A stretch of 64,000 bases of DNA from Aphanomyces cochlioides (taxonomy: Eukaryota; Oomycota; Saprolegniomycetes; Saprolegniales; Verrucalvaceae): NCBI GenBank assembly GCA_019828595.1, contig JAHQRK010000001.1, positions 2,666,001-2,730,000 on the forward strand, in the 5' to 3' direction. This document shows, piece by piece, positions 1-64,000 of the stretch. Below the pieces are notes generated by a model. The model was not told the DNA's origin and did no database searches. It saw only the letters and a program-made list of their open reading frames with translations. A program made the position numbers and the translations under genes. Within the stretch, counting starts at the first letter, position 1, and every line of letters begins with the position of its first letter.

Positions 1-1066
1 TGAGTTGAGATTCGACAAGGCGTCGGGTGGCTAGGAACCACGAGCTTTGTTGGCGGCGCCATTGGGGCAGGTCGTCCGATCGCGAAGGGGGGTCTTTATT
101 GAGAAAGGTAAGGTGAAGCGAAGAGATCGGATCGCGCCCGAACAGACAAAAGTATGGCGTGTCGCCAAGGGTTTCGTGGTAGGCCGTGCGATAGGCCCAG
201 AGGAGTCGTGGGAGATAGAGATCCCAATCGGTTTGGACGGAGTTTACGTACATTTTGAGCATTGTGGCGAGAGTGGAGTTGAAGCGCTCGACAAGTCCTT
301 GGCTCTGCGGGTGCCCGGCCGCACTGGAGAGTTTTTCGATCCCGAGCACCTCACCTCGTACATGGAATGCGCGAGTTCGGAAACAAAATTAGTTCCGCGA
401 TCGGAGAGTAGGCGTTCGGGTACGCCATATCGGCAGAGTACTTCGTCGACCAGGACGCGTGTGAAGGTGGAGGTTTTGAGATCGGGTACTGCGAAGGCCT
501 CTGGCCAGCGCGTGAAGTAGTCGATAAATATAAGCACGTATCGGTTCTCGCGCGGGGTGGTCGGGAATGGCCCGAGGGCGTCGACTACGAGAAAGTTGAA
601 GGGTCCGCGGAGGAGGTAGACCGGCATGCGCTGTAGTCGACCTTGGCGCCAGGGGTGAGATCCTTTTGCTGCCCCGCAGCGGACGCAGACTCGACAGTAC
701 TCATGTACGTCGGAGCGCCAGCCGTGCCAGTATGCCACGCGCCGAACACGGTCGATCGTGCGCGCAACTCCGAAATGTCCCGCGAGGGGTGAGTCGTGAC
801 AGAGTTGAAGTACGCGACGGGTCCACCCGAGCGGTATTACCGGCACCAGTTGAAGTTCGGGATTGCGAATGGGTGTCTTGAGAATGACGCGCCGACAGAG
901 GATGCGCCCTTGGATGGCGTATTGATCGCGCGTTCGCGTCACAAGTGTCATAAGTGAGGGATTCGCTGGTAGAGCCGAGACCTGGATGTAAGCTCTCATT
1001 GCGACGATGAAGGGATCCTCCGTCTGGGCGCTCGCAAGCGGTAATGTCGGTAGCGCATAGGAGTCA
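1..1066 (-). pseudogene. pol: Integrase, truncated by the window edge
   Basis: The N-terminal zinc-binding HHCC motif is visible (LCHDSPLAGHFG...YCRVCVRC), followed by the DDE catalytic core. The core shows VVDALGPFPTT and then LLSDRGTNFVSEL with the second Asp. Around 340 the frame changes by one base. In the new frame the third catalytic residue appears (QGLVERFNSTL) and then LLWAYRTAYHETLG, typical of the end of the Ty3/gypsy integrase core. The sequence runs off position 1, so the C-terminus and any chromodomain are not visible. Confidence 0.9.
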
Positions 1067-1489
1067 TCGTTGTAGGGAGGTAGTTGAATCCGACGGATTC
1101 GACCAACGAACCTTCGGCAACCACCGTAGACAACACGCCTCTTCCCGAGCTACCTCCCTCGGAAAGAGGCGTGAGAGCCCGTCCGCACATCCCATGGCGT
1201 TCCCGGGGCGGTGTATCACCGTGAAATCGAGAGCTTGAAGTTGAATGATCCAGCGTGCGAGCTTGCTGTTGCCCGATTTGGATCCTACTTTGAAGAGCCA
1301 GACTAGAGCCGCATGGTCGGTATAGATCGTGAAGTGACGCTTGTCGATGTAAGGACGGAACTTGGTTGTTGCCCAGACGAGTCCGAAGCACTCAATCTCG
1401 GAAGTGCCGTCTTTTTTGTTGATCCAGCGTCTTTGTGTAGCTTCGAGCGCTTGGCTGGCGTAGGCGATGACCCGCTCGTGCTTGTCTTG
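1067..1489 (-). pseudogene. pol: RNase H domain of Pol
   Basis: Immediately after the TAA at 1490-1492, the same frame continues as a retroelement RNase H. Visible motifs are VIAYASQAL, a conserved Glu (EIECFGLVWATTKFRPYI), FTIYTDHAALVWL and HRPGNAMGCADGLSR. The latter two carry the conserved TDH and final Asp/His residues. Sense is lost near 1065, where the frame shifts into the integrase frame. A different-frame reading of 996-1391 is only an antisense-phase shadow. Confidence 0.85.
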
Positions 1490-2673
1490 TTATTGCATGA
1501 GTACGGCTCCTACCGCGATCGGGCAAGCATCCACGTAGATGATAAAAGGTTCTTCGAAATCGGGATATGCCAGGATCGGGGGGCTAACAAGCCTGCGTTT
1601 CAGGGTTTCAAGCGATCGCTTGCATTCGTCAGTCCAGTGGAAGGAAGGAGACGTCTTGAGTTGTTCGAAGGGGTTCGCGATCGCCGCAAAGCCTTTGATG
1701 AAGCGGCGGAAGTATCCCGCGAGACCAAGGAATGCTCTTACTTCCGCGACGTTTCGCAGTGCGCGGATCTTGAGGACCGATTTGACTTTCTCGGGGTTGG
1801 GTAGGATGCCCGTGGGGATGACTATGTGTCCAAGGAAGGCGACCGATGACTTGCCCCAGTGACACTTCGACATCTTGAGTTTGAAACCCGCTCGGGCGAA
1901 GCAGCAGAGGACGTCATTGACTCGGGCGAGGTGAGATGTGAAATTGTCACTGTATACGATAACGTCATCGAGGTATACTAGACACGATCGCCAGATTTGA
2001 TCGCGTAAGACATGTTCCATGAGGCTTCGAACTGAGGTACCGCGTTACAGAGCCCGAATGGCATGACGAGCCATTCGTAGAGGCCGAATTTGCTGGTAAA
2101 TGCCGTCTTCGGGATGCTGTCTTCGTCCATGCGGACGTTCCAGTAGCCTGACGCGACATCCATGGTCGAGAAGTATTTCGCTTTACCAAGGACATCGAGG
2201 AGATCGTCTATGCGGGGTAGAGGGTAGCTATCTTTGATCGTGACCTCGTTAAGTCGTCGGTAGTCAATACAGAATCGGATCGATCCATCGGGCTTTCGGA
2301 TCATTAATACTGGGCTGGCCCAGGGGCTCGTCGATGGTCGTATGAGGCCGAGTTCAAGGTATTGTTGTATCTCGGCTTCCATAATTTCGCCCTCCCGCTG
2401 TGACACTCGATAGGGTGCTTGTTTAATAGGATGGGCCGAGCCGGTGTTGATGTAACATTTCACCAGATCGGTACGGCCCGGCGCTTTAGATGTGGTGACA
2501 AAGATATCATGTTGAAGGAGGATCTTGCGTAGAATCTCGCGTTGAGTGGGGTTCAAGGTGGAGCCTTCCCAGTTGATCGGGAGTTCATTGAGGACTGGAG
2601 TAGATTGTACGGACGCGATGTAGTTCGGGTAAACACGCTGCGAGAGCGGGGTTGCGGAAGGGGCTTCGGTGGT
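1490..2673 (-). pseudogene. pol: Reverse transcriptase
   Basis: RT palm/fingers motifs are present in order: PYRVSQREGEIMEAEI, SPWASPVLMIRKPDGSIRFC with IDYRRLN, the STMDVASGYWNVRM catalytic Asp, FGLCNAVPQF, and the YLDD catalytic pair (VYLDDVIVYS). The frame changes by one base near 2020-2030, between the GLCNA and YLDD motifs. The remainder (1490-2020) continues with the thumb/connection (FLGLAGYFRRFIKGF). It ends at a TAA just after the first RNase H strand (FIIYVDACPIAVGAVLMQ). This copy cannot encode an active enzyme. The family assignment to Ty3/gypsy is secure. Confidence 0.95.
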
Positions 2674-3396
2674 TCACTCGCTAGCCTTCGGGGTTGTGTG
2701 TGTGGCACGATCGGTGTCTGTTTCGTGATAATCGTTAGGGTCGCCGAGTTCCTCAAAGTCGGGAGGTAGCAGTGTAAACGTCCCGATCGGTTCCGCAGGT
2801 GTGCAAGTGAGGGGTGAATCTCCTGTATTTCGGATCTGAACCCATGTCAGCGCTTCATGAGGTTGGTTAAGAGAGCGGGCCTCCTGGATCGGTGAGTTGG
2901 CGGTCGGTTCGACGAGTATGGTACTGTGGTTAGGGATCTGGGTCTGAAGTGAACATTGAACCATGCAGCACGATCGGGCAGTCAATTTGATGCGCTTTAC
3001 AGGGGAGATGGAAGGGGTCTGCGGGGGTGTCGTCGGAGGGGAAGGCAGGGGTGATAGCGAGATCGGGCCCGAGGAGCCAGGGATGAGGAGCTGGTTGATC
3101 TCGAGATTGATTGTTTCTCGTAGGCGGCGTAAGAGGTTTACTCCGATGATGCAGTCTGTGATGGTGTCGGACATCACTCAGAGAGGAAACACCACCGTCA
3201 GACGTAGAGGTCGCTGTTCGACCGAATGAAGCTCCGAGTCGGGGGCCTGAAGGGTGGGTGACCCGATGAGCCGCCAGCTAGCTTCGCTGAGTATACTGAC
3301 CGCCGCCCCGGTGTCGATCAGTGCGAGGTGTGGCCGCATGTTCACGAGCACGATAGCTGAAGGGGCCGATCGGAGTTGGTTAATGTGAGCTATAAA
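2674..3396 (-). pseudogene. Retropepsin-like aspartic protease region
   Basis: In the frame continuing past the stop at 3397, the sequence around 3305-3340 reads LALIDTGAAVSIL. This is the DTG(A) active-site signature of retroviral-type aspartic proteases. About 60 codons later comes DCIIGVNLLRRL, matching the second conserved 'IIG.n.L' element. A TGA at 3178-3180 interrupts the domain between the two motifs, so the enzyme is dead here. The stretch ends at another TGA (2674), again in the same frame as the RT part. Confidence 0.8.
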
Positions 3397-4800
3397 TCAC
3401 GAGGTAACCGGACGGCCTTCTGTGTTGCTCGTGTAGTAAGGGAGGCGGTGCTCTCCGAGGTGAGATCGCTCGCTGTTAGCGAGGGGCAGATCGGCTTCTC
3501 CGGCAAAAGGAAAGAGGAGAGAAACCTCCTGAGGTGTGAGCTGGGGTGGTGACGGAGAAGTGTCGGCCGAACTATTGTCGGCCGATTGGGCGCGAGCGTG
3601 GAAGTTAGGCGGAGGAGGCGGCGGGGGAAGCCGCGACTTGATCAAGATCGTGCGGAGGCCGTTAGGCGTACCATCCTGGGGCCACAATCTGCGGTGCGTG
3701 AGCTCAAAGGGAGTGCTCGGGATCCTTAAAGTGATGCGCAAGGGAAGCAAATGGTAGGTGATGTACGATGAAAATTGAATGCGCGATCCGGCGGTGACGA
3801 GTACTTCCGACGGTGGAGGGGTAAGGAGAGAGCTCGTGTCGTGAGTCGCTCGTGTCTGGTACAGGGAGTGTGCCCTCGCAAGACGGGTATCGTGATCGCG
3901 TTGAGCTCTCGACAGGGCCTGTTTCATGAGGCGGTCCGTACGCGTAACAAGGGCGATCGGATCCGTTCGCGAAAATTCGCGATTTGCTCGCCTGGCTTCC
4001 TCGCAAGAGTTGAGGGTTGAGGTGAACCAGTCGAGCCAGTGTTGGGGGCCCTCCAGCTGCGCTGGGGATTGTAGTAAGTGTAAGTCCGCGGGGGTGATCG
4101 GGCGCCCGAGGACTTGTTCCATGAGAGGTAAGATGGCGTCTTGCTGGACTTGGCGACGCGAGCGTATAGCTTGTAATTGGCACTGTATTTCTTCGTGAGA
4201 GATCGGATACATCCGATCCTCGATGTCGAGTGAATACGTTTCGGGAGCGCCAGGGAAATCTCCCGAAAGTATGGCCTCGATCTGGTGAGGTGAAAAGACG
4301 GCCCGAGATGCTGGCAGGGAACTCAAGGCATCCGAGGAGATTTCGTCTCCGTGCGGTAAGGGAGACGTGAGAGAGGGGGCCTCGTACTCGCGTCCGAGTA
4401 CGGGTAAATCATCATGTAGCGTAACGGCCGCTATAGGCAAGGCGCGATCGTGGGCAGGGGCCGGATGAGAGGAGGAGGCAGGGTGTAATTCATACTTAGG
4501 AGCCTTTTCTTCTGTGTTTTCCTGGCTGGGGGCTTGGCGCGATCGTCGATCGGGGATCGCATCTGTCGGTTCGTAATCATATTCCTCGCTTATTCCGGCG
4601 AGGTTTGGGCATAAAGCAGGGTGTCTGGCGTCTGGCTTGAGCATGGGGGTGGTCGTGTGCAATGTTTCTTCCGAGCACATACGGGGAGTGATTGAGGGGC
4701 GAGGCAGGGGGGGTTTCGTTGGTAAGGGCCTTCGCGTGATATGGGAGTGGATCGAGTGCAATGTTTCTTCCGAGCACTGTCGGGGATGTGTTATTGACAA
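3397..4800 (-). pseudogene. Gag-Pol linker region of unknown function
   Basis: 467-residue frame lying between the zinc knuckle and the protease, rich in Pro, Ser, Thr and Arg. A motif CSEETLH occurs twice near the start (about residues 9 and 42), matching a short direct DNA repeat at about 4659 and 4759. A helical segment at about 165-310 (SHEEIQCQLQAIRSRRQVQQ and following) could be structured. The frame is the same as that of the protease just downstream, separated only by a TGA at 3397-3399, so it was probably the N-terminal extension of Pol. I do not recognise a family. Confidence 0.45.
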
Positions 4801-4990
4801 GGGGACTCGTCAGCGGAGTGGAGGAGTCAGGGTGCCGTGGGTGTTGGGGTTCAGGGGTGTCAAGTGGAAAAGTTGTCACCGCGATCGGGCGATCGGGTAG
4901 ACAGGTGTAATTCGGTAAATTGGAAGTCTTATCGGGAGGTTCGACCGTGTACTTGCCACTTCCAGCGGCCGGTACAGGGTCCCTGGATAC

Positions 4991-5923
4991 TCAGAACGAG
5001 GTCCCAGAGGAAGCACTCCGTTCGTTGAGAGCTACCGCTTGTTGCGGGAGCGGGTTTGTCGGGCAGTCGGCCCACCAGTGGCCTTCTTCGCGGCATATGA
5101 AACAGCGGTTGTCACGGCGGGGTGAGGCGGGCTGCGAATTGGGGTGCTGAGCCGAGGAGGTCTCGCGATCAGGCGTCGTGGGTGTGTTGTTTGGGCTGGT
5201 TGATCGGTTGGCGTTCGAAGTTTGGTTCGATCGGCTGATACGATCGCGGTTCTGGAACGAGCCTCGGGGCCGAGTGTTATCATATTGGTGCGAAGGCCGG
5301 CGGGCATCTTCAGGGATGCCGCACTCCAATATAGAGTGACCATAGGTGTTGCACCATGAGCATGTGCTCGAGGCCCATTGGCATTCGTTTCTTCCATGAC
5401 GGAAGCGACCGCAACGACCGCAGAGAGTCATATTTCCACGGATATCGTCGGCTTCCATGCACCGTGGGGGCACGGGGGTGTTAGGAGTCACCACGATCGG
5501 GGCCACTGAGGTCGATAGTGCAGCGGGCTGAGACTGAGTAGAGTAGGTAGGCTCATTGCGGCTCGCAAGCGTAAGCATATCGGCTCTTAATTCGGTCTTG
5601 AGATCTTTGATCGTTTGTAGGATAACACTTTCAGAGTTGTCGGTGGATTTGGACGTTTGGCGAGGCGATCGGGTGGGTGTCGACGGGGTAGGGGCCAGTT
5701 GCTCGTCTTCGAGGCCGAGGAGCCGAATGCATTCCTTAGCCGATCGGGGCCGAGGGCGTAGTTGGCGTAGTAGGTTACTGATCGCTGAGTCCCCGCAGCC
5801 TTCTATGATACCCTGGACAATAATCGGGGCGTCGCTTCCGGCTTCTAGGTGAGAATCGTTTAGGCGAGATAAAAGATCGGATGGATTCATTGTCGCGCCT
5901 GTTGGGTTGCATGATCTTGCCAT
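4991..5923 (-). pseudogene. gag: gag C-terminal part with CCHC zinc knuckle (nucleocapsid)
   Basis: 310-residue frame. Near its C-terminus it has a classical CX2CX4HX4C knuckle (CFICREEGHWWADC), and before that a second Cys/His cluster (CGRCGRF...CQWASSTCSWC..GHSILEC), as in nucleocapsid domains that bind the element's RNA. The preceding 100 residues look like the end of a capsid domain. It joins the 5775-7115 frame through a frame change around 5900 and ends in a stop at 4991. Downstream sense resumes in another frame. Confidence 0.8.
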
Positions 5924-7115
5924 ACGTCTGACTCAATGTCTGGACTATGAATTCCTGGCGGAAGAGCTCTTTGACTGATGCCCACGAGAGGTGAGGTTCC
6001 TCCTCATGTAGCCTCATCCACCAGTCAGCCGCTCGTTCGATCTTGCTGGAGACCAAGCGATCGCCAAATACAAGCAGAAGCTGTTCTTCGGAAAGGCGGT
6101 ACTCCGCGGCTAACTCGTCAAAGCGACGCAAAAAGAACTCGAGGAAGCGTCTGTGCTCAAGAGAGTCGAGGGTGGGTGCAAACTTCTTGCAGTCCGCGTA
6201 TCTTGAATCGGGTGAGTGATCTCGAGGGTTAGGTGCCGGAGCAGGGATCGGGTAGGAGGGAGGGTTCGGAGGATTCGGGGGAGGTGACCCGCCGCCGCCA
6301 CCCAAGCCTCGATCGGGACCTTTTTTGTCGGAGCCGATAGGGCACGTTCCCGAGAGAGGGTATGTCGCCGGGTAGGGATATCCATATGTGGCCGTGGCTG
6401 TGGCTGGAGGGGGGAGGGAGTAAGCGGTGTCGGTGGTAGTGGTGGGCCTGATGGGGTTAACTATCTTTAGCGTTTGCGGTGGAGACCCATATACAGCAGC
6501 CACCGGCGCATAAGGGGGGTAGGAGATAGGGACCACGTTGACAGTAGGAAGCGAGCCGCGAGGGGTGTATGGACTAGGGCTCGAGTAAGGGCTGGTTACA
6601 TTCGGAGTCGGGTCCCCACGAGGGACTGTGTGCTGAAGCGAACGGGCGCGATCGGAGCTGAGCGTAGCGCGGGCGGCGGCTATCGCCTGTTCCTCGTGCT
6701 TCAAACGCTCTTGAGCCTCATGAAGGCGGTATTGTTCCTCGACAGCACGTTCGTAAGAGGCGTCGCTCGTGGCCGTAGCTTGTCGAACCATTTCAAGGGT
6801 ATTCTGGAGCTCGGTATGTTTGCGTTGCAAGTCCAGAGCGCGGGCTTCAAGTTCTTGGTTCTTCGCGTGATCCTCTGTCCGAAAGTGATCAATTTCCTTC
6901 TGGAGTGCTAAGATCCTTTGTTCGGCGGACCCTCGCTCGCGATCTAGGAGAGCCCGATTGTCGTTCATCAAGTCGGCCACCTCCTTAGTATGAAGGGCGC
7001 GTTCCTCAGATAGTTGGGCTTTAAGTGTAGCACAAGAAGGGCAAGGTCCGATCGGGACACTAGAAGCTTGCTCTAGGGTTCGTGCGAGTTCTTCACGCAT
7101 TTGAGCCATCTGCAT
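5775..7115 (-). pseudogene. gag: gag middle part, coiled-coil plus capsid-like region
   Basis: 446-residue frame in phase with the upstream coiled-coil part. The first 160 residues continue the coiled coil, followed by a Pro/Tyr/Gly-rich disordered linker (about 165-300). A globular region (about 305-430) contains a Phe-Leu-Glu-Phe-Phe-Leu-Arg-Arg-Phe-Asp type helix and a WWMRLHEE-like segment that resemble the retrotransposon gag capsid domain ('..W...f...F...'). The reading frame is lost near 5900, where the sense continues in the frame of 4991-5923. The end of this frame is therefore out-of-phase translation, not Gag. Confidence 0.65.
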
Positions 7116-7121
7116 TCGGGA

Positions 7122-8195
7122 CTAGACTAGCAGGGTGTAGCAAGCCGAGAGTTCTTCAGAAGTCCTCAGGCTTTCGGCCTCGAGGGTTTCCCTATCTTGA
7201 GTCCAGCTTTGGCGAGCCCTGTCTAGATCGTTTCGTGAGAGGTTCGCTTGCTCGGTCATCAGTTGAAGTCGTCGTTCAAGGTTCTCGTTTTCGTTTTGTG
7301 ATCGCATCAAGGCCACGTTGAGTGTTTGAACTTCCTGGAGACGGATCTGGTCCTCTTGGGCCGCTGTCCTTTCGGAGGAGGATTGAAGCGCGAGTTGCTC
7401 GCGAGCGACGAGTAGTTGGTTATTCAAGTCAGATATAGTGGCCATAGCGTCTTGGATCTGAAGGTTAGAGGCAATGCGATCGCGTTGAAGCACCCTGCAG
7501 ACTTCTTGGTACTTAGTTTCGAGTTCCATTCGAAGGGCAGAGGTGTCCTGCTCATACCGGTACTGAAGTTGCAAAGCGATCGTCCGAAAGTCATTCTGAC
7601 GCGCTTCCTCCAGAAGTCGGGTGTGTTCGATAAGGGCGGCGTGCTCGCGATCTAGCTGACTATTTTCGATCAATAGTTGCACTTGGCGGGTTTGTAGTTC
7701 TTGTTGAATTACGGTCGCTTGTTGTGCTTGACTATGTAAGAGGCGTAAGGCTAGCGGCCGCGGTTCGTCAGTGGGGGCGATCGGGTTCGATGCGGGACTT
7801 CCTTCAAGCTCGACTATCGGGGTGGTCATAATCAAGCTTGGCGCGTGAGCCGGGCTCGGAGTAGGTTCAAATCGGACCAGATCGCCGGGGTCGGGGTAAG
7901 CGATCGCTGGCGTCTCTTGGGGTAGAAGTGGTCGTTTTGGAGGGGTTCGCTCAGTAGGGGGTGATATCGTGGGCGATTCGTCCGATGGTCGTTTCCGATC
8001 TGGTGAGGGAGGAGATCCCGCACTTGTCTCTTCAGCGTCGTTCGGAAGGTCAGCGGAGTCGGCCGTGTAGACTTCAGTTTGGGCCTGCAAGGCTGTCGCT
8101 TGATCGTGAGGAGTAGTAGCTTTCGAGTCTTCGAGACCGGAGTATTCAACTCCTAGTCCTGCCAATCGGCGAGAGTATCTTTCTGACATAGCCAC
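7122..8195 (-). pseudogene. gag: gag N-terminal part, coiled-coil
   Basis: A 357-residue reading frame beginning just downstream of the primer binding site, so the ATG at its start is the likely Gag start. The first 130 residues are Pro/Ser/Thr-rich and disordered. From about residue 155 to the end there is a long Gln/Glu/Leu-rich heptad pattern typical of a coiled coil, which would be an assembly scaffold in Gag. A TAG stop separates it from the next stretch (5775-7115), which continues in the same frame, so the two were probably one protein. No known domain is recognised beyond the coiled coil; the gag assignment rests on position. Confidence 0.65.
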
Positions 8196-8211
8196 TCAGC
8201 AGAGCACAATA

Positions 8212-8227
8212 CCCTGCTTCTCGACCA
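8212..8227 (-). other. Probable tRNA primer binding site
   Basis: On the minus strand the 16 bases are TGGTCGAGAAGCAGGG. The complement ends in CGACCA and fits a tRNA 3' end (5 nt T-stem half, 7 nt acceptor half, discriminator A, CCA). It lies 17 nt before the gag start and about 6 nt after the inferred LTR end, where a PBS is expected. The tRNA species was not identified. Confidence 0.5.
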
Positions 8228-8868
8228 AAAGAATGTCACGTGAAACCCTGAGAATCAAGGAGTCGCGAGACGTGCGGGGTCGTAGAGTGCGGTTAGTTGA
8301 CTAGCGAAGGGGAGGACTAAGGGGAGTAGTCCGAGAGCGAGAGGAGGAAGGGAGGAGCTCGGTAGAACTGAGCAAATAGAAGTCTGGTTAAGGTTAGAAA
8401 GGAAGGCTAGGCTAGAAGACCAGAGGGACCAGATCGGGTGTCGAGTACTACTCTGGTCCGAAATGATTGTCACATTTGACTTTTCAGTGGAGTTTCGTTG
8501 GTCCTCTTTGAGGAATTCTACATTTGATTGGTGCAAATGAAAGTACTTTATCTCCTCTTTGATTGGATATATTTATTCAGGCGAAATTCATTGCCATGCA
8601 GGAGAAACAATGCTTCAAAGTTTGTCCTCTGATTCAAATTAGAGAAAATCTTCCGGCAGTGAATCAAATTGCAATGAAACGCGGTCCCACCGCACACACA
8701 AATAGATCACTTAGTCTCCGATATATTAACGGTATTTTTGAGAGACTATCGATCAAGACGCTCAAATTCGATGCTCACAACTCAAACCGAATGGTCTGGC
8801 TCTAAGGCCCTTTTCCGGCGACCCTGTGAGCTCCTGCGTCCGTCCACGCATCACTGGAACATAATATG

Positions 8869-8903
8869 TACAAACTTATTCAATATTATTGAATAAGTTT
8901 GTA
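8869..8903. repeat. Perfect 16 bp hairpin, 3 nt loop
   Basis: TACAAACTTATTCAAT is followed by ATT and then its exact reverse complement. It lies inside the Tc1-type element and has no gene around it. Confidence 0.85.
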
Positions 8904-9051
8904 TGCATTTGCAGGACCAAGAATGGCGCCTAGAGACGTGAGCAAATCTAAATGCGATGAGGTCTCCAATATCGTTAGGTCCTATGTATATTTACCATTT
9001 TGTATGCCAATTTTATCTTTTATGAATAATAGTTTAATTTAAATATGCTAA

Positions 9052-9608
9052 GGGTGGGTCTGGATGCCCATCAATTTTTTTATTCTATAAAACTAAAATG
9101 ACATTTTGCAAAAATTTTCCAAAGTTCCAAATTCACAATTTAAAATGGAATAGTTGGAGAATTTGTTATTTGTCTGGATGCCACAACTTGAGGCCCACAA
9201 CATAACCGGTACAGACGATTGTTGTCATACTATTGTGTCAGTCTCTTCCGACCGGAAACTTTGAAATGAGCCAGAGATGAGCAAGGCTCGATCACTGTCG
9301 CTTCTCAGAGTGTTAGAACATGTAACAGTGATAATATATAGTGTGTGCGGGTATTTTTGTAGAGATGACGAGCTGAATCTCAAGCTTGACTCGATCAGTG
9401 CGTTCATGACGAAAATATGTCATAAAGAAATTGACCAATTTGGTCCATTTTTTTAAGGCATAATTTGGCCAAAACTCCAGAAAATTGTGACAAAAAATTC
9501 TTTGAGAAGGTGGCATCCAGACAGTCAAAATTGAAAATTATGGCATATTTTGAATTATGGCATTTTTTGGCATTTTTATGCCATTTTTGGTGGCATCCAG
9601 ACCCGCCC
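9052..9608. mobile_element. PIF/Harbinger-type MITE nested in the Tc1-type element
   Basis: The ends are inverted repeats GGGTGGGTCTGGATGCC and, at the other side, GGCATCCAGACCCGCCC (one mismatch), flanked by TAA at 9049-9051 and 9609-9611, the 3 bp duplication of PIF/Harbinger elements. Subterminal copies of the GTCTGGATGCCAC / GTGGCATCCAGAC motif occur at about 9171 and 9510. 557 bp, AT-rich, non-coding. Confidence 0.75.
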
Positions 9609-9757
9609 TAACATTTGATAAATTCTTCAAACTGTTTCATACTAAAACCAAGTTAACAAGAATTTTACTCCAAAAAATATGCAATGTGACAATCATTTCG
9701 GACCAGAGTAGTAGTCAGTACAATTGACGACCTCATGGCCGGATAACGGCTTGCCGG

Positions 9758-9961
9758 GAGCAATTACCTGAGAAGAAGGGTTAGCCTATTCTTTTTTGAC
9801 ACATCTATTCTAAATTTAACTTGGAAGGGTTTGTCTCGTCGGAGGCGAAACCCCATGGTGCGGAATGCCTGAACAAAATTATCCGGATAACTCATTTAAA
9901 GTAGAATTAGAATAGATGTGTCAAAAAAGAATAGGCTAACCCTTCTTCTCAGGCAATTTCT
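9758..9961. mobile_element. Foldback (MULE-like) element with 11 bp direct repeats
   Basis: Long near-perfect inverted arms start at 9767 (CCTGAGAAGAAGGGTTAGCC...) and are mirrored up to 9953, about 46 bp perfect, with a spacer of about 80 bp. The 11 bp CGGCTTGCCGG occurs directly on both sides (9747-9757 and 9962-9972). This fits the 9-11 bp target duplications and long TIRs of Mutator-like foldbacks. The spacer contains the palindrome TTATCCGGATAA (9879-9890). Confidence 0.6.
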
Positions 9962-10098
9962 CGGCTTGCCGGATAGGGTACGCTTTCGTGACACATGTCT
10001 GAGATGAAGGCGCGGTCTGCGAACTGACCTGGCGCCCTGCAGTAGCGGTTCCCCGCGGTCTGCTAAGAGAACGACTGGCCTCGGGAGGTAATTCACTC

Positions 10099-10169
10099 GC
10101 ATATGCCCTAAGTGGTGGAGATGCTCTAAGAGCATCTCTAAGAGCATCTCCACCACTTAGGGCATATGC
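10099..10169. repeat. Perfect 29 bp inverted repeat
   Basis: GCATATGCCCTAAGTGGTGG... (10099-10127) is repeated in reverse complement at 10141-10169 with a 13 nt spacer. The spacer repeats part of the arm (AAGAGCATCTCTA). It looks like two MITE ends facing each other. Confidence 0.85.
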
Positions 10170-10620
10170 TCAATTTCCACTTCAGAATTCTGCACCAGGA
10201 TGGCTAAACCCAAGTCAAATTGAACTCGTAGGGTAAACCTGTGTCAAACTTGGGACGAGGTCAAAGTGGGAATAAATCCGAATCCCGATCCAGAATTTGA
10301 TATTGGCGCACGAGTAGAAAGCAGCAGCTCTACTCAGTGTCTGGCCAGGTTGTGATGTAAACAAGTCGAAAAGAGGTCCGAACTATGATCCTGCCGAGAA
10401 CCACATTATTTGAAAGGATTAGATCCTTGTTTCTATTGGAATAAATCAGGTGTCGGATTGCTTCTGGTGTTGAGTGAAAGACCATTTCACGATTGGGATT
10501 TTGGGATATGGCAACCATGCAGGTCGATTTATGCACACCTCTGGTGTAGAAACCCAAATGCAAATCCAAGTAAAACTGACAATATGGCTTTTCGCTTTTA
10601 CCCTTCTGGTGGAGATGCTC
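10142..10620. mobile_element. Possible MITE with GAGCATCTCCACCA ends
   Basis: GAGCATCTCCACCA at 10142-10155 recurs inverted at 10607-10620. Such ends are common in small PIF/hAT MITEs. The flanks (TAA left, TTT right) do not form a clean duplication, so this is tentative. If real, its right end is only 88 bp from the start codon of the next gene. The interior has no convincing coding frame. Confidence 0.35.
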
Positions 10621-10674
10621 TTTCACTTCAGACGCAAGTTCACACACGCCTGACATCCTCTGCGCCCAGTTACA

Positions 10675-10684
10675 TCATTATTTT
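10675..10684 (+). promoter_or_regulatory. Oomycete-type initiator candidate
   Basis: TCATTATTTT resembles the oomycete Inr/FPR core promoter (TCATTYY followed by a CAWTTT-like stretch). It lies 25-34 nt upstream of the ATG at 10709, the usual spacing for short oomycete 5' UTRs. Confidence 0.4.
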
Positions 10685-10708
10685 GCGATCTTCCTCGAAG
10701 TGGATAAC

Positions 10709-13036
10709 ATGTCAAGACTGGCTGTGGCGGCAGCTTCTTTGGGGCTTTTCCTGCGCGCTGTGTCTGCGTGGGAACCGATGCCGGACGGGTATGAACTCCT
10801 TGATGCTCCTGAGTTGAGGGACGCTGCGTCTATCAAAGCTTGGCGAGCGGAATGGCAGGCGTGGAAGGACAAGGAACTTCAGTCTGCACGGTATGACCCA
10901 CAAGGTGCATGCAATGTGTACAACATTCCGTCGCTGCAATGGTCACAGCGCAGCTTTGTGCAAGTGTTTGCCATGATGAACGACCGCAAACTGTTTGACC
11001 GCGCGAGCAACAAGTTCACGGTCGATACCTTTCTCCAGTCGATTGACGCACCGGTGGACAGCGTTCTGCTCTGGCCATCGTATCCCAACCTTGGCATTGA
11101 TCCACGCAACCAATTCGATCTTTGGTCCGTTCTTCCTGGGGGCCTGGATGGGTTCCGCTCCCTCGTCGACGACTTTCACGCCAGGAATGTCAAAGTTATC
11201 CTTCCATACCAGCCATGGGATACAGCGACCCGCAATCCCGACCCCACGAAGTCACGATACAAGTCCGACATTGAAACGCTGCACGCTGTTGTTGCAGCCG
11301 TCGGAGCTGACGGCATTAACGGGGACACCATGTACGGCGTGCCTGCGTCGTTCTTCAACTGCTCGGCGCCAACCGTCGCTTGTCCTGAAGGTGGTCTGCC
11401 CACACAAACCCTGAGCGTCAACGCGATGAGCTGGGGATATTACTACGGCTTTTCGCACTTTCCGCCAGTGTCGCGTGCCAAGTTTTTAGAGCCGCGGCAT
11501 ACGCCTCTGGTGTGTGCAAGGTGGTCGCTTGCCCGGACGAACGAACTCCAAATGGCTTTCTTCAACGGCGTCGGCTACGTCGTGTGGGAAAACATTTGGG
11601 GTATCTGGAATGCAATGACTTCTCGAGAATGGCAAGAACTCAAACGCACGGCTGCCATCTTGCAGCGTTTCCCCGAAGCGACGCACTCGAATGCGTGGAA
11701 GCCTTTTATTCCCGATCTCCCCTCGGCGCTTCATGGCAGCGCTTTCCCCGACCCGACACGCCCATTTGTAGTCCATACATTCATTCGAACGGCGGGCGAC
11801 GGCTTTGACGGCACTGTGACGCTCGAAGCTTTGACATTCGAAAGTCCATCGGTTGTTGCTTACGATCTTTACCATGGCCGTCAAGTTGACATTACAGTTG
11901 GAGGTGACGGCAAGACGTGGCAAGTTCCGCTGTCGATTGATGGCTACGGCTACGGCTCTATCCTCGTTGCTGCATCTGGGCTGAAGCTCGAGTGGTTGCC
12001 GTCATTTCTACTGGAGATGCAGAATCTCACCGAGAAGCCACTGGCTGCATTCAGCACCAATCGACCTTTGCAAGAACAGCGCATGACGACGGCATCCTCC
12101 TCTGATTATTCAAAGCATGCGAAGACCCCTGAGGAGCTCAACTTGGTACTTGGTGTGCTCTTGTGTGAATTGATGTTTCCAACGTTGTAGGTTCCGATTC
12201 GAGGAAGTGAAGCTTGGATGTTTGCAGTCGAAGGCGTGCAGATTGAACCAGTCCTCATGTGGACGCCTCATGGAGACGAGATCTACGGCGTCGGTGTGCA
12301 ATTTCCATGGGAGCGTCGACCGTCGCCTCATCACAAGGAAGAACTTTGGCTCGACGACTTTGAAATCATGAAATACCCGGTCACAAACGCTCAGTTCCAA
12401 GCCTTCCTTCGCGCTTCCAACTACACGCCACCCGACTTGGATCAATTTCTTCTCACGTGGGTCAACCGCACGACGTCGACAGCTGCCTACCGTCCGATCC
12501 ACGAATGGACTTTTGCACCCGAGACCTCGAATCACCCTGTCGTTCACGTCGCTGTCGAAGATGCGCGGGCATTCGCCGCCTTCTATGGCCTACGCTTGCC
12601 GCACGACTGGGAATGGCAATATGTTGCATCGAACGGAGCGGCTCAGACTTTGCATCCGTGGGGAAATGAAACCCCTACCGAGTTGACGCATGTCCCGTCG
12701 ATCGTGCGAGATGGAAACACAGTTCCTTTGCTAAACGTGGGCAGTTTTCCAGCGGGATGTACCTCGGCCGGTGTATGCGACCTAGAAGGCCATGTGTGGG
12801 AAATGACCGATTCGTTCTGCGATCCCCACACGTGCAGCCTTCTCCTCCGCGGCGGAAGTCGTTACCAGCCCATCGCATCGAGCTTGAACGATCCGAATTG
12901 GTACTTTCCAGCCGTCAAATCTGTCCAAGAGCATGGCAAGTGGTTGCTGTTGAGTCCAAGTTACGATCGCTCAGCGACTGTTGGCTTTCGATGCGTGCGA
13001 GGCAAGAGCAGCGACGATAAGTGGACGATTGTTTAG
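10709..13036 (+). CDS. Secreted glycosidase-like protein fused to an FGE/SUMF1-fold domain
   Basis: Two exons (10709-12145, 12191-13036) joined by a 45 bp GT-AG intron give about 760 aa; without splicing a stop appears at 12188. The ATG at 10709 is chosen because the frame's upstream GTG is not a likely start and because the ATG opens a signal peptide (MSRLAVAAASLGLFLRAVSA). Residues about 30-470 look like a (beta/alpha)8 glycoside-hydrolase-like domain (NQFDLWSVLPGGLDGF, VKVILPYQPWD, ADGINGDTMYGVP). Residues about 505-755 are an FGE-sulfatase/C-type-lectin-like fold (MKYPVTNAQFQAFLR, RLPHDWEWQYVA, HPWGNE, GHVWEMTDSF, LLRGGSRY, VGFRCVRG). The paired catalytic cysteines of true formylglycine-generating enzymes are not seen after the RGGS motif, so it is probably not an active FGE. 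Glycan binding or cleavage outside the cell is an inference. The stop overlaps the stop of the convergent gene. Confidence 0.75.
12146..12190 (+). other. 45 bp intron
   Basis: GTACTTGG...CGTTGTAG. Removing it fuses LNL to VPIRG in frame and skips the TAG formed by the acceptor. Its length is divisible by three, but it contains this stop, so retention truncates the protein before the FGE-fold domain. Confidence 0.75.
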
Positions 13037-15806
13037 CTTGATGGCTTAAACACTTGGGCTTTCGGTGTGTTCGGATAGACGTAACGGAGAACATTCACGG
13101 CTAGAACGAGTGCCGAGAGAGTTGGAAACGCCACAACGTCGCAACGGTCTTGGAGATAGATTTGGAACTGTCTGGTCGTCGCTGAATAATCAATCGGGAC
13201 GAATTCAACACGGCCGACCGCAGTCACATACGCGACAACGACGCAAGATTGCTTGGTTTCGGAAAAGCGCAAGACAAATGTACCGGCGACACATGCGCTG
13301 AGCATGTTTAAGCATGCATCCTTCGAGATAAAGCCGTGCAGGAGGCGCGGGTGCTTGAATTCCCAAAGCTGGGAAACCTTAATAACTCCCAAGAGAGGTT
13401 CAAACCATGCCCAAAACGCTGCAAACATTTCCAGGTCGACACGCCCATTACATGTCTCTGGGCTATTGCCCTGGGGTCCTACGAGAGGTGTCAAGACAGG
13501 TCACGGTCGACTCACTGACCCCATATGCGATTGCTTGAGCGGAGGAACGCCATACAACGCGTCGAGAGAGGTCGCTTCACAGCCGCTTGGCGTACTTTGG
13601 TTGCAAAGTACCGGCTAATTTGTTGCGCGACGTACTCAAACGGCACGGCGGCGATTGATGCGACTTGGCGGATCTCGCGGGGATCAAATGTCTGTGATCG
13701 CTCATGTGGGGACTTGGTTATCTTGTCGAATTCAACGACGGCATGAGCCCAGATCATGCCTCCATCGGCTGAAGAGAAGACTCTCTCCACACGCCTCTTG
13801 ATCGCAAAAAGTTGCAGTTGCTCTGTAGACATACCCGTCGAGCTCCCACTGCCACCAGACGAAACTGAAGTACTCGTAGAGTTGGTTTGACCTATGCCAG
13901 TCGCCAGTGACATGGAGGAAACGAGCGATGGAGGTTGGGAAGGCGGCGGAATAATTCGTTTGGTCTCATGGTCAATGAGTCCCATCGTCTGTGAATTGTA
14001 GGAATTGGACAAGGCCGATGCAGACGACCCGAGATTAACTTTGCCGAGTTGCTGAGGGATATGGAGGTCGAGGGACGAATTGGACTTTGTGATTTCCATT
14101 GAGGATTGCTTCGTGGCCATTTTGTAAGGCAGGAGAGGGCAGTAATCATTAGCAAAGTGCTTCTTGGATGTCGGGTCGAGTCCAGCGATGACGGCTGGAA
14201 TCAAATACTGGAGGAATTCATGCATGTCGCGATCCAAGTCGCGCCGTTCGAGAAGTTGCGCGACAGCACAGATTGTCTTGGGATGACCGCCGACAGCTTC
14301 CATGATCTTACTGCGGGAAAAAGGCTCGAGTCCACCACCCATTTCATGAACTTGGAGACGCCGTGGTGCACGTACTGTGAAGAGTAGAGCTGCATCCCAA
14401 GCTGGCAGACGCTCCACGTGAATGATGCGTTCGCCAACACCGACATCCAGTCCAGCCCCTCCACCTAATCGAGAAGTGCTAGTGAGCAAGAGCGACAACG
14501 ATCGGACACGGCGCAGCAACTAACGTTTTCTTGAATATACTCATCACATCAGTAGCGTACCTGGGAAAGGATGGACTGGAAGAGAGGCAATTCGTTCCGT
14601 TCGTTGTGCTTGGAGAACAAATGATTGCACCCGTCGAGGACTAAGAGGAAGCTAAGACGTTTCTCGGCTTTGACGGCATCTAACTTTTCACGGATGCGCT
14701 CGCAGAGCCCATCCAGATCGTCCGTTGTCGAGGTAATGCCAAAGCATTTCGCAAGACGTGAGAGCAGATATCGCGTCAAATGTGTTTCATGCGGCAGAAT
14801 GCGCAAAAAGAAAATGTGTTGAAAGAGATATCGGTCTGTGGCATATTGGCACGATTGAAGTGCAATCTCTGTCTTTCCCATGCCAGGCTCTCCTGTGATG
14901 CAAATCATGCGCGCGCCTTCTGCAAGAGCAGTGTACACTGCATGGACTTCGAGTGAACGACCAATAAATACTTCTGCCACTGCATCGCATTCGTTGGTTG
15001 GGAGTGGTGGCGTAAGGTCGTCGTAGCGGCCGAGTGGCACATCAGAGAAAAGAAAGCTGGTGGCATGGTCTCCGTTGCCAAGAAGTTTGAACTTTGAATG
15101 ATGCGCATCTGCCACAGTGACAATATCAGCTTGGACTTGCCTGAGCACTGCGTAAGTTTCAATCACGGATACGTAGTCACGTACCCAATTTCAAATGACT
15201 TCAGGACGCTATGGCCAGCCAGAAGCGCTGTGTAGAACGCCTTGGAAAATTCCATTGCCTTTTGATCGAGCACTTTGTCTTCCTTCGGGACAACGACAAC
15301 GTGAGGGACGCCAGCTGACACAAATGCCTCGGCGACACTTTCGGAATGGCACGCACTCACAAACACTAACCGCATTGCGTTTTCTGGTGACGTTTGATCT
15401 CCTGCAAGAAGAAGTGTCTTGAGCTCTTGCTGTGAGAGGAAATGCGCTTCGCACGTTGCACTCTCAAAGATCACTTTTCCTGGCACACCATGCCCTGAGA
15501 AATGCAAGGCTCGACATCCATGTGAAACCACCTACAGCATTTTAAGTACGTCATGAGGATCCTCTATCCATCGCTCGCTACCTTTCGAAACGTGTGTACG
15601 TCCGCCACTTCACTCCGCCATTTCACTTGCTTGCCACATTCTTGAAGGCATTGTAAAAGCAATCGACGCTCTTCCTTCACGTCGAGGATTTCAATAGGCT
15701 GAACATCTGTGCTGATACCAAACGCCCGCGGTGCATTCAGTCCTTTACTCGCAGACGATGCCGTCTGCCGCACCACGAGCGGCGATGAGTGCAAATGGAC
15801 AAACAT
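13033..15806 (-). CDS. CHAT protease - STAND NTPase - SH2 domain protein
   Basis: Five exons (15806-15582, 15531-15185, 15140-14561, 14519-13520, 13478-13033) with introns of 50, 44, 41 and 41 bp sum to 866 codons (865 aa) without a stop. Residues 1-215 are a CHAT (caspase-like) domain, with catalytic His89 (ALHFSGHG) and Cys136 (LVFVSACHS). Residues about 245-500 are a STAND/NB-ARC NTPase: FIGR start, Walker A ITGEPGMGKTE (272-282), Walker B SFLLVLDGC (354-362), LLLTSTSR, and a GGHP motif (461-464) equivalent to GLPL. A Ser/Thr/Gly-rich linker spans about 584-614. The C-terminus has a STAT-type linker (FWAWFEPLLG) and an SH2 domain (GFISKDA, GTFVLRFSE, phosphotyrosine Arg788). Known STAND-CHAT proteins act as ligand-triggered protease switches; phosphotyrosine sensing is my inference. 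No TPR/LRR sensor is present, so SH2 may be the sensor. Confidence 0.85.
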
Positions 15807-15808
15807 GT

Positions 15809-15816
15809 CAAAATGA
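15809..15816 (-). promoter_or_regulatory. Possible initiator of the CHAT-STAND-SH2 gene
   Basis: On the minus strand TCATTTTG ends 2 nt before the ATG at 15806-15804. It matches the oomycete Inr core but would leave a leader of under 10 nt, so an upstream start site is equally possible. The ATG is preferred because it starts directly at the first CHAT strand (MFVHLHSSPLVV). Confidence 0.3.
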
Positions 15817-16396
15817 TATGATCCGGATAATCTCCATATCAAAAAGCGGTAAAATTCGAAATAAATACGCAAGAAAACTCTGTAAATTAATACTTCGAAG
15901 TACTTGAACTGTACTGAATATCGAGAATTACAGTGTATTCTTTGCCATTATGCTGTCAACTCAATACCTGCTAGAATTTATATATTGTAAGCATAAATAA
16001 AGCAGAAATGTATTGTCTTTTCGGGCAAAAACACGAATTTTATCCCGATTTCTTCATTTTTGGAATCGATGATTATCCGGTTATTTGTCAAATTAACCGG
16101 AATTCAGAGCTTATCCGGACATAATTATGCTAAAATCCGGATAATAGGTGTAGTTCACACATCGGAATGCTAAATAATAGCTACTAAAGTGTGTTTAGTA
16201 GTGTTAAAATACACGACAAACACACACAAATCGATTTGTAAATTCGATTAAATCAAACGGCGATTCGAAATTTGAATCGAAAAGACAATACAATAAATAT
16301 TAATTTCAAGAGGTATTTTCGGATGCAAGAGGTTGTTGATGTACAGAACGTGGTGCAAGACAACATGGAGATACAACATTTATCTAAGAAACCAAG
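15817..16396. other. AT-rich intergenic region with repeated ATCCGG motifs
   Basis: 580 bp without a gene, between the 5' end of the CHAT gene and the 3' end of the membrane-protein gene. TTATCCGG-type motifs occur at about 15832, 16073, 16111 and 16135, three of them within 80 bp in mixed orientation. It must hold the CHAT gene promoter and the terminator of its neighbour. No RNA gene is seen. Confidence 0.6.
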
Positions 16397-17314
16397 CTAA
16401 AACTCGAACGATTCCCTTCTGCCATGGTCTGGTGGGGCGGTGGGGAACTCCTTGTCGGTCTCGGGGACGAAGAATTGCTCCTTGGTATCGTGTGCGGCAG
16501 ATGCAGGGACGGCAACGGGAACTGCGACTGCCCCTGGATTGTTTTGCAAAAACGACGCCGTATTTGCACGCGCAATTGGTGCATGATGGTTGGAGGCGTA
16601 TTGATTTGGTGCACGGGCTCCGCCGTCCTGAATGAATGAGCCAGTGTTCTGGCGTTGAAGATCGTGTCCTTGGACGAAGGATTTATTGGCACGCAAGGGT
16701 TCGACATACGAATTGTCGGGGCGTTCGAGGTAGACAAAGCTAGAGTTGTTGGCATTCGTTGGATCCTCTTTTGTGACTGGAGCAGGTTTGGCATATTCGA
16801 CCGAATCCAGCTCGTCTTCATCGGCATTGCGTCGGCTCGACTTGCGGATGAGAACGAAAACCAAAACGCCAATCGCTATAACACCACAAGCGCCACCAAT
16901 AATGTATGGGGCACTTGAGCTACCTCCTCCTCCTGAGCTGTCAGATTTCGAAGCAGCTGTAGTAGAGGGTGCTGACGTTGTTGATGCTGTCGTGGACGGG
17001 GCTGCGGTTGTTGTTGTCGGTGCAGCAGTGGTTGTCGATGACACTTTGCTGCAGTCCACCATTCCTGTAAAAGGGCACGCTCCCTGTGAATTGTACGCAA
17101 AACATGTCATGTCAGCGGCAACGCAGGGTGCTACGAGAGCTGCTGCGTCCATCGCAATTGCTCCACCACCAGCACGGTTGCAAGTCGGAGAAGCACAGAT
17201 TTCCTGTGCAGTCTTGGCATCAAGCGAGAGTACCAAGAGAAGAAGCACTAAAGAGGATTACGCGCCACCGCGTCAACGTTCCATACCTGAGGCTCGTAGG
17301 CTGCTTGCATGCAT
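16397..17314 (-). CDS. Single-pass membrane protein, Cys-rich ectodomain, mucin-like stalk
   Basis: Exon 1 (17314-17287, 9 codons plus 1 nt) and exon 2 (17247-16397) are separated by a 39 bp GT-AG intron, giving 292 aa. The start is chosen because the exon 2 frame has no ATG and splicing yields a signal peptide (MHASSLRASVLLLLVLSLDA). The small ectodomain has six Cys (27, 32, 51, 58, 67, 75). A Ser/Thr/Ala/Pro stalk (about 78-110) follows, probably O-glycosylated, then a membrane helix (about 124-143) with a basic stop-transfer RKSSRR. The 145-residue cytoplasmic tail has five N-x-S-[FY]-[VIL] repeats and three tyrosine motifs (YAKP 161, YLER 182, YVEP 190). Family unknown; a surface receptor or cell-wall sensor like yeast WSC/MID proteins is possible. 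It lies upstream of the SH2-containing gene on the same strand. Confidence 0.7.
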
Positions 17315-18482
17315 GGTCGCCTCTAGTTGTTCAGCAAGAAGCAAAGCACACTTGCTGCGTCTCTGCCTGCAAGCTGGAAATCCATGTACTGGTCATCACA
17401 AATAGTGTAGGCACTTGTTCACTTGGTTTCACTATTAGAACAAGTGTGAGTTACACCAAAGAGCGAGAGATCATATGGCGACGTTATTACAGAGGTCCCC
17501 AGCGTTGGAAGCATAAACCGTAGGAGAAGATCGTAGATGAGCGGAATTGGGTGCGCTGCCATGGCAAGACTCGTCCAGCATCGCTGCAATCATTAGCAAA
17601 TCAAGAGGAGCCTTACGAATGACTCGAAGACAGCGATGGCTTGGAGTCATATTGGTCGCTTGGAAATGCTCATGCCCATTCGACGTGACCACAGAAATCT
17701 CGCACCAATTACAAATGGTTTCGGAATTAGGTTGACCATACACTAATTGAATCGACAAGACTAGTTGACTGAACATTCGTCTCCTGTTCTGGAAGGAGGG
17801 CGAGTCTTCGCAGCCTCAGTGGGCCTTGGCATTTTCCAAGCTCAGATCCACACCTGATTGTCGTCTTGTTGAGCAGTGAATGTTCATGGAAACCAGTTGC
17901 ACACTCGAAACGAAAAAGCTTGGAGACGGGGACAGGTATCGTCATTTATTTCCACAGCAGATTCATTTCACAATACTAGTACAAGAACCAAGCTAAACCC
18001 CAACGAAAGATGCCCAGGAGGATACGCTTGGACAACGTTGAAAATGAAATTGAAGAAAGGATAAAGTCCATGGTCTCGTGGCTTCGCTTGCCAATGGAGG
18101 CAAGAGCAAGAGCGCACACGATGCAATACATCCGAATAATGTGAAATATTATCCGGTATTTTCTTCGGGGAAAATGACAAAACGTGTATATTAGAGGTTG
18201 GTTGGGGAAAAAACCGACACCGAGACTGGCTCACATTAACGGACAAATATTATCCGTATGACATCTCGGTTGTATTTTTTGGCCGGGGAAAGAGTCTCGG
18301 TTTGAGTGATTCATGGAAACAGAGTCTTTTGTAGCTGCGGTGGCGGCGCACGTTATTGCGGTAACTATCACCATTGCAGTGGTCTCTCCGTCCACTCAAC
18401 GACAAATATACAATGTTCTTAAGGACGCCAACATTGAATGGTTGGTAACCGTCGACATGATCGTGCTTCCAGGACAATTTCC
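17315..18482. other. Region without a confident gene
   Basis: Small minus-strand frames at 17471-17776 (hydrophobic start, three Cys) and 17727-17945 (FECATGFHEHSLLNKTTIRC, faintly sushi-like) may be remnants of one broken gene but show no secure domain. A plus-strand ATG at 18313 opens 57 codons (METESFVAAVAAHVIAVTIT...) that end in a TAA supplied by the first bases of the satellite array at 18484-18486. It may be a gene cut off by the array. ATCCGG-type motifs occur at about 18129, 18160 and 18250. Confidence 0.4.
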
Positions 18483-21400
18483 ATAATGCAACTTTCGTAG
18501 GAAAATATTGCTGTCGTATGGCAAAAAGTAGAAGGATATTTTCTACATTTTCTGTTTCACCTTTTTGAATTTGAGTAGATTCAATAATAAAACCAAGTCA
18601 AAAATTTAGTCTGAAATTTTATCGAAATCGTAGAATCAAACCTTCTACCAGTCATATTGATCTCTAATTGGTCAAAATTTTCGATTTTGCTCCTGGTCAT
18701 CAAGGCTTGATGATCAAGCCCATCATCAAGCACGACAGGGCAACAAGTTCATAGTTGAATAGAGTAATACAAAGCTAACAAATTACCCTCAACACATACT
18801 TGATTGTCATTCTTTTTTGTGGTGTATACGATGTGTTAAACTCTTAAAATCATATTGCAACTTGGCGTGTAACGCTGGAGTTTACAATAGTTCATTAAGC
18901 CAATTGCGATTGAATCATGGAAACAGTATTGTGGAGTCGTGGTTACATGTACTTTAGCTACATTTTGGTGTTTCTGCGTCATTTAACTGCAAACATAATA
19001 ACATGTAACTTTGAAATCTGTTAAACGCTTCCACTGGATCAGTTGCATCGCATTGCAAGCATACATCAAAACGAGGTAATTGAGTCCTAGCCTCACCAAT
19101 GGCATGCTAAGTATATGTTAATTTATTGCTGTAGTTCCTGCTAAACGCAAGCAAAGATCATTGCAATTATATGTATTCACTTAGAACAGATTTTAATCCG
19201 CAGCAGTAGTCCATTAGTTTGTTTCAATGCTTGCCGCATCATATACAGTAGGCGCTTTTTTCTAAGTGTGAATCGGTGGCATGCATCATCGATGATGTGA
19301 TGGTCTAACAGCATCTTCTAAATCACCCTTTATTTAATCTTAATTAGTACAGTAGTGAGAGAAATTCGATGGGCAGGCAACACAGTGCGATTAGAAGCTG
19401 ACATCACCAAAAAATCTGTTGATTTTAAGCCAATCAAGTTAGAGTAAAAACAGTAGGCAAATCCTTTCTACGATTTCCGGACACAACACATAATGCAACT
19501 TTCGTAGGAAAATATTGCTGTCGTATGGCAAAAAGTAGAAGGATATTTTCTACATTTTCTGTTTCACCTTTTTGAATTTGAGTAGATTCAATAATAAAAC
19601 CAAGTCAAAAATTTAGTCTGAAATTTTATCGAAATCGTAGAATCAAACCTTCTACCAGTCATATTGATCTCTAATTGGTCAAAATTTTCGATTTTGCTCC
19701 TGGTCATCAAGGCTTGATGATCAAGCCCATCATCAAGCACGACAGGGCAACAAGTTCATAGTTGAATAGAGTAATACAAAGCTAACAAATTACCCTCAAC
19801 ACATACTTGATTGTCATTCTTTTTTGTGGTGTATACGATGTGTTAAACTCTTAAAATCATATTGCAACTTGGCGTGTAACGCTGGAGTTTACAATAGTTC
19901 ATTAAGCCAATTGCGATTGAATCATGGAAACAGTATTGTGGAGTCGTGGTTACATGTACTTTAGCTACATTTTGGTGTTTCTGTGTCATTTAACTGCAAA
20001 CATAATAACATGTAACTTTGAAATCTGTTAAACGCTTCCACTGGATCAGTTGCATCGCATTGCAAGCATACATCAAAACGAGGTAATTGAGTCCTAGCCT
20101 CACCAATGGCATGCTAAGTATATGTTAATTTATTGCTGTAGTTCCTGCTAAACGCAAGCAAAGATCATTGCAATTATATGTATTCACTTAGAACAGATTT
20201 TAATCCGCAGCAGTAGTCCATTAGTTTGTTTCAATGCTTGCCGCATCATATACAGTAGGCGCTTTTTTCTAAGTGTGAATCGGTGGCATGCATCATCGAT
20301 GATGTGATGGTCTAACAGCATCTTCTAAATCACCCTTTATTTAATCTTAATTAGTACAGTAGTGAGAGAAATTCGATGGGCAGGCAACACAGTGCGATTA
20401 GAAGCTGACATCACCAAAAAATCTGTTGATTTTAAGCCAATCAAGTTAGAGTAAAAACAGTAGGCAAATCCTTTCTACGATTTCCGGACACAACACATAA
20501 TGCAACTTTCGTAGGAAAATATTGCTGTCGTATGGCAAAAAGTAGAAGGATATTTTCTACATTTTCTGTTTCACCTTTTTGAATTTGAGTAGATTCAATA
20601 ATAAAACCAAGTCAAAAATTTAGTCTGAAATTTTATCGAAATCGTAGAATCAAACCTTCTACCAGTCATATTGATCTCTAATTGGTCAAAATTTTCGATT
20701 TTGCTCCTGGTCATCAAGGCTTGATGATCAAGCCCATCATCAAGCACGACAGGGCAACAAGTTCATAGTTGAATAGAGTAATACAAAGCTAACAAATTAC
20801 CCTCAACACATACTTGATTGTCATTCTTTTTTGTGGTGTATACGATGTGTTAAACTCTTAAAATCATATTGCAACTTGGCGTGTAACGCTGGAGTTTACA
20901 ATAGTTCATTAAGCCAATTGCGATTGAATCATGGAAACAGTATTGTGGAGTCGTGGTTACATGTACTTTAGCTACATTTTGGTGTTTCTGTGTCATTTAA
21001 CTGCAAACATAATAACATGTAACTTTGAAATCTGTTAAACGCTTCCACTGGATCAGTTGCATCGCATTGCAAGCATACATCAAAACGAGGTAATTGAGTC
21101 CTAGCCTCACCAATGGCATGCTAAGTATATGTTAATTTATTGCTGTAGTTCCTGCTAAACGCAAGCAAAGATCATTGCAATTATATGTATTCACTTAGAA
21201 CAGATTTTAATCCGCAGCAGTAGTCCATTAGTTTGTTTCAATGCTTGCCGCATCATATACAGTAGGCGCTTTTTTCTAAGTGTGAATCGGTGGCATGCAT
21301 CATCGATGATGTGATGGTCTAACAGCATCTTCTAAATCACCCTTTATTTAATCTTAATTAGTACAGTAGTGAGAGAAATTCGATGGGCAGGCAACACAGT

Positions 21401-24400
21401 GCGATTAGAAGCTGACATCACCAAAAAATCTGTTGATTTTAAGCCAATCAAGTTAGAGTAAAAACAGTAGGCAAATCCTTTCTACGATTTCCGGACACAA
21501 CACATAATGCAACTTTCGTAGGAAAATATTGCTGTCGTATGGCAAAAAGTAGAAGGATATTTTCTACATTTTCTGTTTCACCTTTTTGAATTTGAGTAGA
21601 TTCAATAATAAAACCAAGTCAAAAATTTAGTCTGAAATTTTATCGAAATCGTAGAATCAAACCTTCTACCAGTCATATTGATCTCTAATTGGTCAAAATT
21701 TTCGATTTTGCTCCTGGTCATCAAGGCTTGATGATCAAGCCCATCATCAAGCACGACAGGGCAACAAGTTCATAGTTGAATAGAGTAATACAAAGCTAAC
21801 AAATTACCCTCAACACATACTTGATTGTCATTCTTTTTTGTGGTGTATACGATGTGTTAAACTCTTAAAATCATATTGCAACTTGGCGTGTAACGCTGGA
21901 GTTTACAATAGTTCATTAAGCCAATTGCGATTGAATCATGGAAACAGTATTGTGGAGTCGTGGTTACATGTACTTTAGCTACATTTTGGTGTTTCTGCGT
22001 CATTTAACTGCAAACATAATAACATGTAACTTTGAAATCTGTTAAACGCTTCCACTGGATCAGTTGCATCGCATTGCAAGCATACATCAAAACGAGGTAA
22101 TTGAGTCCTAGCCTCACCAATGGCATGCTAAGTATATGTTAATTTATTGCTGTAGTTCCTGCTAAACGCAAGCAAAGATCATTGCAATTATATGTATTCA
22201 CTTAGAACAGATTTTAATCCGCAGCAGTAGTCCATTAGTTTGTTTCAATGCTTGCCGCATCATATACAGTAGGCGCTTTTTTCTAAGTGTGAATCGGTGG
22301 CATGCATCATCGATGATGTGATGGTCTAACAGCATCTTCTAAATCACCCTTTATTTAATCTTAATTAGTACAGTAGTGAGAGAAATTCGATGGGCAGGCA
22401 ACACAGTGCGATTAGAAGCTGACATCACCAAAAAATCTGTTGATTTTAAGCCAATCAAGTTAGAGTAAAAACAGTAGGCAAATCCTTTCTACGATTTCCG
22501 GACACAACACATAATGCAACTTTCGTAGGAAAATATTGCTGTCGTATGGCAAAAAGTAGAAGGATATTTTCTACATTTTCTGTTTCACCTTTTTGAATTT
22601 GAGTAGATTCAATAATAAAACCAAGTCAAAAATTTAGTCTGAAATTTTATCGAAATCGTAGAATCAAACCTTCTACCAGTCATATTGATCTCTAATTGGT
22701 CAAAATTTTCGATTTTGCTCCTGGTCATCAAGGCTTGATGATCAAGCCCATCATCAAGCACGACAGGGCAACAAGTTCATAGTTGAATAGAGTAATACAA
22801 AGCTAACAAATTACCCTCAACACATACTTGATTGTCATTCTTTTTTGTGGTGTATACGATGTGTTAAACTCTTAAAATCATATTGCAACTTGGCGTGTAA
22901 CGCTGGAGTTTACAATAGTTCATTAAGCCAATTGCGATTGAATCATGGAAACAGTATTGTGGAGTCGTGGTTACATGTACTTTAGCTACATTTTGGTGTT
23001 TCTGTGTCATTTAACTGCAAACATAATAACATGTAACTTTGAAATCTGTTAAACGCTTCCACTGGATCAGTTGCATCGCATTGCAAGCATACATCAAAAC
23101 GAGGTAATTGAGTCCTAGCCTCACCAATGGCATGCTAAGTATATGTTAATTTATTGCTGTAGTTCCTGCTAAACGCAAGCAAAGATCATTGCAATTATAT
23201 GTATTCACTTAGAACAGATTTTAATCCGCAGCAGTAGTCCATTAGTTTGTTTCAATGCTTGCCGCATCATATACAGTAGGCGCTTTTTTCTAAGTGTGAA
23301 TCGGTGGCATGCATCATCGATGATGTGATGGTCTAACAGCATCTTCTAAATCACCCTTTATTTAATCTTAATTAGTACAGTAGTGAGAGAAATTCGATGG
23401 GCAGGCAACACAGTGCGATTAGAAGCTGACATCACCAAAAAATCTGTTGATTTTAAGCCAATCAAGTTAGAGTAAAAACAGTAGGCAAATCCTTTCTACG
23501 ATTTCCGGACACAACACATAATGCAACTTTCGTAGGAAAATATTGCTGTCGTATGGCAAAAAGTAGAAGGATATTTTCTACATTTTCTGTTTCACCTTTT
23601 TGAATTTGAGTAGATTCAATAATAAAACCAAGTCAAAAATTTAGTCTGAAATTTTATCGAAATCGTAGAATCAAACCTTCTACCAGTCATATTGATCTCT
23701 AATTGGTCAAAATTTTCGATTTTGCTCCTGGTCATCAAGGCTTGATGATCAAGCCCATCATCAAGCACGACAGGGCAACAAGTTCATAGTTGAATAGAGT
23801 AATACAAAGCTAACAAATTACCCTCAACACATACTTGATTGTCATTCTTTTTTGTGGTGTATACGATGTGTTAAACTCTTAAAATCATATTGCAACTTGG
23901 CGTGTAACGCTGGAGTTTACAATAGTTCATTAAGCCAATTGCGATTGAATCATGGAAACAGTATTGTGGAGTCGTGGTTACATGTACTTTAGCTACATTT
24001 TGGTGTTTCTGCGTCATTTAACTGCAAACATAATAACATGTAACTTTGAAATCTGTTAAACGCTTCCACTGGATCAGTTGCATCGCATTGCAAGCATACA
24101 TCAAAACGAGGTAATTGAGTCCTAGCCTCACCAATGGCATGCTAAGTATATGTTAATTTATTGCTGTAGTTCCTGCTAAACGCAAGCAAAGATCATTGCA
24201 ATTATATGTATTCACTTAGAACAGATTTTAATCCGCAGCAGTAGTCCATTAGTTTGTTTCAATGCTTGCCGCATCATATACAGTAGGCGCTTTTTTCTAA
24301 GTGTGAATCGGTGGCATGCATCATCGATGATGTGATGGTCTAACAGCATCTTCTAAATCACCCTTTATTTAATCTTAATTAGTACAGTAGTGAGAGAAAT

Positions 24401-25531
24401 TCGATGGGCAGGCAACACAGTGCGATTAGAAGCTGACATCACCAAAAAATCTGTTGATTTTAAGCCAATCAAGTTAGAGTAAAAACAGTAGGCAAATCCT
24501 TTCTACGATTTCCGGACACAACACATAATGCAACTTTCGTAGGAAAATATTGCTGTCGTATGGCAAAAAGTAGAAGGATATTTTCTACATTTTCTGTTTC
24601 ACCTTTTTGAATTTGAGTAGATTCAATAATAAAACCAAGTCAAAAATTTAGTCTGAAATTTTATCGAAATCGTAGAATCAAACCTTCTACCAGTCATATT
24701 GATCTCTAATTGGTCAAAATTTTCGATTTTGCTCCTGGTCATCAAGGCTTGATGATCAAGCCCATCATCAAGCACGACAGGGCAACAAGTTCATAGTTGA
24801 ATAGAGTAATACAAAGCTAACAAATTACCCTCAACACATACTTGATTGTCATTCTTTTTTGTGGTGTATACGATGTGTTAAACTCTTAAAATCATATTGC
24901 AACTTGGCGTGTAACGCTGGAGTTTACAATAGTTCATTAAGCCAATTGCGATTGAATCATGGAAACAGTATTGTGGAGTCGTGGTTACATGTACTTTAGC
25001 TACATTTTGGTGTTTCTGCGTCATTTAACTGCAAACATAATAACATGTAACTTTGAAATCTGTTAAACGCTTCCACTGGATCAGTTGCATCGCATTGCAA
25101 GCATACATCAAAACGAGGTAATTGAGTCCTAGCCTCACCAATGGCATGCTAAGTATATGTTAATTTATTGCTGTAGTTCCTGCTAAACGCAAGCAAAGAT
25201 CATTGCAATTATATGTATTCACTTAGAACAGATTTTAATCCGCAGCAGTAGTCCATTAGTTTGTTTCAATGCTTGCCGCATCATATACAGTAGGCGCTTT
25301 TTTCTAAGTGTGAATCGGTGGCATGCATCATCGATGATGTGATGGTCTAACAGCATCTTCTAAATCACCCTTTATTTAATCTTAATTAGTACAGTAGTGA
25401 GAGAAATTCGATGGGCAGGCAACACAGTGCGATTAGAAGCTGACATCACCAAAAAATCTGTTGATTTTAAGCCAATCAAGTTAGAGTAAAAACAGTAGGC
25501 AAATCCTTTCTACGATTTCCGGACACAACAC
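18483..25531. repeat. Satellite array: seven 1007 bp head-to-tail copies
   Basis: Units start at 18483, 19490, 20497, 21504, 22511, 23518 and 24525 (each ATAATGCAACTTTCG...) and the last ends near 25531. The period is exactly 1007 bp throughout. Units are nearly identical; one visible difference is CTGCGTC versus CTGTGTC about 495 bp into the unit, with the pattern C,T,T,C,T,C,C. The unit is AT-rich and has no reading frame of 60 codons. It contains a hairpin GGCTTGAT/ATCAAGCC (18704-18720 in copy 1) and a perfect palindrome CATCATCGATGATG (19284-19297). No transposon ends were found. Confidence 0.97.
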
Positions 25532-25851
25532 AATGAACTTCAAAATATTTCAGAATATATAATTTTAGCCAATGAAGTCGTCCCGGTGAAGGTTTTCACT
25601 ACTTCACAGAGTTTCGCTACCTGTGTGACTTTTATCATCCTTTTGGAAAATCCACCCGAGATACATCCGGAATACGGATAGTAACACCCAATCAGACTTC
25701 GGCCGAGGTGGAGTTGTCGGATTTTTCCCCGACCAACCTCTTATAGAGATTTCCGTAAAGTAACACAGCATGATGCCGAGTTTCATGTAACGAAGTCTGT
25801 ATCACGATGTGTTTTTGAGCCATCCGTGAAGTCGACCAGAACAAGAGAGAA

Positions 25852-25983
25852 ATGGAAACTCGACACGAGATTATACGGATAATGACCGGATATGTAGTCC
25901 CACAAACGTAACAGACAGATCTCATACGTTTGTGGGACTACATATCCGGTCATTATCCGTATAATCTCGTGTCGAGTTTCCAT
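25852..25983. repeat. Perfect 59 bp inverted repeat with 14 nt loop
   Basis: Arms 25852-25910 and 25925-25983 are exact reverse complements, with loop ACAGACAGATCTCA. The arm contains two ATCCGG-type motifs. A transcript would form a 59 bp uninterrupted hairpin, suitable for a small-RNA precursor. It may equally be a young foldback element; no flanking direct repeat is obvious. The rest of 25532-26058 shows no gene. Confidence 0.95.
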
Positions 25984-26061
25984 ATTATACTAGTATTATT
26001 GTCAACATGAGTAAAATGTTTGCGAAAAGTGTATAATCGACAAACATTCTTTTGTCATTTA

Positions 26062-26536
26062 GGCTCCGTTTGGATGCACCTGTTATACACAAATAACGTG
26101 TTCTGGAGCCGGTTTTTACTGAAACTTGAGGAAACAGTAAATGCACAACAAGTTGATCGTTTGGTTCCACAAAACACGTTTTGGCCGAAATGCTGGATGG
26201 CTCGACGATAACACGTTGTGGAAAAAGAGCTCAGAGGCGTTTTTCAAGCTAGGGACAGGGTTGTTGCAGTGTTTTAGATGGACGTGAGGGGATCTCGAAT
26301 TATTGCACTTTCGGTCAAGCAATGTCGTCCCAAGTCTACACTATCGACGATGCTGCGAATGACTTTCTTATGAACGCTGCGATGGAGGTCTTTCCAGTGA
26401 TGCTTGACATACTAGTACAGTGTTTGTGCTTCCAAACGCACAGAAACACTGAATGGACAAATCTGTTATCCTGTCATCGGGAATAACGGAAACGGATATC
26501 CAGTGTTTTGAAACAGCATTTTATCCAAACGGGGCC
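26062..26536. mobile_element. PIF/Harbinger-type MITE
   Basis: The ends GGCTCCGTTTGGAT and ATCCAAACGGGGCC are inverted (one mismatch) and flanked by TTA on both sides (26059-26061, 26537-26539). The GGCCCCGTTTGGAT end and the 3 bp TTA target are characteristic of Harbinger/Tourist elements. 475 bp, non-coding. Confidence 0.8.
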
Positions 26537-26731
26537 TTAGTGTGTAGTGAATTTTTTGTCAAATAGTGTATAACATTTTCGTATAATGAAGACATTGCGA
26601 CAAAACGAGTATGACTTGAGGTTGGGGGAAAGTCCGCAGTTGGAAGCGTCAGTTTGGAAGTATCACAGAACGTTGAAGGTGGCTGTGCGTGGCTCTGCTT
26701 CATATTCCGACTGAGGGACGTTGACAAAGTG

Positions 26732-27412
26732 ATGAATGGAAGTGAACATGATGTTCATGAGGTGGCCACTACTACAGGCTTACAAGTTGGAGCAATCTAT
26801 ACATCTGCGACCGATGGCGTTAAAGCTGTACAAGACCACGCGATGGCATCGAACAAGTCCGTGCGAGTCAGTCAACGAAGTGGGGTCCATAGAGTCATCG
26901 AATGCACGACAGTAGGGTGCACGATGTATGTACGTCTCTATCGGAGGCAAGTAAACAATGTGAAGAACGGCTCGTGGTACATATCATCTATGTGCCTCGA
27001 TCACAAGAATTGCACAGCTACAGCAATACCAACTCGCCGACAAATTTCGTCCCTTCCTACCTTTCTTTCAGCGGTCCAAGCTGATCCATCATCATCAGCT
27101 AAGGCGCTTATTGATCAAGTACAACGACGAGATGGAATTGACTTGCATCAAATCAGAAGAACAGTCTATCGTGCAAAAGACGATGTTACCCAAACTTCTG
27201 AGACCGTTGCGCTAGCATCGTACACCAAAATACCAGCCTTTCTGCGCGCTTTTTTGAAATTGAATCCTGGATCCGTTGCTTGTCTACAGAAGGATGGTGC
27301 GGGGAGATTTATGCGAGCTCTTGTATCCCCAAGAGTACTTATTGATTCTGCTTCTGCTTGTCAGCGAGTTTTTGGTGTTGATTGCTCGCATAGTAAATGT
27401 GATAATGCGTAG
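26732..27412 (+). pseudogene. MULE transposase N-terminal remnant
   Basis: The frame from ATG 26732 encodes about 226 residues. It has a MuDR/FLYWCH-like zinc-binding region (VIECTTVGCTMYVRLYRR ... SMCLDHKNC). This is followed by the segment that leads into the MULE catalytic core (FLRAFLKLNPGSVACLQ ... RVFGVDCSHSK), whose VDCSH carries the first Asp of the DDE triad. The protein stops there, so the remaining core and the SWIM finger are missing. A pogo-like element begins 85 bp downstream, but the MULE sequence does not visibly resume on its far side. The loss was therefore not caused simply by that insertion. Confidence 0.7.
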
Positions 27413-27450
27413 TAGAGTTAAGCTGATCCATTATAATAACAACGCTTTGC

Positions 27451-27466
27451 ACGATACTAGTATCGT
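27451..27466. repeat. 16 bp perfect palindrome
   Basis: ACGATACTAGTATCGT, between the MULE remnant and the left TIR of the pogo-like element. No function assigned. Confidence 0.7.
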
Positions 27467-27645
27467 CGATTGAATTAACATTGGTTTACATGGTTACCGC
27501 ATTCCTTTTGGGTAGACGGACGGTTTGGGTAACTTTGAGAAGGACAATACTGTAAAACCTAATATCACTACAAATTTAATTTCAAACGAAATATAAGTTT
27601 CCATAGTAGTGACTGGTTGGTTGTCATTTGTTGATTCTGGCGAAA

Positions 27646-29121
27646 ATGTCCGACACAGACAAGCCTGCAACCCAGCCCAGAGGACGTCCCAATCGTCTTG
27701 GAATTGGTCGCAATCCAAATCAACACAAAATCACAGCGATATCGTACCGAGAGAAGTTGGCTGTAGCAACATTCTTCTATTCGACCAACGACATGGCCCT
27801 CACTCGTCAAACGTTTTACTCGCACTTGACCGATCAAGCATGGGAGTCAAGGAGGAAACTGATATATGATTGGAAGCGGAAGATGTTCAAAATCGAGAAG
27901 TATGGCAATCACGAACACCTAGCCAGTATGTGCCGTTCAAGAGAAGTTGGCGTTGGAACAACGCTAGACTGGCACAGAAGTCAACAGTGCAAAATGGGTC
28001 ATTGACATACGAAACGAGGGTGTCCTTGTGTCGTTGCTTATGTTACAACTTCACGCACTCGATGTTGCAAACGACTTGGGCATCCCGCCATACCACTTTC
28101 TTGCTTCGTGGGATTGGCAAAGGTTGTTTCTTGCCAGGCACAAGTTGAGCATGCGGGCGCGAACAAGAGTTGGACAAGATACAAATGGAGACGGCGTTGC
28201 TGCTTTGGAGGAGTTCGGCTCACATGTACTCGAACTAGCACAGACGGAAGGTGTCTCGATCATATACAACGCCGACCAAACAGGAATATTCTACGAATAT
28301 TTACCCAGGAAGACTGTCCACGCAACTGGATCCAAAACCATTTGGATGAAGTGTGGTGGCGGAACGAAGAACCAAGCAACTGCTATGCTCTTGGGCGACA
28401 TCAATGGTCATCAATATCCACTGTTCTTAGTATTCAAGACTCAAAAATCCACGATTGAATTGGTAAACGAGGCCAACATGCAAGAAAGAAATGGATTTGG
28501 ACGGCGATTGTGGTCTGAAATTGACGAGTTGCAGAATCAATTCGACTGTCAGATATACGGCAACACAACAGCTTGGTGGAATCAAGCGATGTCACTTGAA
28601 TTTCTTGATTACCACTTTGGTGGAGACAAATTTACAAGCGAGAAGAAAATACTCATTTGGGATGATTTTAGTGCTCATTTTACGGCGTCTGTGGTCGACA
28701 TGCACTGAACGTATTTTTGGTCAAAGTTCCCCCAAGATTCACTTGGGCTTGTCAGTCAGCCGATGTGGCTTGGAACAAGCCGTTGAAAGACCGCCTGCGT
28801 TCATTTTGGGTGCAAATGCGAGACCAATTGGCAGCTCACAGCGCTTCGACTGACGACGAAAGAACGGCATTCAAATTGAAAGGCCCTGATCGTCGGCTTG
28901 TCACAAAATTGATTCATGATGCTTGGTATGGTTTGTCTAGAAGCACAATTATCAATGGATTTGCGAAGACTAAATTGCTTGGAGGCACTACGACTTACGA
29001 CGATGAAGTACAAATGACGAATGACGTTGATGATGAAGTGAATGATGTTGTCGAAGTTATGAGAGATATGAAAGTCCTCCAAGATTGCTCTGCTGACGAC
29101 GATGATATATTGCAGGAGTAG
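27646..29121 (+). pseudogene. Pogo/Jerky-type (CENP-B/DDE_1) transposase
   Basis: Three successive frames make up one protein. 27646 to about 27970 is the N-terminal DNA-binding part. From about 27985 a CENP-B-like HTH (KWVIDIRNEGVLVSLLMLQL) appears, and up to 28708 the DDE_1 core with IYNADQTGIFYEY (first Asp) and ILIWDDFSAHFT (second Asp). 28717-29121 holds the third acidic site (ACQSADVAWNKPLK) and an acidic tail. Frame changes near 27975 and 28700 break it, so this copy is inactive. The start is the ATG (MSDTDKPATQPRGRPN), preceded only by non-ATG codons. Confidence 0.8.
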
Positions 29122-29202
29122 AGTTGACATGGAATTGTCCCTCTAGTTGTAATCCGAAAATGCATTCAAGTTGTTGTACTATCTTTGCATCAAGTAATAC
29201 CG

Positions 29203-29300
29203 ACTCACCTTTTTAATCGCAAGCGAAATTGCCAACTCAACTCACCTTTTTTATCGCAAGTGAAAGTGCCAACTCACCCTTTTTATCGCAGATAGAAATA
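29203..29300. repeat. Three imperfect direct repeats
   Basis: ACTCACC(C/T)TTTTTATCGCA-type units begin at 29203, 29240 and 29272. They are subterminal in pogo-like element 1, so they could be transposase-binding sites or a simple expansion. Confidence 0.6.
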
Positions 29301-29471
29301 CAGTGTTGATTGGCTGGTCTTGATACTAAGTAGCCCGTAACATTCAATATAGCCTCTTTAAAATGATATTTTAAAAATAACTTGAAATTTGTATGCGTCA
29401 TAAAAATCCGGATAAATTTGTGTTATCCGGTGTACATAGGTGTCTGTCTACCCAAAAGGACTACGGTAACT

Positions 29472-29510
29472 ACAGCGTTAGTCTACTATTAATATGTAGA
29501 CTAACGCTGT
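29472..29510. repeat. Perfect 15 bp hairpin next to a TIR
   Basis: ACAGCGTTAGTCTAC, a 9 nt loop (TATTAATAT) and GTAGACTAACGCTGT, starting 3 nt after the TA that ends pogo-like element 1. The rest of 29468-29671 shows no gene. Confidence 0.85.
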
Positions 29511-30044
29511 CGCTAGTTGGATATCCACTTGTGCACACTTCATAATGAAATTCATAGCTTTATCCTCATAATTTCGATGTCTTTTAAACTTAAAATTTGT
29601 ATGGACTGCTATTAAACTACACCAACATATGCTTTACAGATTTCCAGTACAATGTACAGTAAATATTGGTGTAACGTAAACGACCAATAATGGCCGATTT
29701 TTTCATTGTGTCCGAAGTCCTGTCGTATCTCACCTTCCATAACGAATATCGAAAATCTGGAGGTACCTCGTGAAAGAGGAGATGCAGGAGAAACCAGTAT
29801 TATACATGAGAGGTATTGAAATTGAAGAGTGTTTAGACAGAGTGAAGTCAAAGTTGACCCATTGGTTAATTCAAGAACAACCAATGGTGGCCGATTTTAT
29901 GACTTGGAAATTGTATACTTGATGTGACAATTTTACCAACATTCCTCTTCGGGTTAGGTCTAGTCCAATTAAACATGATGAAAGGATATAATTTTTGAGA
30001 GGTAAAATCTCACTTCTTATATGCATAAAATACGATCATTTCTA

Positions 30045-30240
30045 AGGTTCAAATTTGGGCGAGCGGTTTTGGCTTGAACCTCCTAAGTCGTATCCCGGGT
30101 TCGAACCCCAGAGTCGGCAATGCTACAGTGGTCGATATTCCCCTGGTTAAAAACTTTTAGGGTTCCCATTCATAAAATGCGGCGACGCTTATCGGCCACT
30201 GTAGGGCTGACTTTATGCACAATATTATAATATATTTTTT
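30045..30240 (+). repeat. tRNA-derived SINE candidate
   Basis: A Pol III-type box B GGTTCGAACCCC (30098-30109) is preceded by a box A-like TGGGCGAGCGGT (about 30056), at tRNA spacing. The head resembles a serine/leucine-type tRNA. A 14 bp inverted repeat follows (30123-30136 and 30191-30204, CTACAGTGG.../...CCACTGTAG), and the body ends in an AT-rich tail near 30240. No intact cloverleaf can be drawn, so it is not a tRNA gene. It lies within pogo-like element 2. Confidence 0.55.
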
Positions 30241-30313
30241 TAAAATGTACATGTAGCACTGTCATCAATATTGATCGTAAACAAAATGCATGAACCAACT
30301 TATCGAGCTATAT

Positions 30314-31624
30314 TCAGACCGTACGTCGTCTCTTTGGTGGCTTCGACAATTCTGAGATAATATCTGTCCCAGTTGCGATCTTGTTGCGCACATTCACAGT
30401 CTTCTTTCGTCGACTTGTCGGCTTGTCAGGCACTGGAGGAATCACGAGGATTTCTTGACGAATTGTTGGCTGATGTTGAACCCACGAGGTATCATACTTT
30501 GTCTGCGGCTTCACACCTCCATGCTTGAACTTTTCGTATCGCTGCTTCATGCTTGGAAGGGACAAAGGAAACAAACCACATGTCTTGAAGCCGCTGACGC
30601 AATTGCTTGAGGTCACTGCAACGTCCCAATTCTTCCTCGCAAGTGAGATTGCAACATCCTTTGAAAGAGAACATGAGTTCACTTCCACCATATACGAAAA
30701 GATGTCTTTCTTGATTCTTCTCTTGAGTGGTCCAAACACGGCGACATCGAGTGGTTGCAAGAGATGGGTCGCATTGGCAGGGAGACACACAATAATGATC
30801 CCTCATAAATTTCGTCGGAAAAATGACCACCATAGCCATCGAGAGTGAGTAATAGAGGCCGATCCACAGAAGCAGGAACAGAGGAAGCAAGTATCGCAAG
30901 CCAGAGCTGAAAGATCGTTCTGTTGATGAAGCCGCTCTCTGATGCGACGACATACGTTGGCCCAAGAGCTTCAGCAACTTGCATGTTGACGCGCTGACCA
31001 GGGATGATGAACAAAGGTGGAACTACAAAGCCTGCAGCACTCACGCATGCTACGTAGGTCATGTGGAAAGCAGCTGACAGGGTGTGGGACCAAACGTTGC
31101 TTGAGCCCTTGACTGCAACAACACGCTTGGACTTGCTATGCGTCAGATATTGAACACACGGGTAGCATCCTTCTTGTCAGTGATGACGTGGTAGAGCATG
31201 ACGTTGAATAGATTGCCAATATCGTTGATGTCCGTTGCGTTGCGCACACGTGAGATGACTTGTGCAGTACGTGTCGTGAGGATTGGGTGGCTTGCTATGA
31301 AGCGGTTATACCACCCGTCCGTGACGTACGGGATCGACAGGACGCGGCACATCACGCAGGCCTTCAAGATGATATAGTATCGTGTGACCGGGAAGCCAGA
31401 TGCCTGCATGGATATGATCCAGGAAACAAGATCATTCTCAAGAGCAATTGGCAGTGATCGCTTTGGGCCCATTTGAGTCCTGGCATCCTGACCAGATTTC
31501 CAGCTCTTGGCATATCGAGACAGAGTTGCATTGGAATGCCCGTGGTCGATGAGATAACGCCGGGTTTGATGTTTTGCTGCCACATCTTGAAGGCCGTCGC
31601 TACAGTGTCCTCGGTATGTGTCAT
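30314..31624 (-). pseudogene. Pogo/Jerky-type (DDE_1) transposase of element 2
   Basis: Minus-strand pieces in different frames give one protein. The N-terminus starts at 31624 (MTHTEDTVATAFKMWQQN, then a psq-type HTH with ATLSRYAKSW). It continues with a CENP-B HTH (GWYNRFIASHPILTTRTAQ) to 31143, where RVFNI should lead into the first catalytic Asp but meets a TGA. 31062-30679 has VSAAGFVVPPLFIIPG and LLLTLDGYGGHF (second Asp). 30790-30314 has LPANATHLLQPLDVAVFGPL (third Asp) and a basic tail. At least three frame breaks and loss of the first catalytic site make it inactive. Confidence 0.8.
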
Positions 31625-31789
31625 TTTACAGTACGATGCGTCTCACTGCCATGATTTGTATATATTATCAAAGGTTATAAGTTGCTAGCAGTATTATCAG
31701 TCCAAATCCCGCCAAGAATTACCCAATCAAATTTGAATATAAAGTCGGCCACCATTGGTAAAATCGGCCATTATTGGTCGTTTACGTTA

Positions 31790-32203
31790 CCGGTACACGT
31801 CCGTTCACTACGTATTACAGTAATTTTGAAAGTTTGCTGAGCTTTCAGCGAGTTGGCCAGGTTGACTGCAAGGGTATTATGTCTCAATCAATTGGACTTG
31901 CCTTACGTCCTCGCTTTGCCAAAGACTTTAAGAACTGGCGGTAGTTTACAGTGTTTGTGCAGTTAATTACGTATTTCGGACTCAAAGAGCTGAAGTACCC
32001 TATTTTGTCCAATAGATTTGCAAACTCAATGCAGCCTCGAAGCAAGTCTGGCTACCGGTGATTGATAGTGCCTCGAGTCGCCTAGTGAATTCAAGTATTT
32101 GGAGATACTAGTACACCCTGAGGGTTGATTTTACTTTGAAGTTTTCTAACATATCCTCCAACTTTCACTCTCAGCACCTCCAAAGATGACATTGTGAGAT
32201 CTA
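31790..32203. other. Spacer without recognisable features
   Basis: About 410 bp between pogo-like element 2 and the Helitron. No coding frame, RNA gene or transposon end was recognised. The last base (A, 32203) is the left half of the A|T Helitron target. Confidence 0.5.
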
Positions 32204-32249
32204 TCTATTACTTAAGGCTCTAACGCAACACGTAAGTACGAGACTAAGT

Positions 32250-32410
32250 ACGAGAGTAATTTTTACATACAAACGTCAAGTCAACAAATGAGCAATTTTT
32301 ACATACAAACGCCAAGTCAACAAATGAGCAATTTTTATATACTTTATCCAAGTACAAAATGAGCAATTTTTACATACAAACGCCAAGTCAAAAAAAGAGT
32401 AATTTGAGAC
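32250..32410. repeat. Iteron-like direct repeats near the Helitron 5' end
   Basis: Four copies of an A(G)CAATTTTTACATACAAACG(T/C)CAAGTCAA-type unit of about 36 bp, one degenerate. The same block, with five copies alternating TTTTACATACAAACGCC and TTTTATATACAAATTCC, recurs in every tandem unit about 30-190 bp from its TC end. It may be a Rep-binding region or slippage repeats. Confidence 0.7.
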
Positions 32411-32769
32411 AAGTTCGTTCATGCACCCATGATGCTGGACGTGGCAGTTGTCGATAATATTAATAATCATTCCACATACAAAATGAAAATATTGTCCTAC
32501 TATTTAAAATAATACCTGCCAAAGACGAGATTGGCGCTCCTCCAAAGGAACCCCACTGGACTCTTTCAACCTGTATTAAACCTTCCGCATAATTATCCGG
32601 ATATCCATGGAAACATCCAAGGAAATATCCATGAATATCCGGATAATTATCCGAAGATCCATAGATATTTCCTTGGACGGAACAAAGTGACATGGAATGC
32701 AATGAACGCTGTCATGTATTAGATGTAGGTTTTACGAATAGCTATCACTAAGCCTTTAAAATACATACT

Positions 32770-33030
32770 ACCTGTTGCGTTTTGCTTCGCCACATGAACT
32801 GATCAAGGTAAGATTGGAGGTCGTCAGTTTGAACACCTCGCATGGCCTTCAAGTACTGTTTCACACGTACTTCCCACACACCTTCATTTGACTGTGAGTT
32901 TCATTCAACAGGAGATTCAACTTACTTTCATGCACCATTCAACAGCGGCTGACTCGCTGACTGTTTCCTTCATAACCCTGTCGAACGTGTAGTCCGAGAG
33001 ATCGGACAAGTCATATAGACTGTCTATTGC
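32770..33030 (-). pseudogene. Merlin/ISXO2-like transposase remnant
   Basis: Two minus-strand pieces: YDLSDLSDYTFDRVMKETV with SESAAVEWCMK (about 33020-32935), resembling the N-terminus of oomycete Merlin proteins, and SNEGVWEVRVKQYLKAMRG with LQSYLDQFMWR (about 32885-32775), matching the ISXO2 C-terminal signature YLDEFMWR. They are joined by a 34 bp GTAAGT...CACAG segment that looks like an intron or marks the internal deletion. The catalytic centre is absent. Confidence 0.6.
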
Positions 33031-33111
33031 AAATTTCGAAATGTATGTCCAGACAAGTGAATGGCTCTTATTGTTTGTGTTTAGTGGGTCTCAACTGGAG
33101 TGGTATTCTAT

Positions 33112-33259
33112 TTCTAAGTATAAGGATTGGATGGTTCTCTTTCAATGGCGCGCATTCGTGGGGTCAGATTGGAGTTTATAGTGTATTCTAAGTATAAGGA
33201 TTGGATGGTTCTCTTTCAATGGCGCGCATTCGTGGGGTCAGATTGGAGTTTATAGTGTA
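33112..33259. repeat. 74 bp tandem duplication
   Basis: A 74 bp segment (TTCTAAGTATAAGGATTGG...) occurs twice in direct succession (33112-33185, 33186-33259) inside the Merlin element, with no obvious differences. Confidence 0.9.
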
Positions 33260-34058
33260 TCTGGATAATCGATTCTTTTACCTGGATACAAAATCAATTC
33301 GTCATTTGTCCGTTAATACAGGTTGAAAGAGTCCAGTGGGGTTCCTTTGGAGGAGCGCCACGAGATGCATGGCAATTGGGTTTTTCTGGGACGATGCAAG
33401 GTGAGATGCATGTCTTAGGATAGCTTCACTCGGGCAGAAAAGGCCGCTGAATAAGCGGTCAACACACTGTGCAGTAGGGTGACGAGCCCTTTCTGCCACT
33501 TTAAGCTATACCCTGGCCAGAGGCTTGGACTCCGAAAGGCGAATTCCGACGCGATATGCGAATGTTACGAAGTAGGGCCTTTTTGGCTCGAAATACCGGA
33601 CATTTTCATAGAGCAGCCAGGGACAGCTAAAACGTGTGTTTTTACTGTATTTTCATATTGACTTTGGACGAGTAAATCCTCTCCCCATAGTTCAACTTTT
33701 TACAGTAAGGGGACAATGTGTAACGTTGGTTACCACTATTGCAACTGATGGTGCTACTTTTTTTTGACGGAGTACCACGGTTGATAGTGGGCCTACGGCG
33801 AGTAGATTGAAACACTTCAGGGGTGTTTCATGATACTTAGCAGGTGTATTACCCAGTATCAAAGTTTCAACTCATTGGATGTACGAGTTCAATACGCGAT
33901 ATTAAACAATGTGATGTTTAATAAATACCGCGAATTCTGAACGATTTATGAAAGAAATGAGTAGTATTTTCTGGCAAACCACATTATGTTAAGCTTAAGT
34001 GGTGGGACACATATCCACAGTATTTTTACGATCCAATCACATTATCATTTTTGTGTTG

Positions 34059-37000
34059 ATGTGTTTGTATGAACATTTGTCTGACGCAGTTTTCTGCGTA
34101 GAAAATAACAACTACTCGGCCTCTAAGAAAGGCAAAGGCAATTGCAGTCATGACAATGACAATCAAGGCCATGCGATCGATAACTCCGAACCTGGGAAGC
34201 AAGCAGAGCGGAATGAAGTGCATACTACCGAACAAGAGTCTGCATCAACTGGAGCTAATGGCTGGGCTGTGGATGACGATGCCTTGAATCAGGGCAATAT
34301 TAACGACGAGGTGGCTATGAGAAAGGCCAAGAAGGCGGAGTACAACAATCGTGCTCACGAAAAGAAACGGCAAGCTCTCCTAAAGGCGGAGTACAACAAT
34401 CGTGCTCACGAAAAGTAACGGCAAGCTCTCCTAAAGGCAGAGTACAACAATCGTGCTCACGAAAAGAAGCGGCAAGCTCTCCTAAAGGCGGAGTACAACA
34501 ATCGTGCTCACGAAAAGAAACGGCAAGCTCTCCTAAAGGCGGAGTACAACAATCGTGCTCGCGAAAAGAAACGGCATGCTATCGTGGAAGACTTCGACAA
34601 AGAGGTGGCTATGAAAAGATCCAAGAAGGCGGAATACAACAAACGTGCTCGCGAAAAAAAGCACAACACTGAGGTTGCGAATCAAGGGCGGGGTGCCATC
34701 ATTTTGCACCATACGGACATGGATAAGTGCGACGAAGAGGAAACCAAGGAGGGAGAAGACGGAATCCATTATCACGCTCAAAGTGACCATCATCTCAAGA
34801 TTCTGGCAACTCAGGAGCAAGAAGATCGCGAGCGCACAGTTGACAATCGAAGGATCTATGCTGCGCTACAACCTAACCGTATGAATGAAGGAGGTGAAGA
34901 AGAAACCAAGGAAGAAGATATTTCCGATGGAAATGTGGATTGCAACACTGACAATCAATTACTTGCCTTGGCAAATGCTGATCCTCCGCTAAACGTGGAT
35001 GTGGATTTGATTGATGTACCTCCTCGCGAGCAAGGATTAAGTCTCCGGAATAAACCCAAGGGTCGCCCGAAGAAGAAGAGTGGTCACAACAGTGCACGCG
35101 TCAGTTTCGATGACTTCGATGAATCATTGGTGCCTCTTCATACTATTGAGCAGCGTTCGATTTGCCGCCATTGCGAAGCGAAGATTTGGCCAGGCGAAGA
35201 AAAGGACTGCTGCGGTGGAGGCTCTCGAGTGCTGCCTGTTGCTACCTGGCCTGACACACCCGAGTTTCGCGAATACATTGCTTTGTTCAAAACCAGAGGG
35301 TTCGTCAATAACACTCGCCGGTACAACGCCCTCTTTGCCTTTACATCTATTGGTACCAAAGAAATTATTCACGGCAACGGTGGGCCGAGATCTTATACAA
35401 TCCAAGGCGATTTGCATCATTTGATTGGACCACTATTGCCTGCGGACGAAGAACAAGCCAGTTACGCCCAGATCTACATTACGGATCCTGAAACGCAAGC
35501 AAGCATACGACGAAGAATGCTTGGGGGAAATCTTATTGTGTCAACTGTGACGAAAATTCAGCGTCTACTACTACAGCACAACGCGTTCACCCAGCTGTAC
35601 AAGCATGCGAAGGATATTCCAAAGGATGACGACATGAGAATTGTGCTCACTGGTCAGCCTCGAAGCAACAGCCGAACGCATAACCTTCCTACGTGTTCTG
35701 AAATCGCTGTTCTTTTTTCAGAAACGTCCAAGTCAGGGCGTCATATCTTACTGCATGGTATTGATGGCCCCGTACTCAGCGAAGTTCAGCGAAACTATCA
35801 CGTTGGTAAACATGTGCGTTTGGATCGACAACCTGGGGAACAACGCTTATTTCGCATTAAGGAATTTCATTCGGCATATGACCCGCTTCAATACCCTTTG
35901 CTCTTTCCCACTGGGACTTTGGGGTGGTCGTTTGACAACAAGAGCGGTCGCAATCATGAAAACGTGAGTTTGAACGATTATGCTCGATACCATTTGCACG
36001 AGCGCGGTGCATTCTCTCCATTACATGCCAGCAGACCTCTATTTCAAGTGTTTGCAGTCGACAATTTTGCAAAGATGGAAAACCAAAGGCTTCGATATAT
36101 TCGTGACCAAACCAACAACCTCCGCAGCGACACGTACCGCGCACTTCATGACGCTGTTTCGCATGATGTGGACCTCAGAAGCATTGGAAAAAGGATTGTT
36201 TTGCCGTCATCTTACACGGGTGGACCTCGGTACATGAGACAACGTTACCTTGACGCCATGGCAATTGTTCGCAAGTTCGGTCGACCAGACCTTTTTATCA
36301 CTGTGACATGCAATCCAAAGTGGGTTGAAATCGACAGGGAGCTGGAATTGGCGAAAGACGACTATGGATTTAAACGATCTCCAGCTGATCGACCTGACTT
36401 AGTGACGCGCATGTTCCGTCCCAAGCTCTTAGCCATTGAAGCCATGCTGTACAAGGGGGAAGTTTTGGGTCGACAAGCTGCGTGTGTTCGTGTTGTCGAA
36501 TTCCAAAAGCGTGGTCTGCCTCATGCCCATATATTGGTCATATTCACTGGGGACGACAAAATCAAGACAGCTGCCGATATTGACAGTATTATCAGTGCAG
36601 AAAACCCCGACAAGGAAAAGAATCCAAGATTGCACGAAATTGTTACAACCTGCATGATTCACATATGCAGCGACCGATGCCTGGAAAACGGGAAGTGCAA
36701 GAAAAACTTTCCAAAAGCATACTGCAACGAAACATCAGAAGGCAGTGATGGATATCCACTCTACCGTCGTCGCCGCTCTTCGGCAGAGCGGCCCTCGGAG
36801 TATACCAACCAATATGTTATTCTGTACTGCCCAACGTTGAGCGCCATGTTCGACTGCCACATCAATGTCGAGGCGTGTACAAGTATATCTGCAGTCAAGT
36901 ACCTGTACAAGTACATCTACAAGGGCTCAGACCACTCAAATTTTCAACTTGAGTCCGGTGAACTTGACGAAATCATGCAATACCAAGATGCCCGCTATGT

Positions 37001-37805
37001 ATCGTGCTGTGAGGCCCTCACACGCATTTTCTCTTTCGACATGTTCAAACGATCTCACGCTGTCGAGAACCTCGAAATACACTTGGAAGGTGAACAAGTT
37101 GTATGCATTCCTACCGACCGCCCGATGAGCCCTCAGGAATTGGCAAGGAGGAACCGGACGAAACTCACCGCGTTTTTTGAACTGTGCCGTGAAAACAGTG
37201 ATTCACAAGCACTTGCGCGTGAATGTCTGTACTCTGATATCCCCGAGCATTTCGTATGGAACTCAAAGCTCCGCAAGTGGACATCACGTAAAAAGGGTGG
37301 TGATCGTATGATCGGGAGGATGCTGACGGTGTCACCCCGCTCGGGAGACTGTTTTTTTATGCGAATGCTCTTATGCTACCGACGAGGTCCGACATCGCAC
37401 GAAGATTTGCGAACCGTCAATGGCGTGGTTCATCAGACGTTCAAGTCAGCCGCACTTGCCCTTGGCTTTCTTGAAAATGACGAGGAATGGCTAACCTGCA
37501 TGCGAGAAGCAACTGAAACAGCAACTCCCTATGAGCTCCGAACACTTTTTGTCAGTATTCTGATTCACTGTGAACCTGCGGATGCACGAGGGCTATGGAA
37601 CAAATTCGAAGATGAAATGAGGCAAGATTTTCACCGCATGTACCTTGACGATTCTCAAAAATCTACAGCTTTCGCAATTCAGGCTTTATCAAGATGCCTC
37701 GAGTCGAATGCATCAAGCTTGGATCGTTTTCCGGAGCTTCCACAGCTTGCACATTTCGAACAATATTTTGCTCTTGAGGAAACAAACAGGAATCCAACCG
37801 ATTAG
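34059..37805 (+). pseudogene. Helitron Rep (HUH endonuclease) part
   Basis: Rolling-circle initiator. The frame from ATG 34059 is interrupted only by a TAA at 34416-34418, where repeat copies have AAA, and continues to 37805. The N-terminal part carries five near-identical 51 bp (17-codon) repeats containing KAEYNNRAHEKK (about 34328-34570), then acidic sequence and a Cys/His cluster (CRHCEAKIWPGEEKDCCGG). The Rep core has PDLFITVTCNPKW (motif 1), GLPHAHILVI with the metal-binding HxH at 36521-36529 (motif 2), and KYLYKYIYKG at 36897-36929 with the catalytic tyrosines (motif 3). It ends at TAG 37803-37805, and the helicase follows in another frame with a 1 nt overlap. Helitrons normally encode one Rep-Hel protein. 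Confidence 0.9.
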
Positions 37806-39316
37806 TGGCTATGGAATCTTCGCACAACCAAGAACAAATCCAAGGCATTTTGGAAGGCAAGTCTACGATGACCGAAGAGCACGAGGTCTTCTACAACGAC
37901 GTTATGAGCGAGATTACGAAGGAAAGCACTGTTCGAAGAGGCAAAGTATATTTTCTCGAAGGTGAGGGCGGCTCAGGGAAGACGTTCATCTCAAACATTT
38001 TACTGGCTCAAGTGCGCTCAATGAACAAAATTGCGTTGGCTGTTGCTTCGTCCGGACTTGCTGCTCTGAATTTGATCGGAGGTACAACTGCGCATTCGAG
38101 ATTCTGTCTTCCAAGATCATTGCACGAGCTTAGCCGATGCGACGTTCGGAAGCAGTCACATCTTGCGGAACTTTTACGTCTCACAGAACTTATCATTTGG
38201 GACGAGTGTTCGATGATGCACAAGTATGCTGTGGAGGCCGTTGATCACATGCTACAAGATTTGATGGACAACGCGCTTCCTTTTGGTGGAAAGGTCGTCA
38301 TATTCTCGGGCGACTTCAAGCAAATGCTTCCAGTCATTTTGAAGGGCACACCTGGGCTAATCCTCGAAGCATGCTTGAAGAACAGCTACCTTTGGAGAAA
38401 TATCGCACAGTTTCATCTGACGGTTAACATGAGGTTGACCAACAACAACTCAGAGAGTGTTCGAGAGTTTGCTGCATTGCTCAAGTCTATTGGTCATGGA
38501 ACATACCCCACATGTACCGAACTCGGTGCCGATTACATTCGACTACCTGATGATTTGGCGATTCCATACAAGTCGCCTGATGATTTGGGGTCATTTTTAC
38601 ACAGCGTCTATCAAGACATGAACAACCTGCGCATCAATGCACTTAGATCGTACTTTGGATGTCGAGCTATCCTTGCACCCAAACACAGTGTTGTTGCTGA
38701 CATCAACACAACACTTCTTGAGCGACTCACTTCCGACTGCGAAATGACATATTTGTCCGCCGATTCTGTTGCTGACAAACCCAACTCGGACACAAATGCA
38801 TGCGAGTTGCCCATCGAGTTTCTGAATTCTATAGACATCAACAACTTCCCCAGCCACAAGTTGCATTTGAAAGTTGGTTGTCCCATTATTCTGCTTCGTA
38901 ATTTGTGTACTTCGGAAGGCATGTGCAACGGAACACGTTTAATTGTTCTTGAGCTGAAAACACGATGTATCAAGGCTCAAATTATGAACGGCTCCCACAC
39001 GAACAAGATCGTTTACATTCCCTGAACTACTACAATCCACGATGGTAAGCAAAACAATTACCCATTTGAGCTACGCAGAAGACAATTTCCTGTTCAAGTT
39101 GCCTTTGCAATGACGATTCACAAGGCTCAAGGTCAAACGATTTCTCACGTGGGCGCCTACCTTCCAGAACCCGTCTTCTCGCATGGACAGCTTTACGTCG
39201 TCATGTCAAGAGCCCAAGCAAAAGGCAACATTAAGTTTTTGGTCGCCAATGGACAGTACGATGGACTGCCTGGAATCTACACGAAAAACATTGTGTATCA
39301 AGAAGCATTAGAATAG
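37805..39316 (+). pseudogene. Helitron PIF1-like helicase part
   Basis: 5'-3' superfamily 1B helicase. Walker A is GEGGSGKTF (37961-37987), Walker B is IIWDECSMM (about 38195-38221), motif III is FSGDFKQMLPV, and motif IV is HLTVNMR. A TGA at 39023-39025 interrupts the frame; the same frame then continues with FAMTIHKAQGQT and FSHGQLYVVMSRA, motifs V-VI, to the stop at 39314. One nonsense codon thus removes the last motifs. There is no own ATG near the junction with Rep apart from the MAMES region, so it was probably the C-terminal half of a single Rep-Hel polypeptide. Confidence 0.88.
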
Positions 39317-40143
39317 CCAGGACTTCATAAAACTTCATCCATAACTAACAAACGTTATCATGTTCTTACAAATATTTACACTGTGTTGTTGTGGAATTGC
39401 CGTGACTTCCTGGATCAAGTCCAATTGCATCGTACCGATGAATTGGACGATAAATCATCGAGATTAGCTAACCCCAAACTACGCACCTTATACTTAGATT
39501 CAATGTTACAGTATTACAAGAGGAAGAAGTAGGTGGTTGTCAACCAACGATGACCTCGATCTACTAATCGATCGCACAGATTGTGCAATCTGAACTTGGA
39601 TATATTCTGCTTAGATTCAATCTCAGCATTAAAATGGGAGAAGCATATCGAACAGCGGCAAGCTATAAAATTATCAAAGAGTCTGCTTCTTGGAAACAGT
39701 CTTTTTGCCGTTCACATCGTGCGCAAAGTTGCCGCAACAGGAAAGATCTCTATACCAGCAGTACAACCAGCTGCTGAAACTTCGGCATTTAAATTGACCT
39801 TCTTGACCGTGCTCCTAGAACCTCCACCCACCACATGCCACGCTCACATTGGACACAACCGTAGATTACCATCGAAGGTTCGCCTTTCTCCATCTAGATA
39901 TACTATGTCTCCGACATGTTGGTAGTCGCCTTGAGCATCATCTAAGCGCATGGTCATCAGTGTCTTGCAGTCAAATGCGCCGTGAATAGGACTGGGTACC
40001 TCGAGCGTCTGTATTATCACTGATAAGTCGTTCGTGTTATCTGTGCAAGTACTGTCATTTTTGCACAACAAAACAGGGAAACTAATGAGGCCAATTCGAA
40101 CTAAAATAAGAAAGAAGTGAATAAGGAGTGCGAAGTAAATGCC
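39317..40143. other. Helitron 3' non-coding region with a possible antisense ORF
   Basis: No plus-strand gene is convincing. On the minus strand, 40071-39844 reads with phrases such as HVGDIVYLDGERRTFDGNLRL, which resembles an OB-fold strand pattern as in RPA-like proteins carried by some Helitrons. Sense may continue past a TGA at 39844. This is weak. 40043-40142 is present in inverted orientation inside every tandem unit. Confidence 0.25.
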
Positions 40144-40242
40144 GTCTCCTTAGTTTCAAAATAATATGATCTCTGATTGGATAATTTATTTTTCTTTCGG
40201 TACGAGTCGACGGTTTTTTGGTCAGGACATGATTTATCTCCT

Positions 40243-40266
40243 GACGAAAAAAAAAATTCGTCAGTC
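40243..40266. repeat. CTGACGAA/TTCGTCAG hairpin with variable A tract
   Basis: CTGACGAA, an A tract, and TTCGTCAG form an inverted repeat. It recurs in the tandem units with a variable number of A residues and accounts for part of their length variation; one unit (near 47350) has lost the right arm. Confidence 0.7.
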
Positions 40267-40410
40267 AACAGTAGCCAATCAGAATGCTCGGCGTTAACTT
40301 ATTTTTTTACTTCGAACTGGGCCTGAATCAAATTCAAAATTCATAGTATGGCATCAAACGTTTCATGTGTGTGATCAAATCTTTGTTATTTCCAAAGCAA
40401 AACGCTCCAC

Positions 40411-40439
40411 CCAGGGGCGTAGCCCTGGCCTCACCCTAG
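40411..40439 (+). terminator. Helitron 3' terminus (hairpin plus CTAG)
   Basis: CCAGGGGCGTAGCCCTGG forms a 6 bp stem (or 7 bp with a bulge), then CCTCACC and CTAG. In Helitrons this structure is the transposition terminator. The next base starts the TC of the following unit, and the same junction recurs at every unit boundary to 63147. Confidence 0.88.
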
Positions 40440-43400
40440 TCTATTACTTAAAGCTCTAACGCAACACGTAAGTATGAGAGTAATTTTTACATACAAACGT
40501 CAAGTCAAAAAATGAGTAATTTTATATACAAATTCCAAGTACAAAAATGAGTAATTTTTACATACAAACGCCAAGTCAAAAAAAGAATAATTTTTATATA
40601 CAAATTCCAAGTACAAAAATGAGTAATTTTTACATACAAACGCCAAGTCAAAAAAGAGTAATTTGAGACAAGTTCGTTCATAATAGTCAGCACTTCCAAC
40701 CAACATCAACTAATTTGACCACTCAAGGTTGTATTGCCCGATATCCTTGGCAAATATCCATTTGGTGTGATGTTGTCAATTATTTGGTGTGTTGCTCAAT
40801 ACTTAGTGTCATGTTTTGTCACGATGTAACCCATGTTGCTGGACGTGCCAGTTGTCGATAATATTAATAATCAAACAATTCCACATTCATATATGTTTGA
40901 AAATATTGTCCTACTATTTAAAATAATACCTGCCAAAGATGAGATGGATGGCAGTTGGGTTTTTCTGGGACTTCGCACTCCTTATTCACTTCTTTCTTAT
41001 TTTACTTCGAATTGGCCTCAATAGTTTCCCTGTTTTGTTGTGCAAAAATGACAGTACTTGCACTACATTGTTTAATATCGCTTATTGAACTCGTACATCC
41101 AATGAGTTGAAACTTTGATACTGGGTAATACACCTGCTAAGTATTCATGCAACACCCCTTAAGTGATTCATGATACTCGCCGTAGGCCCACTATCAACAG
41201 TGGTACTCCATAAAAAAAGTAGCACCATCAGTTGCAATAGTGGTAACCAACGTTACACATTGTCCCCTTACTGTAAAAAGTTGAACTATGGGGAGAGGAT
41301 TTACTCGTCCAAAGTCAATATGAAAATACAGTAAAAACACACGTTTTAGCCGCCCCTGGCTGCTCTATGAGAAAGTCCGGTATTTCGAGCCAAAAAGGCC
41401 CTACTTCGTTGCATTCGCATATCGCGTCGGAATTCGCCTTTCGGAGTCCAAGCCTCTGGCCAGAGTATGGCTTAAAGTGGCAGAAAGGACTCGTCACCCT
41501 ACTGCACAGTGAGTTGACCGCTTATTCAGCGGCCTTTTCTGCCCGAGTGAAGCTATCTTAAGTCTCCTTAGTTTCAAAATAATATGATCTCTGATTGGAT
41601 AATTTATTTTTCTTTCGGTACGAGTCGACGGTTTTTTGGTCAGGACATGATTTATCTCCTGACGAAAAAAAAAATTCGTCAGTCAACAGTAGCCAATCAG
41701 AATGCTCGGCGTTAACTTATTTTTTTACTTCGAACTGGGCCTGAATCAAATTCAAAATTCATAGTATGGCATCAAACGTTTCATGTGTGTGATCAAATCT
41801 TTGTTATTTCCAAAGCAAAACGCTCCACCCAGGGGCGTAGCCCTGGCCTCACCCTAGTCTATTACTTAAAGCTCTAACGCAACACGTAAGTATGAGAGTA
41901 ATTTTTACATACAAACGTCAAGTCAAAAAATGAGTAATTTTTATATACAAATTCCAAGTACAAAAATGAGTAATTTTTACATACAAACGCCAAGTCAAAA
42001 AAAGAATAATTTTTATATACAAATTCCAAGTACAAAAATGAGTAATTTTTACATACAAACGCCAAGTCAAAAAAGAGTAATTTGAGACAAGTTCGTTCAT
42101 AATAGTCAGCACTTCCAACCAACATCAACTAATTTGACCACTCAAGGTTGTATTGCCCGATATCCTTGGCAAATATCCATTTGGTGTGATGTTGTCAATT
42201 ATTTGGTGTGTTGCTCAATACTTAGTGTCATGTTTTGTCACGATGTAACCCATGTTGCTGGACGTGCCAGTTGTCGATAATATTAATAATCAAACAATTC
42301 CACATTCATATATGTTTGAAAATATTGTCCTACTATTTAAAATAATACCTGCCAAAGATGAGATGGATGGCAGTTGGGTTTTTCTGGGACTTCGCACTCC
42401 TTATTCACTTCTTTCTTATTTTACTTCGAATTGGCCTCAATAGTTTCCCTGTTTTGTTGTGCAAAAATGACAGTACTTGCACTACATTGTTTAATATCGC
42501 TTATTGAACTCGTACATCCAATGAGTTGAAACTTTGATACTGGGTAATACACCTGCTAAGTATTCATGCAACACCCCTTAAGTGATTCATGATACTCGCC
42601 GTAGGCCCACTATCAACAGTGGTACTCCATAAAAAAAGTAGCACCATCAGTTGCAATAGTGGTAACCAACGTTACACATTGTCCCCTTACTGTAAAAAGT
42701 TGAACTATGGGGAGAGGATTTACTCGTCCAAAGTCAATATGAAAATACAGTAAAAACACACGTTTTAGCCGCCCCTGGCTGCTCTATGAGAAAGTCCGGT
42801 ATTTCGAGCCAAAAAGGCCCTACTTCGTTGCATTCGCATATCGCGTCGGAATTCGCCTTTCGGAGTCCAAGCCTCTGGCCAGAGTATGGCTTAAAGTGGC
42901 AGAAAGGACTCGTCACCCTACTGCACAGTGAGTTGACCGCTTATTCAGCGGCCTTTTCTGCCCGAGTGAAGCTATCTTAAGTCTCCTTAGTTTCAAAATA
43001 ATATGATCTCTGATTGGATAATTTATTTTTCTTTCGGTACGAGTCGACGGTTTTTTGGTCAGGACATGATTTATCTCCTGACAAAAAAAAAAATTCGTCA
43101 GTCAACAGTAGCCAATCAGAATGCTCGGCGTTAACTTATTTTTTTACTTCGAACTGGGCCTGAATCAAATTCAAAATTCATAGTATGGCATCAAACGTTT
43201 CATGTGTGTGATCAAATCTTTGTTATTTCCAAAGCAAAACGCTCCACCCAGGGGCGTAGCCCTGGCCTCACCCTAGTCTATTACTTAAAGCTCTAACGCA
43301 ACACGTAAGTATGAGAGTAATTTTTACATACAAACGTCAAGTCAAAAAATGAGTAATTTTTATATACAAATTCCAAGTACAAAAATGAGTAATTTTTACA

Positions 43401-46400
43401 TACAAACGCCAAGTCAAAAAAAGAATAATTTTTATATACAAATTCCAAGTACAAAAATGAGTAATTTTTACATACAAACGCCAAGTCAAAAAAGAGTAAT
43501 TTGAGACAAGTTCGTTCATAATAGTCAGCACTTCCAACCAACATCAACTAATTTGACCACTCAAGGTTGTATTGCCCGATATCCTTGGCAAATATCCATT
43601 TGGTGTGATGTTGTCAATTATTTGGTGTGTTGCTCAATACTTAGTGTCATGTTTTGTCACGATGTAACCCATGTTGCTGGACGTGCCAGTTGTCGATAAT
43701 ATTAATAATCAAACAATTCCACATTCATATATGTTTGAAAATATTGTCCTACTATTTAAAATAATACCTGCCAAAGATGAGATGGATGGCAGTTGGGTTT
43801 TTCTGGGACTTCGCACTCCTTATTCACTTCTTTCTTATTTTACTTTAATTGGCCTCAATAGTTTCCCTGTTTTGTTGTGCAAAAATGACAGTACTTGCAC
43901 TACATTGTTTAATATCGCTTATTGAACTCGTACATCCAATGAGTTGAAACTTTGATACTGGGTAATACACCTGCTAAGTATTCATGCAACACCCCTTAAG
44001 TGATTCATGATACTCGCCGTAGGCCCACTATCAACAGTGGTACTCCATAAAAAAAGTAGCACCATCAGTTGCAATAGTGGTAACCAACGTTACACATTGT
44101 CCCCTTACTGTAAAAAGTTGAACTATGGGGAGAGGATTTACTCGTCCAAAGTCAATATGAAAATACAGTAAAAACACACGTTTTAGCCGCCCCTGGCTGC
44201 TCTATGAGAAAGTCCGGTATTTCGAGCCAAAAAGGCCCTACTTCGTTGCATTCGCATATCGCGTCGGAATTCGCCTTTCGGAGTCCAAGCCTCTGGCCAG
44301 AGTATGGCTTAAAGTGGCAGAAAGGGCTCGTCACCCTACTGCACAGTGAGTTGACCGCTTATTCAGCGGCCTTTTCTGCCCGAGTGAAGCTATCTTAAGT
44401 CTCCTTAGTTTCAAAATAATATGATCTCTGATTGGATAATTTATTTTTCTTTCGGTACGAGTCGACGGTTTTTTGGTCAGGACATGATTTATCTCCTGAC
44501 GAAAAAAAAAATTCGTCAGTCAACAGTAGCCAATCAGAATGCTCGGCGTTAACTTATTTTTTTACTTCGAACTGGGCCTGAATCAAATTCAAAATTCATA
44601 GTATGGCATCAAACGTTTCATGTGTGTGATCAAATCTTTGTTATTTCCAAAGCAAAACGCTCCACCCAGGGGCGTAGCCCTGGCCTCACCCTAGTCTATT
44701 ACTTAAAGCTCTAACGCAACACGTAAGTATGAGAGTAATTTTTACATACAAACGTCAAGTCAAAAAATGAGTAATTTTTATATACAAATTCCAAGTACAA
44801 AAATGAGTAATTTTTACATACAAACGCCAAGTCAAAAAAAGAATAATTTTTATATACAAATTCCAAGTACAAAAATGAGTAATTTTTACATACAAACGCC
44901 AAGTCAAAAAAGAGTAATTTGAGACAAGTTCGTTCATAATAGTCAGCACTTCCAACCAACATCAACTAATTTGACCACTCAAGGTTGTATTGCCCGATAT
45001 CCTTGGCAAATATCCATTTGGTGTGATGTTGTCAATTATTTGGTGTGTTGCTCAATACTTAGTGTCATGTTTTGTCACGATGTAACCCATGTTGCTGGAC
45101 GTGCCAGTTGTCGATAATATTAATAATCAAACAATTCCACATTCATATATGTTTGAAAATATTGTCCTACTATTTAAAATAATACCTGCCAAAGATGAGA
45201 TGGATGGCAGTTGGGTTTTTCTGGGACTTCGCACTCCTTATTCACTTCTTTCTTATTTTACTTCGAATTGGCCTCAATAGTTTCCCTGTTTTGTTGTGCA
45301 AAAATGACAGTACTTGCACTACATTGTTTAATATCGCTTATTGAACTCGTACATCCAATGAGTTGAAACTTTGATACTGGGTAATACACCTGCTAAGTAT
45401 TCATGCAACACCCCTTAAGTGATTCATGATACTCGCCGTAGGCCCACTATCAACAGTGGTACTCCATAAAAAAAGTAGCACCATCAGTTGCAATAGTGGT
45501 AACCAACGTTACACATTGTCCCCTTACTGTAAAAAGTTGAACTATGGGGAGAGGATTTACTCGTCCAAAGTCAATATGAAAATACAGTAAAAACACACGT
45601 TTTAGCCGCCCCTGGCTGCTCTATGAGAAAGTCCGGTATTTCGAGCCAAAAAGGCCCTACTTCGTTACATTCGCATATCGCGTCGGAATTCGCCTTTCGG
45701 AGTCCAAGCCTCTGGCCAGAGTATGGCTTAAAGTGGCAGAAAGGACTCGTCACCCTACTGCACAGTGAGTTGACCGCTTATTCAGCGGCCTTTTCTGCCC
45801 GAGTGAAGCTATCTTAAGTCTCCTTAGTTTCAAAATAATATGATCTCTGATTGGATAATTTATTTTTCTTTCGGTACGAGTCGACGGTTTTTTGGTCAGG
45901 ACATGATTTATCTCCTGACGAAAAAAAAAAAATTCGTCAGTCAACAGTAGCCAATCAGAATGCTCGGCGTTAACTTATTTTTTTACTTCGAACTGGGCCT
46001 GAATCAAATTCAAAATTCATAGTATGGCATCAAACGTTTCATGTGTGTGATCAAATCTTTGTTATTTCCAAAGCAAAACGCTCCACCCAGGGGCGTAGCC
46101 CTGGCCTCACCCTAGTCTATTACTTAAAGCTCTAACGCAACACGTAAGTATGAGAGTAATTTTTACATACAAACGTCAAGTCAAAAAATGAGTAATTTTT
46201 ATATACAAATTCCAAGTACAAAAATGAGTAATTTTTACATACAAACGCCAAGTCAAAAATGAATAATTTTTATATACAAATTCCAAGTACAAAAATGAGT
46301 AATTTTTACATACAAACGCCAAGTCAAAAAAGAGTAATTTGAGACAAGTTCGTTCATAATAGTCAGCACTTCCAACCAACATCAACTAATTTGACCACTC

Positions 46401-49400
46401 AAGGTTGTATTGCCCGATATCCTTGGCAAATATCCATTTGGTGTGATGTTGTCAATTATTTGGTGTGTTGCTCAATACTTAGTGTCATGTTTTGTCACGA
46501 TGTAACCCATGTTGCTGGACGTGCCAGTTGTCGATAATATTAATAATCAAACAATTCCACATTCATATATGTTTGAAAATATTGTCCTACTATTTAAAAT
46601 AATACCTGCCAAAGATGAGATGGATGGCAGTTGGGTTTTTCTGGGACTTCGCACTCCTTATTCACTTCTTTCTTATTTTACTTCGAATTGGCCTCAATAG
46701 TTTCCCTGTTTTGTTGTGCAAAAATGACAGTACTTGCACTACATTGTTTAATATCGCTTATTGAACTCGTACATCCAATGAGTTGAAACTTTGATACTGG
46801 GTAATACACCTGCTAAGTATTCATGCAACACCCCTTAAGTGATTCATGATACTCGCCGTAGGCCCACTATCAACAGTGGTACTCCATAAAAAAGTAGCAC
46901 CATCAGTTGCAATAGTGGTAACCAACGTTACACATTGTCCCCTTACTGTAAAAAGTTGAACTATGGGGAGAGGATTTACTCGTCCAAAGTCAATATGAAA
47001 ATACAGTAAAAACACACGTTTTAGCCGCCCCTGGCTGCTCTATGAGAAAGTCCGGTATTTCGAGCCAAAAAGGCCCTACTTCGTTACATTCGCATATCGC
47101 GTCGGAATTCGCCTTTCGGAGTCCAAGCCTCTGGCCAGAGTATGGCTTAAAGTGGCAGAAAGGACTCGTCACCCTACTGCACAGTGAGTTGACCGCTTAT
47201 TCAGCGGCCTTTTCTGCCCGAGTGAAGCTATCTTAAGTCTCCTTAGTTTCAAAATAATATGATCTCTGATTGGATAATTTATTTTTCTTTCGGTACGAGT
47301 CGACGGTTTTTTGGTCAGGACATGATTTATCTCCTGACGAAAAAAAAAATTCCAGTCAACAGTAGCCAATCAGAATGCTCGGCGTTAACTTATTTTTTTA
47401 CTTCGAACTGGGCCTGAATCAAATTCAAAATTCATAGTATGGCATCAAACGTTTCATGTGTGTGATCAAATCTTTGTTATTTCCAAAGCAAAACGCTCCA
47501 CCCAGGGGCGTAGCCCTGGCCTCACCCTAGTCTATTACTTAAAGCTCTAACGCAACACGTAAGTATGAGAGTAATTTTTACATACAAACGTCAAGTCAAA
47601 AAATGAGAAATTTTTATATACAAATTCCAAGTACAAAAATGAGTAATTTTTACATACAAACGCCAAGTCAAAAAAGAATAATTTTTATATACAAATTCCA
47701 AGTACAAAAATGAGTAATTTTTACATACAAACGCCAAGTCAAAAAAGAGTAATTTGAGACAAGTTCGTTCATAATAGTCAGCACTTCCAACCAACATCAA
47801 CTAATTTGACCACTCAAGGTTGTATTGCCCGATATCCATGGCAAATATCCATTTGGTGTGATGTTGTCAATTATTTGGTGTGTTGCTCAATACTTAGTGT
47901 CATGTTTTGTCACGATGTAACCCATGTTGCTGGACGTGCCAGTTGTCGATAATATTAATAATCAAACAATTCCACATTCATATATGTTTGAAAATATTGT
48001 CCTACTATTTAAAATAATACCTGCCAAAGATGAGATGGATGGCAGTTGGGTTTTTCTGGGACTTCGCACTCCTTATTCACTTCTTTCTTATTTTACTTCG
48101 AATTGGCCTCAATAGTTTCCCTGTTTTGTTGTGCAAAAATGACAGTACTTGCACTACATTGTTTAATATCGCTTATTGAACTCGTACATCCAATGAGTTG
48201 AAACTTTGATACTGGGTAATACACCTGCTAAGTATTCATGCAACACCCCTTAAGTGATTCATGATACTCGCCGTAGGCCCACTATCAACAGTGGTACTCC
48301 ATAAAAAAAGTAGCACCATCAGTTGCAATAGTGGTAACCAACGTTACACATTGTCCCCTTACTGTAAAAAGTTGAACTATGGGGAGAGGATTTACTCGTC
48401 CAAAGTCAATATGAAAATACAGTAAAAACACACGTTTTAGCCGCCCCTGGCTGCTCTATGAGAAAGTCCGGTATTTCGAGCCAAAAAGACCCTACTTCGT
48501 TGCATTCGCATATCGCGTCGGAATTCGCCTTTCGGAGTCCAAGCCTCTGGCCAGAGTATGGCTTAAAGTGGCAGAAAGGGCTCGTCACCCTACTGCACAG
48601 TGAGTTGACCGCTTATTCAGCGGCCTTTTCTGCCCGAGTGAAGCTATCTTAAGTCTCCTTAGTTTCAAAATAATATGATCTCTGATTGGATAATTTATTT
48701 TTCTTTCGGTACGAGTCGACGGTTTTTTGGTCAGGACATGATTTATCTCCTGACGAAAAAAAAATTCGTCAGTCAACAGTAGCCAATCAGAATGCTCGGC
48801 GTTAACTTATTTTTTTACTTCGAACTGGGCCTGAATCAAATTCAAAATTCATAGTATGGCTTCAAACGTTTCATGTGTGTGATCAAATCTTTGTTATTTC
48901 CAAAGCAAAACGCTCCACCCAGGGGCGTAGCCCTGGCCTCACCCTAGTCTATTACTTAAAGCTCTAACGCAACACGTAAGTATGAGAGTAATTTTTACAT
49001 ACAAACGTCAAGTCAAAAAATGAGAAATTTTTATATACAAATTCCAAGTACAAAAATGAGTAATTTTTACATACAAACGCCAAGTCAAAAAAGAATAATT
49101 TTTATATACAAATTCCAAGTACAAAAATGAGTAATTTTTACATACAAACGCCAAGTCAAAAAAGAGTAATTTGAGACAAGTTCGTTCATAATAGTCAGCA
49201 CTTCCAACCAACATCAACTAATTTGACCACTCAAGGTTGTATTGCCCGATATCCATGGCAAATATCCATTTGGTGTGATGTTGTCAATTATTTGGTGTGT
49301 TGCTCAATACTTAGTGTCATGTTTTGTCACGATGTAACCCATGTTGCTGGACGTGCCAGTTGTCGATAATATTAATAATCAAACAATTCCACATTCATAT

Positions 49401-52400
49401 ATGTTTGAAAATATTGTCCTACTATTTAAAATAATACCTGCCAAAGATGAGATGGATGGCAGTTGGGTTTTTCTGGGACTTCGCACTCCTTATTCACTTC
49501 TTTCTTATTTTACTTCGAATTGGCCTCAATAGTTTCCCTGTTTTGTTGTGCAAAAATGACAGTACTTGCACTACATTGTTTAATATCGCTTATTGAACTC
49601 GTACATCCAATGAGTTGAAACTTTGATACTGGGTAATACACCTGCTAAGTATTCATGCAACACCCCTTAAGTGATTCATGATACTCGCCGTAGGCCCACT
49701 ATCAACAGTGGTACTCCATAAAAAAAGTAGCACCATCAGTTGCAATAGTGGTAACCAACGTTACACATTGTCCCCTTACTGTAAAAAGTTGAACTATGGG
49801 GAGAGGATTTACTCGTCCAAAGTCAATATGAAAATACAGTAAAAACACACGTTTTAGCCGCCCCTGGCTGCTCTATGAGAAAGTCCGGTATTTCGAGCCA
49901 AAAAGGCCCTACTTCGTTGCATTCGCATATCGCGTCGGAATTCGCCTTTCGGAGTCCAAGCCTCTGGCCAGAGTATGGCTTAAAGTGGCAGAAAGGGCTC
50001 GTCACCCTACTGCACAGTGAGTTGACCGCTTATTCAGCGGCCTTTTCTGCCCGAGTGAAGCTATCTTAAGTCTCCTTAGTTTCAAAATAATATGATCTCT
50101 GATTGGATAATTTATTTTTCTTTCGGTACGAGTCGACGGTTTTTTGGTCAGGACATGATTTATCTCCTGACGAAAAAAAAAATTCGTCAGTCAACAGTAG
50201 CCAATCAGAATGCTCGGCGTTAACTTATTTTTTTACTTCGAACTGGGCCTGAATCAAATTCAAAATTCATAGTATGGCATCAAACGTTTCATGTGTGTGA
50301 TCAAATCTTTGTTATTTCCAAAGCAAAACGCTCCACCCAGGGGCGTAGCCCTGGCCTCACCCTAGTCTATTACTTAAAGCTCTAACGCAACACGTAAGTA
50401 TGAGAGTAATTTTTACATACAAACGTCAAGTCAAAAAATGAGTAATTTTTATATACAAATTCCAAGTACAAAAATGAGTAATTTTTACATACAAACGCCA
50501 AGTCAAAAAAAGAATAATTTTTATATACAAATTCCAAGTACAAAAATGAGTAATTTTTACATACAAACGCCAAGTCAAAAAAGAGTAATTTGAGACAAGT
50601 TCGTTCATAATAGTCAGCACTTCCAACCAACATCAACTAATTTGACCACTCAAGGTTGTATTGCCCGATATCCATGGCAAATATCCATTTGGTGTGATGT
50701 TGTCAATTATTTGGTGTGTTGCTCAATACTTAGTGTCATGTTTTGTCACGATGTAACCCATGTTGCTGGACGTGCCAGTTGTCGATAATATTAATAATCA
50801 AACAATTCCACATTCATATATGTTTGAAAATATTGTCCTACTATTTAAAATAATACCTGCCAAAGATGAGATGGATGGCAGTTGGGTTTTTCTGGGACTT
50901 CGCACTCCTTATTCACTTCTTTCTTATTTTACTTCGAATTGGCCTCAATAGTTTCCCTGTTTTGTTGTGCAAAAATGACAGTACTTGCACTACATTGTTT
51001 AATATCGCTTATTGAACTCGTACATCCAATGAGTTGAAACTTTGATACTGGGTAATACACCTGCTAAGTATTCATGCAACACCCCTTAAGTGATTCATGA
51101 TACTCGCCGTAGGCCCACTATCAACAGTGGTACTCCATAAAAAAGTAGCACCATCAGTTGCAATAGTGGTAACCAACGTTACACATTGTCCCCTTACTGT
51201 AAAAAGTTGAACTATGGGGAGAGGATTTACTCGTCCAAAGTCAATATGAAAATACAGTAAAAACACACGTTTTAGCCGCCCCTGGCTGCTCTATGAGAAA
51301 GTCCGGTATTTCGAGCCAAAAAGGCCCTACTTCGTTACATTCGCATATCGCGTCGGAATTCGCCTTTCGGAGTCCAAGCCTCTGGCCAGAGTATGGCTTA
51401 AAGTGGCAGAAAGGGCTCGTCACCCTACTGCACAGTGAGTTGACCGCTTATTCAGCGGCCTTTTCTGCCCGAGTGAAGCTATCTTAAGTCTCCTTAGTTT
51501 CAAAATAATATGATCTCTGATTGGATAATTTATTTTTCTTTCGGTACGAGTCGACGGTTTTTTGGTCAGGACATGATTTATCTCCTGACTGAAAAAAAAA
51601 AAATTCGTCAGTCAACAGTAGCCAATCAGAATGCTCGGCGTTAACTTATTTTTTTACTTCGAACTGGGCCTGAATCAAATTCAAAATTCATAGTATGGCA
51701 TCAAACGTTTCATGTGTGTGATCAAATCTTTGTTATTTCCAAAGCAAAACGCTCCACCCAGGGGCGTAGCCCTGGCCTCACCCTAGTCTATTACTTAAAG
51801 CTCTAACGCAACACGTAAGTATGAGAGTAATTTTTACATACAAACGTCAAGTCAAAAAATGAGAAATTTTTATATACAAATTCCAAGTACAAAAATGAGT
51901 AATTTTTACATACAAACGCCAAGTCAAAAAAGAATAATTTTTATATACAAATTCCAAGTACAAAAATGAGTAATTTTTACATACAAACGCCAAGTCAAAA
52001 AAGAGTAATTTGAGACAAGTTCGTTCATAATAGTCAGCACTTCCAACCAACATCAACTAATTTGACCACTCAAGGTTGTATTGCCCGATATCCATGGCAA
52101 ATATCCATTTGGTGTGATGTTGTCAATTATTTGGTGTGTTGCTCAATACTTAGTGTCATGTTTTGTCACGATGTAACCCATGTTGCTGGACGTGCCAGTT
52201 GTCGATAATATTAATAATCAAACAATTCCACATTCATATATGTTTGAAAATATTGTCCTACTATTTAAAATAATACCTGCCAAAGATGAGATGGATGGCA
52301 GTTGGGTTTTTCTGGGACTTCGCACTCCTTATTCACTTCTTTCTTATTTTACTTCGAATTGGCCTCAATAGTTTCCCTGTTTTGTTGTGCAAAAATGACA

Positions 52401-55400
52401 GTACTTGCACTACATTGTTTAATATCGCTTATTGAACTCGTACATCCAATGAGTTGAAACTTTGATACTGGGTAATACACCTGCTAAGTATTCATGCAAC
52501 ACCCCTTAAGTGATTCATGATACTCGCCGTAGGCCCACTATCAACAGTGGTACTCCATAAAAAAAGTAGCACCATCAGTTGCAATAGTGGTAACCAACGT
52601 TACACATTGTCCCCTTACTGTAAAAAGTTGAACTATGGGGAGAGGATTTACTCGTCCAAAGTCAATATGAAAATACAGTAAAAACACACGTTTTAGCCGC
52701 CCCTGGCTGCTCTATGAGAAAGTCCGGTATTTCGAGCCAAAAAGGCCCTACTTCGTTGCATTCGCATATCGCGTCGGAATTCGCCTTTCGGAGTCCAAGC
52801 CTCTGGCCAGAGTATGGCTTAAAGTGGCAGAAAGGGCTCGTCACCCTACTGCACAGTGAGTTGACCGCTTATTCAGCGGCCTTTTCTGCCCGAGTGAAGC
52901 TATCTTAAGTCTCCTTAGTTTCAAAATAATATGATCTCTGATTGGATAATTTATTTTTCTTTCGGTACGAGTCGACGGTTTTTTGGTCAGGACATGATTT
53001 ATCTCCTGACGAAAAAAAAAATTCGTCAGTCAACAGTAGCCAATCAGAATGCTCGGCGTTAACTTATTTTTTTACTTCGAACTGGGCCTGAATCAAATTC
53101 AAAATTCATAGTATGGCATCAAACGTTTCATGTGTGTGATCAAATCTTTGTTATTTCCAAAGCAAAACGCTCCACCCAGGGGCGTAGCCCTGGCCTCACC
53201 CTAGTCTATTACTTAAAGCTCTAACGCAACACGTAAGTATGAGAGTAATTTTTACATACAAACGTCAAGTCAAAAAATGAGTAATTTTTATATACAAATT
53301 CCAAGTACAAAAATGAGTAATTTTTACATACAAACGCCAAGTCAAAAAAGAATAATTTTTATATACAAATTCCAAGTACAAAAATGAGTAATTTTTACAT
53401 ACAAACGCCAAGTCAAAAAAGAGTAATTTGAGACAAGTTCGTTCATAATAGTCAGCACTTCCAACCAACATCAACTAATTTGACCACTCAAGGTTGTATT
53501 GCCCGATATCCATGGCAAATATCCATTTGGTGTGATGTTGTCAATTATTTGGTGTGTTGCTCAATACTTAGTGTCATGTTTTGTCACGATGTAACCCATG
53601 TTGCTGGACGTGCCAGTTGTCGATAATATTAATAATCAAACAATTCCACATTCATATATGTTTGAAAATATTGTCCTACTATTTAAAATAATACCTGCCA
53701 AAGATGAGATGGATGGCAGTTGGGTTTTTCTGGGACTTCGCACTCCTTATTCACTTCTTTCTTATTTTACTTCGAATTGGCCTCAATAGTTTCCCTGTTT
53801 TGTTGTGCAAAAATGACAGTACTTGCACTACATTGTTTAATATCGCTTATTGAACTCGTACATCCAATGAGTTGAAACTTTGATACTGGGTAATACACCT
53901 GCTAAGTATTCATGCAACACCCCTTAAGTGATTCATGATACTCGCCGTAGGCCCACTATCAACAGTGGTACTCCATAAAAAAAGTAGCACCATCAGTTGC
54001 AATAGTGGTAACCAACGTTACACATTGTCCCCTTACTGTAAAAAGTTGAACTATGGGGAGAGGATTTACTCGTCCAAAGTCAATATGAAAATACAGTAAA
54101 AACACACGTTTTAGCCGCCCCTGGCTGCTCTATGAGAAAGTCCGGTATTTCGAGCCAAAAAGGCCCTACTTCGTTACATTCGCATATCGCGTCGGAATTC
54201 GCCTTTCGGAGTCCAAGCCTCTGGCCAGAGTATGGCTTAAAGTGGCAGAAAGGGCTCGTCACCCTACTGCACAGTGAGTTGACCGCTTATTCAGCGGCCT
54301 TTTCTGCCCGAGTGAAGCTATCTTAAGTCTCCTTAGTTTCAAAATAATATGATCTCTGATTGGATAATTTATTTTTCTTTCGGTACGAGTCGACGGTTTT
54401 TTGGTCAGGACATGATTTATCTCCTGACGAAAAAAAAAAAATTCGTCAGTCAACAGTAGCCAATCAGAATGCTCGGCGTTAACTTATTTTTTTACTTCGA
54501 ACTGGGCCTGAATCAAATTCAAAATTCATAGTATGGCATCAAACGTTTCATGTGTGTGATCAAATCTTTGTTATTTCCAAAGCAAAACGCTCCACCCAGG
54601 GGCGTAGCCCTGGCCTCACCCTAGTCTATTACTTAAAGCTCTAACGCAACACGTAAGTATGAGAGTAATTTTTACATACAAACGTCAAGTCAAAAAATGA
54701 GTAATTTTTATATACAAATTCCAAGTACAAAAATGAGTAATTTTTACATACAAACGCCAAGTCAAAAAAGAATAATTTTTATATACAAATTCCAAGTACA
54801 AAAATGAGTAATTTTTACATACAAACGCCAAGTCAAAAAAGAGTAATTTGAGACAAGTTCGTTCATAATAGTCAGCACTTCCAACCAACATCAACTAATT
54901 TGACCACTCAAGGTTGTATTGCCCGATATCCATGGCAAATATCCATTTGGTGTGATGTTGTCAATTATTTGGTGTGTTGCTCAATACTTAGTGTCATGTT
55001 TTGTCACGATGTAACCCATGTTGCTGGACGTGCCAGTTGTCGATAATATTAATAATCAAACAATTCCACATTCATATATGTTTGAAAATATTGTCCTACT
55101 ATTTAAAATAATACCTGCCAAAGATGAGATGGATGGCAGTTGGGTTTTTCTGGGACTTCGCACTCCTTATTCACTTCTTTCTTATTTTACTTCGAATTGG
55201 CCTCAATAGTTTCCCTGTTTTGTTGTGCAAAAATGACAGTACTTGCACTACATTGTTTAATATCGCTTATTGAACTCGTACATCCAATGAGTTGAAACTT
55301 TGATACTGGGTAATACACCTGCTAAGTATTCATGCAACACCCCTTAAGTGATTCATGATACTCGCCGTAGGCCCACTATCAACAGTGGTACTCCATAAAA

Positions 55401-58400
55401 AAAGTAGCACCATCAGTTGCAATAGTGGTAACCAACGTTACACATTGTCCCCTTACTGTAAAAAGTTGAACTATGGGGAGAGGATTTACTCGTCCAAAGT
55501 CAATATGAAAATACAGTAAAAACACACGTTTTAGCCGCCCCTGGCTGCTCTATGAGAAAGTCCGGTATTTCGAGCCAAAAAGGCCCTACTTCGTTGCATT
55601 CGCATATCGCGTCGGAATTCGCCTTTCGGAGTCCAAGCCTCTGGCCAGAGTATGGCTTAAAGTGGCAGAAAGGGCTCGTCACCCTACTGCACAGTGAGTT
55701 GACCGCTTATTCAGCGGCCTTTTCTGCCCGAGTGAAGCTATCTTAAGTCTCCTTAGTTTCAAAATAATATGATCTCTGATTGGATAATTTATTTTTCTTT
55801 CGGTACGAGTCGACGGTTTTTTGGTCAGGACATGATTTATCTCCTGACGAAAAAAAAAATTCGTCAGTCAACAGTAGCCAATCAGAATGCTCGGCGTTAA
55901 CTTATTTTTTTACTTCGAACTGGGCCTGAATCAAATTCAAAATTCATAGTATGGCATCAAACGTTTCATGTGTGTGATCAAATCTTTGTTATTTCCAAAG
56001 CAAAACGCTCCACCCAGGGGCGTAGCCCTGGCCTCACCCTAGTCTATTACTTAAAGCTCTAACGCAACACGTAAGTATGAGAGTAATTTTTACATACAAA
56101 CGTCAAGTCAAAAAATGAGTAATTTTTATATACAAATTCCAAGTACAAAAATGAGTAATTTTTACATACAAACGCCAAGTCAAAAAAGAATAATTTTTAT
56201 ATACAAATTCCAAGTACAAAAATGAGTAATTTTTACATACAAACGCCAAGTCAAAAAAAAAAAGAGTAATTTGAGACAAGTTCGTTCATAATAGTCAGCA
56301 CTTCCAACCAACATCAACTAATTTGACCACTCAAGGTTGTATTGCCCGATATCCATGGCAAATATCCATTTGGTGTGATGTTGTCAATTATTTGGTGTGT
56401 TGCTCAATACTTAGTGTCATGTTTTGTCACGATGTAACCCATGTTGCTGGACGTGCCAGTTGTCGATAATATTAATAATCAAACAATTCCACATTCATAT
56501 ATGTTTGAAAATATTGTCCTACTATTTAAAATAATACCTGCCAAAGATGAGATGGATGGCAGTTGGGTTTTTCTGGGACTTCGCACTCCTTATTCACTTC
56601 TTTCTTATTTTACTTCGAATTGGCCTCAATAGTTTCCCTGTTTTGTTGTGCAAAAATGACAGTACTTGCACTACATTGTTTAATATCGCTTATTGAACTC
56701 GTACATCCAATGAGTTGAAACTTTGATACTGGGTAATACACCTGCTAAGTATTCATGCAACACCCCTTAAGTGATTCATGATACTCGCCGTAGGCCCACT
56801 ATCAACAGTGGTACTCCATAAAAAAAGTAGCACCATCAGTTGCAATAGTGGTAACCAACGTTACACGTTGTCCCCTTACTGTAAAAAGTTGAACTATGGG
56901 GAGAGGATTTACTCGTCCAAAGTCAATATGAAAATACAGTAAAAACACACGTTTTAGCCGCCCCTGGCTGCTCTATGAGAAAGTCCGGTATTTCGAGCCA
57001 AAAAGGCCCTACTTCGTTGCATTCGCATATCGCGTCGGAATTCGCCTTTCGGAGTCCAAGCCTCTGGCCAGAGTATGGCTTAAAGTGGCAGAAAGGGCTC
57101 GTCACCCTACTGCACAGTGAGTTGACCGCTTATTCAGCGGCCTTTTCTGCCCGAGTGAAGCTATCTTAAGTCTCCTTAGTTTCAAAATAATATGATCTCT
57201 GATTGGATAATTTATTTTTCTTTCGGTACGAGTCGACGGTTTTTTGGTCAGGACATGATTTATCTCCTGACGAAAAAAAAAATTCGTCAGTCAACAGTAG
57301 CCAATCAGAATGCTCGGCGTTAACTTATTTTTTTACTTCGAACTGGGCCTGAATCAAATTCAAAATTCATAGTATGGCATCAAACGTTTCATGTGTGTGA
57401 TCAAATCTTTGTTATTTCCAAAGCAAAACGCTCCACCCAGGGGCGTAGCCCTGGCCTCACCCTAGTCTATTACTTAAAGCTCTAACGCAACACGTAAGTA
57501 TGAGAGTAATTTTTACATACAAACGTCAAGTCAAAAAATGAGTAATTTTTATATACAAATTCCAAGTACAAAAATGAGTAATTTTTACATACAAACGCCA
57601 AGTCAAAAAAGAATAATTTTTATATACAAATTCCAAGTACAAAAATGAGTAATTTTTACATACAAACGCCAAGTCAAAAAAAGAGTAATTTGAGACAAGT
57701 TCGTTCATAATAGTCAGCACTTCCAACCAACATCAACTAATTTGACCACTCAAGGTTGTATTGCCCGATATCCATGGCAAATATCCATTTGGTGTGATGT
57801 TGTCAATTATTTGGTGTGTTGCTCAATACTTAGTGTCATGTTTTGTCACGATGTAACCCATGTTGCTGGACGTGCCAGTTGTCGATAATATTAATAATCA
57901 AACAATTCCACATTCATATATGTTTGAAAATATTGTCCTACTATTTAAAATAATACCTGCCAAAGATGAGATGGATGGCAGTTGGGTTTTTCTGGGACTT
58001 CGCACTCCTTATTCACTTCTTTCTTATTTTACTTCGAATTGGCCTCAATAGTTTCCCTGTTTTGTTGTGCAAAAATGACAGTACTTGCACTACATTGTTT
58101 AATATCGCTTATTGAACTCGTACATCCAATGAGTTGAAACTTTGATACTGGGTAATACACCTGCTAAGTATTCATGCAACACCCCTTAAGTGATTCATGA
58201 TACTCGCCGTAGGCCCACTATCAACAGTGGTACTCCATAAAAAAAGTAGCACCATCAGTTGCAATAGTGGTAACCAACGTTACACATTGTCCCCTTACTG
58301 TAAAAAGTTGAACTATGGGGAGAGGATTTACTCGTCCAAAGTCAATATGAAAATACAGTAAAAACACACGTTTTAGCCGCCCCTGGCTGCTCTATGAGAA

Positions 58401-61400
58401 AGTCCGGTATTTCGAGCCAAAAAGGCCCTACTTCGTTGCATTCGCATATCGCGTCGGAATTCGCCTTTCGGAGTCCAAGCCTCTGGCCAGAGTATGGCTT
58501 AAAGTGGCAGAAAGGGCTCGTCACCCTACTGCACAGTGAGTTGACCGCTTATTCAGCGGCCTTTTCTGCCCGAGTGAAGCTATCTTAAGTCTCCTTAGTT
58601 TCAAAATAATATGATCTCTGATTGGATAATTTATTTTTCTTTCGGTACGAGTCGACGGTTTTTTGGTCAGGACATGATTTATCTCCTGACGAAAAAAAAA
58701 AAAATTCGTCAGTCAACAGTAGCCAATCAGAATGCTCGGCGTTAACTTATTTTTTTACTTCGAACTGGGCCTGAATCAAATTCAAAATTCATAGTATGGC
58801 ATCAAACGTTTCATGTGTGTGATCAAATCTTTGTTATTTCCAAAGCAAAACGCTCCACCCAGGGGCGTAGCCCTGGCCTCACCCTAGTCTATTACTTAAA
58901 GCTCTAACGCAACACGTAAGTATGAGAGTAATTTTTACATACAAACGTCAAGTCAAAAAATGAGTAATTTTTATATACAAATTCCAAGTACAAAAATGAG
59001 TAATTTTTACATACAAACGCCAAGTCAAAAAAGAATAATTTTTATATACAAATTCCAAGTACAAAAATGAGTAATTTTTACATACAAACGCCAAGTCAAA
59101 AAAAGAGTAATTTGAGACAAGTTCGTTCATAATAGTCAGCACTTCCAACCAACATCAACTAATTTGACCACTCAAGGTTGTATTGCCCGATATCCATGGC
59201 AAATATCCATTTGGTGTGATGTTGTCAATTATTTGGTGTGTTGCTCAATACTTAGTGTCATGTTTTGTCACGATGTAACCCATGTTGCTGGACGTGCCAG
59301 TTGTCGATAATATTAATAATCAAACAATTCCACATTCATATATGTTTGAAAATATTGTCCTACTATTTAAAATAATACCTGCCAAAGATGAGATGGATGG
59401 CAGTTGGGTTTTTCTGGGACTTCGCACTCCTTATTCACTTCTTTCTTATTTTACTTCGAATTGGCCTCAATAGTTTCCCTGTTTTGTTGTGCAAAAATGA
59501 CAGTACTTGCACTACATTGTTTAATATCGCTTATTGAACTCGTACATCCAATGAGTTGAAACTTTGATACTGGGTAATACACCTGCTAAGTATTCATGCA
59601 ACACCCCTTAAGTGATTCATGATACTCGCCGTAGGCCCACTATCAACAGTGGTACTCCATAAAAAAGTAGCACCATCAGTTGCAATAGTGGTAACCAACG
59701 TTACACATTGTCCCCTTACTGTAAAAAGTTGAACTATGGGGAGAGGATTTACTCGTCCAAAGTCAATATGAAAATACAGTAAAAACACACGTTTTAGCCG
59801 CCCCTGGCTGCTCTATGAGAAAGTCCGGTATTTCGAGCCAAAAAGGCCCTACTTCGTTGCATTCGCATATCGCGTCGGAATTCGCCTTTCGGAGTCCAAG
59901 CCTCTGGCCAGAGTATGGCTTAAAGTGGCAGAAAGGACTCGTCACCCTACTGCACAGTGAGTTGACCGCTTATTCAGCGGCCTTTTCTGCCCGAGTGAAG
60001 CTATCTTAAGTCTCCTTAGTTTCAAAATAATATGATCTCTGATTGGATAATTTATTTTTCTTTCGGTACGAGTCGACGGTTTTTTGGTCAGGACATGATT
60101 TATCTCCTGACGAAAAAAAAAAATTCGTCAGTCAACAGTAGCCAATCAGAATGCTCGGCGTTAACTTATTTTTTTACTTCGAACTGGGCCTGAATCAAAT
60201 TCAAAATTCATAGTATGGCATCAAACGTTTCATGTGTGTGATCAAATCTTTGTTATTTCCAAAGCAAAACGCTCCACCCAGGGGCGTAGCCCTGGCCTCA
60301 CCCTAGTCTATTACTTAAAGCTCTAACGCAACACGTAAGTATGAGAGTAATTTTTACATACAAACGTCAAGTCAAAAAATGAGTAATTTTTATATACAAA
60401 TTCCAAGTACAAAAATGAGTAATTTTTACATACAAACGCCAAGTCAAAAAAGAATAATTTTTATATACAAATTCCAAGTACAAAAATGAGTAATTTTTAC
60501 ATACAAACGCCAAGTCAAAAAAGAGTAATTTGAGACAAGTTCGTTCATAATAGTCAGCACTTCCAACCAACATCAACTAATTTGACCACTCAAGGTTGTA
60601 TTGCCCGATATCCATGGCAAATATCCATTTGGTGTGATGTTGTCAATTATTTGGTGTGTTGCTCAATACTTAGTGTCATGTTTTGTCACGATGTAACCCA
60701 TGTTGCTGGACGTGCCAGTTGTCGATAATATTAATAATCAAACAATTCCACATTCATATATGTTTGAAAATATTGTCCTACTATTTAAAATAATACCTGC
60801 CAAAGATGAGATGGATGGCAGTTGGGTTTTTCTGGGACTTCGCACTCCTTATTCACTTCTTTCTTATTTTACTTCGAATTGGCCTCAATAGTTTCCCTGT
60901 TTTGTTGTGCAAAAATGACAGTACTTGCACTACATTGTTTAATATCGCTTATTGAACTCGTACATCCAATGAGTTGAAACTTTGATACTGGGTAATACAC
61001 CTGCTAAGTATTCATGCAACACCCCTTAAGTGATTCATGATACTCGCCGTAGGCCCACTATCAACAGTGGTACTCCATAAAAAAGTAGCACCATCAGTTG
61101 CAATAGTGGTAACCAACGTTACACATTGTCCCCTTACTGTAAAAAGTTGAACTATGGGGAGAGGATTTACTCGTCCAAAGTCAATATGAAAATACAGTAA
61201 AAACACACGTTTTAGCCGCCCCTGGCTGCTCTATGAGAAAGTCCGGTATTTCGAGCCAAAAAGGCCCTACTTCGTTGCATTCGCATATCGCGTCGGAATT
61301 CGCCTTTCGGAGTCCAAGCCTCTGGCCAGAGTATGGCTTAAAGTGGCAGAAAGGGCTCGTCACCCTACTGCACAGTGAGTTGACCGCTTATTCAGCGGCC

Positions 61401-64000
61401 TTTTCTGCCCGAGTGAAGCTATCTTAAGTCTCCTTAGTTTCAAAATAATATGATCTCTGATTGGATAATTTATTTTTCTTTCGGTACGAGTCGACGGTTT
61501 TTTGGTCAGGACATGATTTATCTCCTGACGAAAAAAAAAAAATTCGTCAGTCAACAGTAGCCAATCAGAATGCTCGGCGTTAACTTATTTTTTTACTTCG
61601 AACTGGGCCTGAATCAAATTCAAAATTCATAGTATGGCTTCAAACGTTTCATGTGTGTGATCAAATCTTTGTTATTTCCAAAGCAAAACGCTCCACCCAG
61701 GGGCGTAGCCCTGGCCTCACCCTAGTCTATTACTTAAAGCTCTAACGCAACACGTAAGTATGAGAGTAATTTTTACATACAAACGTCAAGTCAAAAAATG
61801 AGAAATTTTTATATACAAATTCCAAGTACAAAAATGAGTAATTTTTACATACAAACGCCAAGTCAAAAAAAGAATAATTTTTATATACAAATTCCAAGTA
61901 CAAAAATGAGTAATTTTTACATACAAACGCCAAGTCAAAAAAAGAGTAATTTGAGACAAGTTCGTTCATAATAGTCAGCACTTCCAACCAACATCAACTA
62001 ATTTGACCACTCAAGGTTGTATTGCCCGATATCCATGGCAAATATCCATTTGGTGTGATGTTGTCAATTATTTGGTGTGTTGCTCAATACTTAGTGTCAT
62101 GTTTTGTCACGATGTAACCCATGTTGCTGGACGTGCCAGTTGTCGATAATATTAATAATCAAACAATTCCACATTCATATATGTTTGAAAATATTGTCCT
62201 ACTACTTAAAATAATACCTGCCAAAGATGAGATGGATGGCAGTTGGGTTTTTCTGGGACTTCGCACTCCTTATTCACTTCTTTCTTATTTTACTTCGAAT
62301 TGGCCTCAATAGTTTCCCTGTTTTGTTGTGCAAAAATGACAGTACTTGCACTACATTGTTTAATATCGCTTATTGAACTCGTACATCCAATGAGTTGAAA
62401 CTTTGATACTGGGTAATACACCTGCTAAGTATTCATGCAACACCCCTTAAGTGATTCATGATACTCGCCGTAGGCCCACTATCAACAGTGGTACTCCATA
62501 AAAAAAGTAGCACCATCAGTTGCAATAGTGGTAACCAACGTTACACATTGTCCCCTTACTGTAAAAAGTTGAACTATGGGGAGAGGATTTACTCGTCCAA
62601 AGTCAATATGAAAATACAGTAAAAACACACGTTTTAGCCGCCCCTGGCTGCTCTATGAGAAAGTCCGGTATTTCGAGCCAAAAAGGCCCTACTTCGTTGC
62701 ATTCGCATATCGCGTCGGAATTCGCCTTTCGGAGTCCAAGCCTCTGGCCAGAGTATGGCTTAAAGTGGCAGAAAGGGCTCGTCACCCTACTGCACAGTGA
62801 GTTGACCGCTTATTCAGCGGCCTTTTCTGCCCGAGTGAAGCTATCTTAAGTCTCCTTAGTTTCAAAATAATATGATCTCTGATTGGATAATTTATTTTTC
62901 TTTCGGTACGAGTCGACGGTTTTTTGGTCAGGACATGATTTATCTCCTGACGAAAAAAAAAAATTCGTCAGTCAACAGTAGCCAATCAGAATGCTCGGCG
63001 TTAACTTATTTTTTTACTTCGAACTGGGCCTGAATCAAATTCAAAATTCATAGTATGGCATCAAACGTTTCATGTGTGTGATCAAATCTTTGTTATTTCC
63101 AAAGCAAAACGCTCCACCCAGGGGCGTAGCCCTGGCCTCACCCTAGTCTATTACTTAAAGCTCTAACGCAACACGTAAGTATGAGAGTAATTTTTACATA
63201 CAAACGTCAAGTCAAAAAATGAGAAATTTTTATATACAAATTCCAAGTACAAAAATGAGTAATTTTTACATACAAACGCCAAGTCAAAAAAGAATAATTT
63301 TTATATACAAATTCCAAGTACAAAAATGAGTAATTTTTACATACAAACGCCAAGTCAAAAAAAGAGTAATTTGAGACAAGTTCGTTCATAATAGTCAGCA
63401 CTTCCAACCAACATCAACTAATTTGACCACTCAAGGTTGTATTGCCCGATATCCATGGCAAATATCCATTTGGTGTGATGTTGTCAATTATTTGGTGTGT
63501 TGCTCAATACTTAGTGTCATGTTTTGTCACGATGTAACCCATGTTGCTGGACGTGCCAGTTGTCGATAATATTAATAATCAAACAATTCCACATTCATAT
63601 ATGTTTGAAAATATTGTCCTACTATTTAAAATAATACCTGCCAAAGATGAGATGGATGGCAGTTGGGTTTTTCTGGGACTTCGCACTCCTTATTCACTTC
63701 TTTCTTATTTTACTTCGAATTGGCCTCAATAGTTTCCCTGTTTTGTTGTGCAAAAATGACAGTACTTGCACTACATTGTTTAATATCGCTTATTGAACTC
63801 GTACATCCAATGAGTTGAAACTTTGATACTGGGTAATACACCTGCTAAGTATTCATGCAACACCCCTTAAGTGATTCATGATACTCGCCGTAGGCCCACT
63901 ATCAACAGTGGTACTCCATAAAAAAGTAGCACCATCAGTTGCAATAGTGGTAACCAACGTTACACATTGTCCCCTTACTGTAAAAAGTTGAACTATGGGG
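40440..64000 (+). repeat. Head-to-tail array of 1.42 kb non-autonomous Helitrons
   Basis: Units start (TCTATTACTTAAAGC) at 40440, 41858, 43277, 44695, 46116, 47531, 48948, 50366, 51787, 53205, 54625, 56043, 57466, 58888, 60307, 61726 and 63147. There are sixteen complete units of 1415-1423 bp and one cut by the window. Each ends in the hairpin and CTAG and abuts the next TC with no target sequence between. Each contains the 5' end and iteron block, an inverted segment matching 40135-40043 and 33914-33420 of the large copy, and its 3' 296 bp; Rep-Hel is absent. Units are nearly identical. Open frames of 60-84 codons repeated in each unit are by-products of this conservation. Confidence 0.95.

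Follow-up and report, generated by a model that had tools for sequence, protein, structure and literature searches.

Helitrons lying head to tail have been described in maize, where the CTAG of one element passes directly into the TC of the next and the two meet at a G/T joint without a host base (Du et al. 2008, PMC2267711). The same paper presents insertion at the A|T of the resident element's 5' end as one proposed model for this pair and cites the head-to-tail Helitrons of bats (Pritham and Feschotte). In PMC2267711 and PMC5148889, the passages on the subject do not decide whether consecutive insertion or rolling-circle multimer formation gives rise to such tandems. A genome with many arrays in which the founder joint can still be distinguished from the outer ends makes founding and amplification separately testable.

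Here, a stretch of 64,000 nucleotides from the water mould Aphanomyces cochlioides (the window) contains the greater part of such an array. On balance, it was probably founded as a pair of Helitrons by insertion and then multiplied in place, by unequal homologous exchange, into a local satellite.

Structure of the array and its lead element

The array is composed of one long Rep/helicase Helitron and 29 short units, all head to tail, in a composite of about 49.3 kb with the termini A|TC and CTAG|T, and a single A|T site is filled by the composite as a whole (Table 1). The units are about 1.4 kb long, with joints spaced 1,415-1,423 bp apart. A sequence-only reading of the window had placed CTAG|TC at 40440 and at every unit boundary, without intervening host DNA. 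The same is seen at 29 of 29 exact joints in the window and the next 30 kb of contig, a region with neither N nor host DNA between units; at the first joint, CTAG ends at 40439 and TC begins at 40440. The same reading counted at least 17 units. The tandem array stands, and the number is corrected to 29; 17 of the joints lie inside the window, which takes in 16 whole units and the beginning of a 17th, and the rest lie beyond it. The array continues for another 17.5 kb beyond the window and terminates at window coordinate 81518 (C1:2747518) with CTAG and a following T, in agreement with the A|T target suggested for the far end.

Table 1. Features of the array and its lead element, in window coordinates
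Feature	Position	Strand	Basis
Left boundary (A|T target), host A before the TC that starts the lead element	32203..32204	+	sequence; joined-flank search
Lead element, 8,236-bp Rep/helicase Helitron, 5' TC and 3' CTAG	32204..40439	+	sequence, domains
Rep open reading frame with PF14214 and recognizable HAH and two-tyrosine motifs	34584..37805	+	profile match, translation
PIF1-type helicase, PF05970, frame differs from Rep; listed ORF 37805-39025	37787..39313	+	profile match
Last 296 bp of lead element, identical to 3' tail of unit 1	40144..40439	+	sequence comparison
3' terminus: CCAGGG-GCGTAG-CCCTGG palindrome, 7 bases, CTAG	40411..40439	+	sequence
Array of complete-ended ~1.4-kb units, through unit 29 at C1:2747518	40440..64000 in window	+	sequence
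Unit 1, 5' block, 36-bp tandem repeat at 40478-40664	40440..40970	+	coordinates transferred from unit 2, about 1 bp
Unit 1, block inverted relative to lead element 7840-7933	40970..41063	-	sequence comparison
Unit 1, block inverted relative to lead element 1211-1709	41065..41562	-	sequence comparison
Unit 1, direct 3' tail, equal to lead element 7941-8236	41562..41857	+	sequence comparison

That the number or order of units is an artefact of assembly is extremely unlikely. Homopolymer length does vary among units, as an artefact might produce, but a single 5.05-Mb contig carries both flanks, the stretch contains no N, the units carry ordered SNPs, and the same type of joint recurs at many places. 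Apart from gaps, which are ignored in this figure, the units are 99.8% identical in substitutions, and both ends are present in all 29.

The termini are those of a canonical Helitron (5' TC, 3' CTRR), and the A|TC and CTAG|T boundaries in the window, together with unbroken copies of the flanks, indicate insertion at A|T without target duplication. Among the matches listed for the joined flanks, 33 of 40 run unbroken across the insertion point; a T follows the right end in 12 of 12 cases, and an A precedes the left end in 8 of the 10 arrays read. The CCAGGG/CCCTGG palindrome lies 11 bases before the 3' end, and DNA folding there prefers another nearby stem, no better than in shuffled sequences (z -0.70). 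A separate 1,007-bp element is also present in the window.

The lead element had been proposed as an autonomous-type Rep-Hel copy. The domain combination is indeed that of a canonical Helitron, a Rep of the HUH type (PF14214) joined with a PIF1-type helicase (PF05970), and the HAH and two-tyrosine motifs are what we take to be the Rep signature. However, the domains lie in different frames, an in-frame TGA occupies 39023-39025 in the helicase frame, and this copy is probably defective. The Helitron Rep of this 76.2-Mb genome finds its best matches among proteins of Aphanomyces euteiches (n=22 matches, 77-90% identity); those to A. astaci (n=2) reach 36-37%.

A private unit with locally shared variants

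The short units were initially read as derivatives standing behind the lead copy. Their head-to-tail arrangement is confirmed, but derivation by deletion from this particular neighbour is rejected, with 84-95% identity in the 5' pieces and 95-98% in the inverted interior blocks; the last 296 bp are 99.7-100% identical. The 5' end of the lead element differs from those of the units.

Searches of the assembly with two breakpoint patterns diagnostic of the unit gave 29 of 29 and 29 of 29 matches inside the array, and no dispersed copy or donor of the unit was found with them. The unit as a dispersed non-autonomous family is rejected on the same confinement. That no donor was found in the assembly counts against a model in which 29 successive insertions, each at the A|T regenerated by the previous one, built the array without recombination. 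The site would be renewed every time, and the model has been proposed for a single maize pair (PMC2267711), but it requires a donor and does not of itself produce the exchange between units that is evident in all four allele combinations at 10 of 21 column pairs. We consider it very unlikely.

Variants are common to neighbouring units (Mantel r 0.365, 0 of 10,000 permutations), and a derived-looking T at column 314 is restricted to units 1-5. At column 1342, an A clusters leftward (P 0.00015) and is carried by the lead element as well. Taken individually, only 2 of the 7 informative SNP columns are clustered, which counts against in-place exchange. The idea that the 3' variant GGTTTTTTGG is private to the locus and marks exchange with the lead copy was rejected, since only 30 of its 89 genome-wide occurrences lie in the array; because it is common elsewhere, only the exact identity of the tail and the column-1342 allele count toward exchange between lead element and units. 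A private tandem unit combined with local sharing of variants is the pattern of a satellite derived from a transposon dimer, and the suggestion of satellite birth from a Helitron is upheld.

Outer ends and the origin of the joints

A genome-wide search for the CTAG-TC junction, which the sequence-only reading had suggested for other loci, yielded 173 exact 16-base joints against 0 for a reversed-pattern control, with 271 3' ends. In five other arrays (C1a, C2, C3a, C5, and C10a), zero substitutions separate the inner joint flanks compared, and the last 3' end differs from the inner ones at 34/300, 22/290, 21/290, 3/97, and 4/86 positions, respectively. The first 5' end is unlike the inner ones in the window array and in all 6 further multi-joint arrays for which it was read, among them the 4 read of these five, although changes in copy number of the 36-bp repeat inflate mismatch counts at 5' ends, and the first 5' end of C10b, preceded by a degenerate Helitron 3' end, may not be a true edge. 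These comparisons concern ends only in the other arrays and leave out C12b and C17 for the outer ends and C89 and C2 for the first 5' ends. For the last 3' end, 5 of 8 arrays show a difference from the inner ones; in the window array (0-2 substitutions, 2-4 gaps), C89, and C10b it is equal or nearly so, which makes the outer-end test one-sided at the window locus.

If a multimer had been inserted in a single step, outer and inner ends should match, and such matching is not the pattern across the arrays compared. A rolling-circle origin, in which a circular unit (or a run past the terminator) was copied repeatedly and the concatemer inserted at once, with subsequent addition of the lead element at the 5' A|T of the array and with the cline and the common 3' tail due to gene conversion, is unlikely. 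It would account for the exact joints, the homogeneity of the units, and the near equality of the array's last 3' end with the inner ones; circles with precise joints are described for Helraiser in the relevant part of PMC5876387, and circles are suggested for Fusarium (PMC5148889). However, copy-out transposition should leave a donor or dispersed unit, which the assembly lacks, outer and inner ends differ in five other arrays, and the tail of the lead element is identical to that of unit 1. The earlier proposal of a burst of rolling-circle copying is not supported: no dispersed unit was found in the assembly, neighbours share variants, the 5' end of the lead differs from those of the units, and in five sister arrays the inner joints agree among themselves but not with the outer ends.

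Uniform inner joints with differing outer ends in these sister arrays instead fit the multiplication, through unequal homologous exchange, of a single founder joint in which two different Helitrons meet. In the favoured account of founding followed by exchange, the 5' boundary of a Helitron itself recreates an A|T, and insertion there would yield a pair; as this site is regenerated every time, the joint would always be CTAG|TC without host DNA. The right-hand partner may have been short already or have become so through interior inversion and deletion. Unequal exchange by homologous recombination, involving either sister chromatids or homologues, would start in the 296-bp tail common to both partners, and later exchange between whole units would expand the founder joint to 29 units and spread variants locally, with Helitron transposition required for the founding insertions only.

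Counting against this explanation, homologous integration of a circle leaves the same ends as unequal exchange. In that alternative, an extrachromosomal circle of at least one unit recombined with a resident Helitron in the common tail, so that the outer elements became hybrids and the inner joints came out equal. This alternative requires one step more, a circle made from a unit without any other copy, and unlike pairs exist without a circle, at C9a (21/290 and 26/290) and at the 5' ends of C6a (20/290); we judge it quite improbable. Two further places count against founding followed by exchange: C1b is a pair identical over its first 400 bp, which a rolling-circle dimer would also give, and C8a has mixed joints. 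In favour of it, all 4 genome matches to the C10a joint fall within C10a. For the inverted C35 array, a perfect central palindrome was considered and rejected (best 300-bp self-complement 34%).

A broader possibility, which we advance tentatively, is that the Helitron family targets itself. Resident 5' boundaries, with their A|TC cleavage site, would attract integration, head-to-tail pairs would be a normal product, and homologous exchange would then yield private satellites genome-wide.

Comparison with known tandem elements

In this water mould, the array may be regarded as a legible example of how a pair of transposons gives birth to a satellite, and so of how jumping genes can seed satellite DNA. 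Head-to-tail Helitrons are already known; what is new here is the scale, the complete-ended units, and the pattern of ends. The maize description concerns one pair (PMC2267711), whereas the present locus has 29 units in a genome with 173 exact joints and adds evidence on how joints multiply.

In plants, the Helitron arrays found at centromeres (Xiong et al. 2016, as summarized in the review PMC12628747) are similar as tandem Helitron derivatives of several to hundreds of units, amplified there by rolling circle. By the review's account, these derivatives are truncated, and many have several 5' ends but just one 3' end; in the present array, in contrast, 29 of 29 units have both ends. The transposon-dimer satellites of McGurk and Barbash (via the same review) offer another likeness, dimers formed through insertion-site preference that can expand into satellites. 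Those are Drosophila elements, and the present case involves a water-mould Helitron family with complete ends and private units. Finally, the Helitrons of Fusarium and Metarhizium, for which PMC5148889 reports three copies in tandem as well as PCR products across joined ends, and offers the same two explanations, are mostly of the Helitron2 type with asymmetric inverted repeats, unlike the canonical TC, CTAG, and A|T of this array.

The composite insertion and its constituents

A single A|T site in the 76.2-Mb assembly of 94 contigs is occupied by a 49.3-kb composite in which a Rep/helicase Helitron, the lead element, is followed head to tail by 29 short units of ~1.4 kb, each with both Helitron ends. 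The lead element starts with TC directly after a host A, and the base following its terminal CTAG begins the next Helitron; exact CTAG|TC joints of this kind, at which one Helitron abuts the next, number 29 over the window plus a further 30 kb of contig to its right. In a search with the joined left and right flanks, 33 of the 40 scored matches listed from 296 candidates run uninterrupted over the insertion point, with 12-19 bases to its left, 2 are the composite's own flanks, and 5 start at the insertion point or right of it. From these unbroken matches, the composite seems to lie close to the edge of one copy of a different repeat, the remaining copies of which carry no interruption.

The lead element matches PF14214 (E 5.6e-52), PF05970 (E 1e-64) and PF21530, and HAH, two-tyrosine and Walker-type helicase motifs are readable in its translations. 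Its helicase lies in a different frame from Rep and contains an in-frame stop, so that, barring sequencing errors as the cause of these breaks, the element is probably defective. As a Rep search of the genome gave 47 matches, helper copies may exist elsewhere. The best match of Rep is an Aphanomyces euteiches protein (89% identical, with 92% of the query covered), whereas the two matches to A. astaci reach 36-37%; the genome is thus probably that of an Aphanomyces near A. euteiches.

The layout of the units would be that of a remainder after inversion of the interior of a full-length copy and loss of its coding middle. Derivation by cutting from the adjoining lead element is ruled out, because the 5′ block of the unit is closer to copies on contigs C8 (97.0%) and C12 (94.8%). 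Two breakpoint patterns by which the unit can be recognised (up to 3 mismatches) each have 29 matches in the genome, all inside the window array.

The window also holds a second tandem array, unlike the Helitron, whose 1,007-bp copies are near-identical (98% with a 300-bp reference that includes flank, 100% in another comparison); the same sequence is dispersed as single copies with 98-99% identity on C67, C19, C6 (two), C14 and C4.

Features of the window and of related loci (C1 is contig JAHQRK010000001.1; the window is C1:2666001-2730000)
Feature	Location	Observation
Lead element	window 32204-40439	
End of unit 29	window 81518	CTAG|T
Rep terminus	window 37805	
Helicase-frame stop	window 39023-39025	TGA
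51-bp coding-like repeat	window 34332-34580	4.9 copies, 95% matches; directly before Rep open frame (34584)
Unit 2 vs lead element, 5′ pieces		84-95% identity; longest 89.5%
Unit 2 vs lead element	element 1211-1709	inverted, 95.4%
Unit 2 vs lead element	element 7840-7933	inverted, 97.9%
Unit 2 vs lead element	element 7941-8236	direct, 99.66%
Second tandem array	window 18482-25530	7 copies x 1,007 bp
Alternating-unit array	C10:127109-156285	~6.8- and ~4.4-kb units
Same-Helitron arrays pointing apart	C35:298332-301533; C48:10630-13831; C16:1224264-1237340	minus strand, then plus
5′ end alone	C1:1026598-1027013	4 copies, period ~127 bp
5′ end alone	C3:62998-63215	3 copies, period ~92 bp
Spaced 5′ ends	C8:1868-1899k	every ~965-982 bp, reaching near contig end (1,903,443)

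Related arrays across the genome

The 16-base joint has 173 matches in the genome and its reversed control none, while 271 Helitron 3′ ends and 408 5′ ends are found with up to 3 mismatches each. By our own grouping of 100 of the 173 and 81 of 81 matches from two listings, joints fall at 34 or more places spread over 22 contigs; some of these places, for example C35, C48, C53 and C68 with their shared spacing of 1,953 bp, may belong to a smaller number of arrays. Joint spacings range from ~1.4 to 11 kb. T follows the right end in all 12 cases read, the C1b pair ending in CTAA, and A precedes the left end in 8 of 10; at the left boundary of C3a an 18-base partial 5′-end copy with its own A|TC start is interposed, and that of C10b is degenerate.

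The host site of the alternating-unit array on C10 is palindromic, with ACACTGTTAATACCAATAATA to the left of the array and TAATTTATTATTGGTATTAACAGTGT to its right. The centres of the divergent C35 and C48 arrays are of equal length, 3,201 bp, that of C35 consisting of interior Rep pieces from both strands and not forming a perfect palindrome. The spaced 5′ ends on C8 mark a further long array of short Helitron units, possibly with a higher-order pattern.

Outer ends, inner ends and a proposed mode of array growth

Insertion of a multimer in one step predicts that the outer ends of an array equal those at its joints, whereas, if a single founder joint was multiplied through unequal exchange, the inner joints should be equal and the outer ends unequal. 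The latter pattern fits five arrays: C1a, C2 (3′ end only), C3a, C5 and C10a. The first 5′ end is unlike the inner ones in all seven arrays tested; in the window array, in C89 and in C10b the last 3′ end does not discriminate between the two predictions. The exact C10a joint, marked by CTCGCCCTAG, has four matches in the genome, all within C10a.

Outer and inner ends in multi-joint arrays, named by contig (substitutions over compared length)
Array	Joints compared	Inner joints	First 5′ end vs inner	Last 3′ end vs inner
C1a	2/2	none	73/400, inflated by extra 5′ repeats	34/300
C2	2/2	none		22/290
C3a	2/2	none; few gaps	5/290	21/290
C5	5/5	none; few gaps; over just ~120-170 bp (5′), 126-134 bp (3′)	2/120 to 13/175	3/97
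C10a	4/4	none; over same lengths as C5	14-20 of 166-175	4/86
C8a	5/5	mixed	18-25 of 290	
C10b	4/22	none; few gaps	2-3 of 165-236	none
C89	3/8	3′ side of first deviates (29/300); other two agree		none vs 2/3 joints
C12b	3/3	1-2		
C17	2/3	7/142 and 7/300		
Window	29		16-18 of 240 (first six units)	0-2, 2-4 gaps

Variation along the window array was assessed from SNPs without indel columns, because homopolymer errors are possible. Outside one homopolymer stretch, the aligned units have 14 SNP columns, in 7 of which two or more units carry the minor allele, and differ by 2.7 SNPs on average. This difference grows with distance, from 1.96 at lag 1 to 3.2 at lag 20 (Mantel r = 0.365, equalled by none of 10,000 permutations). 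Taken singly, columns 314 (T solely in units 1-5) and 1342 are clustered and the remaining 5 of the 7 show no clustering. All four allele combinations occur in 10 of 21 column pairs, which implies either segment exchange between units or recurrent mutation of sites. The lead element and unit 1 are identical over their final 296 bp, and with this stretch they share the allele at column 1342 that predominates in the left units.

Amplification of the founder joint by homologous exchange has support from the end pattern, from a unit private to its array and from the cline of variants, although a circle integrated via homologous recombination would leave ends identical to those from exchange. As to the founding step, if integration chose at random from the millions of A|T sites, two copies would, on rough reasoning, almost never come to lie exactly end to end, so that either joined copies would move together or integration would prefer a resident 5′ A|TC. 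Among two-element places, the C1b copies are identical over their first 400 bp with 3 mismatches at the 3′ end, those of C6a differ at 5′ ends (20/290) and are nearly alike at 3′ ends (2/290), and those of C9a differ at both (21/290 and 26/290). Unlike partners, seen in C9a and at the 5′ ends of C6a, speak for the second possibility, in which arrays would be founded by integration preferring A|TC at the 5′ boundary of a resident copy.

Comparison with known tandem Helitrons

In the titles and abstract openings of the eight papers listed for Helitron together with Aphanomyces, a coverage that leaves subscription papers mostly outside, head-to-tail arrays were not found as a subject. Xiong et al. 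2016 and McGurk and Barbash are covered in a review (PMC12628747), changes in internal repeat number of rice Helitrons are attributed to slippage or unequal crossing-over (PMC4683698), and A. euteiches has 1.5 Mb of rolling-circle repeats and satellites resembling transposons, including Helitron (PMC8780586). Other sources give three tandem Helitron copies in Metarhizium (PMC5148889), mention of tandem arrays in plants and bats in the Helraiser paper of 2018, which employed a circle whose ends are precisely joined (PMC5876387), and a single head-to-tail pair in maize, for which Du et al. 2008 discussed both models, rolling-circle multimer and consecutive insertion (PMC2267711).
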